Shown here: positions 1 through 64,000 of the stretch, one piece after another
How positions within the stretch are numbered: the stretch's first letter is position 1
Layout: each line of letters begins with the position of its first letter
NCBI RefSeq assembly: GCF_000711885.1
Contig: NZ_KL543995.1
Location: 182,010 to 246,009 of the forward strand
Direction of reading: 5' to 3'
Length of the DNA: 64,000 nucleotides
DNA from: Chromobacterium haemolyticum DSM 19808
GTDB taxonomy: Bacteria; Pseudomonadota; Gammaproteobacteria; Burkholderiales; Chromobacteriaceae
Notes under the pieces: model-generated
Told to the model about the DNA's origin: nothing
The model's database searches: none
Seen by the model: the letters and a program-made list of their open reading frames with translations, nothing else
Position numbers and translations under genes: made by a program

Positions 1-3000
1 CGCGAGGCGGCTCCGTTGGCCGGACGCGTGGTGGCCTTGTTCCCCGGCCAGGGCGCGCAGTACGTGAATATGGGCCGCGATATCGCCAACGATTACCCGG
101 CGATGCGCGAAACGCTGGAAGGTCTGGACGCCGCGGCGCACGCCGACGGGCTGCCGTTGCCGTCCGCGTCCATCTTCCCGCCGCCGGCCTTCGACGCGGA
201 AACGGCGGATCGCCAGATGGCGGAACTGACCCAGACCCGCACGGCGCAGCCGGCGATCGGCGCGATCAGCGCCGGCTACTACAAACTGTTGAGCGGCCTG
301 GGCCTGCGTCCGGACTTCCTGGCCGGCCACAGCTACGGAGAAGTGACCGCCTTGTGGGCCGCCGGCGTGCTGAGCGACGAGGACTTCTACCGGACGTCGC
401 TGGCGCGCGGCGCGGCGGTGGCCAGCCCGGTGCCGGGCGGCGAGCCGGGCGCGATGCTGGCGGCTTCGCTGCCGGAGAGCGAGGCCAGCGCGGTGCTGGA
501 ACGCTTCCCGGAGCTGGTGGTGGCCAATTACAACTCGCAGCAGCAACTGGTGTTCGGCGGTGCCAGCGACATCATCCGCCAGGCCCATGAGTTTCTGAAC
601 GAGCGCAAGGTGCGCAGCCAAGTGCTGGCGGTGTCCGCGGCCTTCCACACCGACTTCGTGCGCCACGCTTGCGCGCCGTTTGAAGCCAGCTTGGCTGGGA
701 TTCCGTTCCAGGCGCCGCGGGCCGCGGTGTACTCCACCGCCAGCGGCGAGCGCCACGCCGACGACCCGGCCAAGATCAAGCAGTCGCTGATCAGCCAACT
801 GGTCAGCCCGGTGCGCTTCCAGCAAACCATAGAACGCATTCATCAGCAGGGCGGTTACTTGTTCGTCGAGATCGGTCCCAAGGGCATCTTGGGCAAGCTA
901 GTGGCGGACATTCTCAAGGACAAGCCGCACGCGGTGGTGTCGCTGAACCCCAGCGCCAACGGCGAGGAAGCCCTGCAATTCAAACGCGCGCTGGCGCGGC
1001 TGGCGGTGGAGGGCGTGGAGCTGAGCTCCACCGATCCGCAGGCGGCCTTGCCCTTGGCCGCGGCGCCGAAGAAAAAGTCGCTGACTTACAAGATGAGCGG
1101 CGGTTTCTTCTACTCGGAGAAAGCCAAGCAGCGCCGCGCGCACGCCATGCGCAAGGATACGCGCGTCATCGACGCCTTCATCGACGAGCGGCTTGCCGCC
1201 AGCTCGCCGCCGCTGGCGCCGGAGACGGAGCGGGATAGTAGGGTAGTGGTGGAAACTTTGGTCGACAACAGGGACGACATGATGTGGCTGGAGCCCATCC
1301 ATGTCATAAGCGGAGAGGGAATCATGCAACGCAGTAGCTCGGACAACGAAGTATTGAGCGTATTGGACGCGCAGATCCAGGCGCAGAACATGCTCAGCCA
1401 GGTGCATCAGCAGTTCCAGCTGAATCAGAAGGATTACATCCAGCTGCTGGATTCGCTGATGACCAAGCAATACACCTTGCTGGAGAAATTCCAGGGCAGC
1501 CAGCAATTGACGGAGGTGGTGGCCAGCCTGGGCCAGAGCCTGCAGCTGCTGGACAAGAATCAGGAACTCTACCACGTTAATCACGAGCACTATTTTGACA
1601 ACCAGCAAGCCTTGCTGGGCGCCGATGTCGCCGCGCGCGGCGGCCAGGTGGCCGCGCGTCTGCAACAGCGCGCGCCGCTGGAAGTGAGCTTGCCGACCCC
1701 GCGCGCAGCGGTGGAATTGCCGGCGGCCGCTCCCCTTGCGCAGCCTGCCGTCGCCCCTTCCGCGCCGGTGGCCGCCGTGACCGAGGTTCAGGCGCCCAAG
1801 CCGAAGCTGCAGGACATCCCGCAAGCCGTCGCCCCGGCCGCGCCGGCTCCGATGGCCGCGCCCGCTCCTGTAGCCGCCGCGCCGGCCGCCGTCGCGATCA
1901 GCGCCGAAGACCAGGCCCTGATTCAGCGCTTCGAGGCCTTGACCGAGGCTGACCTGATCAAGCAACTGATCGACATCGTCAGCGACCGCACCGGCTACCC
2001 GGCGGACATGATCAATGAAGAAATGGACCTGGAAGCGGACCTGGGCATCGATTCGATCAAGCGCCTGGAAATCTTCGGCGCCATGTTCGACCAACTGTCC
2101 GCCGAAGTGCCGCACTTCCAGGACATGGAAAAACAGAAGGACATGGAAACCTTCGACATCGACGCCTTCAGCAACATTCGCAAGATGGGCGGCTTCTTCA
2201 AGCAAACCATCTCCGAACTGCTGACCGAACTGAAGCAGGGTTCCGCCGCCGCGCCGGCCGCGGAAGCCGCTCCGGCTCCGGTGGAAGCGCCGGCCCCGGT
2301 TTCCAGCGAACCCGCCTTGCACGAAACCCCGGCGGCGGAAGCCAAGCCCTTGCGTCAGCTGGGCGTGGTGTCGTCCACCAAGAAACTGGTGGCCGACGTT
2401 GCCGTGGAGGACTCCGCAGCAAAAAAATCCCTAGCTGAGCCCCGGGAGACGGCATCTGCCCTCGCTCAGCAATCCCCTGTAAGTGATGCCCATACGGTAA
2501 CCGCGTCCATCCATCGTTTTCAGGCGCGGAAACAGGCTTTGCCCAAGCCGGACCTGCTGGAGCTGGCCGCCGGCCGGCTCTGGCTGCTGACCGACGACGG
2601 CAAGGGTTTAAGCGAAGAAGTGGCCAAACAGCTGCTGGCCCACGGCCAACAGGTGGCGCGGCTGGTATTCAAGTGGCAGCAGGCCAAGGGCCAGCGCAAG
2701 GCGATCAAGCACGTGAACGACTACGTGTTGGAACGCGCCGACGAGCTGGCGCTGGAGGACGTGCTGTCGCGCATCGCGGTGGCCGAAGGGCAGGTGGGTG
2801 GCTTCATTCATCTGCAGGCGCCGGCCGGCAACGTCAAATCGCTGGCCAACGCCTTCCCCGCAGCCGAGTACGACACCGCGCAAGCGCTGTTCCTGCTGGC
2901 CAAGCTGCTGCAGCCAGCGTTGGCGCAGCCCGGGCCGGGACGCGCGTGCTTCTTCGTGGCCAGCCAGCTGGACGGCGAGCTGGGCACCGCCCGGCGCGCC

Positions 3001-4974
3001 GCCTTCCCGGTGGCCGCCGCTGGCGTCAGCGGCCTGAGCAAGGCGCTGAACATAGAGTGGGAAGATGTGTTCTGCCGCACGGTGGACTTCGATCCCAAAT
3101 GCGGCAAGAGCGCCATCGCCGCGATGTTGCTGGAAGAGCTGCGCGACGTGCAGTCCGACGTGGCCGAAGTGGGCCGCGGCGTCAAGGGCGAGCGGATGAC
3201 GCTGGGCTTCGAGGCGGCGCCGACCGATCCTCAGGCCGTGGCCAATATCGACGCCAAGACCGTGTTCCTGGTCACTGGCGGCGCGCGCGGCATCACCGCC
3301 GAGTGCGTGATCGCGCTGGCCAAGCGTTATCCGGCCCGCTTCGCGCTGCTGGGCCGCACCCGCATCGACGCGCCGCTGCCGGAGTGGGCGGAAGGCGGCG
3401 GCGAATTGGCCGAGCTCAAGGCGCGCGCCATCCGCCACCTGCAGCAGCAGGGCGAGACGGTGACGCCGGTCAAGGTGGACGCCTTGCTCAAGGACGTGCT
3501 CCAGCTGGCCGAGGTGCGCGCCACCATCGCCAGTATCGAGCAGGCCGGCGGCCAGGCCATCTATCTGGCTTGCGACATCGGCGACGCCAAGGATGTGGCG
3601 CGGGCGGCTGCGGAGGCGCAGCGGCAGCTGGGGCCCATCCGCGGCATCATCCACGGCGCCGGCAACCTGGCGGACAAGCGCATCGAGAAAAAGACCCCGG
3701 CGGATTTCCGTTCGGTGTTCCACACCAAGGTGAAAGGGCTGGAGAACCTGTTGGCGGCGGTCAAGCCGGACGGCTTGCGCCACCTGGTGCTGTTCTCTTC
3801 GGTGTCGGGCTTCTTCGGCAACGCCGGCCAGACCGATTACGCGATGGCCAACGACGCGCTGAACAAGTTCGCCTACCTGTACCAGACCCTGTACCCGAAA
3901 CAGCAGGTGCGCAGCATCAACTGGGGTCCGTGGGACAGCGGCATGGTCAACGACGTGCTGAAGAAGGCCTACGCCGACCGCGGCCTGGCCATCATCCCCA
4001 CCTCCGTCGGCGCGCAGTTTTTCGTCGACGAGTTCGCCGCCGGCCTGGTGCCGCAGGTGATCGTGGGCGGCGGCAGCTACAAGGTGGGGCGCAAGCAGAA
4101 GACCCTGCCGGCGCTGACCCGGGTGGAGCGCGAGCTGGACCCGGCCGTCAACGGCTTCCTGGCCGATCACGTGGTGGGCGGGCAGCCTGTGCTGCCGGCC
4201 ACCGCCGCGGCCGGCTGGATGGTGCAGCTGTGCGAAGACCTGCTGCCGGGCTACCGGCTGGAGACGCTGACGGACTTCCGCGTGCTCAAGGGCGTGGTGT
4301 TCGACGCCGGAGAGCAGCGGCGCTTCATCGCCGAACTGAGGCCGGTGGACGAAGCCGGCGGCAACGGCGACCGCCACACGCTGGACGTGAGCATCTTCAA
4401 CCAAGTGGACGGCGCCGCGCTGAACCGCTACCAGGCGCGGGTGACCATGACCCGGCTGGCGGCGGAGCAGCCGGCGGACGGGCCGAAGGCGCCGACCGGC
4501 GCGCCGCTGGAGCATCCGCCGCTGTACGGCGACATGCGCGACGGCGCCTGGCTGTTCCATGGCCCGGCCTTCCGCGGCGTACAGACCTTGTTCCGTCTCG
4601 ACGGCCAGGGCCTGCAAGCGGGCGGCCGGCTGGCCGCCGCGGCCGGACAGGGGCAGTTCCCGGTGAACTCCTTCAACCCCTACCTGGCGGACGTGGCGTT
4701 GCAAACGCCGCTGGTCTGGCTGATGTCGCAGTCGGACAAGGCGGGGCTGCCGCTGCAGATCGCCGAGTGGCGGCAGTACGCGCCGCTGGCTTTCGACCAG
4801 GCCTTCTATCTGAGCATGGCGGTCACGGCGCAAACCGCGACCACTCTGCTGGCCGACGTCATCGTCCACAGCGCCGACGGCAAGGTGTACAGCAAGCTTT
4901 CCGGCTTGCAGTTCACCGTGTCGAAGAAGCTGCGGCAGTTGATGTGCGACCCGGAGGCCAGTGTGGCGGTGTGA
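1..4974 (+). CDS. PfaA-like iterative synthase: AT-ACP-KR-DH, 5' end outside window
   Basis: Large multidomain synthase of the PUFA-synthase (PfaA) type. The frame is open from base 1 with no stop, so the gene almost certainly begins upstream and the missing part should be the ketosynthase; TTG at 16 is only the first possible start inside the window. Counting from base 16: acyltransferase at about 1-310 with GQGAQ and the GHSYG nucleophile (Ser106); a Gln-rich probable coiled linker at 430-530; Ala/Pro linkers; one carrier domain with the LGIDSIKR site (Ser680); ketoreductase with TGGARG near 1087-1092 and active Tyr1275 (YAMAN); a C-terminal dehydratase-like domain with an HxxxGxxxxP motif (His1385). 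Only one carrier domain is visible, whereas EPA/DHA synthases carry four to nine in tandem. It heads the biosynthetic locus that continues to 21485. Confidence 0.9.
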   Translation, partial: REAAPLAGRVVALFPGQGAQYVNMGRDIANDYPAMRETLEGLDAAAHADGLPLPSASIFPPPAFDAETADRQMAELTQTRTAQPAIGAISAGYYKLLSGLGLRPDFLAGHSYGEVTALWAAGVLSDEDFYRTSLARGAAVASPVPGGEPGAMLAASLPESEASAVLERFPELVVANYNSQQQLVFGGASDIIRQAHEFLNERKVRSQVLAVSAAFHTDFVRHACAPFEASLAGIPFQAPRAAVYSTASGERHADDPAKIKQSLISQLVSPVRFQQTIERIHQQGGYLFVEIGPKGILGKLVADILKDKPHAVVSLNPSANGEEALQFKRALARLAVEGVELSSTDPQAALPLAAAPKKKSLTYKMSGGFFYSEKAKQRRAHAMRKDTRVIDAFIDERLAASSPPLAPETERDSRVVVETLVDNRDDMMWLEPIHVISGEGIMQRSSSDNEVLSVLDAQIQAQNMLSQVHQQFQLNQKDYIQLLDSLMTKQYTLLEKFQGSQQLTEVVASLGQSLQLLDKNQELYHVNHEHYFDNQQALLGADVAARGGQVAARLQQRAPLEVSLPTPRAAVELPAAAPLAQPAVAPSAPVAAVTEVQAPKPKLQDIPQAVAPAAPAPMAAPAPVAAAPAAVAISAEDQALIQRFEALTEADLIKQLIDIVSDRTGYPADMINEEMDLEADLGIDSIKRLEIFGAMFDQLSAEVPHFQDMEKQKDMETFDIDAFSNIRKMGGFFKQTISELLTELKQGSAAAPAAEAAPAPVEAPAPVSSEPALHETPAAEAKPLRQLGVVSSTKKLVADVAVEDSAAKKSLAEPRETASALAQQSPVSDAHTVTASIHRFQARKQALPKPDLLELAAGRLWLLTDDGKGLSEEVAKQLLAHGQQVARLVFKWQQAKGQRKAIKHVNDYVLERADELALEDVLSRIAVAEGQVGGFIHLQAPAGNVKSLANAFPAAEYDTAQALFLLAKLLQPALAQPGPGRACFFVASQLDGELGTARRAAFPVAAAGVSGLSKALNIEWEDVFCRTVDFDPKCGKSAIAAMLLEELRDVQSDVAEVGRGVKGERMTLGFEAAPTDPQAVANIDAKTVFLVTGGARGITAECVIALAKRYPARFALLGRTRIDAPLPEWAEGGGELAELKARAIRHLQQQGETVTPVKVDALLKDVLQLAEVRATIASIEQAGGQAIYLACDIGDAKDVARAAAEAQRQLGPIRGIIHGAGNLADKRIEKKTPADFRSVFHTKVKGLENLLAAVKPDGLRHLVLFSSVSGFFGNAGQTDYAMANDALNKFAYLYQTLYPKQQVRSINWGPWDSGMVNDVLKKAYADRGLAIIPTSVGAQFFVDEFAAGLVPQVIVGGGSYKVGRKQKTLPALTRVERELDPAVNGFLADHVVGGQPVLPATAAAGWMVQLCEDLLPGYRLETLTDFRVLKGVVFDAGEQRRFIAELRPVDEAGGNGDRHTLDVSIFNQVDGAALNRYQARVTMTRLAAEQPADGPKAPTGAPLEHPPLYGDMRDGAWLFHGPAFRGVQTLFRLDGQGLQAGGRLAAAAGQGQFPVNSFNPYLADVALQTPLVWLMSQSDKAGLPLQIAEWRQYAPLAFDQAFYLSMAVTAQTATTLLADVIVHSADGKVYSKLSGLQFTVSKKLRQLMCDPEASVAV

Positions 4975-4983
4975 CGCGAGCAA

Positions 4984-5005
4984 GGCCGCGCCCGCGGGCG
5001 CGGCC
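4984..5005. terminator. GC-rich perfect hairpin after the PfaA-like gene
   Basis: Ten-base arms around a two-base centre (GGCCGCGCCC / GGGCGCGGCC) lie nine bases after the stop. There is no T-run, so it may only attenuate or protect the mRNA end. The rest of 5006-5177 is very GC-rich, holds another imperfect GCCGCC hairpin near 5095-5135, and shows no gene. Confidence 0.4.
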
Positions 5006-5177
5006 GGTCCTACAGCCGAGGCGCGGCGGCGGAGCGTTCGCCTGACCGCCGCCGCACTCGAAATCGGCCCGCGCCGGTTCAATCCTGATCCCGCGCCGCC
5101 GCCCGCCGCTTCAACAGCGGCCGGCGGCGGAGGGGGACGGTTGCGCCCAAGGTTTGGGAATGTTGGCTCTACTTTCA

Positions 5178-5442
5178 GGATCTGTTGACGTTTGTTTTTC
5201 TGTTGCGTTCGCTCCCAGGCGGATGCAGCGCGCGAAGCCCGCCTCGCCGCAGTGTCATTCACTGCCAGAGGCGGGCGACAAAGCGAGGCGCCGGCTGGGA
5301 GCGAACCCAGGGGCTGACCGGGAAAAGAACCCTCTACGGCGTTGTAAGGCTTGGCCTTGGTTCACCAAGGCCTGCGCCCTCCGCCTTGTAGAACGCACTT
5401 TTCTCGGTCAGCGCAGCGAGAAAAACAAACGTCAACAGATCC
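5178..5442. mobile_element. 265-bp MITE-like element with perfect 24-bp terminal inverted repeats
   Basis: The left end (5178-5201, beginning GGATCTGTTGACG) and right end (5419-5442, ending CGTCAACAGATCC) are perfect 24-bp inverted repeats. A nested 12-bp inverted repeat GTTCGCTCCCAG (5207-5218) / CTGGGAGCGAAC (5295-5306) lies inside. There is no transposase; the inside codes for nothing recognisable. I see no clear target duplication. It ends 16 bases before the start codon of the next synthase gene, so it must influence how that gene is transcribed. Confidence 0.75.
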
Positions 5443-5458
5443 AAGACACGGAAGCATT

Positions 5459-8400
5459 ATGGAAGAAATTGCCATTATCGGATTAGGTTGCCTGTTTCCA
5501 GGCGCCGAAACGCCAGAACAGTACTGGCGCAACCTGCTGGAGCGGCGGGATTGCACCTCGGAATTGAGCCGGGAAGAGCTGGGCGTGGACCCGGCGCTGT
5601 ATCGCCATCCGGTGCCGGGCACCGCGGACAAGATCGCCTACAACAAGAACGGCCATGTGCGCGGCTTCAAGCTGGACGCCGGCCGCTACCGTCTGCCCGC
5701 CGCGCAGTTGGAGGCGCTGGACCCCTTGTTCCAATGGACGCTCTACGCGGCGGAACAGGCGCTGATCGACGCCGGACAGGGCGCCGCCCACAGCGCCGAG
5801 GCGCTGGAGCGCTGCGGCCTGATCATCGGCAATATCGGCATGCCCACGCACGCCGGCAAGAAACTGCTCAACGGCTTCTATCAAGGCATCCTGGAGCCCT
5901 ACGTCCAGGAGCTGCTGCAACGCGACGATTTCCATTTCCGCCAGCCCTGGCAGGCGGAAGGCTTGTCCGATCTCAATCTGATGACCGGCAGCCACAACGC
6001 CACGCTGGCGGCCCAGGCGCTGGGCCTGGCCGGCCCCAGCTTCGCGCTGGACGCGGCCTGCGCCTCGGCGCTGTACGCCATCCGCGTGGCCAGCTATTAC
6101 CTGCAAAGCGGCAAGGCCGATCTGATGCTGGCCGGCGCGGTTTGCCACGCCGACCACATCTATATCGATCATGGCTTCAATGTGCTGCAGGCCTTCCCGG
6201 CGGACGGCCAATCGGTGCCGTTCGACCGCAACTCCCAGGGCCTGAAGGCCGGCGAGGGCGCCAGCGTGATCGCGCTCAAGCGCTACGCCGACGCGGTGCG
6301 CGACAAGGACCGCATCTACGGCGTGATCGAATCCATAGGCCTGTCCAACGACGGCGGCGCCAAGCACATTCTGGTGCCGGACCTCAACGGCCAGTTGCTG
6401 TCGCTGAAACGCGCCTACGACGGCGTGGACAAGAACATCGATTATCTGGAATGCCACGCCACCGGCACCCCGGTGGGCGACCAGGTGGAGCTGGGTTCGG
6501 TGGAGACCTTCTTCGCCGATCAGGCGCAGCGGCCGTTGATCGGCGCCAACAAGGGCAATATCGGGCATATGCTGACCGCCTCCGGCATGGCCAGCATTCT
6601 CAAGGTGCTGCTGGCGATGCGCAGCGGCGTGATTCCGCCGACGCTGAACGTGGAAGACATGGTCAGCACCCCGGGCGGCCAGCTGGACATCCGCCACGTG
6701 GTGCGCGATACCACGCCGTGGCCGCAACGCGGCCAGGCCAAGCGCGCCGGCATCAACGCCTTCGGCTTCGGCGGCGTCAACGGCCACATGGTGCTGCGCG
6801 AACACCGCGCCGACGCGCCGGCGGCCGCCTGGCCGCAGCTGCCGGCGGAGCAACAAAGCCTGGCCATTGTCGGCGTGGGCGTGGCCCTGGCCGACACCGA
6901 AACCCCGGACGCCTTGCTGCGGACGGTGGCCGAGGGCCGCAGCCACTTCCGTCCGCTGCCGCGCACCCGCTGGCTGGGTCTGGAGGGGCGCGCCGACGTG
7001 CTGGGCGCGCGCGGCTACCGTCAGGCCCCGGCGGGCGCCTATATCGAGCAGTTCGATTTCGACTGCAAACGCTTCAAGCTGCCGCCCAAGGTGGTGGGCA
7101 GCCATCTGCTGTCGCATTTGTTCCTGATGCCCATCGCCGAGCGCGCCTTCTACGACGCCGGCTATCAGCTGGACGGCCGGAAGCGCAATATCGCCGTCAT
7201 CGTCGCCGGCGACGTGGACTACAGCTGCTCGCGCTACCAGGCGCGCAACGAAATGGCCTGGCAGGTGCGAGACAGCCTGGCGCACAGCGGCATCTCGCTG
7301 AGTGAGGCGCAGACCGCGGCGCTGGAAACCATCGTCAAGGACAGCTTGTTCCCGGAGCCGTATCCGGAGGGCATCACCGGCGGCATCGGCAATGTGGTGG
7401 CCAGCCGCATCGCCGCCCACCTGAAGCTGGACGGCCCGGCCTTCTCCTTGTGCGCGCATGAAAACGCCGCCTTCAAGGCGATAGAGCTGGCGCAATTCAT
7501 GTTGTCCGAGCAATTGGTGGACGCGGTGATCGTCGCCGGCGGCAGCTTCGCCGGCGGCCTGGAAAACGTGTTGTGGGCGCCGCGTCGCGGCGCCGGCCAT
7601 GTCGACGCGCCGGTGGGCGAGGGCGGCGGCGTGGTGGTGCTCAAGCGCGAGCAGGCGGCGCTGGACGCCAAGGACCGCGTCTACGCGGTGATGCGCGGCC
7701 TGGCCATCGGCCACGCCTGCGGCGACAGTACCGAATTCCAACCCGTGGCGGACGCGGTGGCGCGTTCGGCGGCGGCGGCCTTGCGCCAAGCCGGCGCGGA
7801 TCCGGCGTCGGTGGGGTATCTGGAGCTGAGCGGCGGCGCGCTGGCCAGCGACAACCAGGTGGAGATCGACGGACTGTCCCGGGTTTACCGCGACAGCGGC
7901 GCCGCCGCCGGTTCGGTGGCCGCCAACTACGGCCAGCTGGCCTCGGCCCAAGGCATCGTCAGCGTGATCAAGGCCGCGCTCTGCCTGTATAGCCGGCAAC
8001 TGCCCGGCGCGGCGGCGTTGGCCGCCTATCCGGAGGACGCGCTGCGCGCCGTGTTCCGCGCCGGAGAAACCGGCGCGGCCTGGCTGGCGCCGGCCGGCGG
8101 CCTGAGGCTGGCGGCGGTCAACAGCCTGGGCCTGGACCGAGGCTACGCCCACATGATTCTGCAGGAGCCCGGCGAGGCCAATCGCCGGGAAGCCCGGACG
8201 CCGACGCCGCCGCAGACGGGCGGTCCGGCCCTGGTCGCCACCGTGCACACCGGCCGCGAACACACCATCGCCGAGATGATAGTCAACGACGCCAACCGCG
8301 CGCTGTTCGGCAACGTCACGCCCTGGCGGCGTCCGCAGCCGGCGGCGCAACAGGCGCAGCCGCTGCCCGCCGCCGCCGTGTCGGCGGACAGCGAGGCGCC

Positions 8401-9784
8401 GGCCTTGCAACGTCAACAGAGCCGGCAGGCGCAAACCCAGCTCAGCTATCTGCAGGCGGAACAGCGCTTCTACCAGCGCATCGCGCAACTGCTGGGCGCC
8501 GGCGCGCCGGCCGGCCGGCCCCGCGCGGCCAAGCCCAAGGCGGCGCCGCCGCGTCCACGCCCCTTGTTCGACGAAGCCCAGTTGGTGGAATTGACCGACG
8601 GCTCCATCGCCAAGGTGCTGGGCCCGGATTACGCCGAGGCCGACAGTTATCCGATCCGCACCCGCATGCCGTCGCCGCCGTATATGTTCGCCTCGCGCAT
8701 CACCGCGCTGTCGGCGCAGCCGGGCAAGCTGGAGCCGTGCTTCATTGAGTGGGAGTACGACCTGCATCCCGACGCCTGGTACGTGTCCGACGGACTGGTG
8801 CCGGCCTTCGTGTCGCTGGAAGCCTCGCACGCGATGATTGTGGCCTTCACCTATATCGGCTGCGACCAGCTGTTCAAGGGCCAGCTGCGCTACCGGGCGG
8901 TGGATAGTCAGACCACGGTCTACGGTCCCTTGCCCAAGGCCGGCGAAGTGCTGCGCGGCCGCGTCAACATCAAGTCCTTCCTCAAGGTGGGCAAGAACGT
9001 GCTGATCGCCTACGAGTACCTGTGCTACGTCGGCGATAGGCTGAGCTTCAAGCTGGAGGCTAATTCCGGTTTCTTCCTGCCCAAGGACATCGAAAAGTCC
9101 AAGGGGGTCAACACCGCGCCCTATCTGACGGCCAAACAGCCGGCGGAGCCGTTCCAGCCGCCGCTGCGCTGCGGGCGCGATGCCTTCGACAACAGCCATA
9201 TCGAAGCCCTGCAGCGCGGCGATTTCGTCGCCTGCTTCGGAGACGCCGCCTATGCCGCGCCGCGCGCGCCGCGTTTGTACGCGCCGGCGGCCAAGATGCT
9301 GGACCGAGTGGTGTCGATCTCCGCTTCCGGCGGCGCTTTCGGCCTGGGCGAAGCGGTGGCCGAGCGCGACATCGACCCCAGCCATTGGGTGTTCCGCGCC
9401 CACTTCAAGAACGACCCGGTGATGCCCGGCACCTTCCTGGTGGAAGGCTGCGAACAGCTGGTCAAGTTCTACCTGTGCTACCTGGGGCTGTACTCCTTGC
9501 CGGGACTGGCGCCGCACGCGCTCAGCCCGCACAGCTACAGCGCCAAGTTCCGCGGCGAAGTGAAGTGCGAGGCGGACACCCTGCGTTACCGGCTCACCTG
9601 CAAATCCATCCACTGCGACTACCAGGCCGACGGCCAACTGGAGCGGATGGCGCTGGTCTTCGTCGCCGAGATCATTTACCGCGGCAACGTCATCGGCATT
9701 TGCGACAACCTAGGCGCCGGCTTCAGCCGCGCGCCGGCAGCGGCGGGCGCATCCGCGCCGGCCCTGACAGCGATAGAGGCATGA
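5459..9784 (+). CDS. KS-CLF-DH-DH synthase subunit (PfaC-like)
   Basis: 1441 residues from ATG 5459, chosen because MEEIAIIG begins a ketosynthase domain; in-frame codons upstream lie inside the repeat element. Domains: ketosynthase at 1-450 with Cys201 (DAACASA), His333 (HATGT) and His370; a second KS-fold at 466-905 in which the nucleophile position is Glu668 (SLCAHENAA), so this is a chain-length-factor; a linker; then two FabA-like hotdog dehydratase domains at about 1030-1215 (PDAWYVSDG) and 1230-1441 (HFKNDPVMPG, His1315). This is the architecture of PfaC without extra modules. It would condense and dehydrate the growing chain with the carrier domain of the preceding gene. Its stop is directly followed by the ATG of the next gene, so translation is coupled. 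Confidence 0.92.
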   Translation: MEEIAIIGLGCLFPGAETPEQYWRNLLERRDCTSELSREELGVDPALYRHPVPGTADKIAYNKNGHVRGFKLDAGRYRLPAAQLEALDPLFQWTLYAAEQALIDAGQGAAHSAEALERCGLIIGNIGMPTHAGKKLLNGFYQGILEPYVQELLQRDDFHFRQPWQAEGLSDLNLMTGSHNATLAAQALGLAGPSFALDAACASALYAIRVASYYLQSGKADLMLAGAVCHADHIYIDHGFNVLQAFPADGQSVPFDRNSQGLKAGEGASVIALKRYADAVRDKDRIYGVIESIGLSNDGGAKHILVPDLNGQLLSLKRAYDGVDKNIDYLECHATGTPVGDQVELGSVETFFADQAQRPLIGANKGNIGHMLTASGMASILKVLLAMRSGVIPPTLNVEDMVSTPGGQLDIRHVVRDTTPWPQRGQAKRAGINAFGFGGVNGHMVLREHRADAPAAAWPQLPAEQQSLAIVGVGVALADTETPDALLRTVAEGRSHFRPLPRTRWLGLEGRADVLGARGYRQAPAGAYIEQFDFDCKRFKLPPKVVGSHLLSHLFLMPIAERAFYDAGYQLDGRKRNIAVIVAGDVDYSCSRYQARNEMAWQVRDSLAHSGISLSEAQTAALETIVKDSLFPEPYPEGITGGIGNVVASRIAAHLKLDGPAFSLCAHENAAFKAIELAQFMLSEQLVDAVIVAGGSFAGGLENVLWAPRRGAGHVDAPVGEGGGVVVLKREQAALDAKDRVYAVMRGLAIGHACGDSTEFQPVADAVARSAAAALRQAGADPASVGYLELSGGALASDNQVEIDGLSRVYRDSGAAAGSVAANYGQLASAQGIVSVIKAALCLYSRQLPGAAALAAYPEDALRAVFRAGETGAAWLAPAGGLRLAAVNSLGLDRGYAHMILQEPGEANRREARTPTPPQTGGPALVATVHTGREHTIAEMIVNDANRALFGNVTPWRRPQPAAQQAQPLPAAAVSADSEAPALQRQQSRQAQTQLSYLQAEQRFYQRIAQLLGAGAPAGRPRAAKPKAAPPRPRPLFDEAQLVELTDGSIAKVLGPDYAEADSYPIRTRMPSPPYMFASRITALSAQPGKLEPCFIEWEYDLHPDAWYVSDGLVPAFVSLEASHAMIVAFTYIGCDQLFKGQLRYRAVDSQTTVYGPLPKAGEVLRGRVNIKSFLKVGKNVLIAYEYLCYVGDRLSFKLEANSGFFLPKDIEKSKGVNTAPYLTAKQPAEPFQPPLRCGRDAFDNSHIEALQRGDFVACFGDAAYAAPRAPRLYAPAAKMLDRVVSISASGGAFGLGEAVAERDIDPSHWVFRAHFKNDPVMPGTFLVEGCEQLVKFYLCYLGLYSLPGLAPHALSPHSYSAKFRGEVKCEADTLRYRLTCKSIHCDYQADGQLERMALVFVAEIIYRGNVIGICDNLGAGFSRAPAAAGASAPALTAIEA

Positions 9785-12700
9785 ATGAACCAAGACAAGC
9801 TTTGCGTGGTGCCGCGCTTTGCGGCCCCGGTGTACAAATGGCAGGGCCATGCCGGCAAATTCCAGCAGACGCCGGAACAGGCCCAGGCCCAGCTGCTGGA
9901 CCTGGCGCGGCCGCTGCACGTGCTGCGCCAGCAGGACGCGGTGTTGCTGGAACCCGCCGGCGGTCTGGCCGGCAACGGCCAGGTGGATTGCCTGGGCATG
10001 GTGCCGGCGATGTTGCCGGAGTACTTCGGCGATCCGTCCTTCCTGCATGACTACGGCGTGCGCTTCGCCTACTACGCCGGCGCCATGGCCGGGGGCATCA
10101 ACTCCGAGGACATGGTGATCGCGCTGGGTTCGCGCCGCATCCTCAGCGCCTTCGGCGCCGGCGGCCTGACGCTGGATCGCATCGGCAGCGCCATCCGCCG
10201 CATCAAGCAGGCGCTGCCCAACGGCCCGTACGCCATCAATCTGCTGCACAACCCCAGCCAGCCGGACTGGGAGATGAACTGCGTCAAGCTCTTCATCGAG
10301 CAGGACGTCAAAGTGGTGGAGGCTTCGGCCTACGTCAACCTGTCCGCCGCCATCGTCTACTACCGGGTCAAGGGTCTGGAAGCCGGCGACAAGGGCGCGG
10401 TGATCCGCCGCAACCGCGTGATCGCCAAGGTGTCGCGCCGCGAAGTGGCGCAGCACTTCCTCAGCCCGGCGCCGGAAAAAATCGTGCGCAAGCTGCTGGC
10501 CGACGGCCTGATCAGCGAGCGCCAGGCGGAGCTGGCCAAGAAAGTGCCGATGGCCGACGACATCACCGTGGAGGCGGATTCCGGCGGCCACACCGACAAC
10601 GGCCTGCTCAGCTGCATCTTCCGCTCCATCGCGGAACTGCGCGACGAAATCTGCGCCGGCCAAGGCTACCCGTTCACGGTGCGCGTCGGCGCCGCCGGCG
10701 GCATCGGCAGCCCGCACGCCACGCTGGCGGCGTTCTCGCTGGGCGCGGCCTACGTGGTCACCGGCTCCATCAACCAGGCTTGCGTTGAAGCCGGCACCTC
10801 GGACCCGGTCAAGCAATTGCTGGGCAAGGCCAAGATCGCGGACATGGCGATGGCGCCGTCGGCCGACATGTTCGAACTGGGCGCCAAGGTGCAGGTGCTC
10901 AAGGGCGGCAGCATGTACGCGGTGCGCGCGCAGAAGCTGCACGGCTTGTACAAGCAGTACCCCGGCCTGGAGCACATCCCGGCTGCCGAAGTGGCCAGCC
11001 TGGAACAACAAGTGTTCCGCCAGCCGCTGGCCCAGGTGTGGGCCGACACCGAGGCTTTCTTCGCCGGCCGTGGCAATCAGGCGCTGATAGACGCCGCCAA
11101 CGCCAATCCCAAGAAAAAGATGGCGCTGCTGTTCCAGTGGTATCTGGGCCAATCCTCGCGCTGGGCGATCTCCGGCGTGGCCGAGCGCGCGGTCGATTAC
11201 CAGATCTGGTGCGGCGCGGCGATGGGCGCGGCCAACGAGTGGCTGCAGGGCAGCGAACTGGCGCCGGTGGCCAAGCGCAAGGTGGCCGACATCGCGGTGG
11301 AGCTGATGGCCGGCGCGGCGTATCTGAGCCGCGTGGCGGCCTTGCGTCAGCTGGGCGTTTTGACGCCGCCGCGGCTGGACCGTTACCGCCCGCTCAGCGC
11401 CCGCATGGCGGCGCTGGACGAAGACGACATCGGACCCGAACCCGAATTGAACGACATCCCTTCATCAACCGTAGCACCAACCGCAGCATCACAGGGCAAG
11501 CAAGAGGAGAGCAGGAATATGGAAGGCAATACCAAGCTGTCGCTGATCAAGTCCAAGGATTTTTACAAGCAATGCTGGGAGCTGCTGCCGGGCGGCACCC
11601 ATTACAACTTCGGCGACCCGGAACGGCCGCTGGTGGTGCCGTTCAACCGCGGCCGCAATTCCCGGGTATGGGACCTGGACGGCAACGAGCACCTGGACCT
11701 GTTCTGCAAATTCGGCGCGCTTTTCGTCGGCCACCACAACGAGGCCTATAACGAAGCGCTGATCCGCTACATGCAGAAAGTGACCTCGGTGGACACTTGC
11801 GACCTGGAGGTCGAAGTCTGCGAACTGATGGTCAAGCACATCCCTTGCGCCGAGATGATCCGCTTCTGCCTGAGCGGCACCGAGGCGGTGCAGAACGCGC
11901 TGCGCCTGGCGCGCGGCTTTACCGGCAAGCAGCGTTTCATCCGCTTCCACGGCCACTACCACGGCAACGCCGACAACATCATGGGCGGCCGCAAGCGCCA
12001 GGACCTGAGCTTCCCGGTGCCGGAAACCTTCAAGGGCGACCTGCTGGACACCCTGGGCCGCGCCGACGGCGCGCTGGAAGACCAGTCCTTCATGCTGCCG
12101 TGGAACGATATTCAGGTGCTGGAAGCCACCATCGAGCGTTACCACAATGAAATCGCCGCAGTGTTGATGGAGCCGATCTGCGTCAACGGCGGCGGCATCT
12201 TCCCGCGCGAAGGCTATCTGGAGCGCGCCAAGGAAATCTGCGAGAAGTACAACATCGTGCTGATCTTCGACGAGATCATCACCGGCGTGCGTCTGGGCCT
12301 GTCGGGCGCCCAGGGCATCCTCGGCGTCACCCCGCACTTGTCCACCTTCGGCAAGGCGCTGGGCGGCGGTTCGATGCCGATCTCCGCCATCGCCGGCCGT
12401 CGCGACATCATGGATCTTTACACCCGCGGCAAAGTGATTCACGCCGGCACCTTCAACGGCTACCCGTTGGGCCTGGCCGCGATCAAGAGCACTTTCGAAC
12501 TGATCGAACAAGACCCGGGCTGCTACGAGCGGATGGGCCGCTTCACCGAGCAGATCTCCGACACCTTCATCAAGGCCGCCCACGCCAACGATCTGCCGCT
12601 GGTGGTGCAGGGCATGCCCACCGCGCTGGTTTACCACTCGCAGGACACCATGGTGGACCGCTCCGAGGGCTATAGCGACAAGGTCAAGTTCTGCGACATC

Positions 12701-12877
12701 ATCATCCGCGAAATCTCCAAGCGCTACGGCATCCAGTTCTCGCCGCTGTCGCGGATCTACTCCAACTTGCTGATGAATCAGGACGACGTGCGCTTCTTCG
12801 AGGAACGCATCTTCGACGCCATGGCCAACGCCCGCAAAGTGATCGACATCGCCTTCAAGGAAGGAGAGGTGGCGTGA
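9785..12877 (+). CDS. PfaD-type enoyl reductase fused to class III aminotransferase
   Basis: 1030 residues. Residues 1 to about 545 are a PfaD-type FMN enoyl reductase of the nitronate-monooxygenase fold: FGAGGL, NLLHNPSQPDWE, the ADSGGHTDN phosphate-binding motif, and GAAGGIGSPHA. A low-complexity linker (546-578) joins it to a PLP fold-type I aminotransferase (579-1030) of the glutamate-1-semialdehyde aminomutase/class III group: FCLSGTEAVQNALRLARG, HGHYHGNAD, FDEIITGVRLG, and Lys857 in FGKALGGGSMP as Schiff-base lysine. The pairing implies that keto groups on the growing chain can be transaminated as well as reduced, as proposed for polyamine chains in zeamine- and fabclavine-type antibiotics. 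The aminotransferase half has its own ATG (11519) and Shine-Dalgarno, so a free aminotransferase may also be made. It overlaps the next gene by four bases. Confidence 0.9.
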   Translation: MNQDKLCVVPRFAAPVYKWQGHAGKFQQTPEQAQAQLLDLARPLHVLRQQDAVLLEPAGGLAGNGQVDCLGMVPAMLPEYFGDPSFLHDYGVRFAYYAGAMAGGINSEDMVIALGSRRILSAFGAGGLTLDRIGSAIRRIKQALPNGPYAINLLHNPSQPDWEMNCVKLFIEQDVKVVEASAYVNLSAAIVYYRVKGLEAGDKGAVIRRNRVIAKVSRREVAQHFLSPAPEKIVRKLLADGLISERQAELAKKVPMADDITVEADSGGHTDNGLLSCIFRSIAELRDEICAGQGYPFTVRVGAAGGIGSPHATLAAFSLGAAYVVTGSINQACVEAGTSDPVKQLLGKAKIADMAMAPSADMFELGAKVQVLKGGSMYAVRAQKLHGLYKQYPGLEHIPAAEVASLEQQVFRQPLAQVWADTEAFFAGRGNQALIDAANANPKKKMALLFQWYLGQSSRWAISGVAERAVDYQIWCGAAMGAANEWLQGSELAPVAKRKVADIAVELMAGAAYLSRVAALRQLGVLTPPRLDRYRPLSARMAALDEDDIGPEPELNDIPSSTVAPTAASQGKQEESRNMEGNTKLSLIKSKDFYKQCWELLPGGTHYNFGDPERPLVVPFNRGRNSRVWDLDGNEHLDLFCKFGALFVGHHNEAYNEALIRYMQKVTSVDTCDLEVEVCELMVKHIPCAEMIRFCLSGTEAVQNALRLARGFTGKQRFIRFHGHYHGNADNIMGGRKRQDLSFPVPETFKGDLLDTLGRADGALEDQSFMLPWNDIQVLEATIERYHNEIAAVLMEPICVNGGGIFPREGYLERAKEICEKYNIVLIFDEIITGVRLGLSGAQGILGVTPHLSTFGKALGGGSMPISAIAGRRDIMDLYTRGKVIHAGTFNGYPLGLAAIKSTFELIEQDPGCYERMGRFTEQISDTFIKAAHANDLPLVVQGMPTALVYHSQDTMVDRSEGYSDKVKFCDIIIREISKRYGIQFSPLSRIYSNLLMNQDDVRFFEERIFDAMANARKVIDIAFKEGEVA
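11504..11521 (+). promoter_or_regulatory. Internal ribosome binding site and ATG inside the fusion gene
   Basis: GAGGAG at 11504-11509 sits nine bases before ATG 11519, which is in frame with the fusion and begins MEGNTKLSL, a natural start for the aminotransferase domain. There is no stop codon between the two halves. Either this is a recent fusion of two genes or both forms are made. Confidence 0.55.
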
Positions 12878-13638
12878 CCCGGCAAGTCGCCGTCGTCACC
12901 GGCGCGGCAGGCGGCTTCGGCAGCGCCATCGTCAAGTCGCTGCTGGAAGTGGGCTACGCGGTAGCCGCCACGGATGTGGACGCGGCGGGGCTGGAGCAGC
13001 TGGGCCGGGAGCTGGGCTGCCCGGACAGCCTGCGCGGCTTCGTCATGGATGTGACGGATTCCGCCAGCGTGGACGCGGCCAGCGCCGCCATCGTCGAACG
13101 CATGGGGGCCAACATCACGGTGCTGGTCAACAACGCCGGCGTCATCGGCCGCGGCTACTGCACGGCGGAGAAGAGCGGCGAGCTGGCGCGACGGGTGTTC
13201 GACGTCAACCTCAACGGCGCTTTCAACGCCACCGCGGTGTTTTCCCGCCACATGGCGCGGCTGAAATACGGCCGCATCATCAACATCGCCTCGGTGGCCG
13301 GCATCTGGGGCGCGGCCGGCGGGTCGGCGTACGCGGCATCCAAGGCCGGCCTGATCAAGGCGTCGGAGTCTTGGGCGCGGGAGCTGGGGCCGCTGAACAT
13401 CTGCGTCACCGCGATCGCGCCGGGCATCTGCAAGACCAAGATGCTGGGTCAGTTCGTCGACCGTCAGATGGTGGAGCACTCCGACGAGACCATCGTCAAG
13501 TCCATCGTGCCGGTGGGGCGCTGGGGGCTGCCGGAGGACATCGCCGAAGTGGTCACCTTCCTGGCCACCTGCAAGACCAACTATCTGAACGCCACCGTTA
13601 TTCCCCTGGATGGAGGCATGAGGGTAGGCACCCTGTAA
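12874..13638 (+). CDS. SDR-family ketoreductase
   Basis: 254 residues from GTG 12874, which overlaps the previous stop as GTGA, with AAGGAG seven bases upstream. Classical short-chain dehydrogenase: N-terminal TGAAGGFG for NAD(P), NNAGV near 90, Ser and YxxxK in SAYAASKAG, then an APGICKTKM loop. It resembles FabG-type 3-oxoacyl reductases. Its position between the aminotransferase fusion and the thioester reductase suggests it reduces a keto or aldehyde group of the same chain; the exact step is inference. The stop codon TAA touches a MITE-like element. Confidence 0.85.
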   Translation: MTRQVAVVTGAAGGFGSAIVKSLLEVGYAVAATDVDAAGLEQLGRELGCPDSLRGFVMDVTDSASVDAASAAIVERMGANITVLVNNAGVIGRGYCTAEKSGELARRVFDVNLNGAFNATAVFSRHMARLKYGRIINIASVAGIWGAAGGSAYAASKAGLIKASESWARELGPLNICVTAIAPGICKTKMLGQFVDRQMVEHSDETIVKSIVPVGRWGLPEDIAEVVTFLATCKTNYLNATVIPLDGGMRVGTL

Positions 13639-13732
13639 GAACCTGTCCAAGGCTTGCCCCGCTTCGCCGATACGGCGTTGAAACCGGTTTCGCCTTGTAT
13701 CGCTCTAGCTCGCGAGACTTGGATCAGGTTCT
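13638..13732. mobile_element. GAGCCTGTTC-family MITE, copy 1 (95 bp, internally deleted)
   Basis: Starts AGAACCTGTCCAAG directly on the TAA stop of the SDR gene and ends CTTGGATCAGGTTCT. It keeps the CGCCTTGT..CGCTC..CTCGCGAG core seen in the full-length copies near 24.2, 34.2, 35.0 and 39.7 kb but lacks the middle 50 bp. Flanks are TAA on the left and TAC on the right. Beyond it, 13733-13795 holds a GC hairpin (GGGGGCCGGC / GCCGGGCCCC). Confidence 0.7.
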
Positions 13733-13795
13733 ACAACATCGCGAGACGCAGAACCGGGGGCCGGCTATGCCGGGCCCCGGCTGGAATCAACCAAA

Positions 13796-13870
13796 GGGGA
13801 CCTCGAAAAGCCGTAGCGAGCACGGAGCAACGCAGCTTTCGGGCCACGCGGTAGGTTTTTCGAGGTCCCC
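13796..13870. mobile_element. GGGGACCTCGAAAA-family inverted-repeat element, short copy (75 bp)
   Basis: Ends are GGGGACCTCGAAAA and TTTTTCGAGGTCCCC, perfect inverted repeats over most of their length, with GGAGCAACGCAGCTTTC inside. It is flanked on both sides by CAAA (13792-13795 and 13871-13874), a likely four-base target duplication. A longer relative lies at 15183-15355. It ends 18 bases before the next start codon. Confidence 0.7.
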
Positions 13871-13888
13871 CAAATCAGAGGTGAAGTC

Positions 13889-15145
13889 ATGGATTACCGA
13901 GCCAAGACCAGCGTCAAGAACATCGTGCTGACCGGCCCCACCGGCGTGCTGGGGGGCCGTTTGCTGCAGGAAATACTGGCCACCACCGACGCCAACGTCT
14001 ATTGCGTGGTGCGGGCCGAGAACAAGGACGCCGCGCGCGCCCGCATCGAAGACGTGCTGTATTGCTACGATGAAGGCCGCAAGCTGTCCACCGAGGCCTG
14101 GCGCATCATTCCGGTGCTGGGCGACATCAGCCAGCCCATGCTGGGCCTGGACGCCAGCGCCTACCGCGACCTGGCCCACCTGGCGGACCTGGTGCTGCAT
14201 TGCGCCGCCAACGTCAGCCTGGTGGCCTCCTACAACAAGATCGCCCCGGTCAACGTGGGCGGCACCGCCAACCTGATCGAACTGTGCCTGGCCGGCAAGG
14301 CTCCGCTGGTGTTCACCTCCAGCTTCAGCATGGTGGGCGACAAGCTGTATCAGCCGGACTTCGTGCTGCGCGAAACCGATCTGGACGTGGGCCAGGGCTT
14401 CGTCAACATGGATTACGAGCGCTCCAAGTTCACCGCCGAGCGCATGGTGCACGAAGCCGGCGAGCGGGGCCTGAACTGGGTCATCGTGCGTCCGGGCAAT
14501 ATCTGGGGCGACAGCCGGACCGGCTGCTACCCGCTGAAGCAGACCAAGGTCAAGGGCATTTACTACGAGATGCTCAAATCGCTGGTGGAAACCGGGCTCA
14601 CCTTCGCCTCCGACGAAGCCTTCGATATCTCGCCGGTGGACTACGTGGCCCAGGCCACGCTGTTCGCGGCGATGAATCTGCAATCCAGCAATCGCCGCAC
14701 CTACAACCTGACCAATCCGCGCCCGATCAGCTACGACGGTATCGTCGCCCGCCTGCGCGGCTACGGCTACATCCTGCGCGACGTGCCGTCCAAGGAGTAC
14801 TTCGAAGCGCTGCAGGAAGGCCGCATACACCGCGGCGGCGCCGGCTACCGTTCCACCTTCACCGATCTGATGGCCATCTTCTACGACGGCAGCGATTGCA
14901 AGGAACACGCCAAGTACGACACCAGCGAGATCCAGGAACTGCTGGCCAATACCGACATCCGCTGCCCGGACTCGGACCAGGCACTGTTTGGGCGCTATCT
15001 GGACTACGCGTGCAAGGTGGGCTTCCTCAACGCCCCGTCGGCGCAAACCCCGCTGGCGGAAATCAAGCGTCACACCAGCATGGCCGGCGGCTATATGGAG
15101 AGCCTGTACGACGCCGACCTGAGCGACGCGGCGGCGGTGCGCTGA
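13889..15145 (+). CDS. Thioester reductase (SDR-e family release enzyme)
   Basis: 418 residues from ATG 13889, preceded by GAGGTGAAG. It has the extended-SDR nucleotide site LTGPTGVLGG, the catalytic Tyr176/Lys180 pair in NMDYERSKF, and a WGDSRTG loop. This is the fold of the terminal reductase domains of NRPS/PKS enzymes and of stand-alone thioester reductases. Expected role: NAD(P)H-dependent release of the carrier-bound chain as an aldehyde, which the aminotransferase could convert to a terminal amine. Stand-alone thioester reductases are part of the zeamine and fabclavine loci, which supports the pathway call. The next gene starts one base after the stop. Confidence 0.85.
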   Translation: MDYRAKTSVKNIVLTGPTGVLGGRLLQEILATTDANVYCVVRAENKDAARARIEDVLYCYDEGRKLSTEAWRIIPVLGDISQPMLGLDASAYRDLAHLADLVLHCAANVSLVASYNKIAPVNVGGTANLIELCLAGKAPLVFTSSFSMVGDKLYQPDFVLRETDLDVGQGFVNMDYERSKFTAERMVHEAGERGLNWVIVRPGNIWGDSRTGCYPLKQTKVKGIYYEMLKSLVETGLTFASDEAFDISPVDYVAQATLFAAMNLQSSNRRTYNLTNPRPISYDGIVARLRGYGYILRDVPSKEYFEALQEGRIHRGGAGYRSTFTDLMAIFYDGSDCKEHAKYDTSEIQELLANTDIRCPDSDQALFGRYLDYACKVGFLNAPSAQTPLAEIKRHTSMAGGYMESLYDADLSDAAAVR

Positions 15146-15146
15146 G

Positions 15147-16019
15147 ATGCTGGCCGACGAGGAAGCGCTGATTGAAGCGCCGGGGGAGCTCGAAAAACCG
15201 TCGCGAGCGGTTCGAGAGCAAGACGCACCGCGCGCAGCGACCGAGATAGTACAAGGAGTACAGCGAGGGAGCCTGTGGCTGAACGAGGCTGTCGCCTCGC
15301 ACGCCAACGGAGCAACGCAGCTATCGGACCGCGCAGCAGGTTTTTCGAGGTCCCCACCGGCCGCGGAACTGCTGCTGGACTACCAGGTGCTAAGCAACGG
15401 CGAGCCGATAGGCCGGCTGCGCACCGAGCGCCGCCGCGGCTGGCTGGACGATCTGCCGGTGCTGCAGGTCAGCAACCGCATGGACCTGCGCTGCAGCGGC
15501 CTGTGGTTCGACTACTCGCTGCAATCGGACGAGAGCATGGACTTCGGCGCCGACGGCCTGTGCCGTTACGCCGGCGTCTCCGACGAGGACGGCGACAAGA
15601 CCGTGATCAAGGGCCGGCTGCGTCAGGGCGTGCTGACCCTGCGCCTGCACGACGGTCAGCTGGAAGTGCGCCGCTTCAAGCTGGGCGATTTCGACGCCAG
15701 CAGCGAAGACGCCGCCGAGCGCTTTCTCGTCGGCGGTGGGTCCGAGGCCACGCTGCGGGTGCTGGATCTGGAGCACTTCGACATCGACGAAGTCCGCTAT
15801 CAGCGGCTGCCGGACGAAACGCTGGACCTGCTGGGCCAGCCGCGGCGGACGAGGGTGGTGGCCTATCAATCCAAACGGCGCAAGATCAGCGGCACCGGCT
15901 GGTATCTGTCCGACGACGGCGGCGAAGTGCTGGTGCGCCAAAGCAGCCGCGAACGCGGCGACCACAACGAAGTGATATTGACCCATTGGGAAAGCAAACC
16001 ATGCCAAATCAAGACTTAG
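15147..16019 (+). CDS. Unknown beta-rich protein carrying an in-frame repeat insertion
   Basis: 290 residues. From about residue 71 (LLLDYQVLSNGEPIGRL) onward it looks like a small beta-barrel protein with alternating polar and hydrophobic strands, many Arg and Asp, and no signal peptide; I cannot name the family with certainty. Residues 13-70 are the translation of a 173-bp inverted-repeat element (15183-15355). Removing the element and one copy of a four-base duplication restores a continuous frame, with residues 1-12 joined directly to AAELLLDYQ. The protein may thus carry 59 extra residues, or translation may start later. It overlaps the next gene by 19 bases, so it is co-translated within the biosynthetic operon. 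Confidence 0.65.
   Translation: MLADEEALIEAPGELEKPSRAVREQDAPRAATEIVQGVQRGSLWLNEAVASHANGATQLSDRAAGFSRSPPAAELLLDYQVLSNGEPIGRLRTERRRGWLDDLPVLQVSNRMDLRCSGLWFDYSLQSDESMDFGADGLCRYAGVSDEDGDKTVIKGRLRQGVLTLRLHDGQLEVRRFKLGDFDASSEDAAERFLVGGGSEATLRVLDLEHFDIDEVRYQRLPDETLDLLGQPRRTRVVAYQSKRRKISGTGWYLSDDGGEVLVRQSSRERGDHNEVILTHWESKPCQIKT
15183..15355. mobile_element. GGGGACCTCGAAAA-family element, long copy inside a gene (173 bp)
   Basis: Ends GGGGAGCTCGAAAAACCG and GGTTTTTCGAGGTCCCC are inverted repeats matching the 75-bp element at 13796. GGAGCAACGCAGCTATC is also shared. Flanks are GCCG and ACCG, three of four bases equal. 173 plus 4 is 177, exactly 59 codons, so the insertion keeps the reading frame, and no stop occurs in it. 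Confidence 0.75.
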
Positions 16020-16780
16020 CCGTCACCCTGGTGCAAAGCGACATCGCTTGGGAGTCGGTGGATCAGAACCTGCAGCGGATGGAGCGCCACCTGAGCGCGG
16101 TGAACGACAGCCAGTTGATCGTGCTGCCGGAAATGTTCACCACCGGCTTTAGCATGCGGCCGGAAAAGATAGCCGAAACCATGGACGGCAAGGCGGTGCA
16201 ATGGCTGCGCGACACCGCGCGCGCCAAACGCGCCGACCTAGTGGGCAGCGTGGCGATAGAAGACCAGGGCCGCTACTACAACCGCCTGTTGTGGGCCAAG
16301 GCAGACGGCAGCCTGTTCAGCTACGACAAGAAGCATCTGTTCAGCTTCGCCGGCGAGCACGAGCACTACACCCCCGGCGACGCGCCGCTGATCGTCAAGG
16401 TGGACGGCTGGTCCGTGGCCGCCTTCGTCTGCTACGACCTGCGTTTCCCGGTCTGGTCGCGCAACAACAAGAGCCAATACGACCTGGCGCTCTACATCGC
16501 CAGCTGGCCGGAACGCCGGGCCAAGCACTGGCAAACGCTGCTGCCGGCGCGGGCGATAGAAAACCAGGCCTTCGTCATCGGCGTCAACCGCGTGGGCGTG
16601 GACGGCAACGACATCCGCTACAGCGGCGACTCCATGCTGATAGACCCGCTGGGCGACACCCTCTACCACGGCCGCCAGCTGGAAAGCGTGTATCAGGCCA
16701 AGCTGTCGCGCGCGCAGCTGGACGATGTGCGCGCTCAGTTTCCTTTCCTGAAGGATGCGGACCGTTATCAACTCGTTTGA
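16001..16780 (+). CDS. Nitrilase-superfamily amidase (YafV/Nit2-like)
   Basis: 259 residues from ATG 16001, overlapping the previous gene. The carbon-nitrogen hydrolase catalytic triad is intact: Glu44 (LPEMF), Lys110 (YDKKHLF) and Cys144 (VCYDLRFP). It is most like the omega-amidase group. In a housekeeping setting it would hydrolyse alpha-keto acid amides; here it lies inside the biosynthetic operon, so it may trim an amide on the product or recycle the amide form of the amino donor. That specific role is inference. It is followed by 94 bases before the exporter genes, with no strong terminator. Confidence 0.85.
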   Translation: MPNQDLAVTLVQSDIAWESVDQNLQRMERHLSAVNDSQLIVLPEMFTTGFSMRPEKIAETMDGKAVQWLRDTARAKRADLVGSVAIEDQGRYYNRLLWAKADGSLFSYDKKHLFSFAGEHEHYTPGDAPLIVKVDGWSVAAFVCYDLRFPVWSRNNKSQYDLALYIASWPERRAKHWQTLLPARAIENQAFVIGVNRVGVDGNDIRYSGDSMLIDPLGDTLYHGRQLESVYQAKLSRAQLDDVRAQFPFLKDADRYQLV

Positions 16781-16874
16781 CAGGGCGGCGGCAGTGAAAA
16801 GAGGCGGATAAGCCCTGCGGCTGCGCGGGGTTTTCTGCTGCTTAGGTTCTCCTTCGGCTCCTACGGAAAGTGAA

Positions 16875-17822
16875 ATGCACCAAGCCACAACAAGAGAAAA
16901 AGTCATCGAATTCCAATCGGTGACCAAGCGCTTCAACGACTACACCGCGGTCAACGACGTGTCGCTGGACATCTACCGCGGCGAATTCGTCGCCCTGCTG
17001 GGCCCCAACGGCGCCGGCAAGACCACGTTGGTGGAAATGCTGGAGGGGCTGAAGCAACCGGAGGCCGGCTCCATCCGCATCCTGGGCCGCAGCTGGCAGC
17101 AGGACGAAAGCTATCTGCGCCACCGGCTGGCCGGGGTGCTGCAGGAGTCCTTGTTCATCAACAAGCTGCGGGTGGACGAAACCGTCAACCTGTTCGCCAG
17201 CTTCTACGGCCGGCCGCGCAGCCGCGCCTACGAGGTGCTGGAACTGGTGGAGCTGATCCCCAAGCGCAAGGTCATGGTGGAAGGGTTGTCCGGCGGCCAG
17301 CGTCAGCGGCTGGCCCTGGCCATCTCCATTCTCAATCAGCCGGAAATCCTGATTCTGGACGAACCCACCACCGGCCTGGACCCGCAAGTGCGGCGCGGCA
17401 CCTGGGATATCCTGCGCAAGCTCAACAAGGAGCTGGGCTCCACCATGTTGCTGACCACCCACTACATGGAAGAAGCCGAATACCTGTGCGACCGCATCTG
17501 CATCATGCATCAGGGCCGCATCCTGACCCAGGGCACGCTGGACGAACTGCTGGCGGCGCACGAGCCGGGCGAAGTGGTGGAATACCGGGTGAAGAGCGGC
17601 GCCGGCGGCGCCGAACCCAAGCACAAGGACAACATCATCAGCTACAGCTACGACCAGGCATCCGCCAAGGCGCGGCTGCTGGTGCGCAACGGCTCCGCCT
17701 TCCTGTTCCGCCTGTCCGAGTTCATCCGCGAACAACAAATCGACATCGACGAAATCATCGTGCGCAAAAAAACGCTGGATGATTTATTCCTGTCACTGGC
17801 CGGCCGAGGTTTCCATGAATAA
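16875..17822 (+). CDS. ABC transporter ATP-binding subunit (DrrA/CcmA type)
   Basis: 315 residues. It has Walker A GPNGAGKTT, signature LSGGQRQRLA, Walker B ILILDEPTTGLD and the H-loop TTHYMEEAE. The C-terminal region is of the drug-exporter (DrrA) type. It pairs with the ABC-2 permease that overlaps it by eight bases. Placed behind the biosynthetic genes, it most likely exports the product and gives self-resistance. Confidence 0.92.
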   Translation: MHQATTREKVIEFQSVTKRFNDYTAVNDVSLDIYRGEFVALLGPNGAGKTTLVEMLEGLKQPEAGSIRILGRSWQQDESYLRHRLAGVLQESLFINKLRVDETVNLFASFYGRPRSRAYEVLELVELIPKRKVMVEGLSGGQRQRLALAISILNQPEILILDEPTTGLDPQVRRGTWDILRKLNKELGSTMLLTTHYMEEAEYLCDRICIMHQGRILTQGTLDELLAAHEPGEVVEYRVKSGAGGAEPKHKDNIISYSYDQASAKARLLVRNGSAFLFRLSEFIREQQIDIDEIIVRKKTLDDLFLSLAGRGFHE

Positions 17823-18924
17823 CGCCTTGCTCAATCTGATCATCACCCAATTCCGCCAATACCTGCGCGAGCCGCAAATCCTGTTCTGGTCCTTTGGCTT
17901 CCCGCTGCTGCTGGTGTGGTTGCTGGGCGTGTCCTTCTCCGGCGGCGAAATCAAGGAACGGACCATAGGCGTGGTGCTGCCGGCCAATGTGCAGGAACAG
18001 GCCGCGGTGCGCGCCTGGATCAGCAAGGTGGAAGCCCGCAACCAGCCGCTGTCCAGCGTCATCAACGCCGACGAGATCAAGCGCGGCCACCTGATCCGCA
18101 TGAAATACCGCTTCCAGTACTACCCGGACCGGGAATCGGTGCTGCGCGGCCTCAAGCGAGGCGACGTGCAAGTGTTCATGGAACCCAGCGCCGACAGCGG
18201 CAAACGCATCTACTACCTGGACCCGCAGAACAACGAGGCGCTGCTGACTTACTTCTTCCTCGGCGACGACTCGGACGCGCTAAGCCAGGCGGTGGACAAG
18301 AATATGTCGGTGCTGGACAGCCCCGGCCTGCGCTATATCGACTTCCTGGTGCCCGGCCTGGTGGCGATGGCGGTGATGGAAACCTGCCTGATCGCCGTCG
18401 GCTGGTCGCTGATCGAAAAGCGCGCCACCCGCGTCACCCGGCAGATGCGCATCACCCCGATGCGCAAGACCGATTTTCTGCTGGCCCATGTGCTGGCCTG
18501 CCTGGTGTTCAGCCTGCTGGAGACCCTGGTGCTGTATCTGTTCGCCAGCAGTTATTTCGACGTGCACGCCCAGGGCGGGGCGCTGCCCTTCATCGTGCTG
18601 CTGCTGGCCGGCAATGTCTGCTTCGCCGGCATCGCCATACTGGCCGCCTCGCGCGCCACCAAGGCGCAGACCGCCAACGGCCTGCTGGAGATGACCATTC
18701 TGTTCCTAGTGATCTTTTCCGGCATCTTCTTCAGCTACAAGCACTTCCCGGACTGGATGGTGTCGGTGATCGAGGTGCTGCCGCTGACCATACTCGCCGA
18801 CGGCATGCGCATGATTTTCGTCGAGGGGGCCGGGGTGCTGGAAATCGCCCGTTCGGCGGTGGTGCTCACGCTGATCGGCATTGCCGGCTTCGTCAGCGGC
18901 GCGCGGGTGTTCCGCTGGTACTAG
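17815..18924 (+). CDS. ABC-2 type permease (exporter)
   Basis: 369 residues from ATG 17815, inside the end of the ATPase gene. One N-terminal membrane helix (QILFWSFGFPLLLVWLLG), a roughly 150-residue extracytoplasmic domain, then about five helices (FLVPGLVAMAVMET onward), the usual layout of DrrB/YhfH-type ABC-2 permeases. A hairpin with a short T-run follows, so the exporter closes a transcription unit and the acylase gene downstream has a separate leader. Confidence 0.9.
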   Translation: MNNALLNLIITQFRQYLREPQILFWSFGFPLLLVWLLGVSFSGGEIKERTIGVVLPANVQEQAAVRAWISKVEARNQPLSSVINADEIKRGHLIRMKYRFQYYPDRESVLRGLKRGDVQVFMEPSADSGKRIYYLDPQNNEALLTYFFLGDDSDALSQAVDKNMSVLDSPGLRYIDFLVPGLVAMAVMETCLIAVGWSLIEKRATRVTRQMRITPMRKTDFLLAHVLACLVFSLLETLVLYLFASSYFDVHAQGGALPFIVLLLAGNVCFAGIAILAASRATKAQTANGLLEMTILFLVIFSGIFFSYKHFPDWMVSVIEVLPLTILADGMRMIFVEGAGVLEIARSAVVLTLIGIAGFVSGARVFRWY

Positions 18925-18934
18925 GGGCATGAGG

Positions 18935-18958
18935 CATCCGCTGCGCGGATGATGGTTT
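18935..18958 (+). terminator. Hairpin after the exporter permease
   Basis: CATCCGC / GCGGATG stem with a three-base loop followed by ATGGTTTT; a weak rho-independent terminator ending the exporter operon. Confidence 0.5.
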
Positions 18959-18986
18959 TGATTGCCGGGGCTGCCCGGCGAGCAGG

Positions 18987-19150
18987 GAGAGGATATTTGC
19001 TTGGCCAAATATCCTCTCCACTCCTAAAGGCCACCCTGCAAGCCTGGCCTGCGGCTTCCCGCCGGGGCCCGTCAGACCCGAGGCGCGGCTGAACTCGCGA
19101 TTTGCTAACGTCAAATCGCTCAGACAAAGCAGCCGCTTAAGACCTCGGGC
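18987..19150. other. Structured intergenic segment before the acylase gene
   Basis: Two clear inverted repeats: GAGAGGATATTTG / CAAATATCCTCTC (18987-18999 and 19006-19018, perfect 13-bp arms, six-base loop) and GCGATTTG / CAAATCGC (19097-19104 and 19112-19119). The second is nested in a longer imperfect repeat (GACCCGAGGCGCGGCTG against CAGCCGCTTAAGACCTCGGG). It holds no reading frame. It could be a mobile-element remnant or a leader structure of the acylase gene. Confidence 0.45.
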
Positions 19151-19319
19151 CTGGCACCCGTCGGCAGTCTTGAAGGGACCTGGGGCGCGTCGGATTCGTG
19201 TTTGTCTTCGCACCCAACAAGCGACTAAGGGCGCATCACTTGAGTCACTCGCCAGGCTGCAGGAGCAGGGGAGCCGCTGTGGCTGCAGCGCCATGAACGC
19301 ATTGAAAGGAGGAAGGGTA

Positions 19320-21485
19320 GTGAAACGCTTGATCCTCGCCCTATTGGGCATCGCCATGCTGTCCTTGCTGACGGCCTGCGAACTGGACGACGACGGCAAG
19401 CCGCGCGGCAGCCAGGTGCTGTGGGACCGCAGCGGCGTGCCGCACATCTACGCCGCTCGCGCCGACAGCCTGGCCTACGCCTTCGGCCGCGCCCAGATGC
19501 AGGCGCATCCGGAGTTGCTGCTGAGGCTGTACGCCCAGGGCCGCGGCCGCGGCGCTGAGTACTACGGCGCGGTGTTCGAGGCCGGCGAACCCTTTCCCAG
19601 CAATATGGCGGAAGTAGACCGCCTAGTGCGCGCCATGGGTTTCCCCGAGCGCTCCAAACAATGGCTGCAACAGCAAAGCCCGCGCATGCGCGCCTACCTG
19701 GACGCCTTCGTCGCCGGCGTCAACGACCAGGCCGCGGCCAGTGGCGGCCTGAGCCCGGCGGCGCGCGCGGTGTTGCCGGTGCGCAGCGAAGATGTGCTGG
19801 CCCACACCCTGCGCATCTTCTTCAGCTATCTGAGCGGCGCCACCGCCACCGGCGCGGCCAATTGCTCGCTGATCTACCCGGACGCGGTGGCCACGCCCGT
19901 CAATCTGATCGGCGGCTCCAACGGCTGGGCGCTGGGGCCGGCCAAGAGCCGTTCCGGCAACGCCATGCTGCTGGCCAACCCGCATTTGCTGTGGGGCGGC
20001 AGCCACACCTGGTTCGAAGCCCAGTTCAAGAGCCCGGAATACGATATCTACGGCGCCACCCTGGTGGGCCTGCCGGTGATGCGCATCGGCTTCAACCAGC
20101 GGCTGGGCTGGGTGCATACCGTCAACACCCAGGACGGCTGCGACCTCTATCAACTCAAGCTCAGCGGCCGGCAATACCTGCTGGACGGCGTGGCGCGCGA
20201 TTTCGAAACCAAGCGCGAAACCCTGTATATCCGCCAGCCGGACGGCAGCCTGCAAGCCGAGCAACTGACCTTGCGCCGCGCCGAGCAGGGCCCGGTGTTC
20301 GACAAGGACGGCCAGAGCTACGCGCTGCGCATCGTCGGCGTCGACCAGCTCCAGACACCCGGCGTGCTGGAACAATGGTGGGACATGGCGCAGGCGCCTG
20401 ACTTCCTGGCCTTCCGCAAGGTGGTGGCGCGGCTGCAAAATCCTTACCACAACATTATCTACGCCGACGCCCAGCGCAATATCTGGGCGGCCTTCGGCGG
20501 CCTGACCCCGCGTCGAGCCGGCGGCGACGCCGCCTACTGGGCGCAGCCGGTGGACGGCAGCCGCAGCGATCTGATCTGGCGCCAGGCGCTGCGCCTGGAC
20601 GAATTGCCGCAGGCGACGAATCCGGCCAGCGGCTGGGTGCAAAACTCCAACAGCGCGCCCTGGTATATGAGCAAGCCGGCGCTGGACCCGGCCGCCTACG
20701 CCGCTTATCTGTCGCCGCGGATCTCGCCCTTGCTGCGCGAACAGCGCGGCATCGAGCTGATCGAACAGACTCCAAGCTTCACGCTGGATACGCTGCTGAG
20801 CGCCAAGCACGACACCCGGCTGCTGCTGGCGGACCGGGTGCTGGACGATTTGATCGGCTATGCGCGCGCTTCCGGCGACGCCGGCCTGATTGCCGCGGCG
20901 CAGGTGCTGGCCCAATGGGACCGGCGCAGCGACGCCGCCAGCAAGGGCGCGGTGCTGTTCGCCGCCTGGGTGGCGGCCTCCGGCGGCGAAGACGCCTTGC
21001 CTTACCGGCAGAAGGCGGACCCTGCGCAGCCTTACAGCACGCCGGCCGGCCTGCGCGACGCCGGTTTCGCGCTGAGCAAGCTGGGCGCGGCGGTCCAGGG
21101 GTTGCAACAAGCCGGCGTGCCGCTGGACGTCGCCTTTGGCGAAGTGTACCGGCTGCGGCGCGGCCCCGCCGGCGGCGCGGCGCGGCTGGACCAGCCGGCC
21201 AGCGGCGGCGCCGAGGGCCTGGGGGCTTTCCGCACCTTCAGCTATATCGGCGATAGCGACGGCCGCCAGCGCGTCATCTTCGGCGACACGTTCACCGCGC
21301 TGGTGGAGTTTGGCCGGCCGCTGCGCGCCAAGGTGATCAATACCTATGGCAACAGCAGCCTGCCGCAATCGCCTTACTACGGCGACCAGTTGCCGCTGGC
21401 GGCGCAAAACGGCATGCGCGACGCCTTGCTCAAGCGCGAGCAGGTGGAGGCGGCGCTGGCCAAGCGCGAGTGGTTCCGCCGCTAG
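19320..21485 (+). CDS. Penicillin-acylase-family (Ntn-hydrolase) lipoprotein
   Basis: 721 residues from GTG 19320, chosen because AGGAGG lies seven bases upstream and the product then begins with a lipoprotein signal ending LLTAC (Cys near residue 20). The body is a penicillin/AHL acylase precursor: WDRSGVPHIYA and the alpha-chain region, then the maturation site LIGGSNGWALG with Ser200 as the expected N-terminal nucleophile of the beta chain, and LLANPHLLWGG. Members of this family self-cleave and remove acyl groups from amides. Anchored in the periplasm next to the exporter, it could activate an acylated precursor during export, or it could degrade AHLs or inactivate the product; the first is favoured by position only. 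Confidence 0.85.
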   Translation: MKRLILALLGIAMLSLLTACELDDDGKPRGSQVLWDRSGVPHIYAARADSLAYAFGRAQMQAHPELLLRLYAQGRGRGAEYYGAVFEAGEPFPSNMAEVDRLVRAMGFPERSKQWLQQQSPRMRAYLDAFVAGVNDQAAASGGLSPAARAVLPVRSEDVLAHTLRIFFSYLSGATATGAANCSLIYPDAVATPVNLIGGSNGWALGPAKSRSGNAMLLANPHLLWGGSHTWFEAQFKSPEYDIYGATLVGLPVMRIGFNQRLGWVHTVNTQDGCDLYQLKLSGRQYLLDGVARDFETKRETLYIRQPDGSLQAEQLTLRRAEQGPVFDKDGQSYALRIVGVDQLQTPGVLEQWWDMAQAPDFLAFRKVVARLQNPYHNIIYADAQRNIWAAFGGLTPRRAGGDAAYWAQPVDGSRSDLIWRQALRLDELPQATNPASGWVQNSNSAPWYMSKPALDPAAYAAYLSPRISPLLREQRGIELIEQTPSFTLDTLLSAKHDTRLLLADRVLDDLIGYARASGDAGLIAAAQVLAQWDRRSDAASKGAVLFAAWVAASGGEDALPYRQKADPAQPYSTPAGLRDAGFALSKLGAAVQGLQQAGVPLDVAFGEVYRLRRGPAGGAARLDQPASGGAEGLGAFRTFSYIGDSDGRQRVIFGDTFTALVEFGRPLRAKVINTYGNSSLPQSPYYGDQLPLAAQNGMRDALLKREQVEAALAKREWFRR

Positions 21486-21579
21486 CCGGCCGGCAAACAG
21501 GCCGGAGGCGGGCAAGCGCCTCCGGCTCCGCATGACGAGAGACTAGGTTTGCGCCATTGAGTCCGGGCTGGCACAATGG

Positions 21580-21769
21580 CGCCGTTGTCATTGGGGAGTA
21601 GCCATCTTCGGCCCCGCCGAAGAGGCCGCGTCAACAAACTTGAGGAGCTTTCCTCATGGCGCGGTCAGCGGCCGGCATTGCCGGCGCCGCCAAGCGAGAC
21701 CTTTGGCCACGATGCGTTTGCCGCCGGGCAAGCCGCGTCGTTGCGCCATTGTCCATTCGCTTGCCCGGC
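21580..21769 (+). promoter_or_regulatory. yybP-ykoY (manganese) riboswitch
   Basis: Diagnostic aptamer segments occur in order: TTGGGGAGTAGCC (21591-21603), CGTCAACAAACTTGAGG (21629-21645) and GCGAGACCTTTGGCC (21694-21708). Downstream is a perfect 11-bp inverted repeat GCCGGGCAAGC / GCTTGCCCGGC (21723-21733 and 21759-21769) just before the start codon, a plausible expression platform that would mask translation. This class senses Mn2+ and usually turns on export proteins, which fits the cation exchanger that follows. Confidence 0.85.
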
Positions 21770-21781
21770 CCAAGACCATCC

Positions 21782-22762
21782 ATGCTGTTGACCCTGTTGT
21801 TTCTGCTCGGCCTAGCCGTCCTGATCTATCTATCCTGTCAATACTTCGTCAACGCCATCGAATGGTGCGGACGCCACCTGAACCTGGGCGCCAGCGCCGT
21901 AGGCACCGTGCTCGCCGCTTTCGGCACCGCCTTGCCGGAGAGCGCGGTGACTTTGACCGCAATGGCCTTTGGCGACACGCCGCAACATAAGGACATCGGC
22001 GTCGGCGCGGCCTTGGGCGGGCCGCTGGTGCTGGCCACGCTGGCTTACGCGGTGGTGGGCTTTGCCCTGTGGCGCAACCGCAGCCGGCTGGGACGCGGCG
22101 ATTATTTGCTGCGCGTCGATCATCGTCGGCTGGCCGGCGACCAGTTGGCCTTCCTGTTCGTCTTCGCCCTGAAGGTGGCGCTGGGCTTGGTGGCCTTCGC
22201 CGTCAAGCCCTGGCTGGGCGTGCTGTTTCTGGCCGCTTACGCAGCCTATGTCTGGCGCGAGATCCGCAGCGCGGACACCGCGCCGGAAGAGGAGGATCTG
22301 GAAGCCTTGAAGCTGCGCGCCGGAGGCGGCCTGGGCTGGGCGGCGACGCAGGCCTTGTTGGCCCTGACGGTGATCGCGGTAGCGGCGCACGGCTTTGTCG
22401 CGCAGCTGGAAGCGCTGGCCGGCCATTGGGGCGTGGCGCCGCATTTGGTGGCCTTGCTGCTGAGCCCGGTGGCCACCGAGCTGCCGGAAATCATGAATGC
22501 GCTGATCTGGCTGCGTCAGGGCAAGGAGCGTTTGGCCTTGGCCAATATTTCCGGCGCCATGATGATTCAGGCGACGATTCCCAGCGCTTTCGGCCTGTTC
22601 TTTACCCCGTGGATGTTCGATAGCGTCTTGCTGTGGTCCGGCCTGGCCACGATGGCCGCGATTGCAGGGTTGTGGCTGTTGTTCCGCCGCGGCAGCGTGG
22701 ACGGCCGCTGGCTGCTGGGCGCGGGCGCGGTGTATCTGGTGTTTGCCGGCTGTCTGGTGTGA
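21782..22762 (+). CDS. CaCA-family cation exchanger, probable Mn2+ exporter
   Basis: 326 residues from ATG 21782; earlier in-frame starts would lie inside the riboswitch. About ten to eleven membrane helices with two alpha-repeats typical of sodium/calcium exchangers: GTVLAAFGTALPES near residues 40-55 and LLSPVATELPEIMNA near 230-245. The family moves Ca2+, Na+, K+ or Mn2+. Control by a yybP-ykoY element argues for Mn2+ (possibly with Ca2+) export; substrate is inference. Confidence 0.85.
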   Translation: MLLTLLFLLGLAVLIYLSCQYFVNAIEWCGRHLNLGASAVGTVLAAFGTALPESAVTLTAMAFGDTPQHKDIGVGAALGGPLVLATLAYAVVGFALWRNRSRLGRGDYLLRVDHRRLAGDQLAFLFVFALKVALGLVAFAVKPWLGVLFLAAYAAYVWREIRSADTAPEEEDLEALKLRAGGGLGWAATQALLALTVIAVAAHGFVAQLEALAGHWGVAPHLVALLLSPVATELPEIMNALIWLRQGKERLALANISGAMMIQATIPSAFGLFFTPWMFDSVLLWSGLATMAAIAGLWLLFRRGSVDGRWLLGAGAVYLVFAGCLV

Positions 22763-22794
22763 GCCGGGTTGAGCGCTTGCTCAACGCCGTATCG

Positions 22795-23013
22795 TCAAAG
22801 CGCGCAGGCGCCGGCCGGCGCTTTGGCGGAACGGGGACGGGCCGGGCTGTGAACCTCTACGCTGTCGGAGTTGGTGTGGCAGTGTTCCAGCCACCGCTCC
22901 TGTGCCGGCGCGCTGGCATGGCGATAGCGGTGCGGGGCTTTGGCTTGAACCGGGGAGGCAGACAGGGTCAGGCTGAGGCCCAGAAAGCCGGCGATGCGCC
23001 GCCGGATCGGCAT
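22795..23013 (-). CDS. Small secreted protein, perhaps truncated
   Basis: 72 residues starting MPIRRRIAGFLGLSLTLSA, a good signal peptide with cleavage after VQA. The mature part contains HTNSDSVEVHSPARP and ends PAGACAL. HSPxR..PAGA is reminiscent of the first half of DUF3761-type secreted proteins, whose second half (CRDGTYSFS) is missing here, so this may be a truncated relic. The remainder of 22763-23249 is an AT-rich upstream region for the beta-lactamase. Confidence 0.4.
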   Translation of the reverse strand: MPIRRRIAGFLGLSLTLSASPVQAKAPHRYRHASAPAQERWLEHCHTNSDSVEVHSPARPRSAKAPAGACAL

Positions 23014-23249
23014 GCGGAACTGAGCTGGATTTTTTCTGTCATTCGATTGTTTAATGATTCATTAAAGCTGCTTGAATCTGTCCATGATGCTTTGGCGTGT
23101 CGATGCAATGAATTCAAGCCAAAAAAATAGGTACTACATTTTAGTTCATTGTCATTTTGCGGGTAAGGACAATGCGCATCGGGGGAACTAAACCGCGATG
23201 GCCGGCCGTGTCATCGGCCGCGTCGTCATACCGATCTGGGGATGGAACT

Positions 23250-24137
23250 ATGGATTATTTCGCGCAGCGGCGCGCCTTGCTGGCGGCCTTGGCCGCCTCG
23301 CCTTTGATTTTGGGTTGTGCGCGTCCGCCCTTGCGAGTGCCGGGTGATGCGCCGACGGCGCGGCAGCTGGCGGAGCTGGAACGCAATGCGGGCGGCCGCA
23401 TCGGCGTGTTCGCGCAAGAGGTGGACAGCGGGCGGAGCCTGGCCTATCGCGCCAATGAGCGCTTTCCGATGTGCAGCACTTTCAAGTTACTGCTGGTGGG
23501 GGCCCTGTTGCAGCGCAGCGCGACGCAGCCGGACTTGTTGTATCGCCATGTCAGTTACCGGCGGGAGCAGTTGATCGATTATTCGCCTATCGCCGAACAG
23601 TATGTGGAGCAGGGCATGTCGGTGAAAGACCTGTGCGACGCGGCGATGCGCTTCAGCGATAACACCGCCGCCAATTTGTTGCTGGAGGAATTGGGCGGGC
23701 CGCAGGAAGTGAACCGTTTCGCCCGCTCGCTGGGCGATGGCCTGACTCGTCTGGATCGGATCGAGCCGGAACTGAACCGCGCCGAGCCGGGCGATCCGCG
23801 CGACACCACCACGCCGGCGGCGATGACGGCCAATCTGCATGCCTTGCTGTTTTCCCCGTTATTGCCGGAGCGGCAGCGCGGGCTGTTGAACGACTGGCTG
23901 CTGGGCAACACCACCGGCAACCTGCGCATCCGGGCCGGTTTGCCGGCGGAGTGGCGGGTGGGGGACAAGACCGGCAGCGGCGGCCACGGCGCCGCCAACG
24001 ATGTGGCCGTGGCCTGGCGGCCGGGCAAGTCGCCGTTGTTGCTGTCGGTGTTTTACTGGGGATCGCCGGCGATGATGGATGAGCGCAACGCGGTGATTGC
24101 CGCGGTGGCGAGGGTGGCCGCCGCCGAGTTTGCTTGA
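23250..24137 (+). CDS. Class A beta-lactamase
   Basis: 295 residues from ATG 23250 (GGGGATGG upstream). All class A motifs are present: Ser76-x-x-Lys79 (CSTFK, Ambler 70-73), Ser136-Asp-Asn (SDN, 130-132), Glu172 in EPELN (166) and DKTGSGG (234-236). The N-terminus (QRRALLAALAA..LILGCA) combines a twin-Arg-like start with a possible lipobox. A Cys precedes the nucleophile, as in KPC/SME/NMC carbapenemases, but the partner at position 238 is Gly, so the carbapenemase disulfide cannot form. No LysR ampR-type regulator is adjacent. Spectrum cannot be read from sequence alone. Confidence 0.93.
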   Translation: MDYFAQRRALLAALAASPLILGCARPPLRVPGDAPTARQLAELERNAGGRIGVFAQEVDSGRSLAYRANERFPMCSTFKLLLVGALLQRSATQPDLLYRHVSYRREQLIDYSPIAEQYVEQGMSVKDLCDAAMRFSDNTAANLLLEELGGPQEVNRFARSLGDGLTRLDRIEPELNRAEPGDPRDTTTPAAMTANLHALLFSPLLPERQRGLLNDWLLGNTTGNLRIRAGLPAEWRVGDKTGSGGHGAANDVAVAWRPGKSPLLLSVFYWGSPAMMDERNAVIAAVARVAAAEFA

Positions 24138-24171
24138 GCTGCCGCGCGTGGCGGGCAATCCTGCCGGAATG

Positions 24172-24203
24172 AAAAACGCCGCAACCTTGGTTGCGGCGTT
24201 TTT
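24172..24203. terminator. Bidirectional terminator between bla and astE
   Basis: Perfect 15-bp inverted repeat (AAAAACGCCGCAACC / GGTTGCGGCGTTTTT) around two bases, with T-runs in both directions. Confidence 0.92.
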
Positions 24204-24217
24204 GCGCGCGGATCTAC

Positions 24218-24361
24218 GAGCCTGTTCAAAGTCTCGCGAGCAAGAGCGAGACAAGGCGAAAACGGCTGAGAAAGCGGAATGGTCAAGTGGTACATGAGCA
24301 TTTTGAGCTGGTACTCACCGTGCAAGGCTTCACGAAGCGCCGCAGACTTTGAACAAGCTCT
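24218..24361. mobile_element. GAGCCTGTTC-family MITE, copy 2 (about 144 bp, full length)
   Basis: Ends GAGCCTGTTCAAAGTC and GACTTTGAACAAGCTC are inverted repeats. Inside is the family core GAGCAAGAGCGAGACAAGG and CGGAATGGTCAAGTGGTACA. The right end touches the stop codon of astE on the other strand: the TAG stop (24360-24362) is built partly from the element end. Flanks are TAC and TAA. Confidence 0.8.
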
Positions 24362-25358
24362 AAGGCAAGCGCGCCGGCTCCACCACGATGCCGGCGCGCA
24401 GGCCGGGCTTGACCGTGGGATTGGGAAACAGAATGCGCTCCTCGCCGCCGACGGCCACGTAGCGGTGCTCACCGTCCTCGGCAATCAGGAAACCATCCGG
24501 CAGCGCGGTGAAGTTCTCCACGTCGTCGGCCAGGTGCAGGCGGAAAGCCTCGCTGTGTTTGACGATGTCGTACTTGGCCTGGAACAACGGCAGGTCGCCG
24601 TCGCGGTAGCCGGGCAGTTCTTGTTCCGGCTCGGACAGCAGCCGGCGCAGCGCCTGGTCGATGCCGGCGAAGCGGGACAGGTCGTTCTGGCCAAACGGCC
24701 GCGCCTTGCCCAGCTCCAGCGTGAAGGCGTCCGCCTGGCAGTGGCGGCTGGTGAAGTAACTGAAGGTGTTGGCCGGCTGGCTGTGCAGCAGCACGGTTTC
24801 CACCTGGCAGCTTTTCAGCCAGGCCAGTTGCTCGCGGCTGTGCAGGCGTTCGTGGATATACGGATAGATGGCGAACTTCTCAAACACGGAGCCGCGGATG
24901 GCGGTGTGCAGATCGTAATGCCAGCGGCGGCCGCGGGCGGAGGCGAAGAAGCCCGCCGCGGCCTGTTCCAGCCTCGCCGCGCGCGCCGCTTCGCGCGCGT
25001 CCGGTTGGCGCGCGTGAGCGCCGTTGAACAGCCGGTTCATGTCGTAATCCAGATAACGCTTGCCCAGCCGCATTGCGTCCAGATTGCCGAAGATCACCAA
25101 CAGCCGGCAGCGCAGCGTCAGCTTGCCGCCGGCGATATCGGCCAGGATGGCGTTGAGCACCTCTATCGGCGCGGTTTCATTGCCGTGCACGCCGCTGGAC
25201 AGCAGTAGGGAGTCGTCGGCGGCGTCGACGGGCTCCAGTTCTACGACACCGTAGTCCAGCCAGCGCGCCCGCACGCCTGAGTGGAGCAGCCATTCGGCGG
25301 AGGCCGAGGAGGCGGGGTTCATGGTCCAGGACAGAAAATCGTGGTGATGCTCGCGCAT
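24360..25358 (-). CDS. astE: Succinylglutamate desuccinylase
   Basis: 332 residues from ATG at 25358, close to the roughly 320 of known AstE. M14-like zinc hydrolase motifs: SGVHGNETAPIEV (His and Glu ligands) and HYDLHTAIRGS. It cleaves N-succinylglutamate to succinate and glutamate, the last step of the AST arginine catabolic pathway. The other ast genes are not adjacent, so it is a detached member. Its stop codon TAG overlaps the end of a MITE-like element. Confidence 0.9.
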   Translation of the reverse strand: MREHHHDFLSWTMNPASSASAEWLLHSGVRARWLDYGVVELEPVDAADDSLLLSSGVHGNETAPIEVLNAILADIAGGKLTLRCRLLVIFGNLDAMRLGKRYLDYDMNRLFNGAHARQPDAREAARAARLEQAAAGFFASARGRRWHYDLHTAIRGSVFEKFAIYPYIHERLHSREQLAWLKSCQVETVLLHSQPANTFSYFTSRHCQADAFTLELGKARPFGQNDLSRFAGIDQALRRLLSEPEQELPGYRDGDLPLFQAKYDIVKHSEAFRLHLADDVENFTALPDGFLIAEDGEHRYVAVGGEERILFPNPTVKPGLRAGIVVEPARLP

Positions 25359-25469
25359 GGGCTGGCTCGTGCTTGCGGCTAGTGATGACCGGGGCATTGT
25401 AACCAGAGCCGGCGCGGCTGGTGGCGGCGCGTGGCGCAGATTTGAAAAAACATGCCGTGTTTGGCTTAA

Positions 25470-25675
25470 AAGCCTTGTCTGGCGAGGCTTGGCGAGCCAG
25501 ATCGCGCTGTGGTTTTTTTAGAGGGCGGCTTAGGAGGCTGGGCCACGTTGTTGTTGAATATTTTGGACAAGCCCATTGTCCGAACAACAAGGCCTTCGCC
25601 CGGAGAAACGGCCGCTGGCCGGCATGAGGAAAATATAGGGGGCTGTTTTTGCTCAAGCCTTGCCGGACAAGGCTT
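25470..25675. repeat. Paired palindromic repeats (AAGCCTTG arms) between astE and speA
   Basis: AAGCCTTGTCTGGCGAGGCTT (25470-25490) and its near reverse complement at 25655-25675 (AAGCCTTGCC..) lie 164 bases apart; each arm is itself a hairpin. The 25359-25740 interval also holds the divergent promoters. It contains no convincing gene. This is probably another non-coding inverted-repeat element of about 206 bp. Confidence 0.5.
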
Positions 25676-25740
25676 GCCGGGCTACCCGGCGCGGGCTTGT
25701 CGATTAAATTGGACATGCGGATTTTTATACATTTTTTTAC

Positions 25741-25768
25741 TTGTCAAGCAGCGTGATGTTGTTACAAT
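25741..25768 (+). promoter_or_regulatory. Sigma-70 promoter of speA
   Basis: TTGTCA (25741-25746), 16-base spacer, TACAAT (25763-25768). It predicts a leader of about 235 nt with an early hairpin GTTTGCA/TGCAAAC at 25777-25794. Confidence 0.65.
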
Positions 25769-25891
25769 CCGCGCTCGTTTGCAGCTTTGCAAACCTACAA
25801 TTCAATTGTTTCGCTCCGACATCCCAGGCCCACATAAAAGCTGTTCAGCCCGAAAGCCGCGCACTAAGGAGCGGGGTTATCCATCATAAGG

Positions 25892-25999
25892 ATGCTCCTG
25901 CGGCTGGCTCATCGCTTTTTCGGCGGCGGCCTGGGCGCGTCCTTTGGAAATCCCTGTCCACCCACCGCGCGGGGTTCAGGGCTTTCCGTCAGTTCTTGA
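25892..25999 (+). CDS. Possible 35-codon leader peptide before speA
   Basis: A frame starting ATG 25892 ([13 protein letters not shown]) ends in TGA 25997-25999, whose last bases run into the GAGGGG ribosome site of speA, 11 bases before the speA ATG. Ribosomes finishing here would sit on the speA initiation region. There is only a weak ribosome site of its own (TAAGG against the ATG). This is a candidate, not an established gene. Confidence 0.3.
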
Positions 26000-26010
26000 G
26001 GGGAAAACTC

Positions 26011-27891
26011 ATGGCTTGGTCTGTGGCTGATAGCCGGGCGTTGTATGGCATCCGGCATTGGGGAGCGGGGTACTTCGACATGGGCGCCAACGGCAATATC
26101 GTTGTGCGTCCCAATGTGCGCCAAAACAAGGAAATCGACCTGCATCGCCTGGTGGGCGAGCTGTCCGGCAAGGGCCTGGACCTGCCGCTCTTGGTGCGGT
26201 TTCCCGATATTCTGCAAGACCGCGTCACCCGTTTGTGCGCGGCTTTCGACAAGGCCATAGCCGAACAAGGCTACGGCAATCGTTACACCGCCATCTATCC
26301 GATCAAGGTCAACCAGCAAGAAGCGGTGGTGAAGAGCATCATCGCCACGCCGGACGTGTCCATCGGCCTGGAAGCCGGCTCCAAGCCGGAACTGATGGCG
26401 GTACTGGCGCTGTCGCCCAAGGGCTGCACCATCGTCTGCAACGGCTACAAGGATCGCGACTACATTCGCCTGGCTCTGATGGGCGAGCGCCTGGGCCATC
26501 AAGTATTCATCGTTATCGAGAAAGAGTCGGAAGTCGAGCTGGTGATCGATGAGTCCCGCAAGCTGGGCATCCGTCCCAATATCGGCATGCGCGTGCGCCT
26601 GTCCTCGCTGGCTTCCAGCAAATGGGCGGACACCGGCGGCGAGAAGGGCAAGTTCGGCCTGTCCGCCGGCCAGCTGATTTCCGCCGCGGACAAGCTGACC
26701 GCCGCCGGCCTGGCCGATTGCGTGCGCCTGATGCATTTCCACATGGGGTCGCAGATCGCCCATATCGGCGATTACCGCAGCGGCTTCGGCGAGGCCATCC
26801 GCTACTTCGCGGAACTGCGCGCGCTGGGCCTGCCCATTGATCACGTGGACGTGGGCGGCGGCCTGGGCGTGGATTACGACGGCACCCATTCCCGCAACGA
26901 CAGCTCGATCAACTACGACATGGACGAGTACGCGCATGTGATTGTGTCCATGTTGTCCGAGTTCTGCGGCGAGAACGGCATTCCGCATCCGCGCATCCTG
27001 TCCGAATCCGGCCGTGCGATGACCGCTCACCACGCGGTGCTGATCATGAACGTGACCGATGTGGAGCGCCTGCCGGACGAAGTGCCGCAGGTGGACGACC
27101 TGGCCGCCTTGTCGCAGCCGGTGCGCAAGCTGTTTGAGCTGGTTCAGCTCAACGACGACGATCTGGTCACTGAAATTTACTACCGCGCCAGCCACTATGC
27201 GTCGGAAGTGACCGACCTTTACGCCTCCGGCCGCCTGTCGTTGAAGGAAAAAGCGCTGGCGGAAGACGTGCACGCCGCCTTGTGCCGCCGCTTGCACCGC
27301 CAGCTGCAAGCCAGCCAGCGTTCGCAGCGTCAGGTGTACGACGAACTGACCGACCGCCTTGCCGACAAGTACTTCTGCAACTTCTCGGTGTTCCAGAGCC
27401 TGCCGGACACCTGGGCCATCGATCAGATTCTGCCGATCACCCCGCTGCACCGTCTGAACGAGCAGCCCACCCGCCGCGCGGTGCTGCAGGACCTGACCTG
27501 CGACTCCGACGGCAAGCTCAAGCAGTACGTGGACCAGCAGAGCATTGAATCCAGCCTGTCCGTGCACGAGGTGAAGCAGGGCGATGAGTATCTGATCGCC
27601 GTGTTCCTGGTGGGCGCTTATCAGGAAATCCTGGGCGATATGCACAATCTGTTCGGCGACACCGACTCGGTCAACGTCTATGTGCGCGACGGCGGCGAGC
27701 TGGAGTTCTCCGGCGTGGAAGAGCACGACACCATCGAAGACATGCTGCGTTACGTGCACCTGTCGCCGGAAGACATCCTCAACCGTTACGAAGCCAAATC
27801 GCGCGCGGCGGACCTCAGCAGCGAAGAGCGCAGTCTGTTCTTCGCGGAGTTCTGCCGGGGTCTGAAGCAGTCGTCCTACTTGTCGGTCTGA
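26011..27891 (+). CDS. speA: Biosynthetic arginine decarboxylase
   Basis: 626 residues from ATG 26011 (GAGGGG upstream), the usual length of SpeA. It is a PLP alanine-racemase-fold decarboxylase: YPIKVNQQ carries the cofactor lysine, then the HFHMGSQI and [11 protein letters not shown] motifs, and a C-terminal beta domain with a catalytic Cys region (LPDTWAIDQ). It makes agmatine from arginine, the entry to putrescine. The frame is open for another 90 codons upstream, but that stretch is leader sequence. A terminator follows the stop. Confidence 0.95.
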
Positions 27892-27942
27892 TTTGACGCT
27901 CAAGAGCTCGCGCCTGTAAGACTTCATGATTTGGTAATAGTC

Positions 27943-27971
27943 ATGCCTCGGCTTCGGTCGGGGCATTTTTA
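27943..27971 (+). terminator. Terminator of speA
   Basis: ATGCCTCGGC / GTCGGGGCAT stem (with G-U pairs), TTCG loop, followed by TTTTTAT. Confidence 0.85.
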
Positions 27972-28008
27972 TTTGAGCTGACGCGACAGGCGCTGGGCCT
28001 GGGGACTT

Positions 28009-28303
28009 AATACGCCTAATTGTCGCGGCAGTTCGCGAGCTGGCTCATGCCAGGCGCCAAATGGTGCGCTTTCAGGAAGTCCTGTCAGTCATCACCACTG
28101 AACAGACTCTCCTGGTCGGAATGCACCAGCGCCTTCTGCTTTGGCTGGCGTGGCCATACCGCCATCAACAAGGCATTCAGCACCAACTCTCCATCGATGC
28201 GTGATGGCATCAACCAGCCAATGGCCTGCCGCCAGAGCCGGTCCAGCACCACGGCCAGGTCTAGCCAGCCCTCATGCGTCCGGGGGTATGTGATGTCAGT
28301 CAC
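28009..28303 (-). pseudogene. IS3-family transposase (OrfB) fragment
   Basis: On the minus strand the DDE integrase core of an IS3-family OrfB is readable: VTDITYPRTHEGWLDLAVVL, the IGWLMPSRIDGELVLNALLM stretch, HSDQESLFSGDD, then QDFLKAHHLAPGMS and ANCRDN. A TGA replaces the Trp after SGDD and a TAG follows CRDN, so it is broken. Neither the N-terminal nor the C-terminal part of the transposase is present, and no IS ends were found. Confidence 0.8.
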
Positions 28304-28312
28304 CCGGGCTTT

Positions 28313-28420
28313 ATCGGCGCACCCTGCGTCTCCAGTTGCTCATCCCACTACCAAAGCCGAATTCCTGCTGGAGGCGTTCCCAAGGCACGCCTGTGGTGAG
28401 AACAAGCAGGATGTCGTTGA
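28313..28420 (-). pseudogene. IS5-family transposase N-terminal fragment
   Basis: The minus strand encodes LNDILLVLTTGVPWERLQQ then EFGFGSGMSNWRRRVRR and a stop. This matches the conserved N-terminal region of IS427/IS1031-type IS5 transposases (consensus close to LTGILFVLKTGIPWEDLPQE). It is only about 36 codons long and abuts the IS3 fragment, showing one relic was cut by another. It may belong to the group that mobilised the GAGCCTGTTC elements. Confidence 0.65.
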
Positions 28421-29128
28421 GCGTTCAACATCATCCTGCCGGGTCGTCCGCCTTGGCGGAGGAGGCGGCTGTAATCACTTCCGGAATTCCTGACTGACAA
28501 TTTTCCGTTTTATCTCCGCTAGATGCGGGCATGTGCCCCCTGTGCCAACAGGCTTTGTTCGCGGGTTTTAAGGTTTGAGGCGAGGGAGCAGGGACGGCGT
28601 GCGGGGAGGATGACGCCGGTTATCCGGAGGAGGAAGCGGTTCATTGCCAGGGCGCGGGATTCATCACAGGAACTTAATAGCGTGGGCGCTCGGCCGTGTT
28701 TTTATCGCGATTTGGCCTGTTTGGGGACGGTTTATCGTTCCAGTGAGCACGATGTGACGAATATGCCACAGTAAGCGGGGCTGTGATTACAGTGACGCGC
28801 GTCTTGTCTGGTGTGGCCGGGCGTTGGCGCGGTTTTCATTCGTAATAATTTTAAACTAATTGTGATTTGTGTTGTTTTGCATGTTTATTTATATTGCTCG
28901 TCATGCATTTGGTTGTACTTGTGAAATCTGATTAAATCATTTGTTTTCAATGTGAGAGAACGGAAGCAGAAGATCAGATGGAGCCGATGCTTTCCCGCCT
29001 TGGGCGGGAAAGCTAGATAGCGGGTTTTCGCCGCGCTGGCGTGACGAAGCTATGGGAGCGTCTTTCCACTTGGAAGGACGCGCATTCGGACGCGATAAGC
29101 GCCCGGCAATCGCAATGGAGCATGAGCA
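28421..29128. other. Gene-poor interval before the fimbrial operon
   Basis: No reading frame here is supported. 28421-28830 is moderately GC-rich decayed sequence. 28835-28960 is strikingly AT-rich (TAATAATTTTAAACTAATTG and similar) and is the likely promoter or silencer region of the fimbrial genes. 28961-29128 is the leader, with a ribosome site GGAG close to the first fimbrial start. Confidence 0.5.
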
Positions 29129-29647
29129 ATGAAGAAGCTTGTTACCGTACTGGCCGCCGGCCTGAGTTTTTACGCCGCGGGCGCGTTGGCTGCCGACGGC
29201 ACCATCACCATCAATGGCAACATTGTCGCCAATACCTGCACGATCAACAGCACTGGGGGAGCCAGCTTTACCGTCACCCTGCCCACCGTCGGCGTATCTT
29301 CGCTGGCGACTGCTGGTCAAACCGCGGGCTCTACCCCGTTCAGCATCAATCTGAGCAATTGCCCCGCCACACTGAAAAACGCAGTGACCCACTTCGAAAT
29401 CGGGCCGACGGTGGATGCTGCTACCGGCAACCTGAAGAATGCCGGCGCGGCCACCAATGTGGAAGTGCAGTTGCTCAACAACACCCTGCAGGCGATCAAC
29501 CTGGCCAACAACACCAACTCGCAGATAGTGCCGATCAGTTCCGGCACAGCGACGCTGAACTACTACGCGCAGTACATCGCCACCGGCGGCGCGGCCGGCG
29601 CAGGCGCGGTGAACACCAGCGTGCAGTACTCGATGACTTATCAGTAA
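29129..29647 (+). CDS. Major fimbrial subunit (chaperone-usher pilin)
   Basis: 172 residues. Signal peptide MKKLVTVLAAGLSFYAAGALA, then a type 1 pilin domain: GTITINGNIVANTCTI with a donor-strand-like N-terminus, a disulfide pair (TCTI and SNCPA), and a C-terminal beta-zipper strand ending QYSMTYQ. First gene of a four-gene fimbrial operon, the usual place for the most abundant subunit; the hairpin behind it would keep its mRNA level above the others. Confidence 0.88.
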   Translation: MKKLVTVLAAGLSFYAAGALAADGTITINGNIVANTCTINSTGGASFTVTLPTVGVSSLATAGQTAGSTPFSINLSNCPATLKNAVTHFEIGPTVDAATGNLKNAGAATNVEVQLLNNTLQAINLANNTNSQIVPISSGTATLNYYAQYIATGGAAGAGAVNTSVQYSMTYQ

Positions 29648-29665
29648 GCGACGTGGGCAGTCGTT

Positions 29666-29690
29666 GCCAGCCGCGCTGTGCGCGGCTGGC
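29666..29690 (+). terminator. Hairpin between pilin and chaperone genes
   Basis: Perfect 11-bp stem (GCCAGCCGCGC / GCGCGGCTGGC) with a three-base loop and no long T-run. Typical partial terminator or stabiliser giving excess pilin mRNA. Confidence 0.65.
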
Positions 29691-29718
29691 GTTTCAAGTC
29701 AGAAAATAGGCAGAAGTC

Positions 29719-30468
29719 ATGACAGCATTCGTAGTCCGCGGCGTTGCGATCTGGGCCGCCCTTACTTTCTTCACCAGCGCGGTCGCCAACGCTGGCGTGG
29801 TGATTTCCGGTACCCGGGTGGTGTACAACGCCGCTGACCGCGAAGTGACCGTCAAAATCAACAACCCCGGCAAAGCGCCTTCGCTGGTGGAGGTGTGGGC
29901 CGATGCGGGCAACGAGAAGTCGACGCCGGATACCGCGGATGCGCCGTTTCTGATCATGCCGCCGATTTTCCGGGTTGATCCTGCCAAGGGGCAGACCCTG
30001 CGAATCACCTTCACAGGCGCCGATCTGCCTCAAGACCGCGAATCGGTGTTCTGGTTGAACGTGCTGGATATTCCGCCTTTGCCCAAGAGCGCCGAGGAGC
30101 AGCGCAACTTCATGCAGGTTGCCTTCCGCTCGCGGATCAAGTTGTTCTACCGCCCCAAGGGCCTGCCCGGCAGCGCCGACGACGCGGCCGACAAGCTGAG
30201 CTGGTCGCTGCAGGCCGAGCCCAACGGCAAGGGCTATCTGCTGCGCGCCACCAATGCGGAGGCCTACAACGTGTCGCTGAATCGCGCGGTGCTGACGGCA
30301 AACGCCCGTTCCTACGAGACCGACAGCGGCATGGTGCCGCCCGGCGGCAGCAAGGATTTCCCCCTGAAGGACTTGAAGTCCAAGCTTGGGGGCAAGTTGC
30401 AGTTCAGTTACGAGAGCATCAACGATTTTGGCGCGGCAGTGATGCACGACGCCGCTCTGGCCCCCTGA
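29719..30468 (+). CDS. Periplasmic fimbrial chaperone (FimC/PapD family)
   Basis: 249 residues with a signal peptide ending ANA. Two immunoglobulin-like domains: VVISGTRVVYNAADREVTVK at the start of domain 1, PPIFRVDPAKGQTLRI, SVFWLNVLDIPP, and FRSRIKLFYRPKGLP, the family signature that holds subunits by donor-strand complementation. It hands pilins to the usher encoded next. Confidence 0.92.
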   Translation: MTAFVVRGVAIWAALTFFTSAVANAGVVISGTRVVYNAADREVTVKINNPGKAPSLVEVWADAGNEKSTPDTADAPFLIMPPIFRVDPAKGQTLRITFTGADLPQDRESVFWLNVLDIPPLPKSAEEQRNFMQVAFRSRIKLFYRPKGLPGSADDAADKLSWSLQAEPNGKGYLLRATNAEAYNVSLNRAVLTANARSYETDSGMVPPGGSKDFPLKDLKSKLGGKLQFSYESINDFGAAVMHDAALAP

Positions 30469-30523
30469 CCATTCGGGCGGCCGCCTGTTGTCCGGTCGCC
30501 TGCGCAGCAAAACGGATTGCGCG

Positions 30524-33091
30524 ATGAAACCTTCCTCGACTCGATTACAGGCTGAATGCTGGAGCCTGTCGCTTCTTGCCTCGCTTATTTGCGGGTTGTT
30601 CGGCGGCCCTTTGGCCTGGGCCGATGCGCCGGCGGCGCCGACATCACCGCCGGACGATGTACAGTTCAATCCGGCGTTCTTGACCCGGCCGTCAGGCATG
30701 CCGCCGTTGGGACTAAGCCGTTTCAACCAGGCAGGAGGGGCGCTGCCCGGCAATTATCGCGCCGACGTGTACGTCAACGATGCCTGGATCGGCCGTCGCG
30801 ACGTGCTGATGAAGGAGCGTGATGATCACAAGGTGTTCGCCTGTTTCAGCCGAAAGGCGCTGGAAGAGATGGGCGTGGATTTCAAGCGCCTGGAGCAGCA
30901 GCCGGAGAGCGCGCCGATGCAGGACGAGCCCTGTCGGGATATTGCCCAACTCGTGCCCGGCGCCTTCTCCGGCTTCAATAGCGGCGATTTGCACCTGGAC
31001 GTCAGCGTGCCGCAGAAATACCTGCGCGCGCATGCTCGCGGCTATGTCGATCCCCAATACTGGGATGCCGGCGCGCCCTTTGCCGGCTTCCTCAACTACA
31101 ACGCCAACGTCTACCGTTACGACACCGGATCCAACGGCGCGTCCACCCAATATTATCTGGGCGCCAACGCCGGTCTGAACCTCGGCATGTGGAGGCTGCG
31201 CTATAACGGCACCGTTACCCAGCAGGATGGCGGCAACGGCAGCCAGCGTCATTACCAGGGGACGTCGGCCTACGCCCAGCGCGACATCACCGACTGGCGC
31301 TCGGTTCTGACCGTCGGCGACAACTTCACGCCGTCGGACTTGTTCAACAGCGTGCCCTACCGCGGGGTGCAGCTCAATTCCGACGACCGCATGCAGCCGG
31401 AATCGATGCAAGGCTATGCGCCGGTGGTGCGCGGCGTGGCGGAGACCAACGCCAAGGTATCGATCCGCCAGAACGGCAACCTGATATATGAAAACACCGT
31501 GCCGCCGGGCGAGTTCAGCATCGACGATTTGTACAACACCGGCTTCGCCGGCGATCTGAACGTGACCGTGACCGAGGCCGATGGCCGGGTGCGCACCTTC
31601 GTCGTGCCCTACGCCTCGGTGCGGCAGCTATTGCGTCAGGGTCAATCGCGCTATTCGGTGACGGCTGGGCAGTGGCGGGACAGCACGCTGAGCCAGCATC
31701 CGGACTTCATGCAAGCCACCTACCAGCGCGGCGTGAATGGCAGCTTGACGCTGTACGGCGGCGGCATCGCCGCCGAACATTACCAGGCCGGCATCTTCGG
31801 CGCTGGGCTCAATACCGCCATCGGCGCTCTGGCGCTGGATGTCACCCAGTCCTGGGCCAACCGCCTTCCCAATGTCGCGGGCAGCGAAAACATGAGCGGT
31901 CAGAGCTATCGCCTGGCTTATAGCAAATTGCTGGAAAGCACCAACACCAACTTCACGGTAGCGGCGTACCGCTACTCCACTACCGGTTATCTGCAGTTCC
32001 GGGACTATGTCAATCTGCTGAATCAGAACGGCATGGTGTACCGCACCCGCAACCAGTTCCAATTGAACGCCGACCAGCCGCTGCCGGCGGGCTGGGGCAA
32101 TGTGTACATCAGCGGCTCGACGCAGGACTACTGGAATCAGCGCGGCCACGACGTGACCTATCAGGTTGGTTACAACAACCGCTTCAAGGGGGTCAACTTT
32201 AGCCTGTCCGCTGGCCGGCTGCACGATGCTCTGGGCAACAACGTCAACCAGTACACGCTGAGCGTGTCGATGCCGCTTGGCCGCGCAGCGCACGCCCCGC
32301 TGCTGACCGCCAGCGTCAACAGCAATAGCGATCACAGCGGCAGCACTCAGTTAGCAGTCAGCGGCACCAGCGGCGAACTGAGCAACCTGAGCTACAACGT
32401 CTACGCCAGCGATACCCGCGCGCCCTCAGGCAGCAGCAGCGGCGGCGGTGGAGCCAGCGTGCAGTACGCCAGCTCGGTGGCCACGGTCAGCGTCGGCGGC
32501 AGCAGTGTTGGCCATTCCTCGCAAGTCAATGCCGGGGTCATGGGGGCCCTGGTGTTCCATCCGGGCGGCGTCACTGCGGCGCAATCGGTGGGCGAATCGT
32601 TCGCCGTCATCAACGCGCCGGGCGCGGCGGGCGCGGCGGTCAACAATACCAATGGTGTGCGCGTCAATCAGGACGGTTACGCGGTGGTGTCGTCGTTGAT
32701 GCCGTACCGGCAGAACGAAGTCTCGCTGGACCCGAAAGGGATGAGCGAGAACGTCGAGCTGCAGGAGACCGCGCAACAGGACGCGCCGCGCGCCGGAGCC
32801 ATCGTGATGCTCAAATTCGCCACCGAACAGGGCAAACCCGTCATCGTGACTTTGAAGCGGGCCGACGGCAGCGCCGTGCCGGTGGGGGCGTCGGTGCTGG
32901 CCGACAACGGCGACGTGCTGGCGATGGTGGGGCAGGGAAGCCGCGTCTTCCTCCGAGGCATGGAAGGGAAAACCTTGCGGGCCAACTGGGGTAGCGCGCG
33001 GGATCAACAGTGCCGCTTCCATTATCCGCCCTCGGCACGACTGAATGGCGCGGGTTATTCGATAACCGAAGCAGTATGCGATGCCGAGTGA
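30524..33091 (+). CDS. Outer-membrane usher (FimD/PapC family)
   Basis: 855 residues from ATG 30524 (an upstream in-frame TTG has no better support). Signal peptide ending AWA, N-terminal chaperone-binding domain (VQFNPAFL..ADVYVNDAWIG), a 24-strand beta-barrel with plug (YAPVVRGVAETNAKVSIRQN, YENTVPPGEFSIDDLY), and C-terminal domains with ADNGDVLAMVGQGSRVFLRG. It forms the pore through which the pilus is assembled. The barrel region is rich in Ser, Asn and Tyr. Confidence 0.93.
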   Translation: MKPSSTRLQAECWSLSLLASLICGLFGGPLAWADAPAAPTSPPDDVQFNPAFLTRPSGMPPLGLSRFNQAGGALPGNYRADVYVNDAWIGRRDVLMKERDDHKVFACFSRKALEEMGVDFKRLEQQPESAPMQDEPCRDIAQLVPGAFSGFNSGDLHLDVSVPQKYLRAHARGYVDPQYWDAGAPFAGFLNYNANVYRYDTGSNGASTQYYLGANAGLNLGMWRLRYNGTVTQQDGGNGSQRHYQGTSAYAQRDITDWRSVLTVGDNFTPSDLFNSVPYRGVQLNSDDRMQPESMQGYAPVVRGVAETNAKVSIRQNGNLIYENTVPPGEFSIDDLYNTGFAGDLNVTVTEADGRVRTFVVPYASVRQLLRQGQSRYSVTAGQWRDSTLSQHPDFMQATYQRGVNGSLTLYGGGIAAEHYQAGIFGAGLNTAIGALALDVTQSWANRLPNVAGSENMSGQSYRLAYSKLLESTNTNFTVAAYRYSTTGYLQFRDYVNLLNQNGMVYRTRNQFQLNADQPLPAGWGNVYISGSTQDYWNQRGHDVTYQVGYNNRFKGVNFSLSAGRLHDALGNNVNQYTLSVSMPLGRAAHAPLLTASVNSNSDHSGSTQLAVSGTSGELSNLSYNVYASDTRAPSGSSSGGGGASVQYASSVATVSVGGSSVGHSSQVNAGVMGALVFHPGGVTAAQSVGESFAVINAPGAAGAAVNNTNGVRVNQDGYAVVSSLMPYRQNEVSLDPKGMSENVELQETAQQDAPRAGAIVMLKFATEQGKPVIVTLKRADGSAVPVGASVLADNGDVLAMVGQGSRVFLRGMEGKTLRANWGSARDQQCRFHYPPSARLNGAGYSITEAVCDAE

Positions 33092-33116
33092 AGGCTAGCG
33101 ATCAGAAAGCGAAAGA

Positions 33117-34088
33117 ATGATGAGCCAATCGATTATCCGCGTGCTGCGCGCCTGGCTGTGCGCGATCTTGCTGTGCCTGCCGGTGACCAGCCATGCCCTG
33201 GCTTGCTGGAATGGCGCCAGCTCCTCAGGCAGCGTGACGTCCACCTTGAGCCTGCCCGGCAATCTGTACGTTTCCGCAGCCGTGCCAACCGGCACGGTCA
33301 TCTGGCAGTCGCCCTTGCAGACCATCAGCGTCTATTGCCAGCAGAGTCTGGGCGAGAATGTGTATTTTTGGGTCAATCCCAAGAAGGTGGCGCTGGCGGC
33401 AGGCCTGCAGGTCGGCATCATCTTCAACGGGCAGACTTACACGCAGTCGAACGGAGCGATCAATACCGGCATCTTTGTGCCGGTTGCGGGCACCATCTCC
33501 AAGACGCTGCAATACTCCATCGTGCTGCTCAAAACCTCGGGCGCGCCGTCCAGCGGTACCGTGGCGGTTAGCCAGTACTCGGTGTTTCAACTGGACGGGG
33601 TTGGGGGCTTGAATGGTTATCCCGGGGTCAACTACAACCAGTTGATCAACGGCTCGGTGACGTTCACGCCTGGCGGTACTTGTAATCTGAGCACAGCGGA
33701 TGTCAACCGGGTGGTGACCCTGCCAACGATAGGCGTCAGCGCCCTGCCTGCGGTGGGCAGCGCGGCGGGTAGCGTCAGCTTCACGATTACCGCGAACAAC
33801 TGCTCGACAGCGCTGCATACCGCCACCTTCAGTTTTTCCGGCACGCCGGATGCGAATAACCCCATCCTGTTCGCGAATACAAGCGGCACGGCCAAAGGCG
33901 TGGGGGTTTTCATGGGAACGCTGGCGGACGGGCGGAATATAGGAGCGAACAGCACCAACAACACCCGAGTTGTGAATATCCAGTCGCAGACGGCGCAATT
34001 GCCTGTGTTCGTCGAATACATGCGGACAACGACGGTGGTGCCTGGCACGCTGCAATCGGTGGTGACGCTCAATATGCTGTATCAGTAA
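33117..34088 (+). CDS. Two-domain fimbrial tip adhesin
   Basis: 323 residues with a signal peptide (MMSQSIIRVLRAWL..SHALA). The N-terminal half (about 28-175) is a cysteine-containing receptor-binding-like domain; the C-terminal half (about 180-323) is a pilin domain (GSVTFTPGGTCNLST, ANNCSTAL, ending VVTLNMLYQ). This FimH-like layout and last position in the operon mark it as the tip adhesin. The ligand is unknown. Confidence 0.85.
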   Translation: MMSQSIIRVLRAWLCAILLCLPVTSHALACWNGASSSGSVTSTLSLPGNLYVSAAVPTGTVIWQSPLQTISVYCQQSLGENVYFWVNPKKVALAAGLQVGIIFNGQTYTQSNGAINTGIFVPVAGTISKTLQYSIVLLKTSGAPSSGTVAVSQYSVFQLDGVGGLNGYPGVNYNQLINGSVTFTPGGTCNLSTADVNRVVTLPTIGVSALPAVGSAAGSVSFTITANNCSTALHTATFSFSGTPDANNPILFANTSGTAKGVGVFMGTLADGRNIGANSTNNTRVVNIQSQTAQLPVFVEYMRTTTVVPGTLQSVVTLNMLYQ

Positions 34089-34109
34089 TCTGATTTTACG
34101 GGCAAAGCA

Positions 34110-34149
34110 AACGCCGCCGCCGCGGAGTGTCCGCGGCGGCGGCGTTTTT
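34110..34149 (+). terminator. Terminator of the fimbrial operon
   Basis: Perfect 17-bp stem (arms 34110-34126 and 34130-34146) with a three-base GTG loop, ending in a T-run. Very strong. Confidence 0.93.
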
Positions 34150-34166
34150 GAGTTCTCACGGCGCTG

Positions 34167-34310
34167 AGAACGTGTCTACGGTCTAGCGAGCATGAGCGAG
34201 ACAAGGCGAAAACCGCTGAGAAAGCGGAATGTACAAGTAGTGCATGAGCATTTCGAAGCGGTTTTTTTAACACCGTATCGCCGCAGCGCGGCAGATCGTA
34301 AACAGGTTCT
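34167..34310. mobile_element. GAGCCTGTTC-family MITE, copy 3 (144 bp)
   Basis: Ends GAACGTGTCTACGGTCTAGCG and CAGATCGTAAACAGGTTC, with the core GAGCATGAGCGAGACAAGG and GAAAGCGGAATGTACAAGT. The right end runs directly into TTA, the stop codon (TAA) of the minus-strand pilin-like gene. The left flank is TGA. Confidence 0.8.
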
Positions 34311-34603
34311 TAGTTGTATACGACGGTAACGATCTGGCCTTCGGTGAACTGGCTGGTCTTCACATTGCTGATCGTCACGGACTGGGTGTTGTCCATGCCG
34401 GAGCAAGTAGGGCCGGACGAAATCTTGCGAGCGGCCTGATACAGTTGCGGATGCGAAGAGTAGCGGACCAGTGTGCTGGCTTCCTGCGCGCACGGCTCTT
34501 TGACGATGGCGCCGGAGAAGCCGATGACACCGCCTTGGGCAGCCAAGGTCAAGCCGGATTGCATGGCCGCCAGCGCAGCCAAGGTGGTGATGAATTTGTT
34601 CAT
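34310..34603 (-). CDS. Small pilin-like secreted protein
   Basis: 97 residues, signal peptide MNKFITTLAALAAMQSGLTLA and mature part beginning GGVIGFSGAIVKEPC, the signature start of a type 1 pilin domain with its first cysteine; the second is in GPTCSGMD. It is much shorter than a normal pilin (about 150), ending SQFTEGQIVTVVYN. It faces the fimbrial operon and could be a minor subunit or pilus-length stopper. Its stop codon is contributed by, or duplicated with, the neighbouring MITE. Confidence 0.7.
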   Translation of the reverse strand: MNKFITTLAALAAMQSGLTLAAQGGVIGFSGAIVKEPCAQEASTLVRYSSHPQLYQAARKISSGPTCSGMDNTQSVTISNVKTSQFTEGQIVTVVYN

Positions 34604-34988
34604 ATTGAGCCTCTACTGGATTCGTTTTGCCTGTTTCAAGCAGATTGCCGGCCCGCTTGTCGCTGTTTTGATCTCTACCTTGTTTAAACTGAAGGTAATG
34701 ATCTGTAAAGTTTTATGAATACCGAGTGTAGTTGTCGGGCTTGTTAAATTCAATATTGAAAATTGTTTAATTATTGGTAATTAATTATTTAATATGAGAA
34801 TTTGGCGGAGCCGGTGGTTGACTGCAGAAGGTTTTGGCTGGATTGGTCTGATGGCTAAGACGGAGATGCATGTGGATTTTGCATGATTGTTTGGGTGAGA
34901 GCTGTTGCGCGCAGGATGCAGTCAGTCGTTGAGCGCCGGCTGGGGCGTCTCAGTGATGTTCGCAGTGGAAAATCCGGTTCAGTTCGTT
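34604..34988. other. AT-rich interval without genes
   Basis: 34700-34800 is strongly AT-rich (TTAATTATTGGTAATTAATT) and is probably the promoter region of the minus-strand pilin-like gene; 34800-34988 shows nothing recognisable. Confidence 0.4.
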
Positions 34989-35130
34989 AGAGCCTGTTCA
35001 CGATCTCGCGTGCAAGAGCGAGACAAGGCGAAAACGAGCGGAAAAGCGGAATGGTCGAGGGGTACATGAGCATTTTGAGCTTGTTGTTAACGCCGTATCG
35101 CCGTAGCGCAGCGGATCGTGAACAGGTTCT
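34989..35130. mobile_element. GAGCCTGTTC-family MITE, copy 4 (142 bp)
   Basis: Ends AGAGCCTGTTCACGATC and GATCGTGAACAGGTTCT. The element body (GAGCC..GGTTC) is flanked by TTA on both sides, a perfect three-base duplication. The right TTA is a stop codon in the minus-strand remnant that follows. Confidence 0.85.
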
Positions 35131-35262
35131 TAGGAGGACGCCGCGTCGAAGACGTAGCCTTCGCTATCGAAATCGCGCAGCGTGGCCGGATTGGTGACGC
35201 CGCGTTCGGTGGCCCTGCGCGCCATCCCCCGCGTGGGGCTTGGCCGCGGCGCGGCGGCGTAG
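35130..35262 (-). pseudogene. Possible 3' remnant of a gene behind the LysR gene
   Basis: The minus-strand frame reading MARRATERGVTNPATLRDF and ending YVFDAASS looks protein-like but has no clear start or family. It lies between the LysR stop and MITE copy 4. It may be a broken tail of a lost gene or a very short gene; I cannot assign a function. Confidence 0.25.
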
Positions 35263-36123
35263 TCATGAGCGCAGCAGCTGCTCGCGCACCCAGACGGCGG
35301 CCATGCCCAGCGGCCGCCGCCGCGACCACACCAGATCAATGTGGCGCGCCTTGGGCCAGCCCGGCGCGCGCAGCTCGCGCAGCCGCTCCGCGCCGAAGGA
35401 GTCCGCCAGCCAGCGCGGCAGCTCGGCCCAGCCCGCGCCCAGAATCGCCATCTCCAGCAGCATCAGATAGCTGGGCGCGAACCAGCAGCGCCGGCTTATG
35501 GTTTCCGGTTTGCTTTCGGTATAGGTGTTGAGCCGCAGTTCGCGGTGGCGGCTCAGCGCCTGCCGGTCCACCTGTTCCAGCGCCGCCAGCGGATGGCTGC
35601 GCGCCACATACAGGGCCACTTCGCTAACCTCGCCCAGCGTGGCGTGGCCGATATCGGCCGGGTACTGCTTCTGCGCCGCCATGCAGCCCAGGTGCGCGCG
35701 TCCGGTCTGGATCAAATCCAGCACATCGTCCTGTTCGCCCACCAGGCATTCCAGTTCCAGCGCCTCGAAGTTCTGTTCCAGTTGGCGAGTCACTTCCTGA
35801 AAACGCGAAGACTGATACGTGTCCGACAGCACCAGGGTCAGCCGGGGCTCCAGCCCGGCGGTCAGCAACTGCGCCTGCTGATTCAATTCATCGCCAATCG
35901 CCAGCATCTGCCGTGCATAGCCCAGCAGGTGGCGGCCGGCCTGGGTCAGCGTGGGCTGGCGGCTGCCGCGGTCGAACAACTGCACCGCCAGGTCTATCTC
36001 CAGGTTGGCGATGGCCTCGCTGATGGTGGACTGACTTTTGCCCAGCCGCCGCGCCGCGGCGGAAAAAGAGCCCAGTTCGGCGGCGTTGGCAAACGCCGCC
36101 AGCGCGTCTAGCGACATACTCAT
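35263..36123 (-). CDS. LysR-family regulator, divergent from PACE pumps
   Basis: 286 residues from ATG at 36123. N-terminal winged helix (LDALAAFANAAELGSFSAAA, KSQSTISEAIANLE) and a substrate-binding domain (LTLVLSDTY.., HLGCMAAQKQYPADIG). It is transcribed away from two PACE-type efflux genes, the same relation as AceR and aceI in Acinetobacter. Its own ribosome site GGAGAA lies inside the ATCGGTTTCTCCGAT palindrome, so binding there would block its own expression. Confidence 0.9.
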   Translation of the reverse strand: MSMSLDALAAFANAAELGSFSAAARRLGKSQSTISEAIANLEIDLAVQLFDRGSRQPTLTQAGRHLLGYARQMLAIGDELNQQAQLLTAGLEPRLTLVLSDTYQSSRFQEVTRQLEQNFEALELECLVGEQDDVLDLIQTGRAHLGCMAAQKQYPADIGHATLGEVSEVALYVARSHPLAALEQVDRQALSRHRELRLNTYTESKPETISRRCWFAPSYLMLLEMAILGAGWAELPRWLADSFGAERLRELRAPGWPKARHIDLVWSRRRPLGMAAVWVREQLLRS

Positions 36124-36177
36124 ATCGGTTTCTCCGATTAAACCTATCTTTATCCTATCCGAAAAACCAATAAAAAT
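36124..36177. promoter_or_regulatory. Bipartite operator, copy 1 (LysR / PACE1 intergenic)
   Basis: ATCGGTTTCTCCGAT (36124-36138), an ATC-N9-GAT LysR-type dyad, followed 33 bases from its start by ATCCGAAAAACCAAT (36157-36171). The same two elements with identical spacing recur at 36713. It probably binds the divergent LysR protein. Confidence 0.7.
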
Positions 36178-36259
36178 CGCGTCATTGTCTTGCTAATCAA
36201 GCCGCGGCGCAGCAGATCGCAAACTGCTTCCAAACGCCGCGGCGGATCAAGGAGAATCG

Positions 36260-36709
36260 ATGCATGTAAAGAAATCCTGGCTGGAACGCGCCTTCTACGC
36301 CGTGACTTACGAACTGTGCGCCATCAGCCTGCTGATGTTGTTGGCTACGCTGCTGCTAAAGCAGGACACCGCGCAGATCGGCATGCTGGCGCTGATGATG
36401 ACCAGCGTGGCGATGTCGTGGAACATTGTGTTCAACAGCCTGTTCGAACGCTGGGAGCGCCGCCGCGGCTGGGCGCGCACGCCGGCGCTGCGCGTGGTGC
36501 ACGCGCTGCTGTTCGAGGGCGGGCTGGTGACCCTGCTGGTGCCGCTGGCGGCGTGGTGGCTGCAGATCAGCTACTGGCAAGCCTTCTTGCTGGACATCGG
36601 CTTCTTCCTGTTCTTCCTGCCCTATACCTTCGTCTTCAACTGGCTGTACGACGGGCTGCGCGCCAGCCTGCTGCGGCGCCTGAGCCGCGCGCGCGCCGGT
36701 CTGGCTTAA
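36260..36709 (+). CDS. PACE-family efflux pump 1 (AceI-like)
   Basis: 149 residues, AAGGAG upstream. Four membrane helices in two BTP repeats: KSWLERAFYAVTYELCA with the conserved Glu18 of helix 1, the SVAMSWNIVFNSLFE signature, RVVHALLFEGGLVTLLVPL, and DIGFFLFFLPYTFVFNWLYD. PACE proteins export chlorhexidine, other biocides and short-chain diamines by proton exchange. It is followed by a close paralogue. Confidence 0.93.
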   Translation: MHVKKSWLERAFYAVTYELCAISLLMLLATLLLKQDTAQIGMLALMMTSVAMSWNIVFNSLFERWERRRGWARTPALRVVHALLFEGGLVTLLVPLAAWWLQISYWQAFLLDIGFFLFFLPYTFVFNWLYDGLRASLLRRLSRARAGLA

Positions 36710-36712
36710 TGC

Positions 36713-36766
36713 ATCGGTTTTACCGATGGTTATTATTTTTCAACCATCCGAAAAACCAATCAGAAT
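36713..36766. promoter_or_regulatory. Bipartite operator, copy 2 (between PACE1 and PACE2)
   Basis: ATCGGTTTTACCGAT (36713-36727) and ATCCGAAAAACCAAT (36746-36760), with the same 33-base offset as the first copy. It suggests that PACE2 and the SMR gene have their own LysR-controlled promoter. Confidence 0.7.
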
Positions 36767-36803
36767 AGCGGCTGTCTTTATACGGTCATGATTGGGAAAT
36801 AAC

Positions 36804-37256
36804 ATGAACAAACAAAAATCCTGGCTGGAGCGCGGCTTCCACGCCGTGATGTACGAGCTGTGCGCGATGGCCATGCTGGTGCCGCTGGCCTCCTTGGTGA
36901 TGGAGCAAAGCCTGCTGCATATGGGCGCGCTGGCCTTCATGATGTCCACCGCCGCCATGATGTGGAACGTAGTGTTCAATATGTTGTTCGACCGCATGGA
37001 AGCGGCGATGGGCTGGAGCCGCACCGTGGGCGTGCGCACCTTGCATGCGCTGATGTTCGAAGGCGGGTTGGTGATCATGCTGGTGCCCTTGGCGGCCTGG
37101 TGGCTGAACGTCAGTTACTGGCAGGCCTTCCTGCTGGATTTGGGCTTCTTCGCCTTCTTCCTGCCTTACACTTATATATTCAACTGGCTGTACGACTCGC
37201 TACGCGCCAAACTGCGCATGCGCGGCGGCAAGCCGTGCGCTGAACTGGAGTCTTGA
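36804..37256 (+). CDS. PACE-family efflux pump 2
   Basis: 150 residues from ATG 36804. Same plan as PACE1: KSWLERGFHAVMYELCA with Glu18, AAMMWNVVFNMLFDRME, RTLHALMFEGGLVIMLVPL and DLGFFAFFLPYTYIFNWLYD. Tandem non-identical PACE pairs suggest either different substrates or a heterodimer. Its TGA is immediately followed by the ATG of the SMR gene, so the two are coupled. Confidence 0.93.
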   Translation: MNKQKSWLERGFHAVMYELCAMAMLVPLASLVMEQSLLHMGALAFMMSTAAMMWNVVFNMLFDRMEAAMGWSRTVGVRTLHALMFEGGLVIMLVPLAAWWLNVSYWQAFLLDLGFFAFFLPYTYIFNWLYDSLRAKLRMRGGKPCAELES

Positions 37257-37589
37257 ATGAAAACCTGGTTGTTCCTGGCCGTCGCCATCGTCAGCGAGGT
37301 GATCGCCACCTCCTCGCTGAAAGCGTCGGAAGGCTTTACCCGCCTGGGCCCGTCCTTGCTGACCGGCGCCGGCTATCTGCTGGCCTTCTACATGCTGTCG
37401 CTGACCCTGCGCCAGATCCCGGTGGGCGTGGCGTACGCGCTGTGGTCCGGCGTCGGCATTGTGCTGGTATCCATCGTGGGCTGGGTTTTATATGGGCAGA
37501 AGCTGGATGCGCCGGCAATGATAGGCATGGGCTTGATCGTGGCGGGGGTGTTGGTGATGAATTTGATGTCCAAGTCCGTGGCGCACTGA
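37257..37589 (+). CDS. SMR-family efflux protein (EmrE/QacE-like)
   Basis: 110 residues and four helices. It has Glu14 in [13 protein letters not shown], the essential proton/substrate residue, and [14 protein letters not shown] in helix 3, both hallmarks of QacE/EmrE-type pumps for cationic antiseptics. Co-transcribed with PACE2. Its stop TGA touches a MITE remnant. Confidence 0.93.
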
Positions 37590-37645
37590 AAACCTGTTTA
37601 CGATCGTCAGCCCGTTCTTGGCTTGTGAGACTATGAACAGGCTCT
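37589..37645. mobile_element. GAGCCTGTTC-family MITE, copy 6 (57-bp remnant)
   Basis: AAAACCTGTTTACGATCGTC at the left and TGAGACTATGAACAGGCTCT at the right; the middle is missing. The left end overlaps the last base of the SMR stop codon TGA. Confidence 0.6.
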
Positions 37646-37680
37646 GTGAAGGCCGGGCTCCAATCCGAGTCCGCAACGCA

Positions 37681-37709
37681 AAAACCGGCCGGGAATCCCG
37701 GCCGGTTTT
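37681..37709. terminator. Bidirectional terminator
   Basis: Perfect 13-bp arms AAAACCGGCCGGG / CCCGGCCGGTTTT with a three-base loop, between the convergent efflux operon and the amidohydrolase. Confidence 0.92.
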
Positions 37710-37730
37710 GTTTTGCGCGTTGGGAGCCGC

Positions 37731-39566
37731 TCAGTGGGTGTCGGGGTTTTGATAGACCGGCTTGCCGGCCAGCCAGGTTTGATGGATAGGAATGTCGCGC
37801 AGCGAGCCGGCCGGCACCGACGGGTCCAGCGGATCCTTTTGCAGAATGACCATGTCCGCCAGCTTGCCCGGTTCCAGCGAGCCGACGATGTGGTCCATAT
37901 GGCATTGCCATGCGGCGTCCAGCGTCACCGCGCGCAGCGCGGAGATGCGGTCCAGGCATTCCGCCGGGTTCAGCGGCTGCCGTTCCGGGTCCGCCTCCAT
38001 CACCCGCGTCACCGCCTGCTCCATCATCCGCAGCGTGCCCAGCGGCGACACGAAGTGGTCCGAATGCAGGCTGATGCGAAGGCCGGCCTTGAGGGCGGAC
38101 TGGCAGCGGTCCAGCATCTGGGCGCGCTCGCGGCCCAGAATGGTGGTCTTGAACACCTGGCCCCAGTAGCCTACGTGGCCGATCAGGAAGCTGGGCGACA
38201 GTTTCAGCCGCGCCATGGTGGCGATGCTGGCGTCGCTCAGCAGCGAGCAGTGCTCAATGCGCGAGCGCAGCGCCAGTTTGGGATTGGGCGTGCCGTCCTT
38301 GGCGTTTTCGTCGAACAGCGCCAGCTCGAAGCTAGCCAGCACATAGTCCACCGCCTGATCGCCGTTGGCGTGCACCAGCACCGGCCAGCCGGCGTTCAGC
38401 GCGGTTTGCAGCCGGGTGGCGAATGTGGTCGGCGGCGTGAAGTTGAGCAGACCTCGCGGCGAAACGCCGGGCACGTGGTGCTCATCCGCGCAGCAATAAT
38501 CCTGCGATTGGTAGCCGGTCAGGCCCTGATTGGAACCGTCGGCTATCAGCTTGAGCGCGCGGACGCTGAAGCGGTCGTCATCGTGCTTGTTATGGTTGAG
38601 CTGATAGGTTTGTAGCCACTGCTCTTGCAGCCAGTCTGGGTTGCCGTACAGCGCGGCGCCTATCCGAACCGGCGCCAGCGGGCTCTGGGCGAAGGCGCGC
38701 ATCAGCGTGATTTCCAGCGGCCCCAGGCCGGCGCCCAGGCCGGCATCGAATAGCGTGGTGATGCCGTTGGCGGCAGCGTCGTGTAGAACTTCCTGGACCT
38801 TGGACAGCACATGCGGCGCGGCCAGGCCGGGGATCACCGCCAGCAGCTTGCCAATCTCGGCCTCGGTGGTTACGCCCTTGTTGTCGGTCGACAAGCCGGC
38901 CAGTTTCATCGCCGGCGTGTTGGCGTAGCCCAGATGGCTGGAGGCGTTGATCAGAAAGATAGGTACTTCCGAGCTGATGTTGTCGAGGAAGTCCAGATCC
39001 GGCTCTTCCCAGGGGCACATCAGCGAGGGATCGACGGCAAAGCCGGTCAGCCAGCGCGGCTCGCCGTTGAGGGTGTGGCCGCTATGGCTGGGCAGTTGGC
39101 CGCGCAGTTGTTCGGCGACCCAGGCCAGATTGTAGCCCGGCCGCAGGATCTGGCCCTCGAAGGGGCTCAGATTGATCCAGTTGCGGTACAGCGCGCTGGG
39201 CAAGATGTGTGTGTGCGGATCTATCATGCCGGGCAGCAAGGTTTTGCCGCGCAGATTGATAAGCTCGGCGCGCGGCTGCGCGCGCATATCGGCTTCCACC
39301 TGCTGCAGGCTGCCCACGGAGATCACCTTGCCGTGGGCGATGCCCAAGGCGTCCACGCGGCTGGGCTGGCCGCCTTGCAGCGTATAGATGGGCCCGCCGT
39401 GAAAGATTGCCGCGTCCTGATGCAGCGCCAGCTTGGCGCGTTCTACGGCAGTGCGGACCAAGCTGGCCAGGCTCTCGGTCCAGTTATGGTGTTGCAGTTC
39501 ATCCAGTTGCGAGGACAAGCTGGGCAGAGTGCAACACGCGCAGCCGGGTTGATGGGGTAGGGACAT
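37731..39566 (-). CDS. Metal-dependent amidohydrolase (YtcJ-like), paralogue A
   Basis: 611 residues from ATG at 39566, chosen because AGGAGC precedes it and MSLPHQPGCACC aligns with the start of the neighbouring paralogue. Amidohydrolase family 3 motifs: GMIDPHTHILPS (HxH), VLVHANGDQAVDYV, RIEHCSLL and ISLHSDHFVSPLG, ending GKLADMVIL. The conserved GCACCTLP segment at the N-terminus is unusual. The family acts on cyclic amides, N-acyl amino acids or related substrates; none can be assigned. No signal peptide, so it is cytoplasmic. Confidence 0.88.
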   Translation of the reverse strand: MSLPHQPGCACCTLPSLSSQLDELQHHNWTESLASLVRTAVERAKLALHQDAAIFHGGPIYTLQGGQPSRVDALGIAHGKVISVGSLQQVEADMRAQPRAELINLRGKTLLPGMIDPHTHILPSALYRNWINLSPFEGQILRPGYNLAWVAEQLRGQLPSHSGHTLNGEPRWLTGFAVDPSLMCPWEEPDLDFLDNISSEVPIFLINASSHLGYANTPAMKLAGLSTDNKGVTTEAEIGKLLAVIPGLAAPHVLSKVQEVLHDAAANGITTLFDAGLGAGLGPLEITLMRAFAQSPLAPVRIGAALYGNPDWLQEQWLQTYQLNHNKHDDDRFSVRALKLIADGSNQGLTGYQSQDYCCADEHHVPGVSPRGLLNFTPPTTFATRLQTALNAGWPVLVHANGDQAVDYVLASFELALFDENAKDGTPNPKLALRSRIEHCSLLSDASIATMARLKLSPSFLIGHVGYWGQVFKTTILGRERAQMLDRCQSALKAGLRISLHSDHFVSPLGTLRMMEQAVTRVMEADPERQPLNPAECLDRISALRAVTLDAAWQCHMDHIVGSLEPGKLADMVILQKDPLDPSVPAGSLRDIPIHQTWLAGKPVYQNPDTH

Positions 39567-39707
39567 GGGGCGCTCCTGTGCATGGCGTCGGGACGGCGCG
39601 GCGACGCCGCGCACAGGGTGAATTATATGCCAATGGCAAGCTTGCGAGGCTGACAAAAGCTGAGCAAGGCCTCGCCTGCGCTGGGCCCATGCGGCGCCGC
39701 GCGCCTC

Positions 39708-39852
39708 AGAACCTGTTCAAAGCCTGCTGCGCTTCGTGGAGGGTTGCACGGTGAGTGCACGCTCAAAATGTTCATGCACCCCTCGACCATTCCGCTTTTT
39801 CGCTCGTTTTCGCCTTGTCTCGCCCTTGCTCGCGAGGCCATGAACAGGCTCT
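39708..39852. mobile_element. GAGCCTGTTC-family MITE, copy 5 (145 bp)
   Basis: Ends AGAACCTGTTCAAAGCCTG and GGCCATGAACAGGCTCT; the core is in opposite orientation to copies 2-4. The body is flanked by TCA on both sides (39706-39708 and 39852-39854), a perfect three-base duplication, and the right TCA is the TGA stop of the minus-strand amidohydrolase. 39567-39707 holds only the upstream region of paralogue A. Confidence 0.85.
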
Positions 39853-41738
39853 CAGGCCGGCGGCGCGGATTCCGTCGCGCATCCCAGCTTGGCATGCAGA
39901 TACACCGGCGCGCCGGAGCGCCAGGTTTGCAGCACCGCGATATCGCGCAGATTGCTCACCGCCGGGTCCAGCGGGTCCTGCTCAAGCACTACCAAGTCCG
40001 CCAGCTTGCCCGGTTCCAGCGAACCGACGATATGGTCCATATGGCACTGCCAGGCGGCGTCCAGCGTTACCGCGCGCAGCGCGCTGAGCCGGTCCAGCCG
40101 CTCCGCCGGGTTCAGCGCCGGATTGCCGCCTGCCTGTTCCGGCGCGGCCTCCATCACGCGGAATATCGCCTGCTCCATCATGCGCAGGCCGCCCAGCGGG
40201 GTGACAAAGTGGTCGGAGTGCAGGCTGATGCGCAGGCCGGCGCGCTTGGCGGACAGGCAGCGGTCCAGCAGCTTGGCGCGCGCCTCGCCCAGAATGGTTT
40301 GCTGGAAGGCGCGGCCCCAATAGCCGACGTGGCCTATCAAAAAACTGGGCGACAGCTGAAGCTGCGCCATCTGGGAGATGTGCTCGTCGGTCAAGAGCGA
40401 AGCGTGCTCGATGCGATGACGCAGCCGCGTGCCGGCGCAATCCGGCCGCAGCGGCGCTAAGGGGTGGTTGAGCGCGTGTTCGTAAGCCTGCAGCACCTCG
40501 TCGATGGCGCGGTCGCCGTTGGCGTGCACCATGGCCGGCCAGCCGTGCTCCACCGCCTGCCGCAAATGCGGGGCGAAGGCGCTGGGCGGGCGGAAATTGA
40601 ACAGCCCGGTGGCTGGCACATTGGGCACCTGGTGTTCCGGATAGCATTTGTAGGCCTCGGTCTGAAAACCGGTCAGCCCTTGGTTGGAGCCGTCCGACAC
40701 CAGTTTCAGCGCCTTGATGCTGAAGCGCTTGTCCTCCATGCCGTTCAGGTCCGGGCGGAACAAGCGGGTCCACTCGTCCATCTGCCGGGTTTCGTTGGAA
40801 AACAGCGCGGCGGCGATGCGCACCGGGTTCAACGCGGTCTGGGCCACCAAGTCCAGCAGCAAGACCTCGAACAGCCCTTTGCCGGACCCCAGGCCGGCGT
40901 CGAACAGCGTGGTATTGCCCATCTTGGCCGCGCCGTGCAGCACCTGGCTGATGCTGGAAAGCAAGGCGGCCGGGGACGGGGAGGGCAGCGCGGGCATCAT
41001 CTGCAGCACCTGCTCCTCCACCAGCACCCCCTTGCATTCCGGGCTGATGCCGGCTTTGGCCAGCGCCGGCGCGTTGGCGTAGCCGATGTGGCCGGAAGCG
41101 TTCATCAGGAAAATCGGGAGTGAGTCGCCAAACTGGGCAAACCAGTCCAGGTCCGGTTCGGTCCAGACCCGCATCAGCGAAGGATCCAGGCCGAAGCCCA
41201 ACACCCAGGCCGTGCCGTCCTTGGCCTTTTGCTGTTTTTTGGGATCGGCCAGCGCCGCGCGCACCGTGTTTTCCACGCCCGCAATGCCGTAATCCGGCGT
41301 CAGCGTCTGGCCGGAGAACGCGCCCACGTACTGCCAGGACGAAAACAGCGCGCTGGGGAGGATGTGCATATGGGGATCGACGAAACCGGGCAGCAAGGTG
41401 GCGCCTTCCAGCGACATCTCCTCCGGTTTTTTATGCCCGGCGGCGGCCATGGCCTGCCGCACCTCCTCGCATGAACCGGTGGCCGCAATTCGGCCCTTGG
41501 CGATGCCGATGGCGTCCACCGTTTGCCGTCCGCTGCTGGCCAGGGTATGGATGGGCCCGCCGTAAATGATCAGCGTCTGAGGCGGCGAGGGCGGCAGCAA
41601 ATGTTTTTCCTGCTGGCGGATCAGCCGCTTGGCCTCGTCCTGCCAGTCGGGCCGCTCGGACAGCTCATCGTGCAACTGAGCCAACAAAGGAAGAGTGCAG
41701 CAGGCGCAGCCTGGACCGTGCGGGTGATGATGGCTCAT
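39852..41738 (-). CDS. Metal-dependent amidohydrolase (YtcJ-like), paralogue B
   Basis: 628 residues, clearly homologous to the gene at 37731: MSHHHPHGPGCACCTLPLLA, GFVDPHMHILPSALF, AMVHANGDRAIDEVL, RIEHASLL, ISLHSDHFVTPLGGLRMMEQ and a nearly identical C-terminal WQCHMDHIVGSLEPGKLAD block. Tandem duplication followed by divergence is likely. The His-rich start and the GCACC motif may bind metal. Substrate unknown. The stop codon TGA overlaps MITE copy 5. Confidence 0.88.
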   Translation of the reverse strand: MSHHHPHGPGCACCTLPLLAQLHDELSERPDWQDEAKRLIRQQEKHLLPPSPPQTLIIYGGPIHTLASSGRQTVDAIGIAKGRIAATGSCEEVRQAMAAAGHKKPEEMSLEGATLLPGFVDPHMHILPSALFSSWQYVGAFSGQTLTPDYGIAGVENTVRAALADPKKQQKAKDGTAWVLGFGLDPSLMRVWTEPDLDWFAQFGDSLPIFLMNASGHIGYANAPALAKAGISPECKGVLVEEQVLQMMPALPSPSPAALLSSISQVLHGAAKMGNTTLFDAGLGSGKGLFEVLLLDLVAQTALNPVRIAAALFSNETRQMDEWTRLFRPDLNGMEDKRFSIKALKLVSDGSNQGLTGFQTEAYKCYPEHQVPNVPATGLFNFRPPSAFAPHLRQAVEHGWPAMVHANGDRAIDEVLQAYEHALNHPLAPLRPDCAGTRLRHRIEHASLLTDEHISQMAQLQLSPSFLIGHVGYWGRAFQQTILGEARAKLLDRCLSAKRAGLRISLHSDHFVTPLGGLRMMEQAIFRVMEAAPEQAGGNPALNPAERLDRLSALRAVTLDAAWQCHMDHIVGSLEPGKLADLVVLEQDPLDPAVSNLRDIAVLQTWRSGAPVYLHAKLGCATESAPPA

Positions 41739-41914
41739 GGCGGATATCCGGTTGAAACGCCGGCTCCGGGGGAAGCGCGGGGCCGCGCGGAAGGAACGGA
41801 AAAAGCGATGTCATTATAGGCGGCGTCCCGGCGCAAACAAACGGCGAACTGGCCATTTGGGCGGGGAGCGGCCAAGAGCGGGGCAAAGCGGCAAAGCGCC
41901 GGCTATGACGCTCT

Positions 41915-43141
41915 TCAGCCGCCGCACACCTGATTGCGGCCATGCTGTTTAGCGTGATACAGCCGTTCGTCCGCCAGCTTCAGCAGCCGGCTGACCTCCG
42001 GCATGTCCGACGCCGCCACGCCAATGCTCACCGTATAGCGCAGCCCGCCCTTGGCGGTGGTCAGGATGCAGCTCTCTATCGCCAGGCGCAGGCTCTCCAG
42101 CCGGCACACCATGTCCAGCTCGATGGGGCTGGGGCTGAGAATCACAAACTCCTCGCCGCCAAAGCGCGCCACAATGCCGTCCGGGAAAAACTGCTCCATC
42201 AGCCGCGCGGTGTTGCAGATCACCTGATCGCCCACATCGTGGCCGTACTGATCGTTCACCCGCTTGAAGTGGTCGATATCCAGCACCGCCACACCGTAGC
42301 CGTTCTTCAACTGCATCACCTGCTCAAAAAAGTGCCGGCGGTTGGACAAATTGGTCAGCGGGTCGCGGTCCGCGGTTTCCTTCAGGGATTCCAGGTTCTC
42401 CACAAACTCCACATTGCGGGTGACGCGGCAGAAAAACTCCTCAAAATTAAACGGCTTTTGCAGAAAGTCGTCCGCCCCCGCCTTGATGAAGCGCGTGGTC
42501 ATGGTGGGGTCCTGGTTGCCGGAAATGCCGATGATGGCCAGGCGGTCGTGATCCAGAAAGCGGCGTATCGTGCTGGTCATCCGCACCCCGTCCATGCCCG
42601 GCATGTCGTTGTCGCTCAGCACCAGCTTGATATGCTTGTCGCGGTGCAAAATCTCCAGCGCCTGCTTGGCATCCTCCGCCTCCAGCACCTGATAGCGGTG
42701 GCGCTCCAGGTTCTCGCGCAGAAACTGGCGGTAGGACGCGGAATCGTCCACCACCAGCACTTTGATGCCCGGGTTCTTGCGAATGCGGGTCAGCATCCGC
42801 ATCACGTAATCGAAGGCGGCCGGGCTTTCCTTGCTCACGTAATCCACCACCGGCAGCTGCAAGATGCGGTCGCGCACCTCGCCGTCGGTGCGCGAAGTCA
42901 GCACGATGGTGGGAATCGCCTGCTGGAACAACAGCGGCAAATGCTCGCCGGCGGGAGAGTCCGGCAGGTTGTAATCCGCCACCGCGGCCAGGAAGTGCTG
43001 GCCGGAGGCCAGCGCCTCGCGCACCTCCAGCTGCGAGCACACCGGCAGCGGCGATAGGCCGATTTCCTCCACCATGCGGCACAAGGGGCGGATCAACACC
43101 ATGCTGTCTTCAATCACCAAAACGCGCGTTTCTTCGCTCAT
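41915..43141 (-). CDS. Response regulator with REC-REC-GGDEF (PleD-like diguanylate cyclase)
   Basis: 408 residues. Receiver 1 at about 4-120 (VIEDS, Asp in ADYNLPD, SK), receiver 2 at about 125-245 (VVDDSASYR, Asp in [14 protein letters not shown]), and GGDEF at about 250-408 with [12 protein letters not shown] and an intact RFGGEEF active site. It makes c-di-GMP when phosphorylated. The RxxD inhibitory site that should precede GGEEF is absent, so feedback by c-di-GMP is unlikely. No partner kinase is adjacent. The 41739-41914 gap shows nothing special. Confidence 0.92.
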
Positions 43142-43210
43142 CGTCCGCTTATCCCTTGGCTACCGCCTGATTCGCCCGCGCCGGCTCTCGGAGAACACTC
43201 CAAAACCGGG

Positions 43211-43216
43211 TATAAT
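43211..43216 (+). promoter_or_regulatory. -10 box of valS
   Basis: Perfect TATAAT in an otherwise GC-rich stretch, 43 bases before the valS ATG. No good -35 hexamer is seen 16-18 bases upstream. Confidence 0.55.
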
Positions 43217-43258
43217 CGACCCATTTTTTCCATTCTAGAAGAACTACGATTCATCACC

Positions 43259-46090
43259 ATGGAACTTGCCAAAAGCTTTGAACCCGGCGACATCGAACGT
43301 CGCTGGTACGCGCAGTGGGAACAGGCCGGCTACTTCAAGCCCAGCATGGACACCGCCAAACCGTCCTTCGCCATCCAGCTGCCGCCGCCCAACGTCACCG
43401 GCACCCTGCACATGGGCCACGCCTTTAATCAGACTATTATGGACGGTCTGACCCGGTATTACCGGATGAAGGGCGACAACACCGTGTGGATTCCCGGCAC
43501 GGACCACGCCGGCATCGCCACCCAAATCGTGGTGGAGCGCCAACTGGCCGAGCAAGGCATTAACCGCCACGACCTGGGCCGCGACGCCTTCACCGCCAAA
43601 GTGTGGGAATGGAAAGAACAATCCGGCGGCACCATCACCAGCCAGATGCGCCGCGTGGGCTGCTCCGTGGATTGGGGCCGCGAATACTTCACCATGGATG
43701 ACACCCGCGCCGAAGTGGTGACCGAAGTCTTCGTCCGCCTGTTTGAACAAGGCCTGATCTATCGCGGCAAGCGCCTGTCCAACTGGGACTCCAAGCTGGG
43801 CACCGCCATCTCCGACCTCGAAGTGATCTCCGAGGAAGAAGACGGCCACATGTGGCACATCAAATACCCGGTGGTGGGTAGCGACGAATTCGTCACCGTC
43901 GCCACCACCCGTCCGGAAACCCTGCTGGGCGACGTGGCCGTGGCCATCGCCCCGGACGACGAGCGCTATCAGCACCTGCTGGGCAAGCAGCTGGAACTGC
44001 CGCTCACCGGCCGCCAGATCCCGGTGATCGCGGACGAATACGTGGACAAGGAGTTCGGCACCGGCTTCGTCAAAATCACCCCGGCGCACGATTTCAACGA
44101 CTACCAAGTGGGCAAGCGCCACAGCACCCAGCTCATCAACGTGATGAGCCTGGAAGCCAAAATCCTGGCCAAGGCCCAGATCTTCGGCTTCGACGGCAGC
44201 GCCCAGGGCACGATAGAACTGCCGGCCGCCTACGCCGGCCTCAGCACCCAGGACGCGCGCAAAGCCATGCTGGCGGACCTGCAAGCCCAGGGCTATCTGC
44301 TGGACACCAAGCCGCACAAACTGATGGTGCCGCGCGGCGACCGCACCGGCACCGTGATCGAGCCGCTGCTGACCGACCAATGGTTCGTGGCCATGGATAA
44401 AGTGGCCCTGGACAAAGACGGCAATCCGGACCCCACCGGCCAATCCATCGCCGCCAAAGCCATTGAAGCCGTGGAAAGCGGCGAAGTGCGCTTCATCCCG
44501 GAAAACTGGGTCAACACCTACAACCAGTGGATGAAAAACATCCAGGACTGGTGTATCAGCCGCCAGCTGTGGTGGGGCCACCAAATCCCGGCCTGGTACG
44601 ACGAAGACGGCAACATCTACGTGGCCCGCAGCGAGGCCGACGCCCAGGCGCAAGCGCCGGGCAAGACCCTGCGTCGCGAACAAGACGTGCTGGATACCTG
44701 GTTCAGCGCCGCCCTGGTGCCGTTCTCCACCCTGGGCTGGCCCAACGACACCCCGGACCTGCGCGCCTTCCTCACCTCCAACGTGCTGGTGACCGGCTAC
44801 GAAATCATCTTCTTCTGGGTTGCCCGGATGATCATGATGACCAAGCACTTCACCGGCAAGGTCCCGTTCCGCGACGTGTACATCCACGGCATGGTGCGAG
44901 ACCACGAAGGCAAGAAGATGTCCAAGTCCGAGGGCAACGTCATCGACCCGGTGGACCTGATCGACGGCATCGCGCTGGAACCGCTGGTGACCAAGCGCAC
45001 CACCGGCCTGCGCCGCCCGGAAAAAGCCCCGGCCATCGCCAAGGCCACGGAAAAGCTGTTCCCGGAAGGCATTCCGGCTTACGGCACGGACGCGCTGCGC
45101 TTCACCATGGCCAGCTACGCCACCCTGGGCCGCAGCGTCAACTTCGACTTCAAACGCGCCGAAGGCTACCGCAACTTCTGCAACAAGCTGTGGAACGCCA
45201 CCCGCTTCGTAATGATGAACGTGGAAGGCAAGGACTGCGGCCAGGACGAAAGCCTGCCGCTGGAATACAGCTTTGTTGACCAGTGGATCATCGGCCGCCT
45301 GCAACAGGCCGAAATCGACGTCACCAACGCGCTGGAAACCTACCGCTTCGACATCGCCGCCCAGACCATTTACGAATTCATCTGGAACGAGTACTGCGAC
45401 TGGTACGTGGAACTGGCCAAGGTGCAGCTGCAAACCGGCAACGAAGCCCAGCAGCGGGCCACCCGCCGCACCATCGTCCGCGTGCTGGAAGTGGCGCTGC
45501 GCCTGACCCACCCGCTGATGCCCTTTATCACGGAAGAGCTGTGGCAGACCGTGGCCCCGCTGGCCAACGCAAAGAGCGCCCCGTCCATCATGCTGGCCCC
45601 GTGGCCGGCGGCGGACGCCGGCAAGATCAACGCCGCCGCCAACACCCGCATGGACGCGTTCAAGGACATGGTCAACGCGGTGCGCAATCTGCGCGGCGAA
45701 ATGGGCATTGGCCCGGCCGTCAAAGCCCCGCTGTTCATCGAAACCGGCGACGCCACGGTGGCGGACTTCGTGCCCTACCTGAAACTGCTGGCGCGGCTGA
45801 CCGAAGGCTCCATCGTTGCCGCGCTGCCGGAAGACGACGCACCGGTGGCCATCTCCGGCGACGCCCGCCTGATGCTGAAGGTGGAAGTGGACAAAGCGGC
45901 GGAAACCGCGCGCCTGACCAAGGAGCAGGGCAAGGCGGAAGCCGAACTGGCCAAGCTCACCGCCAAATTGGAAAAGCCGGGCTATGTCGACAAAGCCCCG
46001 GCCCACTTGGTGGAGCGCGACAAGGCGCAGTTGGCCGAGTTGAACGACAAGCTGGACAAGATCAAGGTGCAGTTGGCTAAGCTTTCATGA
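43259..46090 (+). CDS. valS: Valyl-tRNA synthetase
   Basis: 943 residues, typical length. Class I motifs: the HIGH-type [14 protein letters not shown] near residues 42-55, the editing domain ([14 protein letters not shown]), the KMSKS loop in [10 protein letters not shown], the anticodon-binding domain, and the C-terminal coiled coil ([19 protein letters not shown]). It charges tRNA-Val. It ends in a strong terminator, after which base composition changes sharply. Confidence 0.98.
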
Positions 46091-46097
46091 TGTTGTA

Positions 46098-46128
46098 AAA
46101 ATAAAGCACGCTTTGCGTGCTTTATTTT
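46098..46128. terminator. Terminator of valS
   Basis: Perfect 14-bp arms AAAATAAAGCACGC / GCGTGCTTTATTTT with a TTT loop. Confidence 0.93.
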
Positions 46129-46155
46129 GTCTTATTGATATGACAAGGGGGTTTT

Positions 46156-47835
46156 GTGGATAATTATAATAAAGAAATTTATGAGTCATTATATCAAGAA
46201 CGAGATGATTTTATTTTATTGGGTTTGACAGGTTGGACTGGGAGTGGGTGCTCTACTGCAGCACAGATACTTTCAAATGAAAGGTTTGATAGTATTAAAT
46301 TGCCGGATGTTAATTTGTTGTCGGGAAATGAAAAAAGAAAAGCGCTTATAGTATATAACTATGCGCGTTCACAGTGGACGCAGTTTACGGTAATAAGTGT
46401 AAGTGCTGTACTAACTATGTTTCTGTTGGATGTAAGTGTAAGGGCTCGCAATTTTTTTTTAAAAGAACTGGAGTTAGCCTCCTTTAGGAGGCTGTTTGAA
46501 GATTTTGATGCGGTTGGGTTTAAAAGGTTGGGCCCACATGAACAATATGAAAAAGCTTTTCAGTTGAACGATAGGGTTAAAAGAAATATAGAGTTGTCTG
46601 AGTATACTAAGTTGTATCAGGCGATTGGTAATAAGGTAAGAGCATTTGGTACGATTGATGGGAAAGTGGCGGATGGTAGTGCAATACAAAGGATACCAAA
46701 AAGAATAGCTCAAGTGGTAAATGCTTACAGGAAGGCTTCGAGTGATTCTGGTGTTAAGAAAAATTATTATGTGATTGATGCGATTAGAAATCCTTTTGAA
46801 GCATCTTATTTTAAAGATAGATTTTCGGCATTTTACCTAGTTGGAATTACTGTTGATGATAGTGTGCGTCGAGCAAGACTATTGAAGAAGGATATGGATT
46901 ATTCTAGTGTCGCAAGGTTGGATTTTAAAGAAGGGGCACCAATTGATAGCTTGGATGTGTCCAAAGAGGAGCGGGATAAATTAAAAGAATCTGCTGATGC
47001 TGCTTTGCATGGCAAGGTGGCTAGTCAAAACGTGAGTGCTTGTCTTGGGAAGTGTGATATCTATTTGAGCAATCCAGATGAGAGCTATGTTGAAGGGCGT
47101 TCAAACCCTGCTGCGTTAGCTGATAAGCTGATAACTTATGTATCTCTTATGCGGAGGCCAGGGTTGATAACGCCCACGTCAATTGAGCGATGCATGCAGA
47201 TTGCCATTACTGCAAAGCTGAATTCTGGGTGTTTGTCTAGGCAGGTTGGTGCAGTGGTTACTGATGATAATTATTCTGTTTTATCTATCGGGTGGAATGA
47301 TGTGGCAAGAGGCCAGGTCCCTTGTTTGTTGAGAAATGCAGCATACTATCTTCGAGGGCATGATCTGGATGCTTATAGTAAATTTGAACTAGAAAATGAA
47401 GGATTTCAAAGTAAGGTTAAAGGTAAATATATTGCGATTGTGCAAGATGTTCAAAAAAAGGGAAGAGTTTTTTCGTATTGTTTTAAGGATGTATATAATA
47501 AAATGACAGGTATAAAAAACCAGGTGCATACAAGAGCACTACATGCTGAAGAGAATGCTTTTCTTCAGTTGGCGACACGTGGAGGAGGTGCTGCGGGTGG
47601 GTGCCTGTTTACAACAGCAAGTCCATGTGAACTATGTTCAAAAAAATCTTATCAAATTGGGGTAAAGAGAATTTACTATATTGACCCTTATCCAGGTATT
47701 GCAACATCGAACATTTTAGAAAGTGGTACTCGACGACCAGACCTGATTTTGTTTACAGGTGCGGTAGGGAGAGCATACCAACAACTGTATGACCCGGTGA
47801 TGCCTTATAAGGATGAGATGGAGTTGTTTGTATAA
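46156..47835 (+). CDS. Anti-phage dCTP/dCMP deaminase (AvcD-type), AT-rich
   Basis: 559 residues from GTG 46156 (AAGGGGG upstream). N-terminal P-loop kinase-like domain: GLTGWTGSGCST at about 24-34, in which the usual Walker Lys is Cys32. C-terminal cytidine-deaminase-type zinc domain: His463-Ala-Glu465 and Pro490-Cys491-x-x-Cys494. This two-domain plan is that of AvcD and other defence deaminases that drain dCTP/dCMP during phage infection. The gene is far more AT-rich than all neighbours, a sign of recent transfer. In AvcID systems a small RNA just upstream restrains the enzyme; here only 27 bases separate it from the valS terminator, so any such RNA must lie elsewhere. Confidence 0.88.
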   Translation: MDNYNKEIYESLYQERDDFILLGLTGWTGSGCSTAAQILSNERFDSIKLPDVNLLSGNEKRKALIVYNYARSQWTQFTVISVSAVLTMFLLDVSVRARNFFLKELELASFRRLFEDFDAVGFKRLGPHEQYEKAFQLNDRVKRNIELSEYTKLYQAIGNKVRAFGTIDGKVADGSAIQRIPKRIAQVVNAYRKASSDSGVKKNYYVIDAIRNPFEASYFKDRFSAFYLVGITVDDSVRRARLLKKDMDYSSVARLDFKEGAPIDSLDVSKEERDKLKESADAALHGKVASQNVSACLGKCDIYLSNPDESYVEGRSNPAALADKLITYVSLMRRPGLITPTSIERCMQIAITAKLNSGCLSRQVGAVVTDDNYSVLSIGWNDVARGQVPCLLRNAAYYLRGHDLDAYSKFELENEGFQSKVKGKYIAIVQDVQKKGRVFSYCFKDVYNKMTGIKNQVHTRALHAEENAFLQLATRGGGAAGGCLFTTASPCELCSKKSYQIGVKRIYYIDPYPGIATSNILESGTRRPDLILFTGAVGRAYQQLYDPVMPYKDEMELFV

Positions 47836-48180
47836 CACTACAAGGAAGTATGGAAGGAGGGCTTTGCGTCTATTGTTAGTCGTCCAAACCACGGCTGCTA
47901 CTGGCTTCAGTGGCTTGACTCCCCCCGTCATCTAGCCAACAATGGCCCCGCGCTGCCATACAAACAGCGCCGGGACTGGTCTCCTGTATGTCTCCCCCGG
48001 CGGACACGCCGCGATTTCGCGGCTTTTTCGTGTCCGGTTGCTATTGCTTTGCCTGAATCTGGGCGGGCCGTGGCAGGGGCGCCTACGGGCGCGCCGGTCC
48101 GAGGGAGCGGTGAGACCAGCCTTGTCATGTGCCCGCCTTGCCGCGTCTAGCGGCCAGGCCCTTCATTTAAGGAGGTTGCA
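47836..48180. other. Structured intergenic leader between defence gene and orphan gene
   Basis: After about 100 bases of moderate GC the sequence becomes GC-rich. A compound hairpin lies at 48001-48036: outer arms CGGACACG / CGTGTCCG enclose an inner hairpin CCGCGA/TCGCGG followed by CTTTTT. Further GGCGCC-type repeats follow to 48150. It looks like the non-coding leader regions seen in phage satellites and integrative elements. No gene is supported here. It could contain a small RNA. Confidence 0.45.
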
Positions 48181-48693
48181 ATGGCGAAGCCAGTCCGTCC
48201 GATGCCCCACATCGAATCCACTCCATCCCATTCCAAGGATCCCGCCGTCCAGCAGGACAGCATTTCCCCGCAACAGCCGGCGCTGCGGCGCTCGCAGTAC
48301 CGCTGTGTTTCCGTGGAAACCAAGGCAACCCGCCTTCCTTTTGTCCGCTTTATTCTGGGCCGCAATCATCCGCATTACTGGCAACCGGCCGAACCCGAGG
48401 ATTACGCCGAGGCCTGCATGCTGGGCCGCCAGTATGCCGCGCACCTGGCGCAGTGGCTGAAAAGCAATGAGCTGGACGCCGGCCGCGGCTTGCTGCTGCG
48501 CATTGCCAGGGATATGGACCACAGCGACCGCAGCCACCGCAACGGCTTGCGCCGCGGCTTTTTCAACTATCTGGAGACCTTGCTGTGCGTGGCCGGGCGG
48601 CAGTTGAACTTGTATCGCCACGTGGAGGCGATGCACCAGTTGCAGCGCAGCCGGGATCTGATGGCGTGCCTGGAAGGCAAGCGTAGACGTTGA
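48181..48693 (+). CDS. Hypothetical protein with strong ribosome site
   Basis: 170 residues, AAGGAGG seven bases before ATG 48181. The N-terminal 40 residues are polar and low complexity (SHSKDPAVQQDSISPQQ); the rest is predicted helical and basic, with LPFVRFILGRNHPHYW, SDRSHRNGLRRGFFNYLE and a C-terminal KRRR. No family recognised. Together with its leader and the deaminase it sits between two strong terminators, which fits a small inserted cassette. Confidence 0.7.
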   Translation: MAKPVRPMPHIESTPSHSKDPAVQQDSISPQQPALRRSQYRCVSVETKATRLPFVRFILGRNHPHYWQPAEPEDYAEACMLGRQYAAHLAQWLKSNELDAGRGLLLRIARDMDHSDRSHRNGLRRGFFNYLETLLCVAGRQLNLYRHVEAMHQLQRSRDLMACLEGKRRR

Positions 48694-48744
48694 GCGGATT
48701 TAAGCGCGGCCTGGCCTGGGTCAAACCGCGCTTGAGCTGATTGT

Positions 48745-48780
48745 AAAATGCCCCGCCTGCTGATGCTGGCGGGGCATTTT
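48745..48780. terminator. Terminator after the orphan gene
   Basis: Arms AAAATGCCCCGCC / GGCGGGGCATTTT with a ten-base loop; works in both directions. Confidence 0.9.
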
Positions 48781-48838
48781 ATTGAAAAAGAACAGGTGTG
48801 AGCGGAGCCGCTCATACGGCTTGATGCCCAAGCCTCCC

Positions 48839-49330
48839 TCAGCCAATTGACGGGATGTTTCCCGCCGCGCGAGCGCGAACGCCGGGCCGCCAGACGCCAA
48901 CCGCTGCGGTGGCCACGATCAGCAGGATGTTGAGCCCGCCGCCTATGGCTTCGCGCAAAGTCGCGGCGTGGAAGTCCGCGCTCAGCGCGCCATTGAGCAG
49001 CGCGGCCTGGGCCAGTTGATTGGCCATATCCACCGCCGGCACCACCACGAAAGAGGCGTTGAGCAGGATCAGCAGCGTCAGGCCCAGCTTGAGCTGGAAG
49101 AAGCGGTTGCGCGGGCCGTAGCGCCGGTAGCCCAGCAGCAGGCCGCTGATCAGCATCAGCCACAGGCCGGGCACGGTCAGCGCCCAGGTGCCGATATGGA
49201 TTTGCTGCCGCGTTTGCGCCAGCAGGGCCGGCGTGGCCGGGCCAGTTTCGGACAGCACAACCCAGGCCAGGATGCTGCCCAGAAACAAGGCCAGCGCGAT
49301 GAAGTGAATCAGTTTGAGCGTGCGGTTCAT
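48839..49330 (-). CDS. Four-helix integral membrane protein (DUF2269-like)
   Basis: 163 residues, about four membrane helices (LKLIHFIALALFLGSILAW, ALTVPGLWLMLISGLLLGY, LGLTLLILLNASFVVVPAV, GGLNILLIVATAAVGVW). N-terminal His in a membrane helix is typical of DUF2269/CopD-like proteins. ATG overlaps the stop of the MarR gene (ATGA), so it is the regulated partner in a two-gene operon. Function unknown. Confidence 0.75.
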   Translation of the reverse strand: MNRTLKLIHFIALALFLGSILAWVVLSETGPATPALLAQTRQQIHIGTWALTVPGLWLMLISGLLLGYRRYGPRNRFFQLKLGLTLLILLNASFVVVPAVDMANQLAQAALLNGALSADFHAATLREAIGGGLNILLIVATAAVGVWRPGVRARAAGNIPSIG

Positions 49331-49803
49331 GACTCTTCTCCAATGGGGGGGCTGAGCGTGTCCAGCGTGCTCAGCAGCTGTTGCAGGGTGTGGCAGGCGG
49401 CGTCGAAATCCGCGTCGGGCAGGTGCCGCGCCAGTTGCTCCGTCCATTGCGCCTGGCTGCGCTGGGTGCCGGCCACGGTGCGTTCTCCCTTGGCGCTCAG
49501 CCGGTACAGCGGGGAGCGGGCGTGTTGGGGGTTGGGCAGCACGTCGAAATAGCCTTCTTCCACCAGCTTGTGCAGTTGCTTTTGCGCGCCTTGGCGGCTG
49601 ATGCCCATGCGGGCGGCGATTTGAGGCGCGGTTTGCGCTTCGCCCGCCAGGCCCGCCGCGCCCAGCACTTGCCAGCGCGCGCTATTGATGCCCAGGTGGG
49701 CTACCAGTTGATCGCCTCTGTCCAGCAGGGTGCCGTTTAGGCGGAAGATCAGCAGCATCAGATCGGTGATGCGCTGTGGGCGATGGCTTGGGTTTGATGG
49801 CAT
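49327..49803 (-). CDS. MarR-family regulator
   Basis: 158 residues from ATG at 49803 (AGGAAG upstream). Winged helix of the MarR type: INSARWQVLGAAGLAGEAQT, ARMGISRQGAQKQLHKLVEE, then the wing and QHARSPLYRLSAKG. Translationally coupled to the membrane protein. A tandem palindromic operator lies directly upstream, indicating autoregulation. Confidence 0.9.
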   Translation of the reverse strand: MPSNPSHRPQRITDLMLLIFRLNGTLLDRGDQLVAHLGINSARWQVLGAAGLAGEAQTAPQIAARMGISRQGAQKQLHKLVEEGYFDVLPNPQHARSPLYRLSAKGERTVAGTQRSQAQWTEQLARHLPDADFDAACHTLQQLLSTLDTLSPPIGEES

Positions 49804-49815
49804 GCGGCTTCCTTT

Positions 49816-49853
49816 TTGACAACTGGTTGCCATTATTGACAACTGGTTGTCAA
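49816..49853. promoter_or_regulatory. Tandem MarR operator
   Basis: TTGACAACTGGTTG occurs twice (49816-49829 and 49836-49849), 20 bases apart, so on the same face of the helix. The second is part of the palindrome TTGACAACTGGTTGTCAA. It starts 13 bases above the marR start codon. Confidence 0.75.
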
Positions 49854-50051
49854 ATTGCAAATCTATTTTGATCCTGTCGTGAATACTGTTGCTTGGGCAT
49901 GACGGCGCAAGGTGGGGCGCCAGCGGTGCGGGCTCGAAAATTGAGTGGCAAATGATGATAAATGCGTATGTTCTTGTAAATATAGTCAAAAATGAAAATG
50001 TAATTTCTATGTTAGCATCGTCGGCTTTCTAAAAAGCTCAGTTCAAATCCA

Positions 50052-50735
50052 ATGAAAAAACTCTTGCCCTTCTTGTTGCTCAGCCTGCAAGCCCATGCCG
50101 ACGATGAGGCGCTGCGCCAGATTTTCAATTGCGACGGCAGTTTCTTTCGCTACATAGCCCAACCGGGCAAGGCTATTCCCGGCCTGCCGGTGACGGTGGA
50201 AAACGGCCGTGCCGCATTGCGGATGCAGCCTATTCGCGATCAAGCTCGGGAGATGGAGGAAGACGTCAGCGGCGCGTCCGAAGGTTTGACCTCGCTGTTA
50301 CGCCACTCCGCAATCGAGGAGCCGGTAGCGCTGACCCCGCAATGGGCCTTGCGTAATTACGTGGAAGAGCACTACCACTTCACCAATAGCCCGACAGACG
50401 TCAACGGTGTGTCGGAAGCCTATAACTGGGGCTTTCGCTTGCTGGGTCAGCGGGATATGACGCTCAAGCAGTTCGTGGCTCAGCGGCCGGATCTGAAGTT
50501 CACCTGCTCCAAGGAAAAGGGTGGCGTTTGTACGTTGTTCCGCCAATGGGACAAGGGCGCGTGGAAAACCATCAAGCCTTCGCAGCAGTACGCGGATGTG
50601 CCGCGTTTGTTGCTGATCGCTTCAAAGTCTGATCCCAAGCATTTCTCGCTGGAATGCTCCTTGCTGGTGGAGGGCGAACGCCTGCCGTCGCAGTTGATCA
50701 AGGATTTGCAGCCGGATTGGGCCTTGAATTTTTAA
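50052..50735 (+). CDS. Secreted hypothetical protein
   Basis: 227 residues with a signal peptide MKKLLPFLLLSLQAHA. The mature part has three Cys (NCDGSF, TCSKEKGGVC, ECSLLVEG) and no recognised domain. It is preceded by an AT-rich promoter region (49854-50051) and is monocistronic; its TAA stop touches a MITE remnant and a terminator follows at 50824. Confidence 0.7.
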   Translation: MKKLLPFLLLSLQAHADDEALRQIFNCDGSFFRYIAQPGKAIPGLPVTVENGRAALRMQPIRDQAREMEEDVSGASEGLTSLLRHSAIEEPVALTPQWALRNYVEEHYHFTNSPTDVNGVSEAYNWGFRLLGQRDMTLKQFVAQRPDLKFTCSKEKGGVCTLFRQWDKGAWKTIKPSQQYADVPRLLLIASKSDPKHFSLECSLLVEGERLPSQLIKDLQPDWALNF

Positions 50736-50772
50736 AGTCTCGCTCTTGCCTGCGAGACTTTGAACAGCCTCT
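50734..50772. mobile_element. GAGCCTGTTC-family MITE, copy 7 (remnant)
   Basis: AAAGTCTCGCTCTTGCCTGCG followed by AGACTTTGAACAGCCTCT, beginning on the stop codon of the preceding gene. The outer left end is lost. Confidence 0.5.
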
Positions 50773-50823
50773 GAGTGTTGGCTCGCGATGTGCGTAGTCA
50801 GAGGCTGGCGAGATTCCCGTTTC

Positions 50824-50847
50824 AGCCCCTTTTTGGGGCTTTTTTCA
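50824..50847 (+). terminator. Rho-independent terminator
   Basis: AGCCCC / GGGGCT stem, TTTTT loop, then TTTTTT. Confidence 0.88.
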
Positions 50848-51067
50848 TGGGCAGCGCGGTTTGACCTGCAATGCCGATAGCCTACCCACAGTCTGTTTGG
50901 TGATATGAAAATGATAAATGGGAATTTAGTTTTAAATATGAATTACGTAGTAATAACTAAATCCTTGCCCAGGCGCGGATGCCCTAGCTATACCGGCATT
51001 GGGCGGGGCGGGCAAAGCTGGCTCCGTGTTGTTTCCAGTGTTGGATAACTCATTACGGGAGCATGAC

Positions 51068-51343
51068 ATGTCTGAACAATTGCTGGGTGGTTGGTCCGGT
51101 TTCCGGCCGGTGGATGAAAAGGACCGCAAGGTTTTCCATCAGGCCACGGAAGGTTTGCTGGGCGTGAAATACGTGCCGTTGGCGGTGTCCACGCAGGTGG
51201 TGGCCGGGGAAAACTATATTTTCCTGGCTAGCGCGGAGGTGGTGTATCCCGGCGCGCAGCCGCATCTGGTGGCGGTGTACATCTATCAGCCGCTGGGCGG
51301 CAAGCCGCCGCATGTGACTCGCATCGAGAACGTGCGTCTGTAA
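51068..51343 (+). CDS. Bacterial cystatin/stefin-like protein
   Basis: 91 residues from ATG 51068 (an ATG four codons earlier is out of the likely frame). LLGGWSGF near the N-terminus, the central STQVVAGENY, which contains the QVVAG inhibitory loop of cystatins, and a C-terminal PPHVTRIENVRL. The size and order of motifs match stefins, the cytoplasmic cysteine-protease inhibitors; there is no signal peptide. Such proteins are known but rare in bacteria. The role is inference. Confidence 0.7.
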   Translation: MSEQLLGGWSGFRPVDEKDRKVFHQATEGLLGVKYVPLAVSTQVVAGENYIFLASAEVVYPGAQPHLVAVYIYQPLGGKPPHVTRIENVRL

Positions 51344-51347
51344 GCCT

Positions 51348-52253
51348 TCAGTCAAGACGCTGTTGCGCAACAAGCCCGCCGCCCGGCGGGCTTTTGTTTT
51401 GGGCGGCCGCGGCTTGTTCCAGCAGCCATTGTTTGAAGAAGCCCATTTCCGGGTCGCGCAGGAGGTCCGGGCGGTGTATCAGGTAATAAGCGAGATCGCT
51501 TCGTAGCGGCGGCGCGGGGAGTTCGCGCAGCCGGCCGGCGGCCAGTTCGGCTTGCAGCAAGGAGCGCCGCGCCAGCGCGTAGCCGCGGCCGGCCAGCGCG
51601 GCTTCGATGGCGGCGTTGGAGTCCACGCAGACCACGCCTTGGTCGCAGTCCAGTTCCAGGCCGGCGGCGCGGCTCCATAGCCGCCAATCGCCGCGGTGTT
51701 CGTCGTGCAGCAGCTGTTCCCCGCTGAGGGCGTCCAGCCGCGCCGGCAGCGTGGGAGCGCATACCGGCGTCAGTTCGTCGTCCAGCAGCTTGCAGGCGTT
51801 GAGGCCGGGGTAGTCGCCCAGGCCGTGGCGCACGGCGAAGTGGATGTTTTCCGAAGCGAGGTCGACCACGCGGTTGCCGGTGCTGACGTGGACGTCGATA
51901 TGCGGGTGCTCGCGCATGAAGCCCTGTAGCCGGGGCAGCAGCCATTGCGCGCCAAACGATGGGGTGCAACTGAGCAGGATCACCCGGCGCGCGCCGGTCA
52001 GCCGCGCGGTGGCGTGGTCTATCAGGTCCAGCGCTTGGCGGCAGGCGTCCAGGTAGTCGCGGCCGGCGGCGTTGAGCGCCAGGCCGCGGGCGCGGCGTTC
52101 AAACAAGGGCTGGCCGAGGAAGCTTTCAAGTTTGCGCAGTTGCTGGGAGACGGCGCCGGGCGTGACGTGCAGTTCTTCGGCGGCCTGCTTGACGCTGAGC
52201 CGTCTTGCGGCGGCTTCAAAGAAGCGGAGGGAGTCCAGCGGCGGTTTGGGCAT
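51348..52253 (-). CDS. LysR-family regulator (GcvA-like)
   Basis: 301 residues. N-terminal PPLDSLRFFEAAARRLSVKQ and HVTPGAVSQQLRKLE, the GcvA subgroup signature, then a substrate domain with CTPSFGAQWLLPRL, ASENIHFAVRHGLGDYPGL and DSNAAIEAALAGRGYAL. It is divergent from the EamA transporter gene, which is its probable target; the 120-base gap carries the shared control region. Confidence 0.9.
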   Translation of the reverse strand: MPKPPLDSLRFFEAAARRLSVKQAAEELHVTPGAVSQQLRKLESFLGQPLFERRARGLALNAAGRDYLDACRQALDLIDHATARLTGARRVILLSCTPSFGAQWLLPRLQGFMREHPHIDVHVSTGNRVVDLASENIHFAVRHGLGDYPGLNACKLLDDELTPVCAPTLPARLDALSGEQLLHDEHRGDWRLWSRAAGLELDCDQGVVCVDSNAAIEAALAGRGYALARRSLLQAELAAGRLRELPAPPLRSDLAYYLIHRPDLLRDPEMGFFKQWLLEQAAAAQNKSPPGGGLVAQQRLD

Positions 52254-52373
52254 ATCCGTTTAGATTTTCTAAATCATCAAGCAGGAAAAATCGTTTGTTC
52301 GCCGCATCTTTGCGGTTGATGATTTCAGTATCTGGTTTAGCAAAGTTAAATACAAGGCGAAGGGAGAGGCATC

Positions 52374-53297
52374 ATGGGGATGGCGAGCTTGAGTCGTTTG
52401 CTGCTGTTGGCGGCTTTGTGGGGTGGCAGTTTTTTGTTCATGCGCATCGCCGCGCCTACGCTGGGTGCGTTGCCCACGGCGTTTGGCCGGGTGGCGCTGG
52501 GGGCGGTGGGCCTGTTGGGGTTGATCGCCTTGCTGCGGGTGCGTTTGTCCTTCAAGGGCAAGCTGGCCGCCACCATGATGCTGGGGGTGATCAATTCCGG
52601 CCTGCCTTTTCTGCTGTTCGCGCTGGCGGCCCGGGTGTTGCCGGCCGGTTATAGCGCGATCTTGAACGCCAGCACGCCGCTGATGGGGGTGTTGATCGGC
52701 GCGGCGGCGTTTGGAGAACGTATTACCGCCAACAAGCTGGCCGGTGTATTGATTGGTTTGGCGGGCGTGGCGGTGTTGACACGGACGGGGCCGGCCGCGG
52801 GGCCGGAAGCGCTGTGGGGCGTGGCGGTTTGTCTGACGGCCACCGCCTGCTATGGGCTGGCGGGGTTTCTGACCCGGCGCTGGATAGCGGACCGGGGCGG
52901 CCTGGATAGCCGCGTGGTGGCTTTGGGCAGCCAGCTGGGCGCGGTGGTGTTGCTGTTGCCGTTCATGGCGTGGCAGGCAAGCGCGCAGCCCTTGAGGTGG
53001 CCGGCGGCGGGAGCGGAAGTGTGGCTGGCGATGCTGGCCCTGGGCCTGCTGTGTACTTCGCTGGCCTATATCTTGTACTTCCGCTTGATAGCCGACGTCG
53101 GCCCGCTGAAGGCGTTGACGGTGACGTTCTTGATTCCGCCCTTCGGCATTTTCTGGAGTTGGCTGGCGCTGGGCGAGACGGCGACGCTATCCCAGGCCCT
53201 GGGCGGCGGTTTGATCGCGCTGGCGCTGTGGCTGGTGCTGCGGCCGGAAGCGCCGGCGGCGCGCGCCGCCGCGCCGGACGAGGATTGGTCGATCTAG
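52374..53297 (+). CDS. EamA/DMT-family transporter
   Basis: 307 residues, ten membrane helices in two EamA repeats (LLLLAALWGGSFLFMRIA.., GVAVCLTATACYGLAGFLTR..), with GYSAILNASTPL and IPPFGIFWSWLALGE at the ends of each repeat. Family exports amino acids and metabolites. It is likely controlled by the divergent LysR protein. Confidence 0.9.
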   Translation: MGMASLSRLLLLAALWGGSFLFMRIAAPTLGALPTAFGRVALGAVGLLGLIALLRVRLSFKGKLAATMMLGVINSGLPFLLFALAARVLPAGYSAILNASTPLMGVLIGAAAFGERITANKLAGVLIGLAGVAVLTRTGPAAGPEALWGVAVCLTATACYGLAGFLTRRWIADRGGLDSRVVALGSQLGAVVLLLPFMAWQASAQPLRWPAAGAEVWLAMLALGLLCTSLAYILYFRLIADVGPLKALTVTFLIPPFGIFWSWLALGETATLSQALGGGLIALALWLVLRPEAPAARAAAPDEDWSI

Positions 53298-53315
53298 CGG
53301 CGGCGCGGGGCGGGT

Positions 53316-53864
53316 TTAGTTAAGCAGCAGATAGTTGATCGGGCTTTCTCCGCAGGCCGCCAGGCCGCATTCGAGGAACACGGACAGGGCGTTGCCCAAG
53401 AGCAGCAACATGGTCAGGGCCACGCCGGCTCTGGCCAGCCGGCTCAGTTGCGCCGGGGGCTGGCGGTCGAAGCTGTGTTCTCGCTGGCACAGCATCAGCA
53501 ACAGCCCGCTGCCGATGAAGACGGCGAAGAAGGCGATGGCGGCCCAGGTGTAGAAGTGCAGGCCCAGGACGGGCGGGCCGAAGCCGGCGTCGCCGGGGGC
53601 GATGTGCAACAGCACTTGGCGGCCGGCCACGGCGAAGCCGGCGGCGGCGGCCAGCAGCATCATGCCGTAATGGCCGGGCTTGTCGCCCAGCAGCACGTTG
53701 GCGGCCAGCGCCACCGCTATCGCGCACAAGGCCACGCGTTGCAGCAGGCAGAGCGGGCAGGGCAGTTCATGCTGGGCGAACTGGAAGTAGAAGGCGACGA
53801 GCAGCATCAGGTTGATCAGCAGCAGGCCCAGCTGGTTTAGTTTGCCGGTGAGGTTTTGCGTCAT
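53316..53864 (-). CDS. DsbB-like disulfide bond formation protein
   Basis: 182 residues and about five membrane helices. Periplasmic Cys36-x-x-Cys39 in PCPLCLLQR, the quinone-linked DsbB pair. The second pair expected in the other loop is not at the usual position; instead Cys residues occur in FLECGLAACGESP at the C-terminus. It is a divergent member of the group found beside DUF5993 genes. The start has AGGAG upstream and lies ten bases after the DUF5993 stop. Confidence 0.85.
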   Translation of the reverse strand: MTQNLTGKLNQLGLLLINLMLLVAFYFQFAQHELPCPLCLLQRVALCAIAVALAANVLLGDKPGHYGMMLLAAAAGFAVAGRQVLLHIAPGDAGFGPPVLGLHFYTWAAIAFFAVFIGSGLLLMLCQREHSFDRQPPAQLSRLARAGVALTMLLLLGNALSVFLECGLAACGESPINYLLLN

Positions 53865-53874
53865 GTCGGGCTCC

Positions 53875-54030
53875 TCACAGGGAAATGGGCAATGTGCTGG
53901 TGGCGTGGAACTTGAACCAGTACAGCGTGAGCGCGAAGGCCAGGCCCCAGCAGGCGTAGGCCCATTGGCGCTTGCGCAGAATCAGGGCCAGCAGGGAGGC
54001 GGCTAGCAGTAGAAACAACAGGGTATCCAT
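53875..54030 (-). CDS. Small membrane protein, DUF5993-like
   Basis: 51 residues from ATG at 54030: MDTLLFLLLAASLLALILRK, then a second helix QWAYACWGLAFALTLYWF and a tail ending LPISL. Two membrane segments. DUF5993 proteins are typically encoded next to DsbB-like proteins, as here, so they probably work together at the inner membrane. Confidence 0.75.
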   Translation of the reverse strand: MDTLLFLLLAASLLALILRKRQWAYACWGLAFALTLYWFKFHATSTLPISL

Positions 54031-54167
54031 CGGGAAGTCCTTAATGTGGCGGGTCGGCGGGGCCGGCCTGGGTGGTGGTTGCCAATGAATATTAGCGCTT
54101 GCTTAATGTTGTGTGAATAGCTTGTTTACGGGCGGTGCAGCGAAATTCTTTACGCAATCAGTACATT

Positions 54168-54183
54168 TACGATTCGTATCGTA
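54168..54183. promoter_or_regulatory. TACG-N8-CGTA site upstream of the sensor gene
   Basis: TACGATTCGTATCGTA, six-base arms, about 115 bases before the sensor ATG. Same TACG-N8-CGTA pattern as at 57650 in front of urtA; candidate site for the LuxR domain of the sensor. Confidence 0.5.
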
Positions 54184-54297
54184 TAAAACGGGCGCGGCCG
54201 CGCGCGATGCCGCGCCGCCGAGCTTTACGGCCCGCGGCGGCCATTGGCAAGCTTTTTGCATTGAAGCTGTTGTTAGCATACGCTCAAGGCCGCCGCC

Positions 54298-57200
54298 ATG
54301 TCCGCCTCCGATCCCGCGCCGCTTTACGCGGTGAAAGTCCGTCGCGATTACAACAGCTGGGTAGCGCGCGAGTCGCTGGAGGATTTTGCGCTGCGTTATA
54401 CCCCGCACAGCTTCCGGCGCTGGTCGCCGTGGCGAGTGGCGCACACCGCGCTGGGCGGTGCCGCCGCCTTTCTGGTGTTGGAGGCGGTGGGCGCGGCGAT
54501 GCTGACGGCGGGAGGCTTCGTCAACGCGGCCTGGGCCATTCTGGCGGTGGGGCTGGTGATTTTGCTGGTTGGCCTGCCGATCAGCGTCTACGCCGCCCGC
54601 TATGGCGTGGACATGGATTTGCTGACCCGCGGCGCCGGTTTCGGTTATCTGGGCTCCACCGTCACCTCCTTGTTGTACGCCGCCTTCACCTTTATTTTCT
54701 TCGCGCTGGAAGCCGCCATCATGGCGTATGCGCTGGAGTTGGGGTTTGGCCTGCCGCCGGCCTGGGGCTATCTGCTGTGCACAGTGGCGGTGCTGCCGCT
54801 GGTGGCTCACGGGGTCACCGCCATCAGCCGGCTGCAAGCCTGGACCCAGCCGCTGTGGCTGGGCCTGCTGCTGTTGCCTTACGGCTTCGTGCTGGCGCGC
54901 CAGCCGGAGGCGCTGAGCGGCTTCTGGCACTATGCCGGGGCGGAAGGCGGGGCGGGCGGTTTCGATCTGCGCCGTTTTGGTGCGGCCTTCGGCATCGGCA
55001 TCGCCTTGATCGCCCAGATGGGGGAGCAGGCGGACTATCTGCGCTTCATGCCGCCGCCCGCCGCCGGCCGCCGCCGCTGGTGGTTGGCCTGTCTGGCCGG
55101 CGGCCCGGGATGGGTGTTGCCGGGCATGCTGAAGATGCTGGGCGGCGCGCTGCTGGCCTGGCTGGCCTTGGATCACGGCCAGACGGACGGGCCGGCGCCG
55201 GATCCGGCTCGCCTGTATTGGTTCGGCTATGTCCAGGGATGGGGCGACGGCCGGCTGGCGCTGGCGGCGACGGTGCTGTTTGTGCTGCTGTCGCAGCTGA
55301 AGATCAATGTCACGAATGCCTACGCCGGTTCGCTGGCCTGGTCCAATTTTTTTGCGCGGCTGACCCACAGCCATCCGGGACGGGTGGTGTGGGTGGTTTT
55401 TAATCTCTTGATCGCGCTGTTGCTGATGGAGCTGGAGGTTTTCCAGGCGCTGGCGCATGTGCTGGCGCTGTTCGCCAATCTGGCGATCGCCTGGATGGTC
55501 ACCGTGGCGGCGGATTTGGCCATCAACAAGCCGCTGGGGCTGAGCCCGCCGGGCATAGAGTTCCGCCGGGGCTATCTCTACGACGTCAATCCGGTGGGGC
55601 TGGGTTCGCTGGTCTTGGCCTCGGCGGTTTCGGTGTCGGCGCATCTGGGGGCGTTGGGCGAGCAGATGCAGCCGCTGGCGCCCTTCCTGTCTTTGCTGAC
55701 CGCTTTGCTGGCCACGCCGGCGCTGGCCTGGCTCAGCGGCGGCCGTTATTACCTGGCGCGCCGGCCGGCGTTGCCGCCGGCCCCGCCGCAGCGCTGCGTA
55801 TTGTGCCGCCGCCAGTACGAGCCGCCGGACATGGTGAGCTGCCCGGCGTATCGCGGTTGGATCTGTTCCTTGTGCTGCACGCTGGACGCGCGTTGTGACG
55901 ACCGCTGCAAGCCCAAGGCGCGGCTGGACGAGCAATGGCGCGCATGGCTGAGCCGGCTGTTGCCGAGCGCTTGCCGGCCGTATCTGCAACGAGGCCTGGC
56001 CGATTATCTGCTGCTGATGACGCTGTTGCTGGCGGGCTTGGGCCTGTTGTTGGGCGGCTTGTTTTGCCTGGCGCGGAGCCGACCGGGCTTGGACGCGCTG
56101 GCGGCGCGGCTGCCGCAATTGGGCGCGGGCCTGCTGTTGGGCGGCAGCGTGCTGGCGTGGTGGCTGGTTTTGCTGCGCCAGAGCCGGCAGGTGGCGAGGC
56201 AGGAGTCCAAGCGGCAGACCCAGCGTTTGTTGCGGGAGATCGCGTCCCACCGCCGCACCGACGCGCTATTGCAAAAGGCGCGCCGGGCCGCGGAACAGGC
56301 CAACCAGGCCAAGAGCCGTTATGTGAGCACGCTCAGCCATGAGCTGCGCACGCCGCTGAACAGCATGTTGGGCTATGCGCAGATCCTGGACGGGGACCCT
56401 GAGATTCCGCCGTCGAAGCGGCCGGCGTTGGCGGTGATCCGCCGCAGCGGCGATCACCTGCTGTCGGTGATCGAGGGCACGCTGGATCTGGCGCGGATCG
56501 AGAGCGGCCGGCTCAATCTGGAGCCGCGGCCGCTGGATTTCGCTGAGTTCATCCGCCAATTGACGGCGATGTTCCAGTTGCAGGCGCGGGAGAAGGGGCT
56601 GGGCTTCCGCTTCCTTCCGCAAGGGGAATGGCCGGCCATGGTGCGCGCCGACGAACGCCGGCTGCGACAGGTCCTGATCAATTTGCTGGGCAACGCGGTC
56701 AAGTTCACCGCGCATGGCGAGGTTAGCCTGGGCTTGCGTTATCAGGGCGAGGTGGCGTGTTTCGAGATTGCCGACACCGGCCCCGGCATCGCGCCGGAGG
56801 AGGCCGAGCGCGTGTTCGAGCCGTTTGAGCGCGGCGGCGGGGCCGCCGGCCAGGGCGGCAGCGGGCTGGGCCTGACCATTGCGGGGATGTTGACCTCGCT
56901 GATGGGGGGCGAACTGAGGCTGGACAGCCGGCCGAGCGGGGGCTGCGTGTTTACGCTGCGCTTGTTCCTGCCGCGATTGGGCGCCGCGCCGGCGCCGCCC
57001 TTGTCGGCGCGCGTCGGCTATCAGGGCCGGCGGCGGCGGGTGCTGCTGGTGGACAACCATGCGCAGGATCGGGAGATGCTGGCCAGCGCCTTGCTGCCTT
57101 TGGGTTTCGAGGTGGAGCAGGCCGCCAGCGGCCAGGCTTGCCTGGACTGGCTGGAGCAGGCGGGGGCGCTGCCGGACCTGGTGTGCATGGATCTGGCGAT

Positions 57201-57642
57201 GCCGGGCCTGGACGGCTGGGAAACCTTGAGGCGTATCCGCCGTCGGCACGGCGATGCGCCGGCGTTGGCGGTGATTTCCGCCAATGCCTTCGAGCAGGGG
57301 CAGGACAACGACGCGGGCATCCGCGCCGAGGATTTCTTCGTCAAGCCCATCCGGGTAGAGCGCCTGCTGGACTGGATAGGCCAGCGCTTGGAGCTGGAGT
57401 GGCTGAACGGCGCGGAGCCGGCGCTGCGCTGGCCGCCGGAGGAGGCGCTGGGGCTGACTCCGCGTCAGGCCGAGGTGCTGCATTGGCTGAGCCTGGGCAA
57501 GACCAACCGCGACATCGGCGACATCCTCGGCATGAGTCCGCGCACCGTCAACAAGCATCTGGAGCATGTGTTCGCCCGACTGGGGGTGGAAACCCGCACC
57601 TCGGCCGCGGCGCTGGCTTTGCGCAGCGCCGGAGGCGGGTGA
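54298..57642 (+). CDS. NCS1-type transporter / histidine kinase / receiver / LuxR fusion regulator
   Basis: 1114 residues. About 1-490: twelve-helix NCS1 (purine-cytosine permease) type transporter (YTPHSFRRWSPWRVAHT, NVTNAYAGSLAWSNFFARL). About 498-541: a cysteine cluster (CVLC..C..CSLCC..C..C), probably zinc-binding. Two helices at 555-620, then a HisKA domain with His681 (STLSHELRTPLN), an HATPase domain (NLLGNAVKFT, DTGPGIAPEE, GSGLGLTIAG), a receiver with Asp965 (MDLAMPGLDG), and a C-terminal LuxR-type helix-turn-helix (LTPRQAEVLHWLSLGKTNRD, SPRTVNKHLEHVFARLG). It sits just ahead of urtABCDE and ureD, so it most likely senses urea or nitrogen status and controls them. Confidence 0.9.
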   Translation: MSASDPAPLYAVKVRRDYNSWVARESLEDFALRYTPHSFRRWSPWRVAHTALGGAAAFLVLEAVGAAMLTAGGFVNAAWAILAVGLVILLVGLPISVYAARYGVDMDLLTRGAGFGYLGSTVTSLLYAAFTFIFFALEAAIMAYALELGFGLPPAWGYLLCTVAVLPLVAHGVTAISRLQAWTQPLWLGLLLLPYGFVLARQPEALSGFWHYAGAEGGAGGFDLRRFGAAFGIGIALIAQMGEQADYLRFMPPPAAGRRRWWLACLAGGPGWVLPGMLKMLGGALLAWLALDHGQTDGPAPDPARLYWFGYVQGWGDGRLALAATVLFVLLSQLKINVTNAYAGSLAWSNFFARLTHSHPGRVVWVVFNLLIALLLMELEVFQALAHVLALFANLAIAWMVTVAADLAINKPLGLSPPGIEFRRGYLYDVNPVGLGSLVLASAVSVSAHLGALGEQMQPLAPFLSLLTALLATPALAWLSGGRYYLARRPALPPAPPQRCVLCRRQYEPPDMVSCPAYRGWICSLCCTLDARCDDRCKPKARLDEQWRAWLSRLLPSACRPYLQRGLADYLLLMTLLLAGLGLLLGGLFCLARSRPGLDALAARLPQLGAGLLLGGSVLAWWLVLLRQSRQVARQESKRQTQRLLREIASHRRTDALLQKARRAAEQANQAKSRYVSTLSHELRTPLNSMLGYAQILDGDPEIPPSKRPALAVIRRSGDHLLSVIEGTLDLARIESGRLNLEPRPLDFAEFIRQLTAMFQLQAREKGLGFRFLPQGEWPAMVRADERRLRQVLINLLGNAVKFTAHGEVSLGLRYQGEVACFEIADTGPGIAPEEAERVFEPFERGGGAAGQGGSGLGLTIAGMLTSLMGGELRLDSRPSGGCVFTLRLFLPRLGAAPAPPLSARVGYQGRRRRVLLVDNHAQDREMLASALLPLGFEVEQAASGQACLDWLEQAGALPDLVCMDLAMPGLDGWETLRRIRRRHGDAPALAVISANAFEQGQDNDAGIRAEDFFVKPIRVERLLDWIGQRLELEWLNGAEPALRWPPEEALGLTPRQAEVLHWLSLGKTNRDIGDILGMSPRTVNKHLEHVFARLGVETRTSAAALALRSAGGG

Positions 57643-57649
57643 GAGGGCA

Positions 57650-57665
57650 TACGTCATGTAACGTA
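57650..57665. promoter_or_regulatory. TACG-N8-CGTA site upstream of urtA
   Basis: TACGTCATGTAACGTA, inside the longer inverted repeat ATACGT..ACGTAT, eight bases after the sensor gene and about 108 before urtA. Matches the site at 54168. Confidence 0.5.
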
Positions 57666-57772
57666 TTTCGGCCGGGCGGGCCGGGGCTTAGTCTGATCCT
57701 GCAGTGCAACAATTTCCAGCCGGGCCGGCCAGACGGCCTCCCGGCGTTTCAGGATCGCCCCAGGAGCTTCCC

Positions 57773-59038
57773 ATGTTCATTCGCCCTCATGTCTTGCCTA
57801 CCCTTGCGCTGAGCCTGGCGCTGGGCGGCCTCGGCGCCGCGCCGGCCCTTGCCGCCGGCACCATCAAGGTGGGGGTGCTGCACTCCCTGTCCGGCACCAT
57901 GGCCATTTCCGAAACCTCGCTCAAGAATATGGCGCTGTTCGCCATCGACCAGATCAACGCCGATGGCGGGGTGCTGGGCAAAAAGCTGGAGCCGGTGGTG
58001 GTGGACCCGGCTTCCAACTGGCCGTTGTTTGCGGAGAAGGCGCGCCAATTGCTGAGCCGAGACAAGGTGGCGGTGACCTTCGGCTGTTGGACTTCGGTGT
58101 CGCGCAAATCGGTGTTGCCGGTGTTCGAGGAGTTGAACGGTTTGCTGTTCTACCCGGTGCAGTACGAGGGCGAGGAGATGTCGCCCAATGTGTTCTACAC
58201 CGGCGCGGCGCCCAATCAGCAGGCGATCCCGGCGGTGGAGTACCTGATGAGCAAGGAAGGCGGCGGCGCGCGGCGCTTCTTCCTGCTGGGCACCGATTAT
58301 GTCTACCCGCGCACCACCAACAAGATTCTGCGCGCCTTCCTCAAAACCAAGGGGGTCAAGGACGCGGACATCCAAGAGGCCTACACCCCGTTTGGCCATA
58401 ACGACTACCAGACCATCGTCGCCAATATCAAGAAGTTCGCCGCCGGCGGCAAGACCGCGGTGGTGTCCACCATCAATGGCGACTCCAATGTGCCGTTCTA
58501 CAAAGAGCTGGGCAATCAGGGCCTGAAAGCGGCCGAGGTGCCGGTGATGGCGTTCTCGGTGGGCGAGGAGGAGCTCAAGGGCATGGACGCCAAGCCCTTG
58601 GCCGGCCATCTGGCGGCCTGGAATTACTTCATGAGCGTTAAGAACCCGGTCAATGCCAAATGGACGGCGGACTACCGCGCCTGGGCGCGCAAGAAGGGCA
58701 TTGCCGGGGCGGACAAGCTGGTGACCAACGATCCGATGGAGGCGACCTACGTCGGCATCCGGCTATGGGCGCAAGCGGCGCGCAAGGCCGGCAGCACCGA
58801 TGTGGCCGCGGTGAGCAAGGCCCTGGCCGGGGTGCGCCTGGACGCGCCGTCGGGCTATCCGCTGGAGATGGACGCCCGCAACCACCATTTGCGCAAGCCG
58901 GTGATGATTGGCGAGATTCAGCCCAACGGACAGTTCTCGGTGGTGTGGAAAAGCCGGAGCGTGGTGCGCGCACAGCCGTGGAGTCCGTACCTCCCTGGCA
59001 ACGACAAACGGCCGGATGCCCCGGTGAAGAGCAAGTGA
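57773..59038 (+). CDS. urtA: Urea ABC transporter, substrate-binding protein
   Basis: 421 residues from ATG 57773 (AGGAG upstream). Signal peptide ending ALA, then a type I periplasmic-binding fold of the amide/urea group: IKVGVLHSLSGTMAISE, FGCWTSVSRKSVLPVFE, LFYPVQYEGEE, GTDYVYPRTTNKI and INGDSNVPFYKEL. Captures urea for the UrtBCDE permease. Strong ribosome site fits the high level needed for a binding protein. Confidence 0.95.
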   Translation: MFIRPHVLPTLALSLALGGLGAAPALAAGTIKVGVLHSLSGTMAISETSLKNMALFAIDQINADGGVLGKKLEPVVVDPASNWPLFAEKARQLLSRDKVAVTFGCWTSVSRKSVLPVFEELNGLLFYPVQYEGEEMSPNVFYTGAAPNQQAIPAVEYLMSKEGGGARRFFLLGTDYVYPRTTNKILRAFLKTKGVKDADIQEAYTPFGHNDYQTIVANIKKFAAGGKTAVVSTINGDSNVPFYKELGNQGLKAAEVPVMAFSVGEEELKGMDAKPLAGHLAAWNYFMSVKNPVNAKWTADYRAWARKKGIAGADKLVTNDPMEATYVGIRLWAQAARKAGSTDVAAVSKALAGVRLDAPSGYPLEMDARNHHLRKPVMIGEIQPNGQFSVVWKSRSVVRAQPWSPYLPGNDKRPDAPVKSK

Positions 59039-59056
59039 GCCGAGAAGGAGTCCGCG

Positions 59057-60637
59057 ATGCCCTGGTGTAAAGCCTTGTCTTGGGCGCTGGCGCTGTGGTG
59101 CGCGGCGGCCGGCGCCGGCCCCTTGGCCGACCTGGCCGGCGCCGATCCGGCCGAGCGCGCCGGCTTGATTGAAAGCTGGGCGCCGCGCCCGGACGCGGAG
59201 CGCCGCGCGGCGGTGGCCGCGTTGGAGGAGGGCCGGCTGTTGCAGTCCGCCGATGGCCGGCGCGTGTTGTGGCTGCGGCCGGACGGCGCGCTCGGCGATG
59301 CGGTGTCCGGCCAGCCGGCGGCGGGCGACGCCGCCAGTCTGGAGCCGCTGCCGCTGAACAACCGGCTGCGCGGCGCTTTGGCGGTGTTTCACGCGGTCGA
59401 CGAACTGGCCGCTGCGGATGCTGTCCGGCGGCTGGCCGCGGTCCGTGTGCTGGCGGACAGCGCTAACCCGGCCTTGCTGCCCTTGCTGCGGAACCGGCTG
59501 GCGCGGGAGGGTGACGCCGAGTTGCGGCGCGCGTTGGAGCAAGCGTGCGCCCGCTTGTCGCTGGCCAGCCCGGACCCGGCGCAGCGGAGAGCCGCCGCCG
59601 CGGCGCTGGCGGACAGCGGCGATCCGGCCGCCTTGGCCTTGCTGGCGCCCTTGACCGACGCCGCCAACGAAAGCGACGCCGGGGTGCGCGACGCCGCGAC
59701 GAGTGCGCAAGCGGCCATCCGCGCCAGCGTGCAGGTGGACAATTTACTGGGAGCGGCCTTCGCCGGCCTCAGCCTGGGCTCGGTGCTGCTGCTGGCGGCG
59801 TTGGGCTTGGCCATCACTTATGGCTTGCTGGGCGTGATCAATATGGCGCACGGCGAGATGCTGATGCTGGGGGCCTATGTCTCTTATGCGGCGCAAAGCC
59901 TGTTTCAAAGCCGCTGGCCGGCCGCCGCCGACGCCTATCTGGCGCTGGCGTTGCCGGCGGCCTTCCTGTTCACCGCCGGCGTGGGCATGGCGCTGGAACG
60001 GCTGGTGATCCGCCATCTCTACGGCCGGCCGCTGGAAACGCTGCTGGCCACCTGGGGCATCAGCCTGGCGCTGATGCAGTTGGTGCGAACGCTGTTCGGC
60101 GCGCAGAACGTGGCGGTGGCCAATCCCGGCTGGTTGACCGGCGGCTGGGTCTTGAGCCCGGCGCTGACGCTGCCCTACAACCGCATCGCCGTCATTTTGT
60201 TCTCCGCGCTGACGCTGGGCCTGGTCTGGCTGGCGCTGAACCGCAGCCGGCTGGGTCTGTTTGTGCGCGCGGTGACCCAGAACCGGAGCATGGCGGACAG
60301 CCTGGGCGTGGCGACCGGGCGGGTGGACATGCTGGCCTTCGGCCTGGGCAGCGGCATCGCCGGCCTGGGCGGGGTGGCGCTGAGCCAGATAGGCAATGTC
60401 GGCCCGGACTTGGGCCAGGGCTATATCGTCGACAGTTTCATGGTGGTGGTGCTGGGCGGCGTGGGCCAGTTGGCCGGCGCGGCGTGGGGCGCGCTGGGCC
60501 TGGGCGTGGCCAACAAGCTGCTGGAACCGGCGCTGGGCGCGGTGCTGGGCAAGATTCTGATCCTGGCCGGCATCATTCTGTTCATCCAAAAACGTCCGCA
60601 AGGCCTGTTCGCCCTCAAGGGCCGGGCCGTGGATTAG
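59057..60637 (+). CDS. urtB: Urea ABC transporter permease
   Basis: 526 residues. A long N-terminal periplasmic region (about 20-225) made of Ala-rich helical repeats, as usual in UrtB, precedes a LivH-type permease with about eight helices (LLGAAFAGLSLGSVLLLAALG, GVINMAHGEMLMLGAY, RAVTQNRSMADSLGV). Partner of UrtC in the membrane. Confidence 0.94.
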   Translation: MPWCKALSWALALWCAAAGAGPLADLAGADPAERAGLIESWAPRPDAERRAAVAALEEGRLLQSADGRRVLWLRPDGALGDAVSGQPAAGDAASLEPLPLNNRLRGALAVFHAVDELAAADAVRRLAAVRVLADSANPALLPLLRNRLAREGDAELRRALEQACARLSLASPDPAQRRAAAAALADSGDPAALALLAPLTDAANESDAGVRDAATSAQAAIRASVQVDNLLGAAFAGLSLGSVLLLAALGLAITYGLLGVINMAHGEMLMLGAYVSYAAQSLFQSRWPAAADAYLALALPAAFLFTAGVGMALERLVIRHLYGRPLETLLATWGISLALMQLVRTLFGAQNVAVANPGWLTGGWVLSPALTLPYNRIAVILFSALTLGLVWLALNRSRLGLFVRAVTQNRSMADSLGVATGRVDMLAFGLGSGIAGLGGVALSQIGNVGPDLGQGYIVDSFMVVVLGGVGQLAGAAWGALGLGVANKLLEPALGAVLGKILILAGIILFIQKRPQGLFALKGRAVD

Positions 60638-60645
60638 GAGCCGCC

Positions 60646-61746
60646 ATGCATCTTCCTTACTCTTTGAGGCTCTTGTCTGGCCTGAGCCGCAGGCGCTGGG
60701 GCGCGGCGGCGTTGGCCCTGGCCTGGCTCGGCTTGCTGGCGCTGCCCCTGCTGCATGTGTTCGCGCCGGCGGACAGCGGCTGGCGGGTGTCGGCTTATGT
60801 TCTGACCCTGGCTGGCAAGATTCTGTGCTACGCGGTGCTGGCGCTGGCTTTGGACCTGGTCTGGGGCTATGCCGGCTTGCTCAGCCTGGGCCACGGCTTG
60901 TTCTTCGCGCTGGGCGGCTACGGCATGGGCATGTATCTGATGCGGCAGATCGGCAACGATGGCGTCTACCAGAGCGCGCTGCCGGATTTCATGGTGTCGC
61001 TGGACTGGCGGGCGCTGCCGTGGTTCTGGCAGGGCAGCGAGCACCTGGCCTGGGCCTTGTGCCTGGAGGTGGGCGCGCCCGGGCTGTTGGCGCTGGGCTT
61101 TGGCTGGCTGGCTTTCCGTTCCCGCATTCGCGGTGTGTATTTTTCCATCATCACCCAGGCGCTGACCTACGCGGCGATGCTGCTGTTCTTCCGCAACGAG
61201 ACCGGTTTTGGCGGCAATAACGGCTTTACCGGTTTCAAGCGCATCCTGGGCTTCGGCATTGCCGAGCCGGCCACCCGCGCCTGGCTGTTCATCCTCAGCG
61301 CGCTACTGCTGTCGCTGTCTTTGCTGGGGGCGTTCTGGCTGATGCGCGGCAAGTTCGGCCGCATTCTCACGGCGGTGCGCGACGCCGAATCGCGGCTGAT
61401 GTTCTGCGGTTATCGGCCGCAGGATTACAAGCTGGCGATATGGGTGTTGTCCGCCATGCTGTGCGGGCTGGCCGGCGCCTTGTACGTGCCGCAGGCCGGC
61501 ATCATCAATCCGGGCGAGATGTCGCCGGGCAATTCGATAGAGGCTGCCGTCTGGGTGGCGGTGGGCGGCCGCGGCACCTTGATTGGCCCGGTGCTGGGCG
61601 CGGTGCTGGTCAATGCGGCCAAGAGCTGGTTTACCGTGGCCTTGCCGGAGTACTGGCTGTTCTTTCTGGGCGGCTTGTTCATCGCCGGCACCCTGTTGCT
61701 GCCGCGCGGCTTGATGGGTTTGCTGGCGCGAGGCCGCGGCGCGTGA
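60646..61746 (+). CDS. urtC: Urea ABC transporter permease
   Basis: 366 residues from ATG 60646, with TAGGAG overlapping the urtB stop. LivM-type permease with about ten helices: YAGLLSLGHGLFFALGGYGM, GVYFSIITQALTYA, ETGFGGNNGFTGF, RDAESRLMFCGYRPQDYKL and PGEMSPGNSIEAAVWVAVGG, all characteristic of UrtC. Confidence 0.95.
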   Translation: MHLPYSLRLLSGLSRRRWGAAALALAWLGLLALPLLHVFAPADSGWRVSAYVLTLAGKILCYAVLALALDLVWGYAGLLSLGHGLFFALGGYGMGMYLMRQIGNDGVYQSALPDFMVSLDWRALPWFWQGSEHLAWALCLEVGAPGLLALGFGWLAFRSRIRGVYFSIITQALTYAAMLLFFRNETGFGGNNGFTGFKRILGFGIAEPATRAWLFILSALLLSLSLLGAFWLMRGKFGRILTAVRDAESRLMFCGYRPQDYKLAIWVLSAMLCGLAGALYVPQAGIINPGEMSPGNSIEAAVWVAVGGRGTLIGPVLGAVLVNAAKSWFTVALPEYWLFFLGGLFIAGTLLLPRGLMGLLARGRGA

Positions 61747-61783
61747 AGCCGCCGCGCAGTTATTTATTTTCCGGATATGCGAC

Positions 61784-62617
61784 ATGAATGCAACAAGCGA
61801 AAATACCGCTCCGCGTGGGCAGTGGGAGGGCGAGGCGGTGGGCTTGTCCCGTCCATTGACGTCGGGACTGGACATCCGGCACGGACAGATATTATATCTT
61901 GACGATGTCATAGTTGATTTCGACGGCTACCGCGCTTTGAACCGCTTGACGCTGTCGATCGCCGTCGGCGAATTGCGGGTGGTGATCGGCCCCAACGGCG
62001 CCGGCAAGACCACGATGATGGATGTGATCACCGGCAAGACCCGGCCCGACGCCGGCAGCGTGTTCTTCGGCCAGACCATAGACCTGCGCCGGCACGACGA
62101 GGCCGAAATCGCCCAACTGGGGATAGGGCGCAAATTCCAGAAGCCCACGGTATTCGAGGCGATGACGGTGGCGGACAACCTGGAGCTGGCGCTGGCCGGG
62201 GACCGATCGGTGCGTGCCAGCCTGCGCGCGCGGCTGGGCGCGGCTCCGCGCCGCCGCATCGACGAACTGCTGGAACGGGTGCGGCTGCAAGATCAGCGCG
62301 GCCGGCTGGCCGGCCTGCTGTCGCACGGCCAAAAGCAATGGCTGGAGATTGGCATGCTGCTTGCTCAGCAACCCAAGCTGCTCTTGCTGGACGAGCCGGT
62401 GGCCGGCATGAGCGACGCCGAAACCGAGCAGACCGCGGAGCTGCTGCTGAGCCTGAAGGGCGAGCACTCCCTGATGGTGGTGGAGCACGATATGGATTTC
62501 GTCGCCAGCCTGGGCTGCAAGGTGACGGTGCTGGCCGAAGGCGCGGTGCTGGCGGAGGGAACGCTGAGGCAGGTGCAGGCGGACGAGCGGGTGATCGAAG
62601 TGTATCTGGGGCGCTGA
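61784..62617 (+). CDS. urtD: Urea ABC transporter ATP-binding protein
   Basis: 277 residues. Walker A GPNGAGKTT, the LIV/UrtD-type GIGRKFQKPTVFEAMTV, signature LSHGQKQWLEIGM and Walker B LLLLDEPVAGMSD. An N-terminal extension of about 40 residues precedes the ABC domain. The ribosome site is weak. Confidence 0.94.
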   Translation: MNATSENTAPRGQWEGEAVGLSRPLTSGLDIRHGQILYLDDVIVDFDGYRALNRLTLSIAVGELRVVIGPNGAGKTTMMDVITGKTRPDAGSVFFGQTIDLRRHDEAEIAQLGIGRKFQKPTVFEAMTVADNLELALAGDRSVRASLRARLGAAPRRRIDELLERVRLQDQRGRLAGLLSHGQKQWLEIGMLLAQQPKLLLLDEPVAGMSDAETEQTAELLLSLKGEHSLMVVEHDMDFVASLGCKVTVLAEGAVLAEGTLRQVQADERVIEVYLGR

Positions 62618-62618
62618 C

Positions 62619-63317
62619 ATGCTGGAAATCGACGGACTGGAACAGTATTACGGCGGCAGCCGCATCCTGCGCGGTATCAGCCTGCGCGCCGAGACTGGGC
62701 AGATCACCTGTCTGCTGGGGCGCAACGGCGCGGGCAAGAGCACGCTGCTCAAATGCCTGAGCGGGCAATTGCCGATACGCGGCGGGCGCATGCTCTGGCG
62801 CGGCGAGGACATTGCCGCGCTGGCCCCGCATCAGCGCGCGGCGCGCGGCATCGCCTATGTGCCGCAGGGGCGCGAAATCTTTCCGAGGCTGACGGTGGAG
62901 GAAAACCTGCGCTTGGGGCTGGCTCGCTTCTCCGGCGCGGCGGGCCGGCGCTTGCCGGACAGCGTGTTCGAGATGTTTCCGGTGCTTGACGAGATGCGCG
63001 GCCGCCGGGGCGGCGACCTGTCCGGCGGCCAGCAGCAGCAATTGGCGATTGGCCGCGCGCTGGTAGGGCGGCCGTCGCTGCTGATGCTGGACGAGCCGAC
63101 CGAGGGCATTCAGCCCTCCATCATCAAGCAGATCGGCGCGGCGATCCGCCAACTGGCGGCTGGACGCGAGATGGCCATTTTGCTGGTGGAGCAGTATTAC
63201 GACTTTGCCGAAGCGCTGGCGGACCGCTATCTGGTGATGGCGCGCGGCGAAGTGGTGCGCAGCGGCCTGGGCGGGGATATGCAGGCGGACGGCGTGCGCG
63301 GACTGTTGGCGATCTGA
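62619..63317 (+). CDS. urtE: Urea ABC transporter ATP-binding protein
   Basis: 232 residues, starting one base after the urtD stop. Walker A GRNGAGKSTLL, GIAYVPQGREIFPRLTV, signature LSGGQQQQLAIGRAL and Walker B LMLDEPTEGIQPS, the LivF/UrtE signature. Completes the five-gene urea importer. Confidence 0.95.
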   Translation: MLEIDGLEQYYGGSRILRGISLRAETGQITCLLGRNGAGKSTLLKCLSGQLPIRGGRMLWRGEDIAALAPHQRAARGIAYVPQGREIFPRLTVEENLRLGLARFSGAAGRRLPDSVFEMFPVLDEMRGRRGGDLSGGQQQQLAIGRALVGRPSLLMLDEPTEGIQPSIIKQIGAAIRQLAAGREMAILLVEQYYDFAEALADRYLVMARGEVVRSGLGGDMQADGVRGLLAI

Positions 63318-63320
63318 GCG

Positions 63321-64000
63321 ATGCGCCGCGACTCCGCCGCCATCGGCCTGCCGCCGCCCTGGGCCGCCGAACTGGAACTGGCTTACCAGCGCCGCGACGG
63401 GCGCACCATTCCGGTGCGGCGCCGGCATTGCGGCCCTTTGAGGGTGCAACGCCACTTCATCGACGCCGCCGGCCAGTGCCAGCACATCATCGTGCACCCG
63501 CCGGGGGGCATGGCGGGCGGCGACAGCCTGAATCTGGCGGTGAGTTTGGAGGAGGGCGCGGACGCGCTGCTGACCAGCCCCGGCGCCGCCAAGTGGTACG
63601 ACGGATTCGGCCGCCCGGCCAGCCAGCGGCTGGAGCTGAGCTTGGCTCCCGGCGCGCGGCTGGAATGGCTGCCGCTGGAAACCATTCTGTTCGCCGGCGC
63701 GGAGGTGAGCTTGCAAGGCCGCGTCCGGCTGCAGGGCGACGCCGCGCTGCTGTACGGCGATGTGCTCTGCCTGGGGCGTCCGGCCTGCGGCGAGCGTTTC
63801 GACCGCGGCCGCTGGCGGCAAAGCCTGGACATTGAACGCGACGGCCGGCTGATTTGGTGCGAGCGCGCCGCCTTGGCCGGCGGGGACCGCATGCTGGACG
63901 CGGCGGCGGGGATGGGCGGCCAGACCGTGGCCGGCCTGCTGCTGTGGGCCGGGCCGGCGCTGCCGGCGGCCTTGCACCAGGCGATCTTGGAACTGCCGCT
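63321..64000 (+). CDS. ureD: Urease accessory protein UreD, 3' end outside window
   Basis: 226 codons are visible from ATG 63321, three bases after urtE, and the frame is still open at the window end. GPLRVQRHFIDAAGQCQHII, HPPGGMAGGDSLNL, LTSPGAAKWYDGFG and LPLETILFAGAE are UreD/UreH motifs. UreD is the scaffold for nickel insertion into urease. Its place behind urtE indicates that the urease structural genes follow. Confidence 0.94.
   Translation, partial: MRRDSAAIGLPPPWAAELELAYQRRDGRTIPVRRRHCGPLRVQRHFIDAAGQCQHIIVHPPGGMAGGDSLNLAVSLEEGADALLTSPGAAKWYDGFGRPASQRLELSLAPGARLEWLPLETILFAGAEVSLQGRVRLQGDAALLYGDVLCLGRPACGERFDRGRWRQSLDIERDGRLIWCERAALAGGDRMLDAAAGMGGQTVAGLLLWAGPALPAALHQAILELP

What the first reader, a model, noticed from the sequence alone, without database searches (positions are those of the whole stretch)
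1..21485. Zeamine/fabclavine-like poly-amino chain biosynthesis locus built on a PUFA-type synthase
Seen: PfaA-like AT-ACP-KR-DH, KS-CLF-DH-DH, PfaD enoyl reductase fused to an aminotransferase, SDR, stand-alone thioester reductase, nitrilase-fold amidase, ABC-2 exporter and an acylase lipoprotein, all on one strand with overlaps. Known: zeamine (zmn) and fabclavine (fcl) clusters combine PUFA-type synthases with an aminotransferase and thioester reductase to make polyamine chains later joined to a peptide. Inference: this locus makes a related poly-amino lipid, perhaps free of any peptide part, since no NRPS gene lies between the synthase and the exporter. A single visible carrier domain and the acylase differ from what I recall of the known clusters.
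Basis: partly seen in the sequence, partly recalled or inferred. Interest (0 to 1): 0.85.

Follow-up and report, generated by a model that had tools for sequence, protein, structure and literature searches.

The report
Peptide-free zeamine-type polyamine gene cluster
A group of Chromobacterium species carries the lipid-polyamine half of a known antibiotic pathway with its peptide half cleanly missing; it looks intact and probably makes a free membrane-active polyamine, as already described for one other bacterium.

Summary
The window starts inside a 2,255-aa PfaA-type gene whose KS lies just upstream. The locus matches zmn10-15 and zmn20-21 (zeamine) gene by gene, but lacks zmn16-19 (two NRPS, PKS, condensation protein). 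Five relatives carry that 25-kb block between amidase and exporter; here the gap is 94 bp without recognisable remnant. No ortholog of the condensation protein turned up in this genome or the four other cluster-bearing Chromobacterium genomes. The locus is in 5 of 19 genus genomes, under purifying selection. A second peptide-free lineage (Aquabacterium) does not group with it, so the peptide half was probably lost more than once. Xenorhabdus bovienii is the published precedent. Best reading: a free, exported, zeamine II-like polyamine. Two corrections: one ACP is normal for zeamine synthases, and the acylase also follows the exporter in two peptide-bearing relatives. Two leads: the 'nitrilase' is of the YafV (2-oxoglutaramate amidase) family and may pull glutamine-fed transamination forward; the acylase is kept although the peptide is gone. 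No metabolite data; the chemistry is inferred.

The parts
1..4974 (+). 3' part of PfaA-type synthase (KS-AT-ACP-KR-DH); whole gene 2,255 aa at G000:C2:180216-186983
   Evidence: TIGR02813 1621.9 bits, cut-off 1010.1; Pfam KS, AT, PP-binding, KR, PKS-type DH; one LGIDSIKR ACP motif
5459..9784 (+). PfaC-type KS-CLF-(degenerate DH)-FabA-type DH; ORF opens at TTG 5351, likely start 5459 (1,441 aa; my choice of start)
   Evidence: CLF has Glu in place of the active-site Cys (alignment by eye), as stated for Zmn11 in PMC3547906
9785..12877 (+). PfaD-type enoyl reductase fused to class III aminotransferase (1,030 aa)
   Evidence: TIGR02814 597.8 bits over 449.25; PF00202 192.1 bits
12874..13638 (+). 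SDR ketoreductase (zmn13/fclF counterpart)
   Evidence: PF00106 165.4 bits; synteny
13889..15145 (+). Stand-alone thioester reductase (zmn14/fclG counterpart)
   Evidence: TIGR01746 235.9 bits over 213.35
15147..16019 (+). 290-aa protein with weak DUF6134 similarity; its N-terminal part is a miniature mobile element in frame
   Evidence: PF19630 E 9e-4, below cut-off; homolog in 11 of 13 loci
16001..16780 (+). YafV-family amidase (zmn15/fclH counterpart), 2-oxoglutaramate amidase by annotation of E. coli YafV
   Evidence: NF007757 275.1 bits over 249; 45% identical to E. coli YafV
16781..16874 (.). 94-bp junction where five relatives carry the 25-kb NRPS-NRPS-PKS-condensation block
16875..17822 (+). 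ABC exporter ATPase (zmn20 counterpart)
   Evidence: PF00005 119.8 bits; synteny
17779..18924 (+). ABC-2 permease (zmn21 counterpart)
   Evidence: PF12698 86.8 bits; synteny
19170..21485 (+). Penicillin-amidase-family lipoprotein acylase; real start probably near 19293-19320 (by eye)
   Evidence: PF01804 402.7 bits; cephalosporin acylase 1keh E 1.2e-141, Ser250 aligned with residue 1 of the beta chains; same 5 of 19 genus genomes as the fusion gene

Best explanation
A zeamine/fabclavine-type polyamine gene cluster that has lost its peptide half and works on its own. Inferred from characterised homologs: the PfaA/PfaC-type enzymes build a long chain from malonate on one ACP. Most cycles are fully reduced (KR, DH, PfaD enoyl reductase); in selected cycles the beta-keto group is transaminated instead by the aminotransferase fused to the enoyl reductase. 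The thioester reductase releases the chain as an aldehyde, which is transaminated again, giving a free zeamine II-like polyamine. The ABC-2 exporter, and perhaps the divergent MacB/HlyD/outer-membrane system, export it. I further infer that the YafV-type amidase removes the 2-oxoglutaramate left when glutamine is the amino donor, making each amination irreversible, and that the lipoprotein acylase acts on something other than the lost peptide. Shown here: gene content and order, family membership, intact catalytic motifs, absence of the peptide block, purifying selection, a second peptide-free lineage that does not group with it. Not shown: product, chain length, number of amines, amino donor, acylase substrate.
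For: Synteny with peptide-bearing loci in G305, G349, G700, G718, G881. Protein lengths close to zmn10-15, 20, 21 as tabled in PMC3547906. Clean 94-bp junction in five species. No condensation-protein ortholog in the five Chromobacterium genomes; own NRPS stretches only about 24-42% similar to the block. dN/dS 0.02-0.27 for all genes compared. Catalytic motifs intact. X. bovienii fclCDEFGH plus transporter gives free polyamines, and the same genes do so in E. coli (PMC9113149). Amidase; MycA aminotransferase uses Gln and the zeamine domain is placed in its subfamily (PMC3870968 passages); an omega-amidase makes Gln transamination irreversible (PMC6302742 passages); fclH deletion cuts polyamine by over 70%.
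Against: No metabolite data for any cluster-bearing Chromobacterium. The acylase, otherwise a candidate for trimming the peptide, is still there and still selected (dN/dS 0.21-0.27). No phosphopantetheinyl transferase gene was seen in the stretch read; one must come from elsewhere. The PKS-type DH leaves open whether the end is hydroxylated or deoxy. YafV assignment is by sequence only; E. coli YafV-type enzymes are linked to methionine salvage in the passages read, and I could not check whether the genome has a second, housekeeping copy.
Confidence: 0.75

Rival explanations
1. The peptide half is supplied in trans by an NRPS/PKS elsewhere in the genome, so the product is still a zeamine/fabclavine-like conjugate.
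For: The own genome has 23 condensation-domain matches on other contigs, and the acylase, a possible peptide-trimming enzyme, is retained.
Against: The fetched stretches cover all 23; similarity to the block is about 24-42%, and 22-26% for the condensation protein, against 53-74% between syntenic betaproteobacterial loci. Best matches to the condensation protein in the five genomes are 24-28% inside multidomain NRPS.
Confidence: 0.06
2. A decaying remnant: the cluster lost its peptide half and no longer does anything.
For: Loss of half the pathway; a miniature element has entered the cluster at several places; the acylase and the 290-aa protein evolve faster than the rest.
Against: Pairwise dN/dS of 0.02-0.16 for the synthesis and export genes and 0.12-0.27 for the other two; frames open in the species compared; catalytic motifs intact.
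Confidence: 0.07
3. A different chemistry: a lipid with a single amine or an aldehyde/alcohol end rather than a chain with repeated amines.
For: Only that the number of aminations cannot be read from sequence.
Against: The fused aminotransferase is among the most conserved proteins of the cluster (98.5-99% within the genus, 73-83% to other betaproteobacteria) and its motifs are nearly identical to those of the peptide-bearing loci.
Confidence: 0.06
4. An EPA/DHA-type polyunsaturated fatty acid synthase.
For: PfaA and PfaD family models score above their cut-offs.
Against: Single ACP, aminotransferase fused to PfaD, dedicated thioester reductase and exporter; no separate PfaB-type gene among the ORFs scanned.
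Confidence: 0.02

Closest known systems
Xenorhabdus bovienii fcl cluster making free polyamine and deoxy-polyamine (PMC9113149, parts 1 and 2 of 3 read; PMC7214866, passages)
   Same: Polyamine genes fclC-H and transport genes, NRPS and PKS genes missing or truncated; PKS-type DH at the end of the PfaA-type protein
   Different: X. bovienii keeps a cryptic fclJ (NRPS) homolog; here the junction is clean. An acylase is not mentioned in the passages seen; the 290-aa protein was not found in the gammaproteobacterial loci G881 and G952. Different class lineage, probably an independent loss
Zeamine cluster zmn of Serratia plymuthica RVH1 (PMC3547906; abstract, sections 8 and 11 and passages read)
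   Same: zmn10-15 and zmn20-21 in the same order, single ACP, CLF with Glu, divergent ATPase, permease and HlyD genes
   Different: No zmn16-19; acylase of the penicillin-amidase family instead of the acylaminoacyl peptidase Zmn22; extra 290-aa protein; no zmn5 phosphopantetheinyl transferase seen
Zeamine-like betaproteobacterial clusters (G305, G349, G700 here; Chitinivorax tropicus and Paludibacterium paludis in PMC13291983, outline, section 7 and passages read)
   Same: Same genes and order at 63-83% identity for most proteins; acylase after the exporter in G305 and G349
   Different: They carry the 25-kb NRPS/PKS/condensation block
E. coli YafV (2-oxoglutaramate amidase in the RefSeq annotation)
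   Same: 45% identity over the whole length, equivalog cut-off passed, Glu-Lys-Cys motifs
   Different: Encoded here in a natural-product operon beside an aminotransferase; activity not tested
Glutaryl-7-ACA / cephalosporin acylase
   Same: Whole-length match, Ser nucleophile position
   Different: Lipoprotein-like N-terminus, in a polyamine cluster; substrate unknown

Membership tests
Zeamine/fabclavine-type polyamine synthase | PfaA-type KS-AT-ACP-KR with a single ACP | tested here: met
Zeamine/fabclavine-type polyamine synthase | PfaC-type KS-CLF-FabA-DH, CLF with Cys replaced by Glu | tested here: met
Zeamine/fabclavine-type polyamine synthase | PfaD enoyl reductase fused to class III aminotransferase | tested here: met
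Zeamine/fabclavine-type polyamine synthase | Stand-alone SDR, thioester reductase and carbon-nitrogen hydrolase in this order | tested here: met
Zeamine/fabclavine-type polyamine synthase | Product is a long chain with repeated amines | not testable with these tools
   needs mass spectrometry
Complete zeamine/fabclavine cluster (conjugate) | NRPS, NRPS, PKS and stand-alone condensation protein (zmn16-19) | tested here: not met
   94-bp gap in place of the block; no orthologs in the own NRPS stretches or by the condensation-protein probe
Peptide-free polyamine cluster (X. bovienii type) | fclC-H plus ABC exporter without NRPS/PKS genes | tested here: met
Peptide-free polyamine cluster (X. bovienii type) | Frees polyamine as end product | not testable with these tools
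   shown for X. bovienii in PMC9113149, not here
EPA/DHA PUFA synthase | Tandem ACPs in PfaA (features of the family partly recalled; PMC3547906 says most PUFA synthases have more than one) | tested here: not met
   one ACP motif, one PP-binding stretch
YafV-type omega-amidase | Equivalog model cut-off and Glu-Lys-Cys triad | tested here: met
YafV-type omega-amidase | Hydrolysis of 2-oxoglutaramate | not testable with these tools
   needs purified enzyme
Penicillin-amidase family (Ntn hydrolase) | Whole-length family match with Ser at the beta-chain start | tested here: met

The most novel reading that the evidence does not exclude
The free polyamine, not the conjugate, is the stable unit of this family: the peptide half is an add-on lost at least three times (Chromobacterium, Aquabacterium, X. 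bovienii). The polyamine synthase runs on a glutamine / omega-amidase ratchet, each beta-amination being made irreversible by the YafV-type amidase encoded beside it. The retained lipoprotein acylase acts on the polyamine lipid itself, for example by removing an N-acyl cap during export.
Probability: 0.25. Interest if true: 0.62.

Novelty: new variant of a known kind. Interest (0 to 1): 0.42.

Why it matters
Free long-chain polyamines are described as the smallest active part of the fabclavine family (PMC9113149). Natural clusters that make only this part show which genes suffice, separate the roles of exporter and acylase from those of the peptide, and are simple objects for enzymology. A survey that requires NRPS and PKS genes nearby (PMC13291983, section 7) would not list them. 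The omega-amidase reading gives a testable role to a gene (zmn15/fclH) that the 2013 zeamine paper left without one; the later zeamine (2015) and fabclavine (2019) papers, known to me only as citations, were not read and may propose a role.

Tried and rejected
Peptide genes elsewhere in the genome: looked for with the G349 block proteins and the G305 condensation protein, rejected. A single origin of the peptide-free state: forcing the five Chromobacterium and two Aquabacterium loci together is rejected (delta lnL 109, AU p 3e-8). Plasmid-borne copies: 1,901 plasmid records match some part of the fusion protein, 0 cover 80% of it. Empty-site comparison: the exchanger to the right of the cluster is in 12 of 19 genus genomes, 7 of them without the cluster; in the 5 of those 7 that I read, no other gene of the own neighbourhood lay beside it (one further match about 16 kb away in G681), so no insertion site could be named. 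Polyamine as the cause of haemolysis in C. haemolyticum: considered and dropped, since jagaricins explain it (PMC12077216, passages). Fold of the 290-aa protein: the structure service was busy ten times; a profile search of the PDB gave nothing. A search for a phosphopantetheinyl transferase printed no rows and probably failed technically; an earlier run hit only C18 at 29%. Acylase relaxation specific to peptide-free clusters: not supported, since it is also among the more divergent proteins between peptide-bearing G305 and G349 (74%, against 83-94% for thioester reductase, SDR, amidase, fusion and exporter proteins; PfaA and PfaC are at 76% and 75%, the 290-aa type at 52%).
Full report
What is there. 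The window lies on contig C2 (182010-246009) of a 5.03-Mb genome in 63 contigs. The first ORF is the end of a 2,255-aa PfaA-type gene that starts about 1.8 kb upstream, with KS, AT, one ACP, KR and a PKS-type DH. Then follow a KS-CLF-DH protein, a PfaD-aminotransferase fusion, an SDR, a thioester reductase, a 290-aa protein with weak DUF6134 similarity, a nitrilase-fold amidase, an ABC-2 exporter pair and an acylase lipoprotein. Upstream and divergent lie a MacB-type permease, ATPase, HlyD protein and outer-membrane factor (L005:13289-17643); in the Serratia cluster zmn6-8 (HlyD, ATPase, membrane protein) are also divergent (PMC3547906 table and figure legend). A Mn2+ riboswitch 95 bp after the acylase stop (21581-21725) starts the next unit.

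Who has it. Near full-length matches to the fusion protein (E at most 1e-190) are in 6 of 61 genomes of the family, five of them among the 19 of the genus; in 3 of 399 genomes drawn from the order, own included; in 2 of 394 drawn from the order of G139 (G881, G952); and in 1 of 12 of the family of G881, which is G881 itself. Among 274 genomes drawn from the class, the own genome alone gave a match over both halves in the listed part, which is sorted by E-value; the other listed matches cover one half. A scan of named genome contigs gave six loci from 45 candidate stretches: Chromobacterium haemolyticum, C. aquaticum and C. alkanivorans (99%), Janthinobacterium fluminis (79%), Aquabacterium sp. 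A7-Y (78%) and an Aquabacterium MAG (73%). The acylase occurs in exactly the same 5 of 19 genus genomes.

The peptide half. In G305, G349, G700, G718 and G881 a block of about 25 kb sits between amidase and exporter: two NRPS genes, a PKS gene and a stand-alone condensation protein. With the G349 proteins as queries the same four are found in order at 53-74% identity in G305, G700 and G718 and at 40-47% in G881. In the own genome and in G675, G678, G679 and G686 the gap is 94 bp, with no recognisable remnant. The own genome has 23 condensation-domain matches elsewhere; the stretches fetched cover all of them, and their similarity to the block proteins is about 24-42%, with 22-26% for the condensation protein. 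The condensation protein of G305, used as probe in 12 genomes, finds orthologs in G349 (65%), G718 (61%), G700 (58%) and G881 (40%); G952 has a stand-alone protein at 29% whose orthology is unclear; the five Chromobacterium genomes and Aquabacterium A7-Y have only matches of 24-30% in multidomain NRPS as their best (list cut at the weak end). So this locus most likely makes free polyamine.

Loss, and more than once. In a tree of five concatenated proteins from 13 loci the two Aquabacterium loci group with the peptide-bearing G305 and G349 (SH-aLRT 100, UFBoot 95), apart from Chromobacterium; the place of Chromobacterium next to G718 is not supported (19/52). Forcing the peptide-free loci together is rejected (AU p 3e-8). 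Since the distant G881 has the same block at the same place, absence is best read as loss, at least twice here; X. bovienii is a third case from the literature. Caveats: one tree, possible horizontal transfer, and only about 6.5 kb after the amidase is held for the MAG. A7-Y also lacks the exporter pair and acylase after the amidase in the 60 kb read.

Is it alive? Pairwise dN/dS of the own genes against three or four sister species is 0.070-0.084 (PfaA), 0.076-0.123 (PfaC), 0.031-0.052 (fusion), 0.081-0.155 (SDR), 0.064-0.100 (thioester reductase), 0.036-0.091 (amidase), 0.023-0.037 and 0.028-0.092 (exporter), 0.047-0.134 (three efflux proteins), 0.116-0.256 (290-aa protein) and 0.213-0.265 (acylase) (simple counting method). 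Expected catalytic residues are present in the own proteins (motifs chosen from recall and the papers): KS Cys-His-His, AT GHSYG, ACP Ser, PKS-type DH His and Asp, FabA-type His, aminotransferase Lys, thioester reductase YxxxK, amidase Glu-Lys-Cys, acylase Ser.

Mechanism. The polyamine steps follow the published models for zeamine (PMC3547906, sections 8 and 11) and fabclavine (PMC9113149, parts 1 and 2 of 3). The PKS-type DH does not by itself predict a deoxy product, because zeamine producers also have it (PMC9113149). Two additions are mine. First, the amidase passes the cut-off of the YafV equivalog model and is 45% identical to E. coli YafV, annotated as 2-oxoglutaramate amidase in RefSeq; its counterparts in all 13 loci are 45-50% identical to YafV. 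The MycA aminotransferase uses Gln, and the zeamine domain is placed in the same subfamily (PMC3870968, passages); a MycA structure is also among the PDB matches of the own domain, though weaker than glutamate-semialdehyde aminomutases. Transamination from Gln leaves 2-oxoglutaramate, whose hydrolysis by an omega-amidase makes the step irreversible (PMC6302742, passages). Loss of fclH lowers polyamine by over 70% (PMC9113149). Together this suggests a glutamine / omega-amidase ratchet. Searches of the held open-access library for omega-amidase with zeamine and for amidase with fabclavine and transaminase gave 0 papers; subscription papers are not held. Second, the acylase also follows the exporter in peptide-bearing G305 and G349 (69-70%), so it is probably older than the loss, yet it stays under selection after it; its substrate is then probably not the peptide alone. 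No acylase match was seen in the stretches read around G700, G718, G719, G881, G952 or in the MAG locus.

What is known. A search for Chromobacterium haemolyticum with zeamine gave 0 papers. The 2026 survey of hybrid clusters required NRPS, PKS and PUFA-type genes within 20 kb (PMC13291983, section 7), so it would not list this locus. The peptide-free polyamine cluster as a concept is published for X. bovienii, which limits novelty. I rate this a new variant: another lineage, a clean junction, an acylase and an extra conserved protein.

Noticed in passing
window 15183-15355 and 13797-13870; L005:15594-15676; L045:8924-9066: A miniature element of about 143-173 bp with 17-bp inverted ends (GGGG..CTCGAAAAACC) sits in frame in the N-terminal part of the 290-aa ORF in all five cluster-bearing species (two size forms), as a short copy between SDR and thioester reductase, as a partial copy in the HlyD gene, and in C. 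haemolyticum in frame inside PfaA, adding 51 aa between AT and ACP with a 5-bp repeat at the site (read by eye). The three own copies in 272,806 bases read all lie in this cluster (one more single-end match on C29); other loci (869,637 bases) gave one single-end match. Tn3-like ends are recalled, not tested.
   Followed up: partly
window 46156-47835: 559-aa dCTP-deaminase-type anti-phage protein (PADLOC dCTPase, 418.7 bits; Pfam) in a 41% GC island directly after a valyl-tRNA synthetase gene (43259-46090).
   Followed up: partly
window 21581-21725: yybP-ykoY manganese riboswitch (57.9 bits) before a Na/Ca-exchanger-family gene whose listed start (21656) lies inside the riboswitch, so the true start is probably later.
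   Followed up: no
G000:C18:72446-97129: Large NRPS genes (2,164, 4,028 and 2,868 aa) that may be the hml (jagaricin) cluster described for C. haemolyticum, C. rhizoryzae and C. alkanivorans (PMC12077216, passages); not tested.
   Followed up: no
window 23157-24137: Class A-type beta-lactamase-family gene (PF13354, 145.8 bits) shortly after the cluster, and an arginine-decarboxylase gene at 25741-27891.
   Followed up: no
L052:13847-14668: In the Aquabacterium MAG an ORF that reads like a phosphopantetheinyl transferase (by eye, no family search) follows the amidase gene, where other loci have the NRPS block or the exporter.
   Followed up: no
G675:C44:57065-76848: In the C. alkanivorans genome (G675) the exchanger lies about 20 kb from the acylase instead of next to it, so something entered or was rearranged at the right edge.
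   Followed up: no
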